From Bryum argenteum (taxonomy: Eukaryota > Streptophyta > Bryopsida > Bryales > Bryaceae), in the NCBI GenBank assembly GCA_037043015.1, contig CM073321.1, positions 3,725,001-3,789,000 of the forward strand: a DNA stretch of 64,000 nt, written 5' to 3'. The notes below the pieces were generated by a model, which worked only from the letters and a program-made list of their open reading frames with translations, was not told the DNA's origin and did not search any database. Made by a program: the position numbers and the translations under genes. Positions within the stretch are counted from its first letter, which is position 1, and each line of letters opens with the position of its first letter. Shown piece by piece: positions 1-64,000 of the stretch.

Positions 1-397
1 GCATTCTCTTTGTGCTCCTCCACCTCTTCTTTTCGCTCCTCCTGCTCTGGCTCAAGGGTAGGCTCTTTTTTGCGACGTTTGCGGCTGCCACCTGCATTAC
101 CTCTACCTTTCGCTGCAGCCGGGGGGGGGGGGTGGTGGTGGAGCGCCTGGAAGCATGCAGAAGTCGTCGTCGTCATCATCATCAACCTGTAGTGCCACAG
201 GATCGGCATCGACCGATTCGGCTATCTGCACAAGATGCTTCTCTTCCTTGTGAACTTGGTGGGTTTGAGACTCTAGAAACCAACCACCAGTCAACAATAA
301 AGCCATCTTGAACCGATGCTTCTGATCATAGGAAAAAATCAACTGCGGTTTCTTCTTCAAGTTTGGGACTGGGAACTCAGATGGAGGGGAACGCACA
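1..397 (-). pseudogene. Distal part of accessory-gene copy 2 (cut off by element 1)
   Basis: Read on the minus strand this segment continues the gene broken at 14320. The stretch FSYDQKHRF...GGWFLES (about 230-330) aligns with FTPCQYERF...GAWFLDC of copy 1, and PNLKKKP aligns with PNEKKP of copy 3. It then runs into an acidic Asp run, a proline run (over a poly-G tract at 121-132) and a basic, Glu-rich tail (KRRKKEP) that leaves the window. Joining 397 to 14320 does not restore one reading frame, so copy 2 is also frameshifted. The function is as described for copy 1; this part has no recognised domain. Confidence 0.7.
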
Positions 398-463
398 GGC
401 GTGAGCGGTGAGCGGTGAGCGGTGAGCTGTGAGCGGTGAGCGGTGAGCGGTGAGCGGTGAGAA
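398..463. repeat. Left terminal inverted repeat of element 1 (GAGCGGT tandem units)
   Basis: After GGCGT, the unit GAGCGGT repeats about eight times with one variant (GAGCTGT). The inverse, CGCTCACCGCTCAATGCTCACGCC, closes the element on the right. The start of element 3 at 51575 is built the same way from GAGCGTA/GAGCGTG units. Confidence 0.75.
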
Positions 464-749
464 AATTTTCAAAAAAATCCCCCAAATTTACGAATATTAA
501 GTATCCTATTACCACGGTTTATGGTAAATAAAACTGAAATTTTGGTATAGGGTTATGAAACAAATGCTCCTAAACCCGTGGAATTAAGTCACATTTGTTT
601 AGATTTTGGATGCACTATACATAAATTAGGGCTAACATCATCACAAACGTCATCACTTTGGAGGTTTAGGAGGTTTAGGGTTTCTCTCGCAGAAGTAAAA
701 GTTGTAAAGGGCGAGAGAAGTTGATATAATTGTCGGATGTAGGGGGCTT

Positions 750-763
750 CCTCGTACACGAGG
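750..763. repeat. Isolated copy of the element 1 palindrome
   Basis: CCTCGTACACGAGG lies within a longer inverted repeat (GGGGGCTT before it, GACCCCC after it). It sits between the accessory gene stop (1082) and the left terminus, in transcribed or flanking non-coding DNA. It is the same motif as in the 5.0-6.7 kb array. Confidence 0.8.
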
Positions 764-1081
764 GACCCCCTAAAAATAGATTTTAAAAAAAAAAAATTGT
801 TCGATTTACATATTATGGTTTCAAAATCTCAATTACCTCAGAAACTTACTTAATACAAACGGAGTCTTATATACAATGACTCACTTAAACAACAAAGTTG
901 ATTTGGGGTGATTAAAAAAATATAAGAGCAATTTAGACATGGTAATTAGAATTAAAACGGTTTAATATATGACCAATACGCCAAGATGTATAAATAAATA
1001 ATAGTAACTCATAAATGAGTTGAAAACATACGAATACGAAAATATCAAATATTGTTGCTAAAAGATATATGAAGGCTAAGT

Positions 1082-4000
1082 TCAATAGTAATCAAGCAAA
1101 TGGTCGCTATCGTGGGGCGTGTCAAATTCTTCATCACATTGGTCACCTTCAAAATCGATGAAGCGCAAAATACTCTGAGGAAACTTCGGTCGCTGGGCTT
1201 CAGCATGAATAGGAGATGGAGTTGCCACCCACTGCTCGGCAAGTCGCTCAGCATACGAGGGAAGCGCAAATGGCGATGGAGGACTCTGAATGAGATCCGA
1301 ATGGAGAGATAATCTCCGAGTCAATCCTGCTTGACTAGATTCCAAAGTGAAGTTTAGAAATTTCCATTGACAAAAGCGTCATAAAAATTTGAATACAAAG
1401 TGAAGGTATAACGCACCCATGTACTTGCGAGGTTTCTTCCTCCTAGGCTCCACATCCTCCGTATGATCTCTGGATGAGCTTGCATTAAGCCGACTTTGCG
1501 ATTGCTCTAACATCGGTTTTAAGACTGTCGCAAAGATTTCCTCATCTCGCTCCAAGCCGATGAGAAACGATTCGTTCGTTTGCATGCAATAACGGAAGCT
1601 CCTGTACAAAAACAATGCGAGCAAGTGTTAGAATAAATCACTTGATCACATTTATCCTCAATCTTGACATAAACCACATACCTGTAGAAATACTCCAATC
1701 AAATACGATGTCGTTCTTGTCGGTCAAGCACTCGATAAAACACTGGATGAAATCTGAATGCTTCTCCCGAGCGCCGCGCCACGGTTTCCCATCTGGGCGT
1801 AACAACTGGTCATCGGCGTGGGTGAAGTTGGTTAAGTTGTCATTGTCGTCCGGGAGAATGTCGAGCTGCCCCCATAGACCATTCGACCTTTTTGTTTCAA
1901 ACTTTGCATCATTTCTTGCAAAGAACTTAATGTGGAAGTTCTGAGTCTACATAATCCAATTGGGCGATTAGAAAACCTCATTACAATCTATCAAATTGAA
2001 CGGAGAAAACATATAGAAATATAAACACTGTAGATTTACCGTTATGTCAGAGTACAGCGCGGACGTCAAACGAAGTGGATTATAACCCCACCAGTCACGA
2101 ACAATCTTGAACTGGTAACTATACGTGCACTCGTCCAACTCTCGTTCAATGGCCCTATCCCTTGGGTGCATGAGAAGTATAACCCCATCATCCGTTAGAT
2201 TCACATCTGCAAATGCGAATACGTTATCGAAATAATCGTCATCTCGCATGTTCCACATGGGTACAACGTGTGGTTCCATGAGAGGCACGGTGAGGTTTTC
2301 AGGTGCATCAGCGATGATTAGGTCAATGCCGGGATGTTTGGGCTTCATTGTCATGTTTTGAACGGGCTTATCACGACCTTTCCCAACCTGGACGATAAAG
2401 TGTAACAATTATTAGTGTCATAAAATCACCACGATTAGAGAGGGACATTGGGAACAATATGAAATTATGAGAATATCGGTTTACCTTACGAATATGCTGC
2501 ATAATGCGTACCGCTTGAGGTTCCATGCGGGAATTAGTGTCGCTCAAGTTCAAAACCTCACCCATGTCTCAGTGCTTGAAGAATATGGGCAAAGTAGATA
2601 CGTTAGCAGAGATTTTCTCAGACAAGTCAGGACGCACCATATCGCGATCGCGAACAAGCCGATTAAATTTCGTGGCCTGGGATGGCAAGCCACCAATGTC
2701 ACCAAGACGTTCACTTGCTTGAGTAAGGGAAGGACCAGATTCAGCTTGTGACGAAGGACCATCTTGAGCAATAGGTGCGTTCATGGCTGTAGGTCGTGAT
2801 CTTGCTGGCACTTGAGCACGTTTCTTCCCAACTTTAGGAGCACGGTTAGGCATGTCGTTGACGAAGTCTCCTGCATCATTGTCGTCTTCAATGTCGATAC
2901 GAGTTTGAGGTGCAGAGACGATGCCCATTGACACTGCAAGATCTTGCTCCTCCGTAGGAACGAACGGGGCCGAGCAGTCCAAAAACCAAGCTCCAGTCTT
3001 GAGGACTCTTGTTGAGAACCTCTCGTACTGGCAAGGAGTGAATGCGTTATGTTTGGAGTCTTTATCACGAGCATCCTTCAGAAACTCGGGAAGAGAAGAC
3101 AAACAAAGAGCACCTTTGGCCATCAACTCCCGGGTAAAGTACCTGAAAAACAAAATGGTTTAGAAAACCAATTATTAATAAGTAGCAAATAAATAAGTAA
3201 GCGGTTTAGGATATGATACCTAAAGACCAAGAGTTTGATGATCAACATGCCATTCTCGAACTTCTTCAAATCGGTTCCTTTGACAAACTTTGGGCCTCCA
3301 GTTGGTGCGAGATATGCAAGGTACGAGTGATCCCAAAGGGTCACCCTCCAATGCTCTACGTAAGCGGATGGAGGGAGAACGTCCTCTTTCCACACAATAG
3401 GCATAGCGTGATTTTCGAGGATCTTATTGAACTCTTGTACGAGCTCGAACTCCAACTGCAAAAACGATTGTGAATCACGTAAATGAGAATTAAAGCATGA
3501 TATAGTTTCAGAGATTCGAACAACCCAAAATACAAGTTTGATCAGAGAGCATGCATACTTGTGCCCAAAAAGAAGCCTTCTGAATCCAGGCGTCAAAGGT
3601 TTTCTCTTTCATTGGATGATCCAAGGGAAAACACACAAGCTGTCTTTCATTATCCGTGCTATTCCACCAAGACAGCCACTTCGCCTTGAATTTCGGCTCA
3701 ACATGAGATGTAGCAATTTTTTGAAGTCGCTCAATTGACAACTCGGCTACTGGAAAAGTCGAGTAGTGTGTAGTAATCTGAATAAGACATAACTCACGTC
3801 AATTATCAACTTACAGATGATCAAATAGAAAGCAATGATATATTATACGTACCTCGTCGAAGAACTTCGGGCCATTATGTGGATTAGCCACCGCGATAAA
3901 TTTCTCAAAATTTCGACCCTTTAAAATCTTGATGGTCTTTTGTTGCGCATGATGCATAGCCAACCACACCCCGTGTCCGGTTTGCTTCTCTTTAGCAGTG

Positions 4001-7000
4001 GTCTCCTTGTAAACCTTTGCAGCAAGGCCTTGAGCCCAAGCTTTTAGTCTCTTCTCATGTGTATGACGTCGCCATTCTCTCATATATAGAGCATGAGCCT
4101 CCTTGTCAACAATATTGGATGATGTAACATTGGAACGGGGAAAAGAATCCCCATTAGAGGGCTCAGCCATAGCAATGATCGTCGCAGGTAAACCTAAGAC
4201 AACGGTACAGTCTCCAATCCATTTTTGAAAATGCTGACTTAATCCATCAAAATCACTACTATCAGTGTCAGACTCAATGACATGATCTATGCTATCCGCA
4301 GAGAACTCCTGCACACAAAAAAAATATAGAGTTTTAGTAATAATCATGAGTGCACACTGGCAAAAAAGAATAATTCACACAACAAATTAAACCATGTTTA
4401 GACTGAAACAAAAAGAGATGGTTGAATTTTGAGCTCAAGAATGAAGAGTAACATATCTAGTGAACATTTCTTCTAGGACTCAAAGATTCAAACAGTAAGA
4501 ACCGGAAACTTTACAAACAAGAGAACATTCAAAACCACTATAGAAACATTGTACGTATAGTTGAGCCCAAGGAAAGCCAGATTTTACCCACTTGCCCAAC
4601 ATGCCAGCTACCCAAACAAATAAGCATCGAATATCATACTGGAGATTCAATTAAGAGTTTGAGGTTCTTTCTATGACAATTGGAAATGCACATTATTTCA
4701 ACCATAAACCGTTTAGCAATCCCACTTCCGTAGAAGCCTATGATAATTAATTTCAATTATTTCAACCGATTTTCCACATTTACAAACTCTTGATCTAACT
4801 AGTTTAGCCCCTACCATTTTCTTGATGAAAAACAATCTAACACACAAAATTTGACCTTCTACTTTAGGCTTAAAGAATCCCAATCTAAGAATTATTTAGA
4901 AGATTTAACCGTAGGATCCGAAATTGAACTTGACATTGTACTCACATCTCAAATATAAACCGTTGATTTTTCTTCATTTGTGAGATTATAATGATCAAAG
5001 TTGGCTGAAATTTTCCCCTATATACGCCCACCCTCGTATATGAGGGTACCTACCACAAGTGGAGTGATGCCCAATTCCAAAGCCCATTGTTTCATATGAT
5101 TACCAACATTTACAAACTTTTGATCTAACTGGTTTAGACTCCCTCCCACCCTCGTATACGAGGATCCCTACCACAAGTGGAGAGATGCTTAAGCACAATG
5201 CCCATGTCCAAAATGTAATCAAAAGAATAGACAAAAATATGATCAACAACTGAATTCTTTACCCAACCTCGTACACGAGGCACCCGTCGAAACTCTATTT
5301 GCTATCCTTCTTCGTAAACGTAATATAATCAAAATCGGTTCAATAGAGAAACATTTTAATGCCTACCTTGCCTCAAAAACAATGAAACAAAATGAATGCA
5401 CCAAAAACTACAATAATTTGCAAGAATGGTCAATTTAATTATATTGAACTACAAGAATATCCTAAATTTAGAAGATTTAAGATTTTGAGAGCATAATGAA
5501 GATTAAATAGTAGCAGATATGACTCCCATTGCTACAACCTCGTATACAAGGTCACCCTGGTTTGACCACCCTCATGTCTGCTTGACCACTCCCTGGTTTG
5601 ACCACCCTCATGTCTGCTTGACAAAATCAAGAAAATAAACAGCATCACGAAGACCAGTACCCGATTCCTTGGAAATACTCGTACACAAGCTCATGCCCCA
5701 TTCATTAATTAGACTGTCAGCATGAAAGGATCAGACAAGCAGAAACATATGTGTGGGCATCCTCGTAGACGAGGGAGCCCTCAAATTCTGATTTCCCACA
5801 TAGTAGCAACCATTTGATCCCACACTCGTACGCAAGGGCACCCCTTCACTCGGTTTACCACGAAATTTTAGGACCAGATCAACAAAAACACGAAGATGAG
5901 TAGATGAAAACGATCACAATTATTAACAGTACCACCACCCATTACTGCTGACCCTGCCCTCATGTCATGAAGACGAGTAGACGATGACCAGCCTCCAACA
6001 CTCCCTCGTGTACGAGGGTACTGGTACAAGTTCACGAATCCAGGGTGTTCTGTTGACCACCACCAAGATCACAATTTCGGGGGAACTTGAACATGATGAT
6101 CTTCACGAAGAACAAATATTGGGGGACCTTAAACACGATGATCATCACAAAATCACGAAGAACTTGAACACGATGATCATCAGAAACAAACGCTTGACTA
6201 CCATCGTACACGAGGGAGCCCTTAACTTGGCTTTTCTCCACACAGCAGCAGAATGATGAAGAAGTTGATCACAATGATCAGACCACGATCACGATGATCT
6301 AGACCACGATTACGATGATCAGTTAACCCTTCAGAGATGCTGACCACGAATCTTAACAGTCTCCAAGCCTCCCTCGTACACGAGGGTAGAAGTAGAAATT
6401 CTAGGACCCAGGTTCAGATCAAACACGAGGTTTACATCATACCCACCCTCGTACATGAGGGCACCCCGCATTCGCTGTTCCACACGAACAACTTGATCAG
6501 GTTGATCACGAAGAACAACTTGATCAGGAAAAAGAGGATCACTGACCGTTACGACTGGCCCTACCCCCATGCCACGAAGTCCAGTATTGGAGCTCCTCGA
6601 GAACACGAAGATGAACAGTATCACAATTTTGAGAAGAACAACATCACCAAGATGAACAGTATGACCGAGTACAATACGTGCGTGACCACCCTCGTACACG
6701 AGGTAGCCTTTCTATTTCTCACACAACAGCGGCACCAAGAAATTTGATCAAGTTGATCACGATGAACACGATCGGTTACTGCTACTCTGCCCCCATATCA
6801 CGAAGACCAGCACTATCAAGATCTTGTCACGATCACAAAGTTGAATAAGAACACAAAGGACAGAATCATGATGACGATGAGAACAGGATCTCGAAGATGA
6901 GTAGATGACGATAAGAACAGGATCACGAAGATGATCAGAATCATTAAAACGTACGCGATCACGAAGATCAGTACCATGCATGCCTTGACAAACCTGAGCC

Positions 7001-9551
7001 AGACTGTGAGAAGAAAATGAACACGATTTTGGTGTGATGACGAAGAACAGGATCACGAAGATTGAATAGGACTACGACAAGCATGATCACGAAGAGCAGT
7101 TCATGAGGGTTTAGGTTGAACAGAATGTAGAAAGGTATGAATTGGTCGATCTTACCTCTTCTTGTGTGTCTGTCTCGGTCTCCAATTTGGCAAGGAAACT
7201 CTATCTTCCTACTTCAATCCAAATGGGCAAAGTTTTCCCACAATTTCTTAGATGCACCCAAAACGAATTCTTTGTCTGAAAGCTCACCACATCGACGTCT
7301 GCATCCTTCCTTCCGCGCTCCAACATTGTGATCTCCCCTCCGACCTGGGTTCGTTCTCCAACCTGAATCTCTCCTCCAATCGGCCCAACCATTACTGTGA
7401 GGATAACTTAGGACGGAAGAAAACTCTACAACTCCTCGCTTCACAAAACAAGAGAGGAAATAAACTTTACAAGCTTTGAATCTTATCAACTAGCTCCATG
7501 ATTGTTTCCTCTTTCTACTCTAAATCCTATTGCTAATCTAGTATCTCTAATCTTAGAATCACCTACTCATGTCTATTCTAATTTTTCTCACTGTCAAAGC
7601 AGCTGTAAAGCCATTCAAGCTATAATACTCCAATTTCCAATCTTAGATTGACTGCCATAAGCCTTTAGCCTCTAATCCCATGCGTTCTCTAACATATTGA
7701 GGATTCCACGATCTTCAATTGCAAAATCTAAATCTAGGGTTTTATTTCGAAGCATGCTCCAGCGACGGCTTAGGGTTGGCAACCAAACTCAGCGCGATGG
7801 CCGTGGAGCCCTACCCCAACGGCTTCACTGGTGCCCCTGCCCCCCGTGGCCGGCATCAAGAGGGCAGATATCCGGCTGGATACCACGCCCGGCATGAGGC
7901 CTGATACCCGGCTGGATACCGCGTCCGCGTACTGCTCGATACCCGGCCTGATACCATGCCTGTATTTACGGCTTTGAGCCCTGCCCGTGTACCCGACTGC
8001 CTCTTACCAGATGCCCCTTTCACGCTCTTAATACTCGTTGCCCGAAAAAAAATGGATATACTACACTATATTTGAATGAAAATTTTGATTTTGTTTTTTT
8101 AACTTTATTATGTTCACATTAACTCCTTGACTTCGATGGGATATTCTAAGGAAGACACACATTACGAAATAAAAAAACATAAAAGGGAATGCAAGCAATT
8201 TAGATCTCAACCGTACACACTTTTAAAAGACTAGTTGTGGGTCACGTGGACCACAAACTCACTCATGAGACCTCATAGAATGCAAGATTACAACTTATTA
8301 GGGCGTAAAATACGCTCTATAATTTCATCATTTCCACTTTGGGATGAAAATACTACTGACCTTTGCAACCAAAAAATCATAAACTATGAAGTTGCTCATC
8401 TTCATCCCAAAAACACACTCGTACTTAAACAAATCATGTTTAAAAAAAAAAATTGGCTCAAATATTGGCCTTTCAATGGTGAAAAATGTCCCAAAGTTTA
8501 CAACGAAAAAGCGGTCAAAACCTGAAACTTTTGCATTCAAATCCATGCCCTACATTCATTATAATTTTTGATTAGGATAAGGAATCTACCACTAAAACTA
8601 ATCTATTACAGGAAGCAATCTCAATTATGAAATTAAAATGTAATGGTGGATAATGAAGATCCAGCTTTTAAAAGTGCATATATTTTTTCACTTATTCCAA
8701 TGTAAAATTAATTTGCACATCCAATACCAATGTCATTTGGATCCGAAAATTTGCAACTAGAAAGACGTTACGATGGATCTAGAAATTGTATGTATGTAAA
8801 AAAAAAATCATTAAAAAACTACAGTTGATTATTCTTCAATTGGTTTAAACGGTAAAAGATGCCCCATGTTTGGGCAAATCAAAGCATATGATGCCTATGC
8901 TATAATGCTTGACATCATAGAATAAAGTTACAAGACCCTCATCCTCCCACGCATATAAGACGAGATACCATCGAGTTAACAAAATAGTTTTACACGAGAA
9001 ACAATTTTTTAATATGTAAAAAGTATCCAAATAAACTATCCAACTATTAAGGGCAAATTTTAATATGTCAATAAAAATTTTTATCACCCAACAATAAGTA
9101 CTTAGATTAGGCAAATAGAGAAGTTAATGTGCAATTGAAAAATTACCAATTCACCCGAATCAACTCCTTGGTCTTCATCGTCATTCTTGGCGTGGTGAGA
9201 ATCACTCTGGGAAGTGCAATACTTTGAAGCAGTAGAGAAGACCTCGTCTATAGTGTTCTCGCAATCTTGCTCTACTTTATTATACCCATCGACCTCTGAA
9301 ACACTCTCTAAGTTAGTAGCTCGTCTAATACACCTCAGTTGGAATGGGGTTGGCTCCGGCCGCTCCGCATTCCCTACAAGTTCGTGCACCTCTCTTGCTC
9401 CATCGCATTTGGATTGAGACACTGACTCTTTCCTCCTCAACGCCACCCGCCTGCGCTGTTTAGAACCACTAAACTTCAAACCTCCTCTCTTCTTCTTCCG
9501 TTTCTGTTGAATGTCTGCACTACTCTCTGGTATTTCAACTATGTCCTTCAT
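1082..9551 (-). CDS. Accessory gene copy 1: nine-exon protein with methyltransferase-like C-terminus
   Basis: The exons I place are 9147-9551, 3853-4308, 3559-3777, 3220-3455, 2485-3142, 2040-2387, 1682-1940, 1417-1601 and 1082-1326. All junctions are GT/AG and phases agree, giving about 1000 residues. Exon 1 is basic (KRKKKRGG). Exon 2 is acidic, then holds the family block ending IAVANPHNGPKFFDE. Exon 6 has IIADAPENL followed by FADVNLTDDGVILLMHP. Exons 7-8 have VFDWSISTGASVIAC, then IGLERDEEIF. That order (motif IV-like before motif I-like) matches beta-class DNA N6/N4 methyltransferases, but DAPE replaces the usual DPPY and DWSISTG the usual DPFxGxG, so activity is doubtful. Damage: in-frame TGA at 2569-2571 and a one-base shift in exon 8 near an ACGAACGA microrepeat. 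The ParB-like segment of copies 2 and 3 is absent. Exon 1 is joined to exon 2 by inference. Confidence 0.6.
5032..6703. repeat. Array of element 1 palindrome CCTCGT-NN-ACGAGG
   Basis: Twelve copies lie here, starting at 5032, 5150, 5267, 5538, 5677, 5761, 5824, 6004, 6202, 6372, 6447 and 6690. Two more lie at 750 and 12367. The arms are CCTCGT/ACGAGG and the centre varies (AC, AT, GT, AG). Spacing is irregular, from about 60 to 270 bp. A GGGAGCCC or GGGCACCCC-like stretch often follows. Because the word is palindromic, small ORFs on both strands repeat peptides such as LVYEG; these are not genes. The array sits in the inferred first intron of the accessory gene. Confidence 0.85.
5640..7110. 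repeat. Degenerate CACGAAGA / GATCACGATGATCA repeats
   Basis: The words ATCACGAAGA, GATCACGATGATCA and GAACAGGATCACGAAGAT recur many times, interleaved with the palindrome array. The stretch is short-period and diverged and has no coding capacity I can support. Confidence 0.6.
7719..7904 (+). other. Short ORF-like segment with MAVEPYPNGF, repeated at 27.6 kb
   Basis: The frame reads GLATKLSAMAVEPYPNGF and then a low-complexity run built on GGATACCNNGCCCGGC (7855-7970). The nucleotide stretch CTCAGCGCGATGGCCGTGG is matched on the minus strand near 27640, where MAVEPFSKG is encoded. It may be a conserved control region or a decayed exon; I do not recognise a protein family. Confidence 0.3.
8150..8850 (-). 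mobile_element. Decayed inverted copy of the 35.4-kb TIR element
   Basis: Several stretches match the reverse complement of 35388-36363. One is the ATCTCAACCGTACACAC region near 8205. Others are the CAAATCCATGCCCTAC run near 8540 and the following TTAGGATAAGGAATCTACCAC. The ends are too diverged to place. It lies inside the inferred intron of accessory copy 1. Confidence 0.55.
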
Positions 9552-10113
9552 GTAGTCTCTAGAACTTAGAACACCACACAGCTCTAGATGTCCACTACTT
9601 CAGCTCTCAAGGTCAAATGATTTTGAATCCTTGCTCCACTCTTACTATATACCTTGTCCCCGGAACTCAGATTCAATTTCAAAATATAATAAAATAGACC
9701 TACAGCCCGCGCATACTATTTTTTTTTACCACCCGTCATTCCAATCTTGAACATCTGACATCCTTCTGTGTTACGGGCTTAAAATAGGATTCTAAATTCT
9801 ATCTTACGCTTAAAGCGCTAAGAATATCTACGCGTCTTCCTGACAATGACGGTCGCCGCAACTTTACACGTTTACATAACACCATTGTGTGATTTGCAAA
9901 AAACCAAATAAGGCTAATTCTAACTCAATGTGACTTACTTTTAGTCATGTAGCAAACTTTTAAACCTACTCTGTCAACCTTTACAGGTGGAGTATACAAA
10001 TGGTTTTATTCATACTAATCTAGGGTTAGAGTTAATAACTATTCAAAATACATATACTCTGCAGAAAGACTTCCATTCTCCTTTCTACTATTGTCGTACC
10101 TCGTTCTATCATC
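9552..10113. promoter_or_regulatory. Shared divergent promoter region of element 1
   Basis: This 562-bp stretch separates the accessory start codon (minus strand, 9551) from the transposase start codon (plus strand, 10114). It holds no ORF and should carry both promoters. I see no clear TATA pair that I would assign. No full palindrome copy occurs here. Confidence 0.5.
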
Positions 10114-13100
10114 ATGGCATCCTTGTCTTCAGAGCTTACTAGTCCGAACGTTGTCGAAATTCTCTCTCCCGGTGCTCCAGTTCCTCTATGCATACCATCA
10201 GGCCCCCAAGGAGTAGCTTACGTAACTGCTCAAGTGTTATCAATTAGATTCGGGTTCGATTCGTCGTCTTTGTCGTTAGAGAAGGACGTTGTGGACCCTG
10301 TCACCTTGAACGTCATGTATTCCATGGTTGTTGAACCTAGTCCAGTGCTTTTGAATGAGAAGGATAGCTGGGATCTTAATACCGGCAAGTACCGCCTATA
10401 CGGATTGTCAGAATCTATAATGGCTGCTTCAACTGTCCTACTGACCCCCCGTAGTTCCTCTACTCTGTCAACGATCACTCCCGTTCTACGTCGTATAAAG
10501 GTCGAACCATGTGAACGTGTTAGCATAGACCTTACTGAGTCATCTGATGACGAGCGCAACACTTCGGTTCCATCTAATTGTTCTCCTCTTCTGCTTCAAT
10601 CCCCGTCTACTACATCTCACTTGTCTACCCCTATCCCTCAACAACATTCCTCACAAACGTCAAAACCCAAAAACATTCTCACCTGCCTCCTCAAGTTAGG
10701 TAGTATGCCTAGTAGCAAGACGATGCTGAAGAAACTAGATTATGCTAACATCCAGATAGTCAGTGTAGTTAGTTTACCACCATCTTTCAATGGTGACATT
10801 TTCTTCATTCTTCCACCCGTTCTTCTATCTGCTGCTAACAAAAATGCAAAATCCATGGATGGAATGGATAAACGTTACGACGGACACTTATGGACTAAAA
10901 CCATGACCACTAACATCTCCAACACCATGAGCTTGACTTTCAGATCTTCTAATTGTGTTGGTTATGTCCAGTGTCGCAATCAGAATTGTCCATTCTTGCA
11001 GAGACCTGAGCGCGCAGCAGAGGTGAACGAAGTTGAGTTCGATGGATCCTCTAAAGACCCATTCGGAGTTGGTGGACCACCTTCTTCCGCATCCACGATC
11101 GTCTGCACGATTTATAAGGAACCTCCTATTTGCGTTGCCGCTTGTAAAGCTAAGATCTATTATATTTTTGGTGATGAAAACCAAGAGCGTGCGTGCGTTC
11201 ATATCGGCAATCACGAACACCCTGTCAAGGTTGGACACTACAGAGGTACAAGGAGCAAGATTGACGAGTTGATCGAAGAACATGTCAAACGCAATCCACA
11301 GGCTCATGTTTCTAAGATTGTCATGGAGGCCAGCAGAGACCTTCTAGGAAACTACCTTTTACGTCAAGAGGACGAGCCTCATACCCACCTATCTTTGAAA
11401 CAACTAGAGCCTGTGTTCGATAGTTGTAAAGACCTAAACTCTCCAGGTATTAGAAACCGTGTCTACACGTTCAGGTATCTAAGGCGCTATGGAGTCATGG
11501 ACGATATTACGAAACTCAGAGGACTCAATAATTGGGCCTTTGTTCAGCGTAACATGTTTCCAGGGCAAGAGGACGACTTGGACAAAGTCTTCATTTTCAA
11601 GATGTCAGAAGTTGGCCGTGCTAGTGGAGTGGACTTGGTCCGGCGGATGCAACCTGGTGGTGATCTAGAGCATGCTTGGATGATGTTTGATCACGTCAAA
11701 CGTGTTATCCACTGGACGACCATGGCATGCCACGTGTACGACTCCAGTTACCAACGAGTACTTACAATTGCTTGTTGTGATTTTATGTCCAAGGATAGAG
11801 AAGCTCAGATTGTTTTTTGGAAGAATCTGAACCATGTGATGTCAAGAAAGCAACAAGAAAGCAACATGTGGGTCCCTAAGCCTCAGTTTCAAGGTTTCAT
11901 GGCTGATAGTGCACAAGCCAATTGGAATGCGGTCCTGATCATATACGGTTCTGGCAACCCTACCGTGCCCATGGAAGGACAAGAGAGGACGTGCTTCTTC
12001 CATTGGTCTCAGTCGCTTGAGAAACACACCAAGCAATACATTCGCCATGAACTACAAGACCAACACAAGCATTTGTGTTTTCAATATAAAAATGCCTCGT
12101 CCATGGAAGAGGCTGAGACACGCTATTTGGGAATCAAAGCATGGTGGACGTCTTCACGCGCTGCTTCCCAGGATGGAGTGAGACATTTGGGGTTTTGGCT
12201 TGCATTCTGGCATTTTCGATATTGCCAATGGGGGGGGGGGTTTATGGAGCTAGTAAGTTCAACCTTACGTGATTCTATGAGTTATGCCTTTTACTACTCC
12301 AGTAAAAAGTAATTTTTTTACTCAATTTTTTAAATTTTTTTTTAAAAATCTATATTTAGGAGGCTCCCTCGTGTACGAGGGAGCCCCCTACCTCCCAAAT
12401 TTCTTGTGACTTTTCTCATCCTCTGTGACCAAAACTTGATGTTCTTGAACGTAGGAAAAACAATACACTCAAGAGGAGTTAGCGGAGATGCCATCTTGCA
12501 ATCTTGCTGAGTCCGTACACAACAAATGGCTTCAAGCTTCGGGCAACAAAGGTGGAGACCTGTACGTTGCAGCCGTGGACGATTACATTGTGGTGGTGGC
12601 TTATTACCAGTACCTCAAAGGCGGAGCGGGTGGTTCTGGACCGTCGAGGGAGGAACTTCGACTTCGAACAGCCCAACGACGTGCGCACCGCACTGGAGAT
12701 CCTTCCTCCCTTAACAAGGCAGTCCTTGAGATGCCTGGAGCCGAAGAGTTCTGCACTCGTGATACACATCACGAGGGAGCTGAGGTTTTCGGTTCCATTA
12801 AACGAAAGGCAGATGTTCCCATTGGCGCTGAAGAAGAAACTCATAGACCGGACACTGTGAACTTCTCCCGACCTAAGGTAGGAATTAGAGTCACTCGAGC
12901 ACGAGCTCATACTTTGAGCACAATTCATGAAGAACATGAAGTGGAGGAAAGTCCAGCACAACCTTTGAGCTCCGATGGGTCTGATATTTGTGGCGTCAGT
13001 GTTGTGCAAGAGACTCGAGTGAACGAGAAGCTATGGCATATTGCCCGTGTCGGTAAGCATTCCGCTAAAGCATGTTGGGCACAAATGGCTGTAACTAGGA

Positions 13101-13903
13101 ATAAATGTACCGCCCGGATAGTCCTAAACGGGAGGAGCACCCCAGCTCCAACTTACACCGGAGTTTGGAACCACCCTCAGAAAGCTCCCCGCAAGGTGGT
13201 ACAAGAGTTCTTCTTCTGTGCAGATGATATTGAGAGGTGCGTGAAGGGATTTCGTCGTAGGTGGATTGAGCCCTTCAGCGAGACGGATGAACGACCGCCT
13301 ATCCCTTTGGTTTGGCCTGTGAAAATCGGGACCAATCTCACGCGTGGTGAAATTGATGCATTGAAGAATGCCGGATTTCAACTTCCTCAAAAGGAGCGTG
13401 TCCCTGTAAACCGAACGTTTACGAATGGTGCTCCACCTCGTGATTTGTCCAATGTTCCTGTACCGGATAACGCAGATGTTTTTCCGAAGACGCGAAACTC
13501 CAAGACCATCCGTCGCTCATGTCCGACAGCCTCGTCGAAGCAAATGAAGAACATATACTTTGCCAAGGCGATGAAGGCAACCATTTTGAAGGTGACTATG
13601 ATCCCCGAACCCGGTTTTGGATGTGTCGTTACGTTGCAGTCTAAATCGCCTCCGACTGAGTCGATCTATCAAGTCTCGATCAGCTTGTTCCCGGAATGCA
13701 ATTGCCCAACATTCAAAGAGACAATGGCTAAGTTAGGTAGACGTGGGAACCCGTATAAAAACTGCAAGCATCTCTACTTTATTCTAGAGTCAGTCTGCAA
13801 ACTAGATGTCGAAATGGATCTCTTCATGCATGCGGCTACCCTTAGTTTCAACGAGGTCAAGACAATTCTTGAGAGGGGGGTACTAGACCACGTTACTTCT
13901 TAG
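10114..13903 (+). CDS. MULE-family transposase of element 1
   Basis: There are two exons, 10114-12252 and 12455-13903, joined in phase 0 across a GTAAGT...CGTAG intron, giving 1195 residues. The order matches MULE transposases. First comes a C2-H2 zinc finger of the WRKY-GCM1/FLYWCH type (CRNQNC about 287, HIGNHEHP about 365). Then comes a DDE core with D526 (MMFDHVKR) and D598 (FMADSAQANW), followed by CFFHW (CxxH motif). After that come NLAESVHNKW at the start of exon 2 and a C-terminal SWIM zinc finger (CNCPTFKE...CKH). I do not fix the catalytic Glu; one candidate is in GGFMEL. No stop or frameshift is seen, and the poly-G at 12231-12240 is in frame. Role: cut-and-paste transposition of element 1. 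Confidence 0.85.
12253..12454 (+). other. Transposase intron carrying a palindrome copy
   Basis: This 202-bp intron contains CCTCGTGTACGAGG at 12367-12380 within GGAGGCTCC...GGGAGCCCCC. So the element-specific word occurs in introns of both divergent genes and never inside an exon that I can see. Confidence 0.7.
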
Positions 13904-14319
13904 TTCACCCCAGTCACTTTATCTACTAGTTTACTCTCTATAGTTTTTCGTATTGGCTAGACCTATAAACATTATGTAACACGATATATCTAAACATTAA
14001 TATATATATATGAATACCATGTTTTCCGTGTCACAGTCGTCACTAATTTTGGATATATGATGAATTGTCCAAGTGATCAAACTCGGTTCAATTTGTTGTG
14101 AACAAGGTGTCTTCACCACAAAAGATCCAAAGTATATGCCCATAAATTCCACTATTATAGGTACTCAGATCCACGGTAATAGGTGAGAATCTTGCAAATA
14201 TTCTTGAAAATATCCGTTTTTGAAATTTTAAAAAATATTTTTAGTAATTTTTTTACTATTAATAACTTTTCCTTGCTAAAAAATTTGAAATTCAGCGCTC
14301 ACCGCTCAATGCTCACGCC
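13904..14319. repeat. Right subterminal region and right TIR of element 1
   Basis: This is AT-rich non-coding DNA after the transposase stop, with a TA microsatellite near 14000. It ends AAAAAATTTGAAATT followed by CGCTCACCGCTCAATGC and GCTCACGCC. The same AAAAAATTTGAAATT lies just inside the left end of element 3 (inverse at 51623-51637). Confidence 0.7.
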
Positions 14320-17029
14320 ACAGTAACGTCCCTCAGATGCAATGCCCAGCGTAGCGAGACGACCCTTAGCAACAAGCTCTTGTTTGAGATATCTACAAAG
14401 AGTAAAATCACTTAGAAACACTTGAAATTTTTTAATGTTAACAAGAAAATACGAATCAGAGTTGTCAAACCTGAACATCAATCGCTTCTTGGTTTGAGCA
14501 CCCCCGCCAATCTTGTCGATGTAGGAGCCTTTCATGAACTTAGGGCTAGCTTTGGGCCCTACGTATGCATCAAAAGCCTTATCCCATAAAATGAGATGCC
14601 ATTTTTTGACGTACTCCATGGGCATCAAAACCGAATCAAGGTTTGGGATGTAGGGATTCTCTTGTTCGAAGAACTTGTCCACCTCTTCCTTAAGATACGT
14701 CGCTAACTGTGGTCAACGATTGAAGTTAGTGAAATAGAGTATAAATTGGTATAGACATAATATGTAACAAATGTGATTGAGTAGAGAATAAGTACTTGCG
14801 ACCAGAGTGTTGCACGAACAAGCCATGCCTCCAACACCCTGTCTTTCATCTCAATCGGATCCGGAAAGCGAACACTACGTTGGAATGCCGGAGTGTTGTT
14901 CCACCAACGAAGCCACATGGTTTTTACTTCCTTCAAAACGTTGGTGGTGGCGACCTTCAGGAGGCGCTCCAGTGACATCTTGGGATCCTTGTGACGGCTA
15001 TGATGAAGGTTGATCCACATCGAAATACAAGTAAGAGTCGGAAAAATTATATAGACGGGTGTGGACAAGGGAGCGAGAGAAAACACTATGTTTTGTCGGC
15101 AAAATACATTTCTCTTCCTCAAATGCTTTTCCTAACTCTGGATTAGCAATGGCAAGCATTTTGTCGAAATACTTTTGTCGGATTTGTTTAATCTCAGCCT
15201 TGAGGGCCTCGTCCATGGCCGTCCAAACTCCTTGCGCTGTCCTCTCGTTTATAGGAGTGTCCTTGTAGTAATGGGATTGGGCTTCGTCGGCGACCTTAGC
15301 ACATTGCCTCTAGACGATCAAAGAATGCATGTTAGACAAAGTAAATAGACAAGTTGAAAATGAATTCATACAAAAGATATGAAGAATGACGCACTGCGTA
15401 GAGGAACTTGATGAAGACGTCTTTAGTTACGAAGTACCAAGATTGCCTCAGCTTATATTTTGCAGAGTAACAGTACTTCCAGTCCTCATGAGAGATCAGG
15501 GGTTTCCATTCTTCAATTGGCATCATGCCAAACTTGCGCATGCTTTGCAATCTCGATGGCAGGCTATCTTCCACATGATCATGCTCTGTGGACCTGTTCA
15601 TGACGCGAGTTCATAAATATATAATGTCTGTTTATAATACACTACATTTCAAGAATATTATAAGAAATTAAAATCACCAATTAGTGTCATTCATCGCGTC
15701 GATTAGTACTTTGTATTGTGCATGTCCGTCAAGGACAATGCACTCGACAAAGAAATACCAATCCGGATCATCTCTGCGCATTTGCTCAATGTATCGCATC
15801 CAAGCAGTGACGCAATGATTCCCCTCGTAGACGTAGAAGTATTTGCCACTGAATTGGCAAAGGTCCGATCGGCTTACATTGAGATTTTGAACCGATCATT
15901 TGCCGCTTTCCAATGAGGGTTATTCCAAACCGCATCATCGTCCTTCACCAGCCGCTGCTTCCCGTTCTTGCTGAAAGGATAAACATATAAAACACGATCG
16001 CCTTCTTGGTAACCTTTGACAAACTCGTTTGTCAACTTGCAAACATCTATTCCTATAATGGGACGGACCTTGGGGCAACACAAGAGGCGACACAGGGGAA
16101 TTTGAAGACGAGATTTCTCGACAGGTTTTATTCTCAACCTAGATATGGTGTTGATAGAGTTCCCCATCTGTTAAGCTCGTAACTCGTCGGCGCTCCACAT
16201 GGGATCCATCTCAGCCAAATGACTTGGCATTTAAATGTCCACAATCTCTACAATATCTGGGTTTGAAGAAGGTTCCCCGGCAGCTCTAACAACTGGAGTC
16301 GCTGCCACCAAAAATGTATTCCCTTTGGAGACATCATCATTATCGCGCGAAGGCTGTGTATCCGGAATGATCTCTTGAATATTGTCATCTTCATCTTCGA
16401 CAATGGGAGATTGTGAGGTGAGTTGTGGGTGTTGTGCGGTATGAGGCTGAGAGGTAGTCGATGGCGGACGTGACTGCTCTCCCCCATCACGTCCTTGAGT
16501 TGTTGCCACGTCGTTAGGATCGCTCTCAGATGACAGCGTGGCATTTGATAGTGGAGTCTGCTTTAGAGTACCAATGAAATTTAGCAATCAACAATGATAA
16601 ACTATATAGAACTGAAGTTGTATGATAAATAGAAAAGAAAATCACATGAACTATGTCATGAGATATTGTAATGAATCATGTCAAAAGAATGTCACCAAGG
16701 TGTAAAGTGTGATTCTAGCTAGACTTTGCCGCAATCCTCTTAGCACGACGTGGGGCAAGTCTCGCTCGTGCTTGAGCTTCTAAGCGCAATTGCTTAGTGC
16801 GTGCCCTCCAACCCTGCATGTTAGTAGGTCGTTGATCTTCAACAACGGTCACTGGCGCCGTCAAGGTTGATTGGTTAGAGTCAGTGTTAGTATATGAAGT
16901 AGGAGCTGGAAGTGCCCGAACCAAAGTGCGTTTACCGTCTACGTCTAAGACTCTAGCTCGCATGCTAGATAAATCGCTGTCGCTTTCAGACTCCAGATAG
17001 GAGTCCTCTGGCGCGAAGTCAATGGATTC
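14320..17029 (-). pseudogene. Accessory gene copy 2 (ParB-like segment present), interrupted
   Basis: Approximate minus-strand exons are 16715-17029 (acidic start ESIDFAPEDS, after acceptor GATGTAG), 15674-16565, 15390-15606, 15109-15312, 14798-15000, 14472-14708 and 14320-14397. Exon 15674-16565 holds CPKVRPIIGIDVCKLTNEF, then KYFYVYEGNHCVTAWM, a ParB/sulfiredoxin-like GNHR box, then DPDWYFFVECIVLDG. Later exons align with copies 1 and 3 (KMLAIANPELG, TLWSQ, KASPKFMKG, QELVAKG). Defects: TAG at 16715, TAA at 16231 and 16168, a frameshift near 15870 within the ParB-like part, and the 13.9-kb element 1 insertion. The remainder is at 1-397. Confidence 0.65.
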
Positions 17030-20000
17030 CTACATCAACAAACACAACAAAATTGTAGGCGCTAGCAAGATATTCTAAATGAGATGAGAGAAGAAATAAT
17101 ATATTGTCCACTCTAAGTATGTAAATAAATGGACCCGGAAAAGAATATAGTAGTTTTCAAGTTGTTTTAAGTCTCCCAATACAATGCAATTACAAATAGC
17201 ATAGACTATAGATTAGTTCAAACATTGGTTTGAAAAAAATAAAAATAAATTGAGAAACCCAAATGGTTGAATTCACCTACAACCGTTATATACTCAATTG
17301 CATTTTGAAGTTAAGTCATAGTCTGTGGGATGTTTGAATTGACGTTTCAAGGAAAGGTAGGCTACATGCAAGATTAGTTGAAAAAGCCCTAGTGTGAGTC
17401 TCTATGTGAGCCCAACTACGAAATTGAAAAAAAATATGACTTCACCATATAAGAGAAACGAAAGGGCAGTTTCGTCAACAAAAGAGGCTGTTAATTTTAA
17501 GTGTGATACTTATTTCTTTCTTTAACAAATTTCTCAAAGACCCAATCCCATTCTATATTGGATGTAGAACACCAACGCATCTCCCTAGTGAGCAACTTAA
17601 TATATCAAACACTAGCAAGGTGTCCAAAGGTTCAAATTAGGGAATTAGGTGCTCGACGTGTAGCAGATGCTGATATTTTAATGACGAAAGGTCTAGATTT
17701 ACAACAACACATGGTTTCCTATATAACGTCCTTGATATCAACATCCCACCAAATGTTTGAGATCCCCTATAAATAATAAGCAAATTCACATTTAAATTCA
17801 AAATGTAAACAATTCAATTTCAAAGTCTTGGAATAGCACTTTCGTCAACGAATGTGTCAAAGACATAAACAAAAATTCACTCTTTCCTATCAGACTTGAT
17901 CCCAAAACACAAAAAAAAAATAATAGTGATCACTTTAGTGACAAAGTTGCAAAACAAAATATCAATTTTGGACCTAGTGTGAGACTCTAGAAACAAACAG
18001 TACGGACCCTTGAACGTCCCTCTGTAAGAAAACAAAGTATAGCAATGGGGTTGCCAACCTGCACACTCCAAAAAAGAGCTAAAAAAGAACAGTTTCGTCA
18101 ACGAAAGAGGCGTCTGACCAAGCAAATTGTTCCAAAAAATAAATCATGGAAATCACTTTAGTGACAAAGTTGCTAAATGAAGACCTATTGTCAGTCCCCT
18201 AAACTCTAAAATTGGGACCCCTCAAAGTCCCCCAGTATGCAAACAGAGTATAGCAATGGCCAACCTGCACAGTCCAAGTCAAGGCTCCAGAAGAGCAGTT
18301 TCATCAACAAAAGAGACATCTGACAAAAGCAAATTCCATGAATTAGTTTGGCTTGATTTTATATTTGCCACAACTTGAGATTGACTTGATTCTATATTTG
18401 CCACAACTTAAAACAAAATATCATTTATAGACTCTGATAGTGACAATAAAAAAGCACAATAAGAACCTTGCAGATGCAATCTTAGAATCTAATAGTGCCC
18501 AGCTACGCAGAGCTCAACTTGACTGGTTCGGATCATGGGTCCAAAAGAGCAATTTCGTCATTGAATGTGTCAAATGTCTACTTGTTGATCAGTTCTGCAT
18601 TCTGGTAGTGACCCTAGAACGACACAAAATGAACCAGGCCGGAGCCCTCAGTTAGGAAATCAGTGCACAGTGATGGATAGCTGAACATGGGTAGTTCTAT
18701 TCAGGGCTCGGAAATAGCAGTCTCATCAACGAAACATGCGATTGACCACAACAAATTTTTCAAAAAAAGACTAGATTAAATACTCAGCTGTCAAAAATTT
18801 ACACAATAACTTGACAAATAATACAATATGATCAAACTTGGTGACAAAAAGTCTGGAAAATGGAATATCCACCAAGTTATAGCAGTCAAAATGACAAATT
18901 CGTCAACGAATGTCTCTAATACCTACATTGAATTTTACAATGAGCATATCAAGTATAGCATTAGCCAGAATTATCGAATGTCAACGTGTCCTCTGCAATA
19001 TCAGAGCTCGCAACGAGCAGTAGGTAGAAGCCATTTCGGACAAAGCAAATTAGTATAAGATGGAATTTCAAGAAGAGCTCGAATAAGAGCACCAAAATGA
19101 CAGTTTCGCCAACGAAACTGGCAAATGGCATCACTTGAATTTGAACTGAACATCCAATCTCTAAATGCTAGAGAACGTAAGGCCTGTTCGACGTAAGTCG
19201 GCGATCTTGGATTGATTAAGATATTCCAAGTTCCTCTCCCAGAAGCACGTATCCTCCATGACTGCGTATACAATCTCCATCTGCCAAAGATAACCATCAC
19301 CCTCTGAAGATACCAATTGACGTCGACATACAAAGATAAAGCACCACACTGACAGTACTTCCAAAGGCAATGGATTTGGTTCAAAAAGAGCCTGTCGTTT
19401 AGAAGCCGCAAAATCTCCAACGAATTAAAAAAAACTTGCTCCTCCACCAAGACTGCCCATCTGCCACACACCATATCACCTTTGAAAAAACCAACGGGAG
19501 CATGTACGAGAAAGAAGCAAATTGCAGCAAATCAATCAATACTTTTCAATCAACGTATGAATGAACTCCCGAAATTGTCCCAAAGACGAGTGCTAGCCGT
19601 CCCGAACAGGTTCAGCCTAAACATGAAATTCCTTCCCCTTGAACATGAAATTCCTTCCCCTGAACAAGAAATGACAGTGTCGTTGACGAAACTGTAGTAG
19701 ACCGCACTCAAAAACGAGGATTCATAAAGGACGCATGTGAGACTTGTCTTTGCAGAGAAGCATTCAACCAGTCAGGAGGACGGCTCATGAATATAAGCGC
19801 AAGGAACAGCACTTGCAGCCACACTGAAATTCTTCAAGTACTGAGTCTCAGCACCACCCAATACACATGGCACTGCAAGGAGTTGAGGTGGAGATAATGA
19901 CATGAGAGTACACAAACTCGGTCAACTCTTGGTGGACTCTCTACACCTGCTTTCTAATATAAATAAGACTTGAAGGGAGTATATATACGTTACAGGAAAA

Positions 20001-20196
20001 GGCCTCCACAGTAAAGTAAAAGAAATAAAAAGTAAAAAAAGGAAAAAGGAAAAGAAGATGAAAAAAAGAATCTGCTGTACGTTCACTGGTCCCTTCCTAA
20101 TCTCCCTCACTAATCACTTTGAGTGATTACTCTCAATCATTCCTCGCTAATCACATTCACTAATTTGTTCATGAGCATGACGAAGACTGCCCTTCT

Positions 20197-20704
20197 TTGA
20201 GACCAGCTTTGACCATTCCTTGGTGTGAAGATTGGGCACCAACTTTTTCAGGTGAACAGACGATTTTGGATGATGATACATTCCAAGGATTTGTAGAAAA
20301 GTGCAACTCTAGAAAGGAGCATCGTCACAGAGAGAGGCTGCATGTGATCAACTCTGACCAAATCAATGTATTCAAAGAATCATTCACCTTGGATCGATTC
20401 AAATGCCGAAGTCTCCACACTTTCTTGAAGCAATAGCATGATTTTCTCATAACCTCCTTATCAAAAAGAAAAACCTCTGTCCAACATTCAAAAATCATAA
20501 AGAGTAGGACGGAACATGAACTTTTTCATACAAAACGGTCCAAATATAAAAGATCACTGCATACCACATTCTTTGTCATTAATGATCAAGGACTTGCTAT
20601 CCCTCCGAGGCCTTCAACTACAACTCCCACCTCTTGCTGAAGACCCTTCGAAATTAGATAAACTCAAAGTTTTGGTGGCTACTGTTAACCGGGTATTTAC
20701 CTAG
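20197..20704 (+). other. Decayed ORF fragments, possibly of a hAT transposase
   Basis: Two adjacent short frames (20197-20436 and 20516-20704) read RERLHVINSDQINVFKESF and HCIPHSLSLMIKDLLSL. The second faintly resembles the C-x-x-H-x-LNL-x-x-KD region of hAT transposases. Evidence is weak and no catalytic residue is seen. Confidence 0.2.
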
Positions 20705-20847
20705 CCAGTAATCCTGTAGTTACTGGACCAATAGTCTGGACTTTCTGGGTTACCCTAAGTCTGATTTTGGATGTAATCTGATGGATGGATGAAATCATTA
20801 GGGTTTGGAGACCAGGTGGCGGCTAGGGTTTGGGGAGCGAGGGCTCT

Positions 20848-20916
20848 CTCTCTCTCTCTGGAAGTTGTAGCTAGAGCTAGGGTGTGTCTGTGTGTGTGTT
20901 TGCAAGTGTGTGTGTG
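20848..20916. repeat. CT and GT microsatellites
   Basis: A run of CT dinucleotides near 20848 is followed within 40 bp by GT-rich repeats (20884-20916). Confidence 0.8.
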
Positions 20917-21169
20917 AGTTGAATAGAGGAGATAACTACTGCTTTAGACATATATCTAGAAGGACCAGGGAGTGGACTGCCACGCGCAGAAGTTATCTGT
21001 ACTATCATGAGTTTTCAATGAAGTATGTTTGGATTTGTGTGTAAATGTGTTGGAACGTGATTCTAAGTTTTCCACTCTGGAGTATAAGAGGAATAGGGTT
21101 AGAAAGTGGGGTTGATAAGTAGTATTGTTAGAATTGTAGTACCATTGTGGTACTGTCTAGGGCTTGTAC

Positions 21170-21745
21170 GGGTACTGCCCAAGTCAGTTTCGAAGTTGGT
21201 TCAGGGCCAACTTGAAAGTCAGTTCAGGACCAGTTTGAAGTCTAGGGCAAGGTCAGTCAATGTCCAGGCCAGTTTCTGGTTCTATTCAAGATAAGTCGGG
21301 AATCTAGAGCAAGACCAATTTTGAATCTAAGACAATTTTAGGACTAGGCTAAGACAAATTTGTGATCCAAGGCAGGACCAGCTTTGAGTCTAGTCCAGTT
21401 CCAAGTCTAGACCACGACATGTTTAGGGTTCAGGCTTGGACCAGTTTGGAGTCCAGGCGAGGACCAGTTTGAGGTTTAGGCCAGAACCAGTTTGGAGTCT
21501 TAGGTAGGATCACTGTTGAGTCTAGGACGATTTCCAGTTTCAACAGGGACCAGTTTGGGATCCAGTTGGGGGTCTAGACCAGTTTGGGAACCAGTTTGGG
21601 GTCCAATTTGGGGACCAGTTTGGGGTCTAGTTTGGGGTCGAGAGCAGTTTGGGGGACCAGTTTGGGGGACCAATTTGGGGTCCAGTTTGGGGTCCAGACT
21701 AGTTTATGGGACCAGTTCGGGGACCAGTCTGGGGGTCAGTAGATA
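21170..21745. repeat. GGACCAGTTTGGGGTC minisatellite
   Basis: Units of the type GGACCAGTTTGGGGTCCAG repeat with increasing regularity toward 21745. Left of 21500 they decay into AAGTCTAGGNCAGGACCAGTTT variants about 20-45 bp apart. Frames through it are repetitive and not genes. Confidence 0.8.
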
Positions 21746-22140
21746 AGGTAATTGAAAGGGTAGGAAGAATACCACTTACGTAGCTACTGAAGAATTTAAC
21801 ATAATTAGTGGTTGCCCTTTCAATCCTTTTGTAAAAGAAGCTCTTTACCGAACTAAAGCAATAGCAGTTCAAGGATGAACCAAAGTGGTGCAGCTCTCCC
21901 ATCACGAATAGGTTGCAAGTGTATAAAACACCGCCTAAGGGACTCCAAACCTCACAATGACCAAAAGAATACATGATGAAGGAGTCTACAACAGCGAAGG
22001 GTGAAAAGAGTTTTGAGAGCCATCACCGGTTTTGTCAACGACAAATCACGTCAAAGTTGTTCAATTGCGGACTCAAATTCAGCAGATTTGTCAACGAAAC
22101 AGGCTATGCCGTACTTGTCAGAAGGACTTGGTGACTGACA

Positions 22141-22491
22141 ATGAAAGGTCAAGCTCCTAAACGAGCGTATGCTATCCTCCCCCTTCCAGGACAGAATGCA
22201 GCAGCCCTAGAATATAGATCCTTGAACCTCCAAAAAGCCTCAAACGAGGACAGCCCAACAACACAGTCCAAAGAGGGAGCAGCACAATCTATTGAAAGCC
22301 CTTCCTTTTTGAGAAGAGAACATAAGTTCGTACCTGCTGAGGAATGCAAAAGTCATTCCAAGCGTTTATCGGTCGCATGCTCTCCTCTTTGGTCACCTCC
22401 AACTTCTCTTTTGATTTCCAATCAGCGATGTCAATATGGACGTCTTTTGAGTTCTTTTGGACAAACGTCCGGACGTCCGTCTGGGAGGTAA
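22141..22491 (+). other. Unrecognised 116-codon ORF
   Basis: Directly after the last element 2 palindromes, an open frame starts MKGQAPKRAYAILPLPGQ and ends SGRPSGR. No domain is recognised and there is no homologue elsewhere in the window. It may be chance. Confidence 0.15.
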
Positions 22492-22619
22492 ATCGGAATT
22501 ACTATGATAGTAGTAAATTTATTGACCATTAGAATGTATTGGAGGTCGCATCTTCGCCGTTGGAAGTGTTGTTGTCAGTTTAGGTAGTTACCATTGATTG
22601 GATTGGGCGACCCACAACT

Positions 22620-23060
22620 GTCCCATTGGCCTTGGCCGACCGACCGGTTGACGGCGTCGGATCGGTCGCAGCCGACAAATCGGTCGTCCGATTGGCCGCA
22701 GGCCGTCCAATCGGTCGCGGTTTGGGTCGGCCCACCGATCGGTCGCGGTATGTGGCGGCCGACCGATTGGTCGCGGTGGACGTCGGCCGTCCGATCGGTC
22801 GTGGCCGTCTGACCGGTCGCGGTCGGCGTCGGCCGTCCAATCGGTCGCGGTTTGGGTCGGCCGACCGATCGGTCGCGGTATGTGGCGGCCGACCGATTGG
22901 TCGCGGTGGACGTCGGCCATCCGACCGGTCGTGGCCGTCTGACCGGTCGCGGTCGGCGTCGGCCGTCCAATCGGTCGCGGTCGACGTCGGCCGTCCGATC
23001 GTCGCCAGCCGTCCGATTGGTCGGGCCGGTCGGCCATCGACCGTCGGATCTAGGTCGGCC
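22620..23060. repeat. GC-rich CGACCG-AT-CGGTCG array (first locus)
   Basis: CCGACCGATCGGTCGCGG and variants (CCGTCCAATCGGTCGCGG, CCGACCGATTGGTCGCGG) repeat tightly. A block of about 120-180 bp is duplicated (22700-22830 and 22830-22980). This is also a 6-bp arm, 2-bp centre palindrome. The long ORFs on both strands here result from the low-complexity composition. Confidence 0.8.
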
Positions 23061-23401
23061 CGTCGGCCATGCGACCGCGGCGTACATAAGGCCGACTGGT
23101 CCTCCACCCTCCTCACTTCATTCCTTCCTTTTTAGAGTGCGGACTGCGGAGTGGCTGTAGGTTGGAACTTTTTTTTAATTTTCATCCACAGGCTCCTTTT
23201 CATGGGGAGGAAAGAAGTCTTTCCGTTTGTAAGGGGGGAGATTTTGCAATTTTTTTTTAAAAAGATGCCAAAGCATGGGGTTGGGGGCAATGGGGGGAAT
23301 TGAGGCCGGAGGTCTTTGGCGTTTTTTCATCATGAGCAGAGGGAGCACCCATCGAATAAGTGCAAGAACTTTATTCGGGAGAATGTAATCGTAAGATTTC
23401 A

Positions 23402-24721
23402 TTAGGCCAACAATCTTTCACGTTTGTTCAGCAAATACGTGAGATACAAAGAAGAAGCCCCTGCGAAATTCAAAGAGGACATGACGGACCTCATGATGGA
23501 AGCGCTCCAAGATCCGGTGTGGAGACCGGAGACTGATAAACGTGGATTTACGGAGTGGATGGACGATAGATTAATTGATGTTCTATGGAACGCTGTCGAC
23601 ATATTGAAGAAGTATCAGAAATCGTATCGAGCGGATGATGTGGAGTTTAGGGATGTGGTATTGAACGCAGAGGCTTTTCAACAGGCGATGAGGCCGTATT
23701 CCAATAATCAAAACCGGCGCGGCTCCATAAAATGGTGGAGCACGGAGGAAGGAAAGTTAGTCGAGTAGGTTCGCATGAATAATTTGATAGTAATTCCTGA
23801 CATGGCCCGTATCATTGAACTTGAGAAGAAGAGTTTAAGAGGTGGTTACGGCACAATTTCCAAAGTTCACATAAGAGGGGTTGCGGCCATTGAAGAGTAT
23901 TGGGAATTTGCTGCAGAGACTCCCAACCATGCAGTGACACGACCAGACTTGGCGAAGGTAGAGCATCAAAATGAGGCATTAGCCGTGAGGATACACCATC
24001 CAGGTGTTATTCGTTTTATAGCCATTCATTCAAATAAGTTCCAAGGCTATACGTATTGGTGGAATGGCGGGATGATTCAATCGATGTTGGCCCTTGATGC
24101 AAAGTATGGAGATGATGTTAATGAAGATATTGCACTCACACCTCATTCCGATGATGAGCTTATTCAAGCTTGGCAGTTGGTTCGGTTTTGCAAAAAACGA
24201 ACTGAGCTTGTTTGGGCTCTAGTGCATATCATGAGTGAAGTCCATCGGATGAGCTACCTCCACAACAATGTGTCACTAGACAACATATTTCTCCACTTCC
24301 CTCAAGATGAATCACGAGTGTATATTGGTGTATGCGATTGGGGTTAACCACAAGCATGGATGATAAAATGAGGTCCTTGTACACGTTCACGAAACCCGAA
24401 GTGAGAATTGATACTCTACGAGCACGATATTGGGTAAATCCTCGGGTGGCGTAGAGAAAGAGTGATGATATTGACGTTATTCCCTTATTTGATAGAGCTT
24501 CGGAGGAGTTTGCTACGGCACGGATAGCACAACAAATCCTCAAGAAGACCATGTCGACGGCCCACGAGAATTTGCAACATCCAATAGGGCCTAACCGGTG
24601 ATCAAATCAAGACTTGGCAAATGCTTTTGACCAATACTTGGAGATGGTGGCGGATGCAAAGTATACGTTGACCCCACGTTGTCAACCGCTTCATGGAATC
24701 ATTCCATTGGCCGGTGCCGAA
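23402..24721 (+). pseudogene. Protein-kinase-like pseudogene
   Basis: A first frame (to 23768) has DLMMEALQDPVWRPETDKRG and ends at a stop. The second (23775-24347) has a glycine-rich loop (RGGYGTISKV), an HRD-like catalytic loop (YLHNNVSLDNIFLHF) and DWG in place of DFG. After a frame change just after 24340 the sequence continues RARYWVNPRVA, a likely activation segment (APE region). It then has an in-frame stop and ends HGIIPLAGAE near 24721. The catalytic Asp of HRD is replaced (HNN), so the protein would probably be inactive even if repaired. It may be a captured host gene in a transposon. Confidence 0.5.
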
Positions 24722-25680
24722 TGACCATTTTTGCACCAAGTACAAATAGTAAATTATTATTGCACATCTGTTGTAATTCTTGCGCCTTTATTAGCTTTTC
24801 AGATTCTTCATTGAAATCCTAATGTAGATGTAGGCAATTTTTTGGACTCAAATGTATTACATGCCTTCTATATGTAGGTACTTCAAGTACATTCTTGTTT
24901 TGATATACCTTGCAATGAATGACTTCTTCTCTATTGTCTCTTATTTTGGTTTACAGATTAACATATGATTTCATTAGTTAAAAGTATCTAGTTTTGCACT
25001 CCTTAGTAACTTCTCTTCCGTAATTTCTGTAAAACAAATCCAAAACAAATGCATGGCTTTCTATAGTATTGCATAAAATCATTTCTAACAATTCTCACAA
25101 GTATGTTGTTCATTTCTCATTTATTTTCCATCTATAAAAGTCTATAATTTATATCTCATCATCGCAACATGTACCCAATTCCAAAGATGTACCCAACTTA
25201 ATACCTTCAATAAAAATATCTTCAAACCTTCAAGACCCATATTTGAGAATATATAATGAAATATGAAACTTCTTCATTATATCAACCTTGCGTAGTTGCG
25301 TTATTAATGGTTTGTCCAAAGTCAAATCAAGCATAGTATGACTTTTCTTACCTATGGCATTTTTTTGTGTAATTGATGAACTTAGCACATGTTAGGTGAG
25401 AACATGAAAAGAGGGTTACAGCCAAAGAAAAGAAATTATCATCGCCAAGTGCACTCATAGTAAAAATACAAGACATTTCAATAAAATCCCTTGAAATTAT
25501 CAAATTGCATAATATATAAATATATGATATCATATATATCGTCATTTAGTCGGATAATCCATTCATAAACAAAATATGGATTTCAAGATCTTCAAAATTG
25601 GCCCCTAGCAAGGCGATAATGATGTAGGCATCAACCGTTGCAAAAAACTACATAACCTTTACTATAATGACACTATGTAT
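24722..25680. other. AT-rich stretch without recognised genes
   Basis: I see no supportable ORF, terminal repeat or tandem array here. Confidence 0.5.
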
Positions 25681-25689
25681 GATGATACA

Positions 25690-26907
25690 ATCATTCTTCA
25701 TCTGAGTCTACATCATCATGTTTACGACTTGGTGCAGCGCCGTATGTAGGATGTCCTTGAGAAGATTCTCCAAACAAGTTTGTTTGCCTAAAGTTTCTTT
25801 CACCTTCAAGCTGTTCAATTTATTCTTGCTGACTTAGAAGTGTGGCTTAATGTAGATCTCGTTGGAACGCCTCTTCTTCCTCACGAGATAAGAAAGGTGC
25901 TGAAGGTATGCTGTGACTTCCGAATGCATTCTGACCATATCCATAATTTGTATGGCCAACAATGTCTGATCTTCTATCATATTGGCCTTCATACTCGTAT
26001 GTATCCCTTGGGTGTGATGGCCTACGGGACTTCCGAATGCTCTACCATATTGGTTCTCATGATTATATGGGTTTATAGGATGAGTTGAGCTTGAGTTGTC
26101 TTGAACATTGGATCCGCTACCCTGCTCACTTCCTAAACCATGAGTACATCCTGTATACATTGGGGATGGGTAGTTTGAATTAGATCCACCTCTACTGTAT
26201 TTGCGTTAGACTCCGTAACTATGTATCTTGCTGATGGAGTGGCATATAACCATAGGAGTACTAAATTGGTGGTTACCATGGTAATACCCCTCATTTTTTG
26301 TGCCAAAGGATATTGGAGTGTGACGATCGTCATGGTTTGAATCATGGTTAGTGGCCCCATATGCCCTTGGAGTTCCATGTTGTTGAAGTTGGGCATCCAT
26401 ATCAGCTGAACGTTCTGAATAAGTAGTATAATAATCGCTTGGTCCCTTCCAATTCGTTGAATTGAATTGGTTGCTGCGATCCAATAAATGCACGTTCAAA
26501 CCTATCACAGTGGTCCAATCGATATCCTTGTGAAGAACTATTTCAGCCCAAACCATGGCCATTGTAGAATACAACATCAGCTCTGGCCATGTGTTCTTGA
26601 TTCCAACCGCAATTGTAACTTCATGATATCGGTGCGCAAAATGGTCGCTCTTGCAACTCTTCACTAGGCCTTCATGTTGAGGACCATATTTTTGTGCTTC
26701 GTTACGCGGCCATAACTTCATTATATGATACATCTTCACGTACTTCTTGCACATGGTGCAATTTCAAATGTCTGCCGTCTCCTCTCGCCAACCCGGCTAT
26801 GCAACGCAGTTTGTGTCACTCCATGCTTCCCAATCCATTTTTGCAGGGTCGCCCTTCGGTCGTGGAGACTTGGGCTCGGCCCTCGAACGTGAAAACTTCG
26901 GCGCCAT
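25690..26907 (-). pseudogene. Unknown multi-frame gene remnant with acidic C-terminus
   Basis: The minus strand begins MAPKFSRSRAEPKSPRPKGD at 26907. It runs via DWEAWSDTNCVA to a longer frame (26754-26206) containing WPRNEAQKYGPQHEG and HEVTIAVGIKNTWPELML. It then changes frame into an Asn/Gln/His-rich part (26160-25834) and ends KHDDVDSDEE near 25693. Stops near 26805 and 25836 and at least one frameshift show that it is broken, unless introns were missed. I do not recognise the family; the layout (basic start, middle domain, low-complexity tail) would fit a transposon-encoded DNA-binding protein. Confidence 0.35.
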
Positions 26908-27370
26908 TGTAGTACACATCTTTTCGGTGAATGAGCATGTTTTTTAACTTTTCATGTAATGAAAGCTTGTATTACCTTTCATTTTCGTTTCTAAGTGTGA
27001 ATTAGAGTCCAAATGAGATTAGAAGGGAAACTAAGTGAAAAGATAGAAAGTGAACCGTCATAAGTCAGATGAAAGGGTATGAGTTGTAAAATTGAGAATA
27101 CAATTAGACAAGAAGTTTTTATTTTCCTTTGAACACATGCAAGAGAATGTGTATCCCGCACTCGTAAAAGTGTGATTAAGTTTGAGTTTGAATTTGAAGT
27201 ATTGTGGAAGAGAGAATTGAAACAATTGTTGTTTTAACAACAAGTATAACATTGTTAAGTAGCACTTGACGAATGAATTAAGTATTGATTAATATAAAAT
27301 TGGAATTATAACACATTGCATGTGTTAGGGAAGAATTGTGAATATTAAATTGTGGAAATTATGAATATAG
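26908..27370 (+). repeat. LTR-like repeat copy A
   Basis: It begins TGTAGTACACATCTTTT and runs closely parallel to 51106-51562 for about 455 bp. It includes TGTAATGAAAGCTTGTATTA, the GTGAACCGTCATAAGTC stretch and CATTGCATGTGTTAGGG. No polypurine tract precedes it here, so it may be a solo LTR. Its true right end is not visible, because copy B stops at an insertion. It starts one base from the start codon of the minus-strand gene remnant. Confidence 0.6.
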
Positions 27371-27518
27371 TTTGAAGTGTTGAATGTTACAAAACACATT
27401 GTATACATTACCATTGAACTTGAGAGTATTGCGATGAGTTTTGATTCACAAAACAAATCGTACATTGAATAAAGAAAGTAATTGAAACCTTAATTTCGCA
27501 TTATTATTGACTTACGAT

Positions 27519-27743
27519 CTATTTTGTGACCATAATCGCATGACTTGACCGACTTAGACTCCCCAAACCAAGAACTCTCCTATCTATTGCCCTCGGGTTT
27601 TGTATTAAACCCTTGGAAAAAGGCTCTACAGCCATTCTGAGCAGCAACAAGGTGGCACATCGTGGGCGTGGATGACCCACAAGGACCCTGAGGAACGCAC
27701 TCGATGAAGCATTTAAAAAAGCCCCAACGTACAGCCCGTTCAC
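27519..27743 (-). other. MAVEP-type fragment, second copy
   Basis: The minus strand reads RMAVEPFSKGLIQNP, matching MAVEPYPNGF at 7.8 kb, with matching nucleotides on both sides (GAAGCAT...CTCAG). Here it lies on the opposite strand and next to a CGACCG array. Function unknown. Confidence 0.3.
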
Positions 27744-27829
27744 TAGAGTGAGGGAGAATAAGCCCCTCCATTCTTATTTATGCCGTCCGGGGGATCAGAC
27801 GCCATTGGCGAACTGGCACGGGCCGTCTA

Positions 27830-28110
27830 ATCCCAGACGGCAGCGGTCACATCAACGATCAAGCGACCTCGATCGATCTGTACTACCGATCGGAGCCGCA
27901 CGATCGATTGGCCAATCTCGACCGCCGGAGGGCGCGGTCGATCGGTCGATCTGGGCCGCTGATGTCGGCCGACCGATCCGAGCGACCGGGGACCGGTCTG
28001 TTGACCCGGCGTCCGGTGACTGGCCAGGCGACCGACCTCGCGACCGCCAATCGCCTTGGCGATCGACCAAGTCCCTCGGGCGACCGGTCGGTCGGTCGCC
28101 CCGCGTACCT
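27830..28110. repeat. GC-rich CGATCGGTCG array (second locus)
   Basis: Words such as GACCGATCGG, CGATCGGTCGATC and CGACCGGTCGGTCGGTCG are densely repeated in an AT-rich neighbourhood. The composition and core match the 22.6-kb array, but unit order differs. Confidence 0.7.
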
Positions 28111-29484
28111 TCTTCCCCCTCTTCTTCTTGCCTCTCCCCAAAACTCCCTATTTCCACAACTTCGATCACGTCCCTGCATTGCATATTCTCATTTTCAAAA
28201 TTACTATATTTAGCCTCTATGGTCCACGTGGCGTCTAAATCAGGGCATGGAATGTTCTGACAAGGGAATGTCGGGAAGATCTCTTTGTCAGAAACAAGAA
28301 TGTTTTATGACAAAGATACTTGGGGCTTTAAATAAATCTATAATAAGGCACTCTTTACAAGGGGAGTGAAGGCCAACAAATCTTCATGCCAATTCACTCA
28401 CCTTTTGAGTTGTTATGCCCAATTGGCTTGAATTGGACAAAACATTTAACAATCAATATAGTGGGGCCAATTTCCCCATTTGTAAAGCCCTTGGGAATTG
28501 GTGCCCATATCTAGAAGGAAAGCAAAGGCCATGGGGCCAATTCTTATTATTATCTAGACTTAATGTTTTTGATTTGTTCACATTAATTTTATTTTTTAAA
28601 AATATTCTTTCTTAATTTGAATCAAGAAAACGCTTCTAGGCCATGAATTGACATTCATTTCTTGTATCTCCCAAATTTTGTCAAAAATTGATCCATTCTC
28701 ACAACGAGATTTTGCCATGTATTGGCCCCCATTTATAGCTTGGCCCCTATTGTGTACTTTGAAGTGGCCCTAAATCCTCTCATATCACGTTCCAGAAATT
28801 TTAGCTATTCCTTGATGAGAGTATAGTTATGTCTAACATTGAAGAGATCTAAGTATATATCAAATGTAGATGAGCATGTGTGAGTAATTAGTTTTTATAA
28901 CTTTCAATTGGTATTATCGTATTAGTCAATATTTAAACTTCCTATTTAGGCCTTAACTTGTCCACATTTTATGGTCTATATTATTTGATGTGCATTTGGA
29001 AATTACTCCATTGTTGTGTATCTATTTTAGTAGTACTTAGAATTTAAAAACATTGTGCTTAAACAACTCATTCTATTATTGGCTATTTTAGTTTGACACC
29101 CTTGAACTAAGCTAGGAGCACATTTATATTGTAGTATAATTAATTGTACTTAATTTGTAGATATTAAAAATTGTAACGGATCAAAGTCTTCCTATTTATC
29201 ACAAAGGTTGGCACGGAACTCAAATTGTGAGGAAGTTGTATGCATTCACATACGATCAAATTGATCCAAGAGCAACACCTCTTATTCCCAACTTTGAATG
29301 CAGAGATGAAAAACACCCTATGTGTATTTCATTCGGACTAGTATGTCCTTAAAATGAAATTATAAAAATACAAGAAATTTGAAGACAAAATCAATAATAA
29401 ATTCAAGCAACAAATTTAATGTCGCAAGATAGAAATGAAGCCATATTAAAACGGGCATTGCATTAAATCCAGAGAGAAGAGCGA
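28111..29484. other. Stretch without recognised genes before the Ty3/gypsy ORFs
   Basis: This is where a 5' LTR, primer-binding site and leader of the retrotransposon would be expected. I see no clear counterpart of the sequence after 35378 and no certain primer-binding site. Confidence 0.4.
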
Positions 29485-31319
29485 GTGAAAATTAGAAATC
29501 GAAAAACAATACCAAACACAACAAGACTATCGGGGATTGCAAGACCTTCTAGTCCCGAACTTGGAACCTTGACGGAATTACAATCTTTTGATCAAGAATC
29601 AAGATCTAAGAAACAATCAATTGAAATTGATAAACCAAGTATACCACATGGAGAAAGCGAAGATGTATCATTATCTGAAGTAACTTTTGAACAAGGGCAA
29701 GCTTCGAGTAGTTTCTTGACAAACACATCACCGGTTGAATATCTATTTTTGCAACCTAAGGAAATTGATTTTGGAAATCCGGTTGTAGAATACTTAGAGG
29801 AGAATTGGAGTCAAGAAAGCCAAACCATTCGTGAAAGGTTGGAACAATTGTTAAAGTCAGGAGATTCTTATTTGGAGAATCCTATTTCTCCACCACACAT
29901 AGAAATTTCTACCGGCCAATTCTTTCCTAGTTTCAACAAGGATCGAATCAAAACTTCATCAAACTTAGCAGAAGAAGAAGAAGAAGAAGAACTCGAAGTT
30001 GAAGTGCCAATTAGTACAACCAAGCAAATAGAAATTAAGAACGATACAATGGCAAATCCAAGACCATTGAATATTGCACAATTTCTACTTTTCAATGGAA
30101 GACCGGGATTAGATCCAGATTTACATGTTGCAAGGTTTATAGCCGTATGCGTGGCTATTAAATTACCCGAAGAAGATTACGTGACTACTTTTCCCATATC
30201 ATTGGATGGAGCGGCATTGCTTGGTATGGCCAACAAGCAAATCTGGATACATGGGAAGCTTTACGAGTCGCTTTCGTAAATCAATATAAGCCATTGGGTT
30301 TCACAGAAAGCCTAAGAGAACGGTTAAAGAATATCAAAATGGGATTAGGAAAAAGCGTGGATTCTTTTCATGGAAGAATGGACGACCTTTTGACAAGGTG
30401 GACCATTCATAACATGCTAGATACATTTCTAACAAGTATATTTGTTGGAGGATTATATCCACCGGAATTAAAAATGTTTGTGAAGGAAAGAAGACCAGCG
30501 GATTTAGCAACAGCTTATAATACAGCTAAGTCATGGAAAGAAGCAAGAGTAGATGAAGATTATCTACCATATGTAGATACCCCTTCAATTCCTACCATCA
30601 AACCGCAACCAAGAATAACACCGGCAATGGCTCAATATGGCACAGGGCCATCAGTTGAATCAGTTGCGGTGAAAACAACTACCTCGGCAGCCAATGCGCC
30701 ACCTATGAATAGAACTGAAGAAATGGTAATAGACTTAGCTACACAATTCACAGAGTTGAAAGTGAATATGACTTCAAATAAAAATAAGAAGACGATTCTG
30801 ACGGATGTAAGATCCAATGTTTGGTGTGCGAATTGTAAAGGTTATGGCCATAGGAAAGACGAATGCCCTTCACTGTTGAACCAAGTACCAAGATGTGATC
30901 ATTATGGAGGAAGACATTCCATTGACCAATGTTGGCATCTTCATGGGAAGAATGTCAATCAAGTAAATGACAATAGACCATGGATTAATAATCCAAATAA
31001 AAGACCATTCACACGACCCAATGTGGGACCGCCGTATAAACCAAATGACAATAGACCAAGGTGGAATGACACCTATAATCAACCACCGGTTTGGAATGGA
31101 CCACCTTCCAATCCACAAACACATAGATATGGACCACTGCAAAAAGACAAACATTTAATATGTTTTTGTTGTGGTGAATTTGGCCATTATGCCAATGAGT
31201 GTCCAAATCCCAAGAAAGAAGAAGGTTATGTCCCTCAATGCGGAAGATATCGACAACCCAGCCACCGTGCAGAAGAATGTCTGCACCCGTATTTGCCCCC
31301 TCGGAAAGAGATTGGGTGA
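29485..31319 (+). pseudogene. Ty3/gypsy gag remnant
   Basis: The first frame (29485-30279) has a Glu-rich leader and NIAQFLLFNGRPG, the start of the capsid region. A frameshift near 30230 moves to the frame 30294-31319, with GFTESLRERLKN and the retrotransposon-gag core. That frame carries CCHC-type knuckles CANCKGYGHRKDEC and CFCCGEFGHYANEC, with altered knuckle-like motifs after each (CDHYGG...DQCWH, CGRYRQPSHRAEEC). The product would coat the element RNA. Confidence 0.8.
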
Positions 31320-32395
31320 AGGGAAGCACAATTAAACTTACAGAGGTCCTAGAGGCACCCAAGGAAGTCAACCATATAATACAAGAAATTGGTGTTCATC
31401 GAGTAGGTACACAAAGTACCAAAAAGCTTCCAGGAACTAATCCTTGGGAAACAAGATCCAAAGATTTGGATGACGAACAAATACAAGTACCACCGAGTGT
31501 TGTGATACCAAATTCAACACCTCTCCTGTACCAAAGGATGTACCAGATCAAATACAATTACCAGTGGAAATTCCTCAAATGTTGCCCATGAATCTATCAC
31601 CTTCTAAGGTGACTTTTGCTAACACAAATACAAAATACTTCAGAGCAAATAAACGAAGACGGAAGTGGACTATGAGGCTAGCTATAGGTATGGAACCTTA
31701 TAGCCTTTTGAAGAATTTGGATAAAATACAACCCAACATTACATTGCGCTAATTATTAGCCATATCACCTAAGTATCGGAGTGAATGAAGTCACTCGTTT
31801 AATTCACAAACATGTCGCCGAAGCTGAAGTACACGACATTTCTCTAGATCCAAGAACACCAAGCATAGAAGTAATGATCAATGGATCATTTATTGACAAT
31901 GTACAAATTGATGGAGGATCTAGTGTCAATCTTATGAGCAAGGAGACTATGGACGAAATTGGGTTGACATCAATGGTACCAACTCCTATAATGTTGCGTA
32001 TGGCCGACCAAAGTCGAGTAAAACCTTTGGGAATTTTGAAACAAATCTTGACTATCATTGGCGGCATGTCGTTCAAAACTGATTACATCAAATTTAAAAT
32101 AACCGATACAATTTCATCTTACCCAATATTATTGGGAAGACCTTGGCTATATTTAGCAAAGGCAAAAGATGATTGGGAAATAGGAACCATTACAATTGGC
32201 AAGGGCAAAGAGAAGATTACTTTGCTTATGTATCCTACTATTTATAGAGGAGAAACTCAAACAGATGAAAGTAAAATCACTTCGGAAATAGAAGACTCTT
32301 CAGTCTATGAGATTGATGCACCCATCTCTAAAATCTCCAGGAAAAATATGTTATATAAAACTATAGGAATGGGTGAATATTTCACTCTATTTTAG
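31320..32395 (+). pseudogene. Ty3/gypsy linker and aspartic protease remnant
   Basis: Short frames to about 31752 link gag to protease. The frame 31781-32395 holds the retropepsin-type active site VQIDGGSSVNLMS (DGGS for DTGA) and the second conserved part YPILLGRPWL. It ends at a stop at 32393 although homologous pol sequence continues, so it is broken. Confidence 0.8.
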
Positions 32396-32629
32396 GATTC
32401 TAATGATTCCGATGTTGCCATTTTATCATGGGAAAATTCACCTGTGTTTAATATACAAACGCAATTCGAATCCATAAGTGAATCTAATTCCACTTCGGAT
32501 TCTAAAGAGGGTGAAGAGTTTCCAAGTGAAACAGATCAAGTTCCTACTCAACTTGGCTCTTTGGAATTAAATTGCGAAGATATAAATTTAGAAACCAAGG
32601 AGGAACCCCAAGTAATATAAGTATATGAA

Positions 32630-33666
32630 GAATTAACTTCAGAGGAATTTACAACTTGGCACAAATTCTTCAAAGCAAACAAAAAGAGCTTTGCGTGGAC
32701 ATACAAAGACCTTAGAGGTATTCCACTTGAAATTTGTGAACATCGAATTGTTCTAGAAGAAAATACAAAGCCTATCTGACAACGACAACATCGCATGAAT
32801 CCAAAATAATCCTTAATGGTCAAAGAAAAGATTGACAAATTATTGGAATGTGGATTTATATATCTAGTTCCATATAGTGAATGGGTTTCACCGATAGTCA
32901 TGGTACCAAAGAAAAATGGTAAACTTAGAATTTGCCAAGATTTCCGGAAATTAAATGCGGTAACAAAGAAGGATCATTTTCCTTTGCCATTTACGGACAC
33001 GCTATTGGATAGTGTGGCCAGACATGAGACTTACTCTTTTCTTGATGGGTTCTTAGGCTACAATCAAGTACATATTGCTAAGGAATATAGAGCACTTACA
33101 ACCTTTACAACAGATTGGGGTACGTTTGCATATAATAAAATGCCATTTGGCTTATGCAATGCGCTTGATACATTCAAAGAGCAATGACAACAGCTTTTCA
33201 AAAATATTTAAGGAAATTCCTGGAAATATTCCTTGATGATTTTTGTGTATTTAGTTCAAAAGAAAATCACGCAAATCGACTATCCAAGTGTTTTCAACAA
33301 TGCAACAAATATGGTATATCCATAAATACGGCAAAATCACAATTCATAGTTCCATTTGGAAAATTACTTGGCCATATTGTATCCAAGGAAGGTATGGCAA
33401 CCGACCCGAATAAAGTAGCAATAATTGCTAATCTACCACCACCGAACACCGTCACGGAAGTCAAAGGTTTTCTAGGCCATGTTGGCTACTATAGAAGATA
33501 TATTCACAAGTATGCCGACATTGCGTTACCTTTGACGCATCTCTTGAGAAAAAGTGAAACTACTCCGATATGGACACCTACTTGTGTCAAGGCGTTTAAT
33601 ACTTTAAAACAAAAATTAATAAGTGCACCAATCTTAGTCTCCCCCAAATTGGGACAGGGACTTTGA
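32630..33666 (+). pseudogene. Ty3/gypsy reverse transcriptase remnant
   Basis: Visible are IVMVPKKNGKLRICQDFRKL, then NKMPFGLCNA. After a break near 33180 comes FLEIFLDDFCVFS, with FLDD in place of YxDD, then the connection part GFLGHVGYYRRYI. Stops and a frameshift disrupt the catalytic domain. Confidence 0.85.
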
Positions 33667-34020
33667 AGTGTACGTAGATGCTTCAAACATGGCTATTGGA
33701 AGCATATTAAGTAAAACAAACGACAAAGAAAGAGACCATCCAATATATTTTGCAATCCGGCAATTAAATGCCGCCGAACGAAATTACTAGGTCACTGAAA
33801 GGGAAGCATTAGGAATGATATTTTCCGTACAAAAGTATAGACATTACCTACTTGGCTACAAATTCACCTTCCATGTTGATCACGACGCACTTAAATATAT
33901 GATAAATAAACCACAACTTAGTGGTCGAATTGCAAGATGGGTACTTCTACTACAAGAATTCAATTTTGTCCTACAAGTATGACCCGGAAAATGCCACTTA
34001 AATGCTGATCATTTATCACG
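33660..34020 (+). pseudogene. Ty3/gypsy RNase H remnant
   Basis: The frame reads DFEVYVDASNMAIGSIL, YFAIRQLNAAERNY, a stop, TEREALGMIFSVQKYRHYLL, then HVDHDALKYM and NADHLSR. This order is typical of gypsy RNase H. Stops at about 33789 and 33980 interrupt it. Confidence 0.8.
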
Positions 34021-34239
34021 TATGTCCAATAAAATAAATCTAGAACCGATAAATGATGAACTACCGGATGCGCAATTATTCGAAGTAGATGTGATCCCTT
34101 TTGAATATGCCGAAATCATTCATTATTTGCAAAATGGAAGTATTCCAATACAATATACTTTTAAACAAAGAGATAAATTAATTTACAAAGCGGCTCCTTA
34201 TACTATGATAGGAGAAGTGTTGTATAAGAAAGGAAAAGA

Positions 34240-35346
34240 TGGCATTTTAAGACGATGAATAAATCCAAGTGAAATTCCATCGATTTTGGAAGCATGCCAT
34301 GATTCAAATTGCAGAGGTCATTTTGCAGGATTTGTTACCGCAACAAAAGCCTTAAATTCTAGTGGCCAACTTTATTCAAAGATGCTACAAATTATGTGAA
34401 GAAATGTGACCCATGCCAACGAGTTGGTAAATCGACAACTAGCTCGGCAATGCCTTTACATCCAATCTTGGCACAAATTCCCTTTGAAAAATGGGGAATA
34501 GATTTTGTGGGACCAATCAAACCTCCAAGTAGGGGAGGAAGATGCCGATACACATTAATTGCCAGAGAATATGTAACTAAGTGGGCGGAGGCCATGCCAA
34601 CGAAAACAGATGATGCGGAAACCGTTGCTATATTTCTCTATGAAAATATAATTATTCGCTTCAGATGCCCCAAAGAACTTGTAAGTGATAGAGGCACCCA
34701 TTTTGTGAATATGATCATTGAGAATTTATTAAATAAATATTATATCAAACATAGGAAGTCAACACCATATCACCCAAGAACCAATGGACAAACCGAAAAG
34801 ACCAATGGTATTTTGTGTAAAATAATTACTAAAACCGTTCAAGGATCCAATATGGATTGGGACGAAAGGGTTTTTGATGCCCTATGGGCTTATCGGACGG
34901 CATACAAAGTAACCACAAAACATACTCCATTTCAACTTGTTTATGGTCAAGAGGCCATTTTGCTGATTGACTTTGAAATTCAATCATTACGTATAGCAAT
35001 TGACAATAGATTGGACGATGTCGAATTCTTAAAATACAGGTGTTATGAATTAAAACAACTGGATGAAAAAAGAGTCCAAGCTTATTTATATATGGTACCA
35101 ATCCAAAATAAGTGCAAAAGCTATTACGATAGCAAACTTAAATCCAAAGAACTCAAAGTTGGAGATTTGGTATTATTATATGATAGTCGTTTTCAGAAAT
35201 TTCCAGGGAAATTCATAATGCGGTGGTTTGGCCCATACAAAATTTATAAAAATTATGAAAATGGGTCTTTGGACCTGCAAGATTTACAAGGCAACATCCA
35301 CCCAACGCGATATAACAGAAATCGACTTAAGTTATATCAAACTTGA
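34240..35346 (+). pseudogene. Ty3/gypsy integrase remnant
   Basis: The HHCC-zinc part is damaged (CDPCQRVGKS at 34400). The DDE core is visible as WGIDFVGPIKP, LVSDRGTHFVN and YHPRTNGQTEKTNG, and the C-terminal part has LKVGDLVLLYDSRF, with no chromodomain seen. The 34396-35346 frame is open, but it is cut from the upstream frame by stops. Confidence 0.85.
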
Positions 35347-35387
35347 GGACAAGTTTTATGCTAAAAAGGGGGGAGGCATGCAACTTA

Positions 35388-36363
35388 ACCCCTAAACGTC
35401 CCTAGTGTCGAAAAACGACATTTTGGATGAAGGGCAGAAACTTTGAAGAGTCATAACTTCTTCATCCGGACTCCGTTTTTGACGAAATCACTTGGGTTGG
35501 GTCCCAAATTAAGTCTAGTTTGTGTGTTACAAATTGCAGACCCATACAATGAAGTATGAATTAATGGCATGCATTTTAGTGACAGCAGCTTTTGGTTTTG
35601 AGATTTCGAACATTGGGCATGTTTCACCATTGCAAGCCAATTATGCAAAACCAAAAATAGTTTTTCATGAATTTTTTTTACATAAGTAGGATCTTTAGAT
35701 GTATTCTAACAACTTTCTAGTTGCAAGTTTTTCGATCCAAATAACTTTGCTAGTGGATTTGCAATGATGTTTCTACAATGAAAAAAAGTGAAAAAATGGA
35801 TGATTTTTGAGGAGCTAGATCTCCTTCATCCACCGTTAGATTTCGACTTTATTCTTTGGGATAGATTCCAATCATAGTCTATTTTAAGTGGTAGAAACCT
35901 TAACCTAATTGAAGATGTATTGAAGATAGGGCATGGATTTGAGTGCAAAGGGTCTAGTTTTGGACTATTTTTCCTTTGTAAATTTTGAGGCAATTTTCAC
36001 CATTGGAAGGCTACTATTTGAGCCAAGATATTTTTTTGATGAATTTTTTTGGTACAAAAGTGTTTTTGAGATGAAGATGAACAACTTTCTAGTTGGTGAT
36101 TTTTTGATTGCAAATTTCATGTTGGTGGTATTTTCGCTTCAAAGTGGAAATGATGGTATTTTGTAGCCTGTTTTGCGCACTAATATGTTACGATCTCCCA
36201 ATCTATGAGGTCCCATGAGTCAAGTTTTGGCCCACATGATCTACTACAAGTCTATTACAAGTTTGTACGGTTAAGATCTGAATAGCTTATCTTTATTTTC
36301 ATCTATATCACTTTTTTTGAAAATGAGTTTTTGGCTAAAAATACCCCAAGGACGTTTAGGGGT
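35388..36363 (+). mobile_element. 976-bp non-autonomous TIR element flanked by TA
   Basis: The termini ACCCCTAAACGTCC and GGACGTTTAGGGGT are perfect 14-bp inverted repeats, each flanked by TA, as in Tc1/mariner/pogo-type insertions. No transposase ORF is present. It sits about 10 bp after the polypurine tract of the gypsy element, so it probably inserted at the start of the 3' LTR. Related inverted copies lie at 54.6-55.9 and 8.15-8.85 kb. Confidence 0.75.
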
Positions 36364-39324
36364 TAATTATACACATATTTTATGATATATATGAATACTC
36401 TAAATAAAGAAGTATATAATTACAAAAGTAGTATGTGGCAATTACAATTTGCAAATAAATATAACCAACTTATAGGGAACTCATGACAAGAAGCATAAAA
36501 TTTAAAATTTGGGGAAGCTTGAAAAGGAATCAATAACGATGATTCCACTTATCTGAACCTCCGCTCATTTCATCCAAGTGCAAGAAACGCATCATAGTTA
36601 TCATGACTGAAGTCATTTTGAATGAAATGTAAATATGTAAAACTTTCATCAAATCAAATATTATGAGATCCAATAGGCAAGGACAATGAAAAGATTGTGT
36701 GAAAAAGGGGATAATCAATGTCACTTTCAAGGGTAAATATATCATTCAAATTGATATGGATTAGTGGAACAAGTAATATACAATATCCAGATTACTTTAT
36801 GACTCCATGAAAATACAAGTAAAAGTACAAATCTGAAAGTTAGATTCTAAAAGAAAGCGAAAAGATATGATTGAAGACATTTATTTAGAGAAATTGATAA
36901 AACAGTGAATTATTTACCTTTTTGCAAGGCTTACATTAAATTCTAAATCAAGATTACAAGGATAACAAGACTAAATTCTACTATTCTATACTATATTCTA
37001 CCAGATCAATAAGATTAGAAAGAACAAAAAGGCCCAATTCTAATTTTTGGAAGGGTTTCAAAATAGCAAATCACTACAGAAAAATTACATAGACAGAACA
37101 TTGAATGGGGGCAAAGCCTTGATTAAAACACTATAGCCTTAAATTCTTAATTAGTCATAATGAGATCATATGGCCATCATAAGCACGAATTTACGAAGAC
37201 ACCATCACGAAGACACCATGAATAAGTAGTTACACGCAGTTACACTACTTCTTGAAGACCACAGTCTTCACCTCTTCATTCAAAATTATAAAAATAAGGA
37301 TGGAAAATACTCAATTCGGTCACTATATAGTGATCTATATAGTGATCTATATATTGATGTGAATATTTCTCAATATTCAAAACTTACTACAAAACATAAC
37401 CATTTTCATTCACTTTTTCATTCTTACTCTCATATAAATCTATGGGGTTGCCAAACACAGTTTGTACATAGGCCCTACTAAAAATGTGCACTATGACAAG
37501 TCACTAATTCATGACTTGGACCAATCAATAGTTGCCTTATATGAAAGTAATTCTAGAATGAGATTCTTGTGCACAGATCCATGCAAATGAGTTCATTTTT
37601 AGGAAATGGGGTTGTTCGCTCACAAGTGCTTCTACCTTTCAGTATGGGCAAGTCAAGGATGAAAGTAATTTTCCCGCCTTCAGCCGTTGAGACATTCAAA
37701 CTATATCCTCTTAATACAATTAGAATAAACATAATTTAAGACGAAATCCTAATTTTTTACAAGGACTTGAAGCTTGACAATTAGTACAGTTTGAAGGGAA
37801 TTCGTATAAGGAAAATTTCTCATACTAAATTAAGGATACTGAATGGTATATGGTACCTTATACAACAAAATGACATCATAACATGATATGCTAGCAATGA
37901 AAATACTATCGCCTGAAGTAGTTAATACGGTACAGGACCATATTTCACCTCAAAGTACGAAAAGCAGTTGAAACTGCTTGGTCTCCCACAGGCCTTCAAG
38001 TTCTATCTTCCACATTGAACAGATTGTAAGTCTTGATGAAGGACAAGGGAGGGATAACCACCAGAGCTTGAATTGTAGTTAGAGGAGTGAAAATAAGACT
38101 ATCATATACATTGAATGTTGGACCACTGCTGCAGCACTGATGGAGTAGAAAAGGGCCGATCGATCAGTGTTTAGTAGCTGGAATGTCAAGACTGTAGTCT
38201 TGAAAGGCGTGAGTGCTTGAAGTTGGCCATTTTGTGATCAGAACTGCATACCAGGGTTCTTATAAGACTATAGTTCGGTGGTTCAAGCCGATCAAGACAG
38301 CTTCGAGAGGAGTACACGTCTGTGCAAAGAAGGCAGTGGAACATCAGGAGATCAGTAGAAGACAAGGGCAAGGAGCATCCAATGCCGAAATTAAAGAAAG
38401 ATCCTGCTCCGAAACCGCCGACACAGGGAGTGATTATCACTCCACAACAGCGTTCCCAAAACTGGCTAAAATTAGCAGTTTTTTTACCTTTTTTTATGGG
38501 CAGCTACCGGCCCAGTGTAAATAGGGGCTTTTTAAACCCCCAAATCGCTGGATTACTAATGATGGGCCGGGTCTGATGGCCGGAGCCTCTCCCCAATCGA
38601 TGTGACATGAGCTTGGGACTTGACCCGATGCCCCACCCACTTCGCGCCATGATGATGCATCCACGTCGTGTCGTCGCGATGCGGCGAAATCCTGATCGTT
38701 GATTGAGCTTGCCCTAAGCCCGTGAAGGGGGAGGGGGGGTAGCTTCGATGCTCCTCCAGTTTGCGTGGGAAGATCGCATTGAATGCGAGTTCAAACTTGG
38801 GGGCGTAGCGTATCCTGCTGTTGATGCGGAGCTTGTGTTGCGTTCAATTCTCCTTCTTGTTGCTGCAGTGCCGCCAGTTTCTGTTTTGCAAATTGCATCT
38901 GTAAGCATTGATCACTTGCTCCTCTCTGTGCCGCACTGCCGCCGGTTTCTTACTCTGAGCAGTGAGCATCGGTTTACGCTCCAATCCTGCATTATGGCCG
39001 CCGGTTTTCCTTGCAATTGGTCACCTTTAGTGGAGAATGCGTGCCTCTGGTGTTTCCTTGCGCACATGACTCGCATTCACTACTTAACATGGCCGGTGTC
39101 ACTTATCACTCACAGCCTTTGCATCGACGCTGGATTGAGAGTATAGAGCTTTGAATTGCTGCATTTGCGAGCTAATCTGAGAGCGGTTGAGGGTTGAAAG
39201 CTTGGCTGCATTGTTCGAGAGGTTTGCATTGGCATATTGCGGTCTTTTCTGTGGATATTTCTGTGGGTGTTGTCTCTTTTCCGTGGGTGTTTCTGTGGGT
39301 GTTGGGTGTTGCTGTGTCGGTGTG
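36364..39324. other. Non-coding stretch between the TIR element and the hAT gene
   Basis: The stretch is AT-rich to about 38000, then more GC-rich. The ORFs 38213-38524 and 38748-39146 have no recognised domain. A hAT left terminus should lie in this interval, but I could not identify an 8-bp duplication or terminal repeat. Confidence 0.4.
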
Positions 39325-42075
39325 ATGGCTCCGCGACCCTTGGGTCTTCCAGCAGGGATGAAGGTCAAATTTTTCGGGAGCACTAGGAACTGTTCTGGGG
39401 TGGGGAAATATTTGGTGGAGTCTCCTCGGTTTGGGTTGGATGGCTTGTTGCAGGACGACGTCACTCACATTTCTGAGACGCGTTTGGAGGGGTTGATGTC
39501 GTCGCATGCAGCGCCGGAGCACTCCACGGCCACGGTGACCTCGCCTATTACACCCCCTGCTCTTCTAAGATCGAAGAAAAGGAAGTCAGCCAACTCTGGA
39601 TGTGCCGCTGTGCCGGCGAAGAGGAGGAAAGCTGTGGAGAATAGCACAAGTGCCGCGACCCGGCGCTGACAGGAAGGATGGGCCGCAAAGTACACCTGGG
39701 CTGAGGGGGTGTTTGACGATTCAGGTAAGTGTTTTCTTGCCTGTTTTTCTTGTTTTTGTTTTTGTTTTTCATTGTTTGTTCATTATGGGGTTGTTTTGGG
39801 GTGCAGGTAACATTGTGGGGGTGCTGTGCACCACGTGCACAACTCTGGATGGTCGGAGAAAGGTCATGGTGCCCAAAGATGATAACCTGCAAAAGCATGA
39901 GGGGAAGAGGGCCTGTCGACAAGATGGTGTTCCTCTGCTTGGGATGAAGGTGGGGGATTCCTACACAAAGCTTGATTGCAAGCACGTGAAGAACTCCAAG
40001 CTGTGGGCAGGGCGGAAGTTGAGTGGCTCTGTAGTGGAGCAGCTGTTCAGCGGTGTCCTCACAGAGAACAAACGAAAGGGAGTACAATTTGCCTCTCTTT
40101 CAAATCTTAAGTCATGGTCGTCCTATGGTGGATTATGAGAGGTGCCATGCATTGTTTGAACATCTTAGGGTTAAGAATATGCCTAAGAAGCACTGGAGCG
40201 AGTCAATGGGATGGGATATCAGTGAACACATGCATGCTAGTGTTCTAAAGGCCCTGAAATTAGAAGTGCAGGGTGCTGATGTGATAGCAGTTTCGTGTGA
40301 TGAAGTCACAGCGATTGACAATTCGGCCTGGTGTGGTGTGCATGTCTATGTTTTGAGCAATTGGGAGAGGGTGCCGCATCTGTTGCACTTGTCTTGCGTG
40401 TCGGAGGACGGCATCTCGGATCACTTGACGCAGGTGATCTTGAACGTCCTTCTCGATGAAGGTGGCTTGACCCGAGAGCAAGTGGCTTCAAAGTTGGTGT
40501 CCTTCGGCGCTGATGGTGTCAGCACCTTCCAAGGCACTCATAACGGAGTCACTACTCAGTTGAAGCGCATAGCGCCCTTCATGTTGGGGATTCACTGCAC
40601 TTCCCACAGGATTAACTTGGCTGTCCAGACATTGTCCAATTTTCCCATGGTTTCTCGTTTGGAAAGCATGTTGGCATCTATCTACTCGTATTTTTGCAGG
40701 AGCAACAAGAAGCATGCTGAGCTCCAGAAGCTCGCTAGTATCATGGAAACTAAGGGAAACAAAATGTTGAGGAACGTGACCACACGCTGGATTTCAATGC
40801 GGAGTCCAGCCATGCGAGTTTTTGAGGAGTACAAAACACTTGTCATGAAGATGGGCTTGGACATGACAGCCCCATCTGGAAAGAAAGCTTGTGCCACGGC
40901 CACCCTAAACTTTGAGACTCTAGTTGATGTCGAAGTCCTCCTTTCCCTTTCGGTTGTCCAGCCACTATTCTACTGCGTTCACATGCTTTGCAAGTTCTCA
41001 CAATCACGAGATGTGTTTATCTGTGATTTCTTGGAGGCTGTGAAGGTGGCGCAGGGTGAGCTTGCTGCGAAATACATTGAGCCAGCTACAGCGTTCGGGG
41101 AGCATGATTTCAGGGAGTACCATGACTTGCTTGGCTTACGCCACAAGGCAATTCCAATGGCCTGGAAGGAGCTCCCCGGGGATAGTGGAATCAAGTACTT
41201 GTACTTTGATTTTGGGACAACAAATGTCTTTGCAAGGTGCCACGACAAGATCACCGGTGAGCTCCAGTTTGTGACAGAGGAGGAACTTCACCGTTGCCAG
41301 TTGAATGTCGAAAGGCAGATTTCAGGTTCGTTTCTCAACTTTTTCTATTCTTGTTTTTCTTTCTTCTAAACTTGTGTTCACATGCCTGCTGATTTGCAAC
41401 ATATACATGCTTTGCCTTGTGATGGACACTAAACATGCCTTGTGCCTTGTGATGCATTGTGCAGAGGTTGCCCAGGCTCTTTCAGATGAGCTGGACCGGC
41501 GGTTCCCTCATCAAGAGTTGTTGGATGCCTTTGGGATCATCTACCCTCAATACTGGATGCAGGAAGGGGCAGACGATAGTTTTCAAAAGCATTTGGAGGT
41601 GCTCAAGCGGTTCTACTGTGGCGACCGGAAAATGAATGATGGGAACGAGGAGGAGAAGCCTTGTAGGGTCCCTGAGATGCTCAATGCATCAAGCCTTGAT
41701 ACTCAGCAAGGCTTGTTCAAGGTCTCGATGAAGGCAAACTGCGAGGCAGCGTGTGCCTTGCCCTTGGAAGTGAATCCATTGATCAAGCTTTGGCGAAACT
41801 TGTCAGCCTCCCGGCACCTCTCAAAACTCATTCCGGAGTATATCAAGTTGGCAAAAATTGGGTCTGTGCTTGTGTTGGGTTCGGTGGAGGATGAGAGATG
41901 TTTTTCTTCCTTGAAGTTCCTGAAATCATGCCATAGGAATCGCTTAGACAAGCACTTACCGCTTGTGGTACGTATGTTTGGGCAAAAATTCTTTTCCTTG
42001 AAGTCATTTCCTTATGATAAGGCTATTAAGTCTTGGAAAGAGGCTGTTACGGTGGGCCGGCAAGGGGATGCTTGA
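39325..42075 (+). pseudogene. hAT-family transposase gene, damaged
   Basis: Exon 1 (39325-39724) starts MAPRPLGLPAGMKVKFFG and has a basic KRR-rich stretch. Exon 2 (from 39807, after a GTAAGT...GCAG intron) has a BED-like finger (CTTC...KHEGKRAC). The core has SCDEVTAID, LVSFGADGVSTF, GIHCTSHRINLAVQTL and TTRWIS. The last intron is 41326-41464, and the final exon holds the hAT dimerisation region (VLVLGSVEDERCFSSLKF) ending at 42075. Damage: in-frame TGA at 39667-39669 and a frameshift near 40090, in the run before ILSHGRPMVDYERC. Splice junctions keep phase, so the breaks look recent. Confidence 0.75.
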
Positions 42076-42221
42076 GAGATCTAGTATCCTCAACTCCAAA
42101 ATTCTAGTATCCTCAACTCCCAAATTTCCTTAGTTTCCATGATGCTATGCTAGCCTTGAAGCTCATTTAGAGAAGCTTAGTATTCGAGTGTGGGTTCCTT
42201 GATACATTTGGAGCAGAGGAG

Positions 42222-42535
42222 TTACTGGAGCGGCCATTCGGTGGAGCCCTGGAGCGGCCATTCGGTGGAGCAGTGGAGCCTTGGAGCGGCCATTCGGTGA
42301 AGCAGTGGAGCCCTGGAGCCTGGGCGGCCATTCGGTGGAGCAGTGAGCCCTGGGCGGCCATTTGGTAGAGCTGTGGAGCCTTGGGCTGCCATTCGGTGGA
42401 GCGGTGAGCCCTGGGCGGCCATTTGGTGGAGCTGTGGAGCCTTGGGCTGCCATTCGGTGGAGCAGTGAGCCCTGGGCGGCCATTTGGTGGAGTTGTGGAG
42501 CCTTGGGCTGCCATTCGGTGGAGCAGTGGGCCCGA
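42222..42535. repeat. 61-bp tandem repeats (GGCCATTCGGTGGAGC)
   Basis: Alternating GCGGCCATTTGGTGGAG and CTGCCATTCGGTGGAG words recur with a 61-bp period (for example 42362, 42423, 42484), with shorter variants on the left. All six frames are repetitive. Confidence 0.85.
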
Positions 42536-42604
42536 TTTTTTTCCTAACTCTGTTGTTTGTTTGTGTCGTTTGTTTGTGTTGTTTGTTTGTGTTGTTTGTT
42601 TGTG

Positions 42605-42675
42605 TGCAGGACACTAGTGCTGCAATGGGCAGTGTTGCTTTGCAACAAGGGTTCGATTCCCTCACTAGTGACTTA
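42605..42675 (+). other. tRNA-like box B in a short hairpin, possible SINE end
   Basis: GGGTTCGATTCCC matches a tRNA T-arm/box B, bordered by two CACTAGTG words that could pair. The interval is too short for a tRNA and no proper box A at normal distance is seen. It could be a SINE-like tail or chance. Confidence 0.2.
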
Positions 42676-43326
42676 GAATTTAGATAAAAATTTTACAATT
42701 GAACTTGTAATTCTTCATTCACATTGAAATCCAATTGCACATTTATCATGTTTGTGTTTTGATCACATCTTTGAATGTTATGAATGTTTGTGTGAATCTC
42801 TCATTTTTGAATGTTCGAATGTTATGAACAATTGAACACATGACCTTCACTTTTTTCCCACTTAGCATTTTTTTGAGTACTCATTCCATCACTTAGCGTT
42901 TGATTACAAAGAAAATTTCACAATGTAGTCACTTACACTCAACAAAATTGGATGCATGATCGCATAGTCAAACAACATTCACTTATTTTTGTAGTCAAAA
43001 TAATACAAGGGCGTACATATTTTTTCCACTACTGCTCGTGAAAGTAGCTCCAGAAGCGTTTTTTGTCGACCAATGATAGCCTATCCCCATATTTTTGAAA
43101 AACAGTCCTGGGAACGCTGCTCCACAACCGCCGGTTGCCCCTGTATGTCAATCTATTCCTTCCCTGATACTCAAAAATCACGCAGTTACACCAATGAGCA
43201 TTCTTATGTGCACGAAATGAAGGAAGCTAATAAAGAAACGAATATGAATAAGTGAAGGAACTGCAAAAGTATACATCCAATTCTTGCAAAATCGAATGAG
43301 AATGCATGTGAATATCATCTCCACAG

Positions 43327-44656
43327 GTAAACAAAGGGATGGCGGTTGTGATACCTAAGGAGGTGAAGAAGACATCCCTATAGCAAAGCCACAAGCAAAA
43401 TCTAGTGAAAGCCGGATTATGGGCATTCATTAAAGAATCCCAATCAAGATCATGGCTAGAGCTGCAGTACGTCATCACATTTGTCAAGACGATGGACGAT
43501 GTTACAGTTTTGAAGGGGAGAATCGATGGAAGTATGGTCCACTTTGACAATGCCAAGATCAGTACGGGACTCAAAGTACCAAGCGAGGTTGATGGTCAGC
43601 AATTTGAGGAACTGCAAAAGTTGACTGTAGACGAGATCCAAAGTATCTCTTCTAACCGAGCAGAAGCAAAAGTCAAGAATCGATGGTCCCTGGAGACAGC
43701 CAATCAATCATGGAAAGATTGGTTCGTTTACATTAATGCACAGTTCACGTTCGAGCAGCACCCTCTGGAGCTATCTGGAGAGGTTCCGCACATGGCCATT
43801 GCAGCATGGGAAGGAGAGCGAATGTATTGGGCGAAGCTTCTTGATCGGCATATGCGACGAGTACTATGGACGACGCCGGGCGAACTTCCACCGAATCACG
43901 AACTAAAGTGCTACTTGAGTGTATTGTGCCGAGCTCACAAGGAATCCTGCTGTTTCGAAGCTGGCACGACACTCTTGGTGCCCTTACCGTTACGTGCGCA
44001 AGAAACATCGAAGAGCATTTTGAAGCACAGACGATCAGTCAGTACCGATGAACCCCCGAAACAGTCTATAGTCGAACGCCCTGCCAAGAAGTTTCAAGTT
44101 GATCCAGTACTGGAGCTGACTATAGAAAAGGAGGAAATGGAGGCGCGAGTTGCAGTGGAGGCCTCCCGAGCAACTGAGGCGGAAGATCGTCTACGCGACT
44201 TGGCACTCCACGCTGAACAGCAAGCAGACCTCATCACTCAACAAGCAAAGAAAATCGAGGAACACGTGCAGATCTGAATAGCAATGAGTCACACGGCACG
44301 GCGCAAGGACGAGATGTTGGAGACCGCACGAGAAGAGACGGCGAAGAAGATCACGGATTTCGAGAACAAATTTGCCATCCTTACCGCCGAGTTGCAAGCA
44401 ACCAGTGCTATCTTTGACAAGTCCAAAAGAGAGGATGATAGGATCATCGTTCAACTACGGGAGGAGATTACTGTACTTCAGCTTGAGTTGGTTGAGAAGG
44501 AGAGACTACTGCGCCAATCGCAGTTAGCTGCGGAGGAAGCGGAGACGCCACCTGCTGTACCGAGAAAGGAGGACGCCCAGACTATAGATCAACCCCAGTG
44601 TGAGCTGGCGGACTTCAAAAGTCGACAGGTGAACAGTCAGCTGCTGCAACAGACTA
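43327..44656 (+). pseudogene. Coiled-coil protein gene, 5' part, split by pogo element
   Basis: The frame begins after a possible acceptor CTCCACAG (43326), with GMAVVIPKEVKKTSL, a TAG at 43381, then KAGLWAFIKESQSRSW. The middle contains NQSWKDWFVYINAQFTFEQH and GERMYWAKLLDRHMRRVLW. From about 44110 it is heptad-rich (coiled coil). A TGA at 44275 interrupts it, and the frame continues to QLLQQT, where the pogo transposon enters at 44657. It continues at 50064. No known family is recognised. A polypurine tract and LTR-like repeat about 570 bp after its end suggest it belongs to an LTR element. Confidence 0.5.
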
Positions 44657-45232
44657 AGGTAGGATGTCCTAAAAGCGCCACCCCCCCTAAATCGATAGGC
44701 GCATCTGTACTAAAACCGCCAGCAGGTGGACTGAAATCCGAAATTACCGAGACTGTCAGCTTGATTGAGACTTGGAATGGGCAATTATAGGTTGCAGTGG
44801 GTGCATGTATGGGTCGACCTTAAATTGGATTTCCACGCTAGTTGATATTTCAAAGACTCGATGCTTGGGAGCTAAAATAGTATTGTTGTGAAGCACTTTT
44901 CCAATGTTAGCATGGCGGTTCATGCTCTATTGGAGGGCAATCTGATCACAGCTGCCACACATAATTCTATTCCAACAATAGCTATTTTGAATCCCAAACA
45001 TGTCCTTGATGTACACACCGGATGCACAGAAATGTATCCTCGCAAACAGAACTTAAATGGTCTTGACATTGGTTTGATCTCACAAGTGAGAGAAGTGAGT
45101 ACTGCACTTTTTAGAAAGCAAGGTCGGACGTGCTAGCAACGCTTCAGTGAGTGTTGTGCTTTTGCTTTATGCACTTCAATACCATGACTTCGAGCTCGTT
45201 ACTAATTACAAAAATATTATTGTCTTCTGTAG

Positions 45233-48200
45233 GTGCGAGCAGCAGCCATGAGAATGTCTACAGTGGACTTGGGAGGTGATGATAAGTTTCACTACTCAGG
45301 CGAAGAATCAGAGAACGCATTAGATGCTAGTGGTGAGAGCGGGGAGGAGCGACACTCAAGCGGTAGTGATGAGGATGTTGGGCATCGATGCACACAGCCG
45401 GGTGACTATACACCCTTGGAATTGGCACAACGCCATCGAATCCGGCTAAGGAAGAGACGTCGAGGAGGATCGGCGGTGCAATGCTCTGGTCGCAATGCAT
45501 ACGGGCACAGCCTCCACCGAGTCGCTGTGGGAAGTGGAGCGGTGCGGTCTGCTTCGATGGGCTCGGAGGTGGCCGAGGTGCCTGAAGACGGCTTGTCGGC
45601 AGTACCTCGACGTCTGCGGTCAAGGAGACCACAAGGAGCCGGGACTCCAGAGCAGTGGCAGCGCGGTTGCAGTGTGGCCACCGTTGCTGGCATCAACTTG
45701 TTTACAAACCGAGCGTCCGGTTCTGCACAGTTGAGACCCCTCCCTGAACCTACATGAACCTCACACACCTCGCAGCAGCAAAGCGGCCCCCAAGTCCCAC
45801 GAGTTAGAAGACGGCGGATTCGAAAAAATGGGAATTGGAATGACCAACAATTGCACATGGCATTGGCAGCTGTGGATGATGGAGAGAGCGAAAAGAAGGC
45901 GGCAAGGGACCATCACATACCTCTTACTACATTCCGTAGCTGGTGCTACGGAAAAACGAGGAGTCGGAAGAGAGGAGTGAAAGCAGTGCTCAGCCCTGAA
46001 GAGGAGTCCCTAATGGTCGATTTTCTGATCCGCATGTGTGACCGTGGATATGGGCTATCTCCTAGCACATTGAAGATGAAGGTTTACGAGATAACAAAGA
46101 ACAGGGTGACGCCCTTCAAAGACGGAATTCCGGGTGGTGGGTGGATGCGTTGGTTCAAGCACCGCCACCCTGAATTGACAATTAGAGCTTCGCAAGGACT
46201 CGAGGCTGCCCGAGCAAAAGCCTTATGTCCTGAAAACGTTCAGTCACTCTCTGACAACTTGGATGAGCTCTACAACTTACACCATTACCCGCCCGAGCGC
46301 ATCTGGAACTGCGACGAGTCCGGCGCCCAGGCAGGTAATGTGCAATCTTATACACACAATGCAAGGTTTAGTCTAAAATCCATGCCTATAGCTAAGTCCC
46401 AACAGTTACGTGGAGTACAACAAGCTGGCCAACATCATGAAATAATACATTGCAACATCTGTTTAGCTTTAGAAAGTACCAACCTTAACAGTAATGTCAT
46501 GTGTCTTTGTTATTCTTCACAACGTCAATAGCTTCATTCCCTTCAAAACACCGTACAACCTGCAGGGCACTTCAGGTCACACTTTCGTGCAGAGAGTACG
46601 TAACGTAAACCTGCAGCTAGCACTGAGACTAGCTAGTTAATGAAGACTGCATACAGTCGAGTAGCTAATGTCATGGTCTTGAGGGACGAACCAAGACTCG
46701 CAGACTTGTGGTGAAGTCTAACCAGGGTCCTTACCTTAATCATGGAGTACGTGAGTTCACGCCGCATGCTGCTTCTGCTTCTAGTCTACAGCGCAGCTGC
46801 TTCCCGTAAAGTTACTTTACACCGTGAACAGTGCGATTAGATTAGAACCCGTAGTGTAAACAATCCGCCTCAACAATGTTTGCAGACTACGTGATCAAGG
46901 AGTTTTTTCTAAGTCATCCTCATACCATCGATTAGTATAAAAAAGCACAACTCTTCACTCGAGATCAACACATAAAGAGATATGAACCGATAAGCTAGAA
47001 AATCATTTACTTGTACAGATCATCACTTACAGATTCTTTAGCTCCTCTTGGAGCTAGTTGAGCTTTCTCCACTTGTGTTTCATTCTGTAGCACATTTGGA
47101 AAGATTCGATAGATCAAATAAGGTGAAACCACTATGACTAGGGCCGTGTATGAGGTTCAGACGTATATGAGGATATGCAGAGCGTTTAGAGAAAATATTA
47201 TCCTTACCTGTCCCTTCAATCGGGTCATTGAATACTCACTATCCTTTTAAGCCTAGCCAGATTACGATTGAGCTGATGGATCTCTCGAGTCGCATTTTCC
47301 TCAGATTTTAGTTTCTCCTCTTTAGCATCCAATGCTCGTGCGTCTGCAGCTCTAGCATCTGCCTCAGACTCTGCCTTGAGTCGCATTTCTTCTTGCAATC
47401 GAGCCATGGGAGCCAGAAACACCTGGTCCAATAACTACAAGATTCCATTCGACTACATCTTTCAAACTGGGAATAGGACAGATGAAAGCTAGCAGCCGAA
47501 CAGTCAAGTTTTGTTGTGATACCTGAAGTTCATGGCATCGCTTGATCTGTGAGCAAACCATCTCTTCAGTCGTGTCGGTCGGAGTGGGCCAGTTCAATCT
47601 TCGGGCGCGTGTTGAAGCTGTTATTTCGTGTGGGGAAAGACAGTCCTAAGTACATGCTCATGACTGTAATCAATGGCTGCAGGTAAGAATGGTGGCGGGA
47701 TGGTTATTGCCCGCACCGGAGCTCGCCGCGTTCAAACCATTGTCCCTAATCAGAGGGAATGGTTATCAATCTTAGCTTGCATAAACGCTGCAGGCAAAGC
47801 AATACCATCGTTTTACATTTTTTGCGGTCGGAGGTTTAGACAGAATTACATTCAGCTGTGTGAGCCGGGCGCAACGATGGCGATGCAACAAAGAGCTTGG
47901 ATGACTAAATACCTTTTTTCTGCATGGATCTCCCATTTTATTGCGTCAATCCAACAAACTTACGGCATTTCTCCCACGTAGAGGCACCTGCTCATCCTGG
48001 ACGGTCACAATAGTCATTGCACGTTAGAAGTTGTGAAGGCAGCGAAGAACGTCGGACTAGACCTCATTACCCCACCCTCTCACACCTCACATGCTCTACA
48101 GCCGCTAGACATAGCTGTTTTCAAACCATTCAAGCAATTCTTTCGGGAGTACCGTGACTTCTGGATGTCTCGGAACATCAATCAGCCTGCAGGGAAGGAG

Positions 48201-49448
48201 ACGTTGGCGCATTGGGTCTCCCTATATCTCCGGAAGGCGCTCACTGCAGCTAACATACAAGCTGGTTTCAAAGGAGCCGGAATCTACCCCCTAAACCCCC
48301 ACGCAGTTGATCATTATCTAGTCCCTTCAGATACCTACGGACAAGAGGGAGGAGGCGACAATGCAAATTCCGTTGTACAACAGGAGGCGTTGGCCGGGGT
48401 TACAGAAATGGACAAGGAGGGGGCCGGGTTCAAAGAGCCAATTGCAGCAGCAGAGGGGTGCAATGAGCATGAAATGGAAGAGGAGGGGGTTGTGAGCGCC
48501 GAACCTGCAGAAGATGCAGCGCGCGACCTAGCAAGAGACCTTGACTGTACCCCCAATACTCAGACACAGCATTTCTTCGTAAATGTCGATTGCTCCGATC
48601 CGAGTGCCGATTTAGATGTTGCTGGCCTCGACCCCGAGGTCACAGAGCCTAATTCAATCACCCGGTTTTTGCAGCTCCCCACATTTGCGCCAAGAGCAAA
48701 TTCCAGACGCAGAGACCTGATTGTTGACTTCACCAAGTCCATTATTCTAACCTACGACGCGTACGAGCAAGCAGAATTGGGCGTAAGGACAAGAAGGGAA
48801 AACGCAGCAGCGGAAAAAGAGCGACAAAAAATAGAAAGAGAGGAATGGAGAAAACGCAAGGCAGCCGAGAGAGAGGAAAACAATGCAAGAAAAGCAGCAG
48901 AAAGAGAAGAGAGCCTTCGCCTCAAGGAACAGCGTGCTCAAGAGAAAGCCGCAGCACAATCATTGAAAGCGGCTGAGAAGGAGGCAGTTGCCCAAGCAAA
49001 GGCAACAAGGGCGTATGAGTGCGCCATTGCCAAGGCTGTGCGGGGGCGCGGAGGTCGCGCAAGCTCCGTATCAGGTCGCGAATCGCGGGCGCCGGAGAGC
49101 TTTCATGGGCATCAAGTCGCTATCGAGACAGAAAGTTCACAAGCACAGGAGCACGCCGCCTTCGGCTACCACCACTTCCATCCTCCTGCTCCCCAATTCG
49201 GGCCATTTATGCAGCCGCTGCACCCAAATCCCTTCTCCCACCCTCCAGGTGCAACAGCGCTTCCCTCACACTTCTTCTTTCCTTCCGCCTCAACCCTCCC
49301 ACCTCTCTCTCATTTTGATACCCGTCCATACTCTACGGTGCCCATTGCACAATTGCCACACGCATTTCCAGTCTCACCGATCCCAACCCGAGCAAACCCC
49401 ACGTCGCGATTCACGCAAGGCAAAGAAGGAAGGAGCACAGAGCTGTGA
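45233..49448 (+). pseudogene. Pogo-type DDE_1 transposase (one in-frame TAG)
   Basis: An acidic and then basic leader frame (45233-45757) follows an acceptor at 45232. A second stretch, opening QQQSGPQVPRVRRRRIRK near 45775, leads into a psq-type helix-turn-helix (AARDHHIPLTTFRSWCYG) and a CENP-B-like DNA-binding part (GGGWMRWFKHRHPEL). Intron 46335-47682 (GTAATG...CTGCAG) splits the core between GAQAG and KNGGG. Catalytic residues are visible as NCDESG, LDGHNSHC and LQPLDIAVFKPF. TAG at 47979-47981 lies just before LLILDGHNSHC. The C-terminus is a charged coiled coil (RKRKAAEREENNARKAAERE) and a Pro-rich tail. A splice between 45757 and about 45770 is needed but not fixed. Confidence 0.8.
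46335..47682 (+). other. 1348-bp intron in the pogo transposase
   Basis: GT/AG borders restore GAQAG-KNGGGMVIARTG exactly. The intron has short minus-strand frames (47225-47597) with Glu/Arg-rich sequence that may be a fragment of something inserted. No terminal repeats seen. Confidence 0.65.
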
Positions 49449-49640
49449 AACGTTCGAAAGAAGAGCCGTTTCCAGGTTCAACGTCGATGGTCACGTTTCA
49501 CGCAAGGCGAAGGTGGAAGGAGCACAGAGCTGTGAAACGTTCTAAAGAAGAGCCGTTGTCAGGAGCACAAAGCTGTGAAACGTTCGGAAGAAGAGCCGTT
49601 GCCAGGTTCAACGTCGATGGCGTCGACAGCAAGGATGAAC
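49425..49640. repeat. Short tandem repeats at the end of the pogo gene
   Basis: GAGCACAGAGCTGTGAAACG followed by TTCNNAAGAAGAGCCGTT occurs three times (about 49434, 49519, 49561). CCAGGTTCAACGTCGATGG follows two of them. Confidence 0.75.
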
Positions 49641-50063
49641 ATCGCGCGAGAATGGGTGTGCCGAGCTCTCGAATTAGGTGCCACCCTAGAGCGGTTCTCA
49701 GGATCACATTGGCCACGTCTGCGGTTCTATGGTGACCGTTTTGGGTCACAGTCTGACCCATTTTTCCCTTGCACTGAAACCTCATTTTTTGTTCACCAAG
49801 GTTTGACTTTTGTGTTCTCGTTGTATTAGTTCTGTGATGCTGAAAGTTACAGCTGTAGGCACTATCAGGAGCACGAATGCGTCAAATCTTCGGAAGCACT
49901 TCAAAATTTTGTATAAAATTCACAGAAGCGAATTACAGGTTGCAAATTTTAGCAATCCTCGTCAATATCTATTTCAAATGTGGTTGTATTTTTTTTTGTA
50001 ATTTATCACGGCGACAAATACATGAGATTGCCTAAGGTGGCGCTTTTAGGACATCCTACCTTA

Positions 50064-50533
50064 TAGACATGCAAGGCGAGGAACTCGTTCGAGCCAGAGA
50101 AGAAGTGGAAAGATTGTCAAAGTTGTTGGGCAAGCTAAAAGAAGGACTGTAGCAAGCGCATGATGCGCTGGCCAGCCAGAAACAGACTATAGACTGTCTG
50201 CAGGCAGAGTTGGTCGAGACCAGAAAGGAGATACCGTATGCAAGCACAGTTGTTACACCACCAGTTCTGCACCCTCTTTTCCCACCTACGCCTCTGTATC
50301 AAGGAAATTGTAGCGCCTTGTTTGACAATTTTAGTGAACACCTAATTCCTACTTGGAAAGTCATTGCGTGGTTGTTACGGAACTATGGACAATCCAGACA
50401 GGAAACTACTCCAGCCGACATAGTTTACAAACAAGAGTCCTACTATTGGTCCCGTAGGCCCCACCAGCAGTCAAGGATGATCCCAAGTTTTGTGCTTGCC
50501 CGCGCCGCAACCGATGGAATCCAGCCGCAACAA
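50064..50533 (+). pseudogene. Coiled-coil protein gene, 3' part
   Basis: It continues the frame broken at 44656: MQGEELVRAREEVERLSKLL, a TAG at 50149, then QKQTIDCLQAELVETRKEI. A globular part follows (NFSEHLIPTWKVIAWLL, VYKQESYYWSRRPHQQSR), ending at TAG 50531. Homologous-looking frames to about 51030 (CFDTYSAFWAQHQHC; FLQHQRRTKPELAATDTAIN) suggest the original protein was longer and is now shifted. Family unknown. Confidence 0.5.
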
Positions 50534-51090
50534 TAGATTCCGTGGAATACAATTGGCCATTAATTCTGGGGTTGAAGAGAACTCCTCAAGAGTGTTTTGA
50601 TACCTATTCAGCATTTTGGGCTCAACACCAACATTGTCAGGATCCGGTATGTTACACAGCTGCTGTATTTTGCAAAATCCTTGCAAAATGGTGCACTGAT
50701 TTTGGAATGTGAATTGATGTGGACATTTGCAACGATGGAGTTATACCCCATACAGTTGATTATCCAAAGTTTTGGCTAAATCTCAAGCTCCAGTACCAGT
50801 GTACTTGAGTCAACTGAGTTTTGGAAGCCATGTGTTTGACTCACTCTATCATTGGTGCACATCTCACGATGATAAATGAGTTTGGCAACCTCAGGATGCG
50901 ACCCATTCAGCGCTTCCTTCAGCATCAGCGACGCACCAAACCCGAGCTTGCGGCTACGGATACTGCAATTAATGGAGCATTGGAGCGCAAAGATCGGATA
51001 GGATCTTCTTCTAAAGATCGATACCGGCATTAGAGTTCTGCGTACTTTCTTTTCTACTTCTTCCATTTTGTTTGCGGGGACGCAAACACA

Positions 51091-51105
51091 TAGAGGAGGG
51101 GGCTA
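51091..51105 (+). other. Polypurine tract before LTR-like repeat B
   Basis: TAGAGGAGGGGGCTA is immediately followed by TGTAGTATACATC, the start of the repeat shared with 26908. A purine tract directly before TG is the usual start of a 3' LTR. Confidence 0.55.
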
Positions 51106-51570
51106 TGTAGTATACATCTTTTTGGTGTATGAGCATGTTTTTGACTTTTCATGTAATGAAAGCTTGTATTACCTTTCATTTTCCTTTCTAAGTGTGAATT
51201 AGAGTCCAAATGAGATTAGAAGGGAAACTAGGTGAAAAGATAGCAAGTGAACCGTCATAAGTCAAATGAAAAGGTATGAGTTGTAAAATTGAGAATGCAA
51301 TTAGAAAAGAAGTGGTTATTTTCCTCTGAACACATGCAAGAGAATGTGTATCCCGCACTCGTAAAAGTGTGATTAAGTTTAAGTTTGAATTTGAAGAATT
51401 GTGGAAGAGAGAATTCAAACGATTGTTGTTTTAACAACAAGTGTAACATTGTTAAGCAGCACTTGACGAATGAATCAAGTATTGATTAATATAAACTTAG
51501 TTTTATACACATTGCATGTGTTAGGGAAGAATTGTGAATATTAAATTGTGGAAATTATGAATGAGCGTTT
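51106..51570 (+). repeat. LTR-like repeat copy B, truncated by element 3
   Basis: It is closely similar to 26908-27365 over about 455 bp. The match stops at GAAATTATGAAT (51562), about 12 bp before the terminus of element 3. It is probably the 3' LTR of the element that carries the coiled-coil ORF. Confidence 0.65.
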
Positions 51571-51574
51571 CTAT

Positions 51575-51631
51575 GGCATGAGCGTAGAGCGTAGAGCGTG
51601 GAGCGTGGAGCGTAGAGCGTACAATTTCAAA
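51575..51631. repeat. Left terminal repeat of element 3 (GAGCGTA units)
   Basis: GGCAT is followed by six or more GAGCGTA/GAGCGTG 7-bp units. The last base of the unit differs from element 1 (GAGCGGT), so the terminal word has drifted together across units. Confidence 0.7.
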
Positions 51632-51665
51632 TTTTTTGAGCATTGAGATATTGTTTTTACAAAAT

Positions 51666-51696
<31 letters not shown>

Positions 51697-51899
51697 CTAA
51701 TAAAAAGGGTATATTCTACAAATTATTCGAATATTCCTTCCTGATGACCGTGGAATTTAGTACCCATAACCGTGCAAAATGGGCTTGAGATTAGAAAAAA
51801 ATTGATCTGTGACCAAGTTTTAAAGGGAATAGAAGACTTCATTGAAGAGGATTAAACGGCCACATGTTTTCGAAAGGACCAAAAGTGAAGGTTTATGAC

Positions 51900-51995
51900 A
51901 AATGATTAAGAAATTTAAACATAGCTAGAAATATATATATATGTATATATGTATTTATATATACATATATGTATGTATAACTATATATATAAATG
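51900..51995. repeat. TA/ATGT microsatellite
   Basis: ATATATATATGTATATATGT and similar words run over about 80 bp in the subterminal DNA of element 3. Confidence 0.8.
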
Positions 51996-52091
51996 TATTC
52001 ACTAAATTGTGAATTTACATAGAGTTGCGTACTTCATACTTATAAATGTAGAAGAACGTATGTAGAAGACTAATAAGGACAAGTCGTGACT

Positions 52092-52415
52092 CTAAACAAA
52101 AGCATGGGCTAAGATCCCACTCTCGAGAATGGTTTTCAACACATTGAAACTGAGGGTAGGCGCATGCATGAAGAGGTCATAGTCGGCCTCTAGTTTGCAG
52201 ACTTGTACATAGACATAGTAAAGATGCTTACAAGGTTGGAATGGTTGCTCACGTTTACCGAACTTAGACATTGTCTCCTTAAATGCCGGGCAATTGCAAC
52301 TCGGGAGGGCACTACACCTGCTATAACGAGCATAGAATTTTGCCACATTATAAACTTTCCGCTGTACACCTTGTTGCACAGATTGCCATTCTTCTTCTCT
52401 GCCGCGATGGCGCAC
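52092..52415 (-). pseudogene. MULE transposase C-terminal fragment (SWIM finger)
   Basis: The minus strand reads CNCPAFKETMSKFGKREQPF, CKHLYYV, then DLFMHAPTLSFNVLKTILES. This matches CNCPTFKETMAKLGRRGNPY, CKHLYFI and DLFMHAATLSFNEVKTILER of element 1 almost position for position. About 1000 N-terminal residues, including the DDE core, are missing. Confidence 0.85.
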
Positions 52416-52826
52416 GTCTACTAGAACTGGAGCTGTGAGTTCAAGGAGAACTCGTAGTGTCCCCTGGCCACATCAAAAAAACCGTTAACCTCTAAGAAAG
52501 ATCCAAACTACAATACACCGAGAATGTTACACAATTTGAAGCAATATTGAAGAGAAGCTTTATGCTATAACCGACTAGATGTGCAAGAAACAGTTCTCGA
52601 TCCGAAAGACTCAGTTGAATGTGGCATGGAAAACAGGGTGTCAATCGAAACGGACATTGCCTGGGATGAATGAGATGCACATCGGGATGCTTGAGGAGGT
52701 CAGAATCACATTGGATAGAAATTAAGATTGAAGCCTAGGAAGTTGTTCTAGATGACCACTTTGACGTTGTGGGCGGGGTCGAATGGCCTCGGAAGATCCA
52801 TGGCAGCTGCAAATTGAACTAGAGCG

Positions 52827-53080
52827 ATGGCGACAGAAGCTACAAAACATGCCGAAAGACGAGCCATGGCTTCGACAAACCTGCAAGAAAGCTCCACACC
52901 GATCACCCTGTTGATGCAAGACTACATTCAAAGAATACTCAGAACCAGAAGTTTAAAGAGACCAGAACATGAACATTTCAAAAAAAACTCCAAACGATCT
53001 TCTATTATGGAGAAACCAGAGCTCGGAATGGAGACCTGCTAGAGAGCTGAGAATGAAGAATGAAGTGGTAAGGATGCAGG
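52827..53080 (+). other. Possible decayed exon 1 of accessory copy 3
   Basis: A short basic frame, MATEATKHAERRAMASTN, continues to KNSKRSSIMEKPELGMETC and a stop. GTAAGG follows near 53069. Its position between transposase remnant and palindrome array equals that of exon 1 in element 1, but I see no sequence match, so this is position-based inference. Confidence 0.2.
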
Positions 53081-53639
53081 CGAGGGTGCCTGGGCTTTAT
53101 ATTGTTGGAATTGGGGTCATTGTGGTTGTGCTTTATGTGATTGTGCAAAGTTTTGCGCAAGTTTTCCAAGTAACAGCGACATAGATAGCATGTGCCAGAA
53201 GGCATATGCTTCATTGATATCTGCTTCGTGGGAAATGAGGATCTGCATGGACATCGTCCTTGACTTCAAAAATGCAGCTGATAGCATCTAAAATTTCTAG
53301 CGCGGTTCAAAATCATATAAAGAATGAGGAGCTTAATAAGAAAGTACAACCTGAAATGAAAGTCTTGTGCTTAAATGAAAGTCCAAGTGAACCTTAAATT
53401 GAAAGTCTTGTGTGAAAATTAACTTGATGGAATTTCATCTAATCATTTAGGTTCTTCATGAAATTTCTTGATGATCATATAGGTTGAGGGCTTAGTATGA
53501 TTATTTTGTGAATTTCATCACTTACAACAACTAACATTTGAAGGAATGAGTGAGTCCTTGTTTTATACGAGGTCCATCAAAAAGTTTAACAAAGACTAGC
53601 CAATCGCATACACAAATCTATATTTTAATATATGGTAAG

Positions 53640-54440
53640 GCTCTTTTCTAAGTTGGTCTTGTGGTTTGTTGTTAACAATCATATTCCTTGATCCTTTTTA
53701 GTTTAACAGTTGAATGGTTAAAACAAAATTATCAGATCTCATTTGGTAAATTAGTTTATTGGTTATTACTAAATTCTAAATGGTCTTGTACCCCAATGTT
53801 TTACGATCACATAATCTAATGTGAGATGGTGTTGTAGTCAAAATGGTTACATTTAAATTTCCATCCTTACTGGTTTTTTGTTCATAATAATATTAGAAAA
53901 TAATATTTCCTCATCTCAGTTGGTGTAGTAGTCCCAATTACAAAAATTAATCAATTTTTACTGCCGATGGTCTTTTATTCCACCATTGGAAAATCACATC
54001 ATTTTCCCAATCAGAGTTGATGGTATAGTCTTGATAGTGACGATCAAATTTAATTCTTGTTAGCCAGCCTTCTAGTCAACTGTTTAAAAATCTCATTTCC
54101 CAATCTCAGACGGTGTTGTAGTTTCAAACTTTCAATAGTGATACTCAGTCAAATTTTCCATCCTTAGTAGGATCCGATTGTTTGAAGATTCCATTTCCTC
54201 ATCTCAATTTGTGTAGTAGTTTTTTTATTGATAGTCCAATTCTTCATCCTTCTTGGTCTCCCCGATGTGTTGAGTATTTAAGAATCACATCTTTTTTCCA
54301 ATCTCAATTGGTGGTGTAGTCCTAATAGTAATAGTGGAATTTTTAATCCTTGTTGGTCTCTCAGTCCTATCCTCTATTACTATTTGATGCTTGTTGGTCT
54401 CTCATTGATTTTTAGCATAACAATAATTTCTCATACGACA
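53640..54440. repeat. Degenerate tandem repeats of about 97 bp
   Basis: The block TCATCTCAGTTGGTGTAGTA followed by GTC, then CCATCCTTNNTGGTCT, recurs near 53730, 53825, 53920, 54005, 54105, 54205 and 54300 with many changes. No coding potential. Confidence 0.65.
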
Positions 54441-54589
54441 TGATTTTGTAGTTTGAAGTTGTTATTCACAAAAAATGAATAATTAAAAAGTTTAGTGGCT
54501 TACTATGCACATACAAACTACGTGCTAGGTGGAACTTGTAAATAAAATCCATGTGTTCTTCAATATTTTTTAAATATTCAATCTATAAA

Positions 54590-55880
54590 CAACCCAACCT
54601 TTTTTTAGCCAAAAAAATATATTTTCAAAAAATGTGTCATAGATGGAAATGAACACAGGCTATATAGATCTCAAGTTCTCAACTGTACAAACTTGGTGAA
54701 GGCCATGTAGAGCGAATCTTGAGTCATAAGGCCTCATGAATTGTGAGACCATCACGTATTAGTACCACAAAGAAGCTTGTACCATTCATCAATTTCACTT
54801 TAGAGTGTCAAAAATATTACCAAATACCAACAAACCGATCGCAATAAAAAATCTACCAACCAAAAAGTAGTTTTCCTCCATCTCAATAACACCATTCTAC
54901 AAAAAAAACTCATCAAATATAATTTCTTGGCTCAAATTATAGCCTTGCATTGGTGAAAACTGCGAAGAAAACATAGTCCAAAAGTAGACCCCTTGCACTC
55001 AACTCCATGCCTGATCTTGAGAACTTCTTTGATCTTGTAAACTTCTTTGATCTAGCAAAGATTCTCACCTCTAAAACTACTCTAATTAAAATCTATCCTT
55101 AGAAGTACTAAAGTTGAAATCTAATGGGGGATGAAAGCGCTATAGCTCCTCAAAAATCATCTTTTCTTTTACTTCTTTCATTGTAACCTCAATTTTGTTA
55201 AAATGGCACTATGCCATGTGCCATTTTGTCACACCAAATCTTACATATGTGCTCTTATGGAATGGTATATTTTATAATATCACAATTTATCAAATAATAT
55301 CACTCCTTTATATACATTGTCATTCATTTTTCATAATATCACCATCAAATTCTGTTATATCACTATGGTTCAAAAAGTTGAGGTGTGCCATTTTACCAGA
55401 ATAATGCCATTTTAATGGAATTGGGGTTTTGTAGAAACATGATTGCATATCCAACATTAAATTTTATGGATGAAAAATCTACTAACTAAAAACTTGTTGG
55501 GAATCATTTAAAAATTACACTTATGAAAAAGAAAAAAAAGAAAAAAAAGAAAAAAAGAAAAAAGAGGAAAAAAAAATTCCAATATATAAAATAAAATAGA
55601 AAACTATGTTTGATTTCACAAAATTTAGATTTGCAATAGTAAAGCAAGTTTAATGTTTGAAGACCCTCAAACAAAAGCTACCTTTACTAATATGCATGCC
55701 ATTAATTCATAATTTATTTGATTGGTTGCTTCAATGCACAAACTTGACTTCATTTGGGACCAAACCTAGTTGATTTTGTCTAGAAAAGTTTAGATGAAGA
55801 AGTTATGGCACTTCAAGTTTCTGCCCTTCATTAAAAAATGTAGAAAAACAACATTAGGGACATATAGGGGTTATTAACTA
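54590..55880 (-). mobile_element. Inverted, diverged copy of the 35.4-kb TIR element
   Basis: The reverse complement follows 35388-36363 throughout: TTTTTTAGCC at 54601, GTACAAACTTGG at 54687, CAACTCCATGCC at 55000 and GTTTCTGCCCTTCATT at 55818. It ends GGACATATAGGGGT at 55872. It contains a nested 0.25-kb insertion. Confidence 0.75.
55186..55431. mobile_element. MITE nested in the 54.6-kb TIR element
   Basis: Comparison with 35760-35790 shows extra sequence exactly between CATTGT and AGAAACAT. It starts AACCTCAATTTTGTTAAAAT and ends with the imperfect inverse (ATTTTAATGGAATTGGGGTT). A short TTGT occurs on both sides. No ORF. Confidence 0.65.
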
Positions 55881-57387
55881 TATGTTTTAGTACCTAAGTA
55901 ATGTGAATATATACATGTGTATCAAATAGAATATTTGAATCTTTTACACTATTTGTAAGATCATATTGTTCAAAGCTAAGATGGTAAATTATTTCTATAG
56001 AATGGAAAACAACTATTTTGGAGTCAAAAATATCCATCTTTGATAGTTGATATGACTCGAGGCCTTTCAAATTCAAATTCTTATTCAGTAATAGCTCTAA
56101 AAATACCAATTAACCCACATAAGAGTATAAGACCTCTAAAACCTAGCGAAAAGCTAAACTCCTCACTTGGATACAAACTCGAATTCAAAAGCAAGGCTGG
56201 TTTGGGAAATAAAAACAAGAGACTTAAAACAAATTTTGTATTGACTAGTGGAACATTTTAAGACTTGTATTGAATATAGTAAAAGTTCAAAGTTTAATGG
56301 TATATATGTTTAAATTTTGCACTTTTCTGCAAAAAAAACTATGAATGTATGGTTATACCAGGTCGTGGTGAAACTGGGAATCATGTCTTTCCATTTTGAA
56401 AGCTAGCATGCACCGATTAGATGTTGCAGTGAGTAGAACGATCACCGTTAGTAGTTTATCAATTTCTTTTGTGACAATACTTGTCTTCAGCGTCTTTCCT
56501 GTTCTGATCGATTTTAGGGAGCACTTGTAAATTTCGGGGAGAGGGCTGCGCCAGCGCAGGCACCCTCCCCCTCGAAAGTATGCCGTGGTTAGCAGTCCAG
56601 TAAATCAGCTGATGCGTCGTTTCGTTTTCCGGCACTTTGGCTTTCAAAGCGCATGTAGCAATTTTTCACTTGTCTAACAGCTGAGCTGCCCTCGGGAATG
56701 GTCACTTATTAGATTGCCGAGTGAGAGAGACGACAAATAAGTCTGCATCTGGTTGATCCTGGTGTTCGGTAAGCGAAAGCTCGCCTGCGTTGCAGAATTA
56801 TTTGCAGCTCTTCGATGCACTTGAACTTCATGTCGAACTGTCGAATTGTCGAAGCCCGACAAACTTGAAATACACAAATCATAGAGGTAATGAAACCTGG
56901 ACGGGGCCAAATACCGCATACAAGCTCCTTCGTCAGGGACTCGCTCGACATGATTGTTGGAGAGCCCAGAGCAGTACTGGATCCTCTCTTTCTTCACTGG
57001 CATAAATGAACCGGCATGATTCCACTTCCGCTTCGCATGTGCGGCACTGCCAACCAGCAGATCATGCAACGCCATAGCTGCTTCAATCACTACAGATACT
57101 AAAAGTTTACGTGTGTTGCATTCTACGTCAATTCTACATGAATACTGAACAGTAACCGCTCGGTTAACTGTAGAGTGCCAGACTCCGAAACTACGTGAGG
57201 ACGCAGCTGCTGCAAGAACTAATCAGATCTAATGAATACGCTTAGGTGGAATAAAACCATGTCGAAACTGTCCGCAAGCCTCAGAACCACGTGTTCACCC
57301 CGACTGAGCAGAAGGTGTACACAACTGCAACAACTGATGCCTAAGTAGAGGAAGCATGACTGTTCTGACAAATACTAATCTAACATC

Positions 57388-57475
57388 TGAGTAGTGAATG
57401 CCTTAGCTTTTCGGATCGACTACTTCAATCTGATCCTCATTCGCGCACTTGAGTCTGGTCAAGAGTGTGTGAGCC
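57388..57475. repeat. Dispersed repeat, copy at 59232-59318
   Basis: GAGTAGTGAATGCCTTAGCT through GCGCACTTGAGTCTGGTCA recurs at 59232 with few changes. It belongs to the repeat-rich non-coding part of element 3. Confidence 0.75.
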
Positions 57476-59087
57476 AAAAAACCACCATGGAGTGGCCTTT
57501 GGTCACAAGGGGATTGACAAGAACAACATATGAAGAGAAAAACAACGTAGAAGAGAAGACGAGAAGAAATGAAGAAGAAACAAGGGGAAGTGAAGAAGAA
57601 AACCCCCGCCGGCCTCCTTTTAACCCTCTTCCGGTTCGTGGCTTGCCATCGCTTCATCTTAGCTCCGATTTGGGCGTGCCATAGCTTTTTGGAAAGCTAA
57701 GTCAATTTTGCACTCACCCCCAAAATCTCAGAAGCATAGGATCAAAACTCGAGGACTGATGGCCAAAATACTGGGACCTACTTCTTTTAACCGCCGGCGG
57801 GAAAACCCTTCAACACCCCCAACTTTGGAGGGGTGTTTCTCCCTCTCTAAAGATCGGATTGGCGGCCATATACCCTTGGAAAGCTCTTTTGGAGCTCTAC
57901 TTACCCTAGAAATCTCAATCGCATAGAGAGAAAACTCCGTGACTGATTGCTGTTTGAACACAGCTAATTTGTTCACTGCCGGGGGGAAACCGTTTTTGAC
58001 ACCCCGACTTTGCGAGCAAATTTCTCCTTCTCTACAACTCGGATTTGAGCATGCTTACTACCATTGAAAAGCTCTACTAGAGTTCTATCTACCTTAAAAA
58101 TTGCAAAGGAGTTGAAGTAGAATTCAGTGAGTTATAGGGGAAACAATCTGGCTGGCTTTCATGGGGCAAGAACAAGCTCCTATCTTAACAAAGGAACTCA
58201 ATAAGGAGGAAGATGAGTGAGGCAAGACAAGCATTTTGAGAAGGGCTCTCCTATTCCTAATTACTAACACTTCAAAAGCAAGATCATTTTGAGAAGGGCT
58301 CTCCTTCTCCTAACTACTAACAATTCAAAAGAGATGATCAAGGTGAACAAAGAGGAGAAGGAGGCCCATAGCCTTCCTCCTCCTAACTAAATAGATGGAT
58401 AGGTAGGTGAACAAAATGGAGGAGAAGGAGGCCCAAGGCCTTCCTTCTCCTACTCTAACTAGATTGAGTGGGTGATGATAGCTTGGAAACAAGCTATTAA
58501 GTACAAAATGAGAGCCGCCAAAGAGGCGGCTCACCCTAAAGCCTAACTAAGGCCTAAGCCCTAACTAAAGCCTCCATGGATGAATAACCGCCACTCCACG
58601 TGCTCCGTCCTTGAAGCCTCCATTCCATCAACCACTTCATCAATGAATGTAGCCTCACATGCTACCACAAGGTTAGATGGATGAGACTTACAACAATCAA
58701 TTTTCAAACACAACATGGACATCAAAGACTAGTTGTACAAAGCCCATGGTAAAACGCTCAATTCTAATTTAAGCAAATAACCCTATTTCTAATTTAGGAT
58801 TCACTAGGGGGAATTTTTCCTCCTCTAGTTCTTCTCCATCATCAATTGGATCCACTAGGGGGAATTTTTCCTCCTCTAGTCCTTCCACACCCTAAAGCTT
58901 AAATTAGTCTTAAACGTCCCATCAAAGGCCTTGCAACAACTAACCCCTAATATACAAATTGCATTCAAAACTAAATTATTGTATATTCATCAATTTACCT
59001 CAAGATGTCATGGTTTGCAAACACTTCATTAATAAAGGTCATTATTAACAACATTTAAACAAGATAGCGCTCTCACGCTCTCATAGA

Positions 59088-59480
59088 GTGCGGTGCGAAT
59101 GCTTTTCTTTCTTTGAGCTTCACTCAGGCTGCTACTGAGCCGCTTGTCACTGCGTCAGTCTCACTTTCGAGGACCCCTGCATTGGCGCAGGGGTTCCTTC
59201 TTGGGGACACAATCATGAACGGGGTCTTTTCTGAGTAGTAAATGCCTTTGCTTTTCCGATCGACTACTTCAATATGATCCTCATTCGCGCACTTGAGTCT
59301 GGTCAGGAGTGCGGTGCGAATGCTTTTCTTTCTTTGATCTTCACTGAGGCTGCTACTGTCACTGCCTGAGTCTCACTTTCAAAGACCCTGCGTTGGCGCA
59401 GAGGTCCCTTCTTCTGGGCACAATCATGAACGGGGTCTTTGCTCTTCGCTCCTCATTTGCGCACTTGAGTCAGGTCAGGA
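59088..59480. repeat. About 215-bp tandem duplication containing palindrome copies
   Basis: GTGCGGTGCGAATGCTTTTC through AATCATGAACGGGGTCTTT occurs twice (from 59088 and 59308). Each unit carries one CTGCNTTGGCGCAG. Confidence 0.8.
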
Positions 59481-60654
59481 CTTTTTTGTAGTTTATTTTT
59501 TTGTCTGTAGATCGATGCTGTGGTGCAGCTGTTGGACAGTTCGAAAGACATTCAATTGTTGGACATGGAACGTTGTCGAGAAGGCGAGAGATGGATCTCT
59601 TGCTCGAGGTATTCTTCACGTTTGTTCCATTTGCCAAGAACATGGAGCCAGGTTTGTTGGCGCCGTCGATAAGGGTCATGGTTGATCATGCGTCACTCTT
59701 GGATTGCTGCCGTCAGTTGCTTAATTTTACCGTACTGCCCTTCGTTTTCTAGCTAGCTGCTTGGTGAAGGCAATCGGAGCACCAGCCGCTTTGTTGCACG
59801 GCGTGATGAGTAGCAATCTGTGCATCGACGAGAAGTGAGCGGGGATTGCCAGCCCAGAATTGCATTGGTAGCGTGACACGGGCACGCACAGAGAAAAGAG
59901 TTGGCAGAGGAGTGTTTAGTCCCACGTGCACAATTTAGGGAGCACTTCTGAATTTTGTGGAGAGAAGGCTGCGCCAGCGCAGGCACCCTCCCCCCTCGAG
60001 AGTACGACTCGTTAGATGGTCTAACGTGGTTAGCAGTCCAGTAAAGTGAGTATCAAGAAAGAGTTCGTCATGTTAGAGTTAATCTTGGACGAGCTTTTGG
60101 TTTTTTGATCGTACGATTTCTGGAAGGTGAGTGCTTCTTGAATACACTTGGAGTGTAATTTTCATCGATCGCAATGCGGCAATTAAGCAATTAGAAGACA
60201 TTTGGTGCAGTTCCATGCTTAATTTTTGCTTCTAATTAAGGTGTCGGATTTATGAACTCTGATGATGTAGCAAGCGGCGAGTAGAAGACTTCCTTCATAG
60301 TTTAGAAGGTTTTGGTAGCAGTTCCGTGCCTAGTTTCTCTTCTGATCAAGGTGTTGGATCGATGGACTCTGATAAATTTGAGCGAAGTTGGAAGCGGCAA
60401 CCAGAGTCCCACGTACACAGTTTAGGAAGCACTTCTGAATTTTGGTGAGAGGGCTGCGCCAGCGCAGGCACCCTCCCCCCTCGACAGTACGACTTGTTGG
60501 ATGATAGCGCTTGGGATTCAATGCACAAATTCACAGAGAGGATTCACTTGAGTGTTGGGTCAGTTTCTATGTTGATATTCTAATAGTTTAGTGACATATC
60601 AAATCACATTCTTCCTTCTTATGGTGGTTTTATTTGAAATTGGTGAACTGTAAT

Positions 60655-61195
60655 GGTGATTTTGTTATACGTAAACTGATTTTGTTGAATGAAGAGTGAA
60701 CTCTGGAGAGGGCTGCACTAGCGCAAGGACCCTCCCCCTCGCCCTTTGGGGTTGCAATTTCTATGCACGTGAATTGTGATTTTGTTGACTGAAGAGTGAG
60801 CTCGGGAGAAGGCTGCGCCAGCACAGGGACCCTCACCCTCGCCCTTCAGGGTTGCAATTTCTATGCACTTGAACTGTGATTTTGTTGAATGATGAGTGAC
60901 CTCGGAAGAGGGCTGCGCCAGCGCGGGGACCCTCCCCCTCGCCCTTCGGGGTTGCAATTTCTATGCACCTGAACAGTGATTTTGTTGAATGAAGAGTGAG
61001 CTCGGGAGAGGGCCATCGCATGCAGAGGCTTCCCTGCAACGCAACTGCTTGGGCATTTGGAGGCTCACTCCAATACCCTCCACCGCAAGTATGTTGCCTT
61101 TTGAGTTTGCAATTTCTATCCACCCGAACTGTGATTTTTTTGAATGATGAGTGAGCTCGGGAGAGGGCTGCGCCAGCGCAGGCAACCTCACCGCT
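60655..61195. repeat. About 103-bp tandem repeats carrying the element 3 palindrome
   Basis: GTGATTTTGTTGAATGAAGA, GTGAGCTCGGGAGAGGGCTG and CCCTTCGGGGTTGCAATTTC follow one another in four to five units. The unit at 60975-61120 lost the palindrome and has an insertion instead. Confidence 0.8.
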
Positions 61196-61706
61196 CGTTA
61201 GATCATAGATGGGACTGTCCTCCCACGGTAAGATGACCAGGATATTTGAAATTGGAAACCTGTGATGGTGACTTTGTTAAATAAGATCTTGTATTGGAAT
61301 GTGCAGGTCTTGCCTTAAATTGAGATTATTTAGGAGAATGTGGAGCCTAATACTGATACTGGCAGATCCGACATGCAACTTTGTGTGATCGTTGTATTAC
61401 CTGGTCGTTGATTGGTCATAGGATTACCCTCTGTATCTCTAACTATGCCTCCTTCCTCTGTGAGAATGACTTCTCCAAGAGTCATTGTTGACCGAGTTGA
61501 TCATGTGAAGGCTAGAGCCAAGGGCGATTCTTACACCTAGACGTTCATCTGGAATTGCTAAGATTACTGTTGAGTTCTTCATTTTGTTTGCAATGTCTAC
61601 TAGATTGTTTGCTCTCACGTGACTAAGTTCTACTACACACTTAATTTATGATATGAGTATTTGAATATTTTTGCCCGACTAAGTATCACCTTCATCGAGT
61701 GCACCC

Positions 61707-64000
61707 GTGGAGAAGGGGTCAAGTACTCCCCAACTAAATCAGGAACCTATTATCCCTGACTTTGTTGATTTGGATGACAATATTTCTTTGGATGCCCCAT
61801 CCCCCGATCAGCACACCTTTGAGACTAATCAACCTGTTGGGGATGGAGGCACGGCAAGAGAGGCGACGGAAGGAGCAACATATTCCAACGACAAACACCT
61901 CGCCAAGCCTCCTTGTGGGGTTGAATTTGGCATCGTTCACATGCCCCCTCACTTGGGGAATAAGGATCCCATGTGAAGTGCAAATGAGATGAGGTTGCTA
62001 CAAAAGAGTGACTACAACGAAGTCCTCATCGACCTTCGCACCAAACCGATTATGAAATCTCGACTCATGATTCCACTTTGTTGACTCAAAATCTATCCGA
62101 AGGTGCGCCCGATAGTCAGTTCCGACGTGGAGATGCTGACAAACGAGTTTGTAAAAGGGTATCGTGATGGAGATTGAGTCTTGTACGTGTCTCCTTTTGA
62201 CGTTGACGGTAAGGACTTAATGGTCCGAGACGACGATACGATTTGGTCAAACCCGCTATGGAAGACGGCCAATGAATATTTGTCTGTTGATCATGATTTC
62301 CATCAGTTTCGGAACAAATACTTCTATGTGTATGAAGGCAATCACCGTGTGACGGCTTGGATGGGCTATAACAAAAAATACCATTCTACGGATCCTGAAT
62401 GGTACATTTTTGTCGACTGCATTATGCTCGACGGACGTGAACAATGCTCAAAGCTCCTCAACACCATGAACGACGTCAACCGGTAAGTGTTTTTGTCATG
62501 TATTTCAATTATTTACATCTCCTTTCATTCGAGAGATAAGCTTTTTAATCATGTTTTGTTTCACATAGGTCAACGGAACACGATCATGTCTAATACAGTC
62601 TCATTGCTAAGTTGCAAAGAATTCAAACTTTCGGCCAATCCAAGATTTCTGCTTTCAAAGGCTCATTAGTAAAGAGGATTACGATATTTGTCTGGTGTAT
62701 AAACCATGAACACCATCATGGTATCCATTCACGATGGATATTTTCGTTGGATTCCTTTACGCGGTACGTATTTCTGCCGTTAAGTTCACTTATCAATTGC
62801 GTATTATGCCTTTTATAATTGGTTTCAAACATCTTTACTGTTGTCATGCAGAGACAATGCGCTGCAGCCTCGGATGCTGCTTGCTCGACTTATTACCAAA
62901 CCCTGCCCGAAAGTGAAAGGAATGGCCATAAAGTTTGGAGTGCCATGGAGAAGGCAATCACAAAGACTGTCATGTTCTGGCGTGGCCAAAGGTTCGACAA
63001 GATGGTAGCAATTGCCAATCCTGCGAATGGCTTGGTTTGGAAACAAGAGGTACATGTTTACTTGGATACTATCCAATTTTACTAGTCTTCCTTTAATCAT
63101 TCATTTCCTCTAACATCATTTTTTATCTACCAAGCAGCTCAACAGATACTACACTACCTTCAAAAACAAATATCTAGATTTGAATGTTGAGCGTCTACAT
63201 AAACTTTGTACCTCCAAAGTCTCCAGCCATTTTAAAGGGTTTTGACTACACCTAAGGAATGAGAATGACAAGGAACGTAAGGTCTACGGATTTCCACTCA
63301 ACCGTCAAATGAAGGACGCTCGGCTCGACGTGTGGCTTCCAAGGGCTTCTCTTTGGGCTCAGGTATGAAGATTTCTATATCATTTATCATTGTATATTCT
63401 TTCTTCTTATTGTAATTTTTGCTTTATCGAAAACCTATTGCATGCTAATGTTTCTGAGATGTCTACTTTTCTCGAGGAGTACGTGGAGAGGTATGTTGCA
63501 AAACAGAATATCAAGATTCATTGGAGCGACCTTCTTCTCAAGCCTGCGGAATATGTCGAGAAATGGAGATCGTTGTTGTGGTAGAAAGCTTTTATCCTTA
63601 TCTCCCAGAAGATGCAAGCCCAAGGTTCCTTAAAGGCTCTGAGATTGCAAAGTTTGATGGTGGAAAGATTGCGGGCCGGTTGTTTTACAGGTTCGTATGA
63701 TTTTACAAAATATTTGGTTTTGTATTCTCATTGTATTTGTCACCATCAACCAATTATCATGCATATATGCAGGTACATGAAGCAAGAGTTTATCGCCAAA
63801 GACGCTCTTTCGTCTTCGCACCTTCTAAAGCATATTAAGTTTAAACCTAATGAGAAGAAACCGGCTAATCTTACTCCTATTGCAAAACTCTGGACAGAAG
63901 ACCAACACAAACGATTTGCCCAGAGATTTTGCTCACAGGTGGTTGGTTCCTTCAGTGCCGATCAAACTTCGTTCCAGAGGAGAAGAAAGACCTTATCCTT
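61707..64000 (+). pseudogene. Accessory gene copy 3 (ParB-like segment), broken and open-ended
   Basis: The frame starts near 61707, with an acidic stretch PDFVDLDDNISLD. The ParB-like part spans about 62090-62484: YPKVRPIVSSDVEMLTNEF, then KYFYVYEGNHRVTAWMGY and DPEWYIFVDCIMLDG, with a GTAAGT donor at 62485. Later exons start at 62569 (STEHDHV), 62851 (RQCAAASD...MVAIANPANG), 63138, about 63460 (STFLEEYVERY) and 63774 (YMKQEFIAKDALSS). In-frame TGA codons at 61974, 62082 and 62175, plus later stops, make it a pseudogene. Two of the three TGA codons replace Arg in copy 2. The methyltransferase-like part would lie beyond the window. Confidence 0.7.

Follow-up and report, generated by a model that had tools for sequence, protein, structure and literature searches.

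Subfamily-sorted palindromic words beside a methyltransferase-like accessory gene in probable Mutator-like elements: candidate recognition sites of an element-encoded protein

We call the whole 64-kb stretch of DNA analysed here (C1:3725001-3789000) the window. An earlier note had described in it three elements with three different palindromic words of one design, a picture that is largely borne out and beyond chance. The elements are not simply side by side, since one of them (E1) lies nested inside the accessory gene of another (E2). E1 (~13.9 kb; 385..14331) is inserted in an E2 accessory exon, has the ends AGGGGAACGCACAGGCGTGAGCGG and GGACGTTACTGTGGCGTGAGC, and is flanked by a 9-bp target duplication with one mismatch, recognised by eye (CTCAGATGG at 376..384 and CTCAGATGC at 14332-14340); break-points of its alignments fall at 429-436 in three copies and at 14333 in one copy, and for the E1 copy in L007-L008 a script search of the flanks found no target duplication. 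E3 (~15.2 kb; 51563..64000, running on to 66777, i.e., L006:2777) has the ends GAGCGTTTCTATGGCATGAGCG and GGGGAAAGTTGCAGCATGAGC and an exact 10-bp target duplication (AATTATGAAT at 51553..51562, with its second copy at 66778-66787 in L006). The ends of E1 and E3 resemble each other, and tandem heptamers of the GTGAGCG kind are found at the left end of E1 and at both ends of E3.

The transposase reading frames of E1 (757 and 482 aa) lie on the plus strand at 10039..13903, and a SWIM-like C-x-C-x(20)-C-x-H pattern stands near the C terminus; FMADSAQANWNAV...TCFFHW and CNCP...CKH, read by eye, are candidate motif stretches. Mutator-like element (MULE) transposases carry a D..C-x2-H motif together with a C-terminal SWIM motif of the form C-x-C..C-x-H. 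Neither the window frames nor 15 aligned members matched the Pfam MULE domain, and the Pfam SWIM match in the window frames remained below the cut-off (E 0.27). The target duplication of about 9 bp expected of MULEs is present at both E3 and E1. E3 retains a C-terminal transposase piece (52104..52313, minus strand) that is 61% identical to that of E1, with no other E3 pieces detected, and neither the window nor its flanks yielded an E2 transposase; the divergent arrangement of transposase and accessory gene is thus full in E1 alone and partial in E3. The transposase frame has 28 homologs in other records among 8,000 candidates (30-68% identical), and its second frame shows a pN/pS of 0.51 among E1 copies, the first frame having given no value.

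The E1 accessory gene (1487..4374, minus strand) includes three methyltransferase-like exons (1487-1588, 1680-1922, and 2046-2387). No ParB-like exon was found in the window copy: compared with L008, L009, and L010, it lacks ~1.5 kb at 4039/4040 that contains this exon in those copies. In the E1 copy at L007-L008, the ParB-like exon comes first, followed by the middle exons and then by three methyltransferase-like exons. The 5' part of the E2 accessory gene (14302..16224, minus strand) comprises part of the ParB-like exon (15868-16224), with stops, and middle exons; interrupted by E1, the gene resumes at 229-390 and in L005. The E3 accessory gene (61935..64000, plus strand) begins with a ParB-like exon (61935-62483) containing three TGA stops, followed by middle exons, one with a further stop, and by methyltransferase-like exons downstream in L006. 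Accessory exons of the three window copies are 27-52% identical in pieces. Among E1 copies, the accessory gene is under purifying selection (pN/pS 0.33-0.66 over six stretches). A candidate 5' coding exon of the E1 gene at 9102-9599 (pN/pS 0.86 in three copies) was unsupported and set aside.

Judged by profile similarity and motif order, the C-terminal domain of the accessory protein resembles beta-class (N6/N4) DNA methyltransferases but its catalytic motif is altered. Pfam N6_N4_Mtase (PF01555) is matched by the joined E1 C-terminal part at 3.6e-5 (24.3 bits, with a cut-off of 26.7), the E1 C-terminal part matches NCBIfam CcrM at 0.0011, and a PHROG methyltransferase family matches at 6.8e-7 in a scan of the E1 part only. 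A profile built from the E1, E2, and E3 methyltransferase parts retrieves DpnA (0.0048); the P450 entries that come next, at 0.064, we take as noise. Taken by itself, the C-terminal part of E2 has no match in Pfam or NCBIfam. The order of motifs is that of the beta class, with D-x-P-x-N (motif IV) preceding [FC]D[WF]Sx(S)T (motif I), the latter lying across an exon border. The standard catalytic form of motif IV is [DNS]-P-P-[YFW], which the accessory protein does not have: four aligned rows read D-x-P-[EN]-N (ADAPEN, ADLPEN, ADVPEN, and ADVPNN), and other copies have ADAHEN, ADVPGN, AYVPEN, and ADVPKN. This altered and variable motif places methyltransferase activity in doubt.

The N-terminal exon, which has the pattern YEGNHR, possibly encodes a ParB-like domain: 7 of 22 members match the ParB-like family phrog_1033 at E values up to 1 (best 0.0027, a weak match), and no ParB match was found in Pfam or the PDB. 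In a tree of 62 such exons, E1 (22 rows) and E2 (20 rows) each form one group with full support, in a bootstrap that had not settled. The joined 954-aa accessory protein has no homolog among 7,997 scored candidates; the single ParB-like exon has 26 among 30 candidates in other public records. Because relatives of both this exon and the transposase occur in other public records, the family probably extends beyond this genome. No relatives in viral contigs or in bacterial and archaeal genomes were confirmed by tblastn, and phage relatives of the E2 methyltransferase-like part were rejected as not significant (best E 0.5), 7 of the 10 matches listed, out of 49 records, being annotated as methyltransferases.

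The word arrays are real and beyond chance, with corrected counts: for each of eight arrays, 200 Markov simulations gave on average 0.0000 full sites. We tolerated mismatches in the counts because exact counts understate decayed arrays. For CCTCGT-NN-ACGAGG, the earlier note had counted 14 copies in E1, where we find 8 exact copies and 12 within two mismatches; 14 is the total for the window within two mismatches, two of them (at 15823 and 48626) outside the element. Ten sites, six exact and four with one mismatch, form the E1 array at 5032..6703. Two single E1 words stand apart, at 750..763, 3' of the accessory gene, and at 12367..12380, between the two transposase reading frames; they lie within longer near-palindromes of ~36 bp (738-775 and 12355-12392), which belong to the two arms of the inverted repeat I4. 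The E2 word, TTTCGT-CA-ACGAAA, had been credited with 11 copies, and its array (17470..22099) is a decayed one, with 1 exact copy and 9 within two mismatches when the centre is CA, or 10 with any centre. The nine copies given for the E3 word, CTGCGC-CA-GCGCAG, can be recovered within two mismatches if any centre is allowed, only four being exact; the array lies at 56546..61181. The commonest exact 6-2-6 palindromes of the window are those with arms CCTCGT (8) and CTGCGC (4), and the next has two copies. All arrays lie 5' of the accessory gene, the two single E1 sites being exceptions; the absence of any full word from another element holds for exact copies and fails for look-alikes with two mismatches, such as an E2-like site at 5310 within the E1 array and the E1-like site at 15823 within E2.

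Half-sites are paired almost exclusively at one distance. In four E1 arrays, 68 of 76 half-sites lie inside full 6-2-6 sites (12/17, 22/22, 20/20, and 14/17), compared with 8/12 in E3, 2/12 in the decayed E2 array, 10/16 in L074, and 6/6 in L076. The pairing of arms across a 2-bp centre suits a binder that is a dimer. We compared 61 E1-like sites within two mismatches, representing 60 distinct 38-mers and including one site (L010:681) outside the element: the arms are maintained although many of the sites have different flanks, and the centre is AC, GT, AT, or GC in 56 of the 61. Seven of 19 changes from the E1 consensus are C-to-T or G-to-A at CG positions, which is not a strong excess and would suit decay of methylated CG.

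Across the genome (258.8 Mb, 25 contigs), whose gene content suggests a plant and perhaps a moss, we counted each word against its reversed form as a control, finding CCTCGT-NN-ACGAGG 341 times (14 reversed), the E2 word TTTCGT 464 times (32 reversed), and the E3 word CTGCGC 99 times (3 reversed). Rather than being evenly scattered, the words are clustered, and most of those listed lie near accessory copies of their own subfamily, in line with the association that had been predicted for word and accessory gene. This comparison uses the first 50 listed sites per word, all on C1, and a distance of at most 12 kb; accessory searches scored the best candidates only, so that the absence of a copy is weak evidence. 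The E1 word lies near an E1 accessory copy at 40/50 sites (null, ~1%), near E2 alone at one, and near none at nine, seven of which are in L011, a stretch that itself aligns to E1. For the E3 word, 37/50 are near an E3 copy (null, ~1%), four near E4, and nine near none, E4 being a mixed bin of copies with varied identities that are neither E1, E2, nor E3 and do not make up one subfamily. The E2 word with centre CA is near an E2 copy at 17 of 26 listed sites (null, ~2%), near no listed copy at nine, and near E1, E3, or E4 at none. Listed TTTCGT sites with other centres divide differently: with CC, 7/16 are near E4, one near E2, and eight near none, five of these partnerless sites falling no more than 8 kb from a further accessory copy, identified afterwards at C1:2840251; with CG, 2/6 are near E4 and four near none; and with CT, 2/2 are near E2.

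Seen from the accessory copies of the listed range, the exact own word is present within 12 kb of 5/5 E1, 11/18 E3, and 12/21 E2 copies. Close accessory copies share their word, as in these 5/5 E1 copies and in the 7/7 E3 copies of the C1 listed range with 86-88% identity to the window exon (the window copy being additional, and one 89% copy falling beyond the range), and the word is present in 3/10 E3 copies at 72-84% identity. The 7/18 E3 and 9/21 E2 copies that lack an exact word count against our preferred reading and, specifically, against a simple form of word-protein co-evolution. In the mixed bin E4, TTTCGT-CC accompanies 2/36 copies, TTTCGT-CG 2/36, and TTGCGT-CG 6/17.

We sampled five new stretches (L072, L073, L074, L075, and L076) for further words. 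L074 (E4, C11) contains five copies of TTTCGT-CG-ACGAAA, sharing its arms with E2 and differing only at the centre, which likewise argues against simple co-evolution. In L073, next to a copy with 81% identity to E3, the E3 word occurs four times, each time altered by one or two changes. L076 lies next to a copy that shares 40% identity with E1 across a single exon and has three copies of TTGCGT-CG-ACGCAA. This fourth word of the same design, TTGCGT-NN-ACGCAA, occurs 807 times genome-wide (4 reversed). Of its first 50 listed sites, 38 are near no listed accessory copy: 23 have the centre CG, 12 of them near E4 copies, and the other 27 are all near none. These 27 sites on C1 may belong to another subfamily, to unlisted copies, or to another element. 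No word arrays were found in L072 and L075, two of the five stretches, and in L072 a CACTA-like insertion occupies the place expected for the array. This insertion (approximately L072:580-1560; C1:20130600-20132400) is non-autonomous, starts with CACTATAAGAAAA, and bears AGACAT repeats towards each of its ends, 17 of them in L072; L075 has AATGTCT repeats of a similar kind.

The arms CCTCGT, TTTCGT, CTGCGC, and TTGCGT all match YYKCGY, and in each of them CG occupies the same pair of positions. Enrichment does not extend to any sequence of this form: the one-base neighbours CTTCGT (42 vs. 49 reversed) and CTGCGT (10 vs. 25 reversed) are not enriched, ruling out such a generic grammar for both neighbours tested.

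We consider it probable, at roughly 60%, that a dimeric element-encoded protein, most likely the accessory protein, reads the words of its own subfamily in these Mutator-like elements. The system would be a Mutator-like DNA transposon whose transposase and accessory genes run in opposite directions, and the palindromes between them, 5' of the accessory gene, would be recognition sites of that protein. The accessory protein would be the likeliest binder, with its possible ParB-like domain, middle region, and beta-class methyltransferase-like domain; by keeping its own word on a fixed CG-N4-CG frame, each subfamily would confine the protein's action to its own copies, and the likeliest effect would be either that host silencing is kept away locally or that both promoters are self-regulated. 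From sequence, we infer the ParB assignment, the identity of the binder, its binding as a dimer, and the anti-silencing effect alike. Judged on accessory sequences from three subfamilies, the earlier note's proposal of a dimeric recognition protein co-evolving with its word gains from the clustering of words, their sorting by subfamily, the paired arms, and the further word, and loses from the arms common to E2 and L074 and from copies without an exact word. Sorting by subfamily points to an element-encoded binder, and we rank the accessory protein before the transposase and the transposase before a host factor; the same sorting is also expected of any conserved non-coding sequence inherited with the element, which counts against the reading. 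So do the listed words with no accessory copy nearby, the E3 words near E4, the two sampled stretches lacking an array, the weak ParB match, the E2 C-terminal part that matches no family, and the altered motif IV.

It is possible, if unlikely, that the words are binding sites of the transposase, like subterminal repeats elsewhere, and that the accessory gene has another role. The transposase is element-encoded too and its family also diverges, as the identities among its homologs indicate, and of the two single E1 words one is found 0.4 kb from the left end, the other within the transposase gene. The main arrays, however, are internal, that of E1 being separated from the left end by at least 4.6 kb and from the right end by at least 7.6 kb, and the ends bearing tandem heptamers carry a different repeat. 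We give a rather low likelihood to host transcription factor sites, for example of a NAC dimer, that would drive the elements and have been inherited in different forms by the subfamilies. TTGCGT is indeed described in the consulted part of PMC4081100 as a distinctive specificity of ANAC092, SND1, and NST2, but palindromic NAC sites are searched for there as CGT-N7-8-ACG, not CGT-N2-ACG; this misfit in spacing led us to reject NAC dimer sites (PMC4081100 and PMC4844398, as excerpted). In addition, the E3 word lacks CGT, and the lack of enrichment of CTTCGT and CTGCGT is a further point against a host factor.

That the words are passive, functionless repeats spread by tandem duplication is highly improbable. 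Some arrays do lie wholly or partly in tandem repeats: the E3 array in a 100-bp repeat (60677-61013, partly), that of L074 in one of ~190 bp, and that of L076 in one of 330 bp. Yet the E1 arms hold where flanks differ, half-sites pair almost only at one spacing, and several different words share one frame. As an extension of the preferred reading, in which the accessory protein binds the words, it is conceivable but doubtful that this protein places 4mC or 6mA in or beside the CG of the word, pre-empting host CG methylation; if so, the transposon would itself write a mark that protects its own subfamily, and the word would change in step with its writer.

Among known systems, VANC/VANDAL of Arabidopsis comes closest in what the available portions of PMC5735166 and PMC10398659 describe: a MULE-type element with an accessory gene and a short motif that forms arrays in non-coding DNA, frequently through tandem repetition, and differs between related families. 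Here, too, a subfamily-specific motif is arrayed in non-coding regions, with exceptions among the listed sites. Those portions report binding and hypomethylation for VANC, and a VANC21 motif (YAGTATTAY) that is non-palindromic and in one orientation, in contrast to the 6-2-6 palindromes and fixed CG-N4-CG frame found here. The accessory protein described here has a methyltransferase-like domain, and its build looks unlike VANC, judged from descriptions of VANC. On a comparison by description only, the system would work like VANC, yet we do not file it as VANC.

Bacterial and phage ParB-methylase fusions, such as Bce_0392 of Bacillus cereus (PMC5512222, in part), likewise combine ParB-like and N-methyltransferase-like domains; the present case differs in being a plant-like nuclear transposon with introns, a middle region, a weak ParB call, and an altered motif IV. 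DNA methyltransferases are also carried by eukaryotic retrotransposons, as C5-cytosine enzymes according to the part of PMC5890265 consulted, whereas here an N6/N4-type domain is carried by a DNA transposon that has a word array of its own. The 4mC methyltransferases of bdelloid rotifers and Marchantia, as covered in the excerpted text of PMC8885841, are bacterial-type amino-methyltransferases in eukaryotes, with Marchantia 4mC sitting at CpG; there the gene is a host gene and the rotifer motif is SPPY, whereas here the gene belongs to the element and the motif is altered. No published description of this transposon family was found among the listed results of the literature searches. If our reading is right, plant transposons would have a second way of directing sequence-specific control at themselves, one that involves a methyltransferase-like accessory protein, and a YYKCGY half-site frame with four variants in one genome could reveal which residues read which bases and how addresses change.

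The remainder of the window holds further repeats and reading frames of other kinds. A GC-rich tandem repeat (22580-23130) has periods of 28, 102, and 130 bp, another (42220-42533) has periods of 30, 61, and 122 bp, and a 300-bp pair (26941-27240 and 51138-51437) is 95% identical at a distance of 24 kb. By eye, Ty3/gypsy-like reading frames can be recognised at 29467-35346, and hAT-like and pogo/CENP-B-like reading frames at 40035-42075 and 45758-49448.
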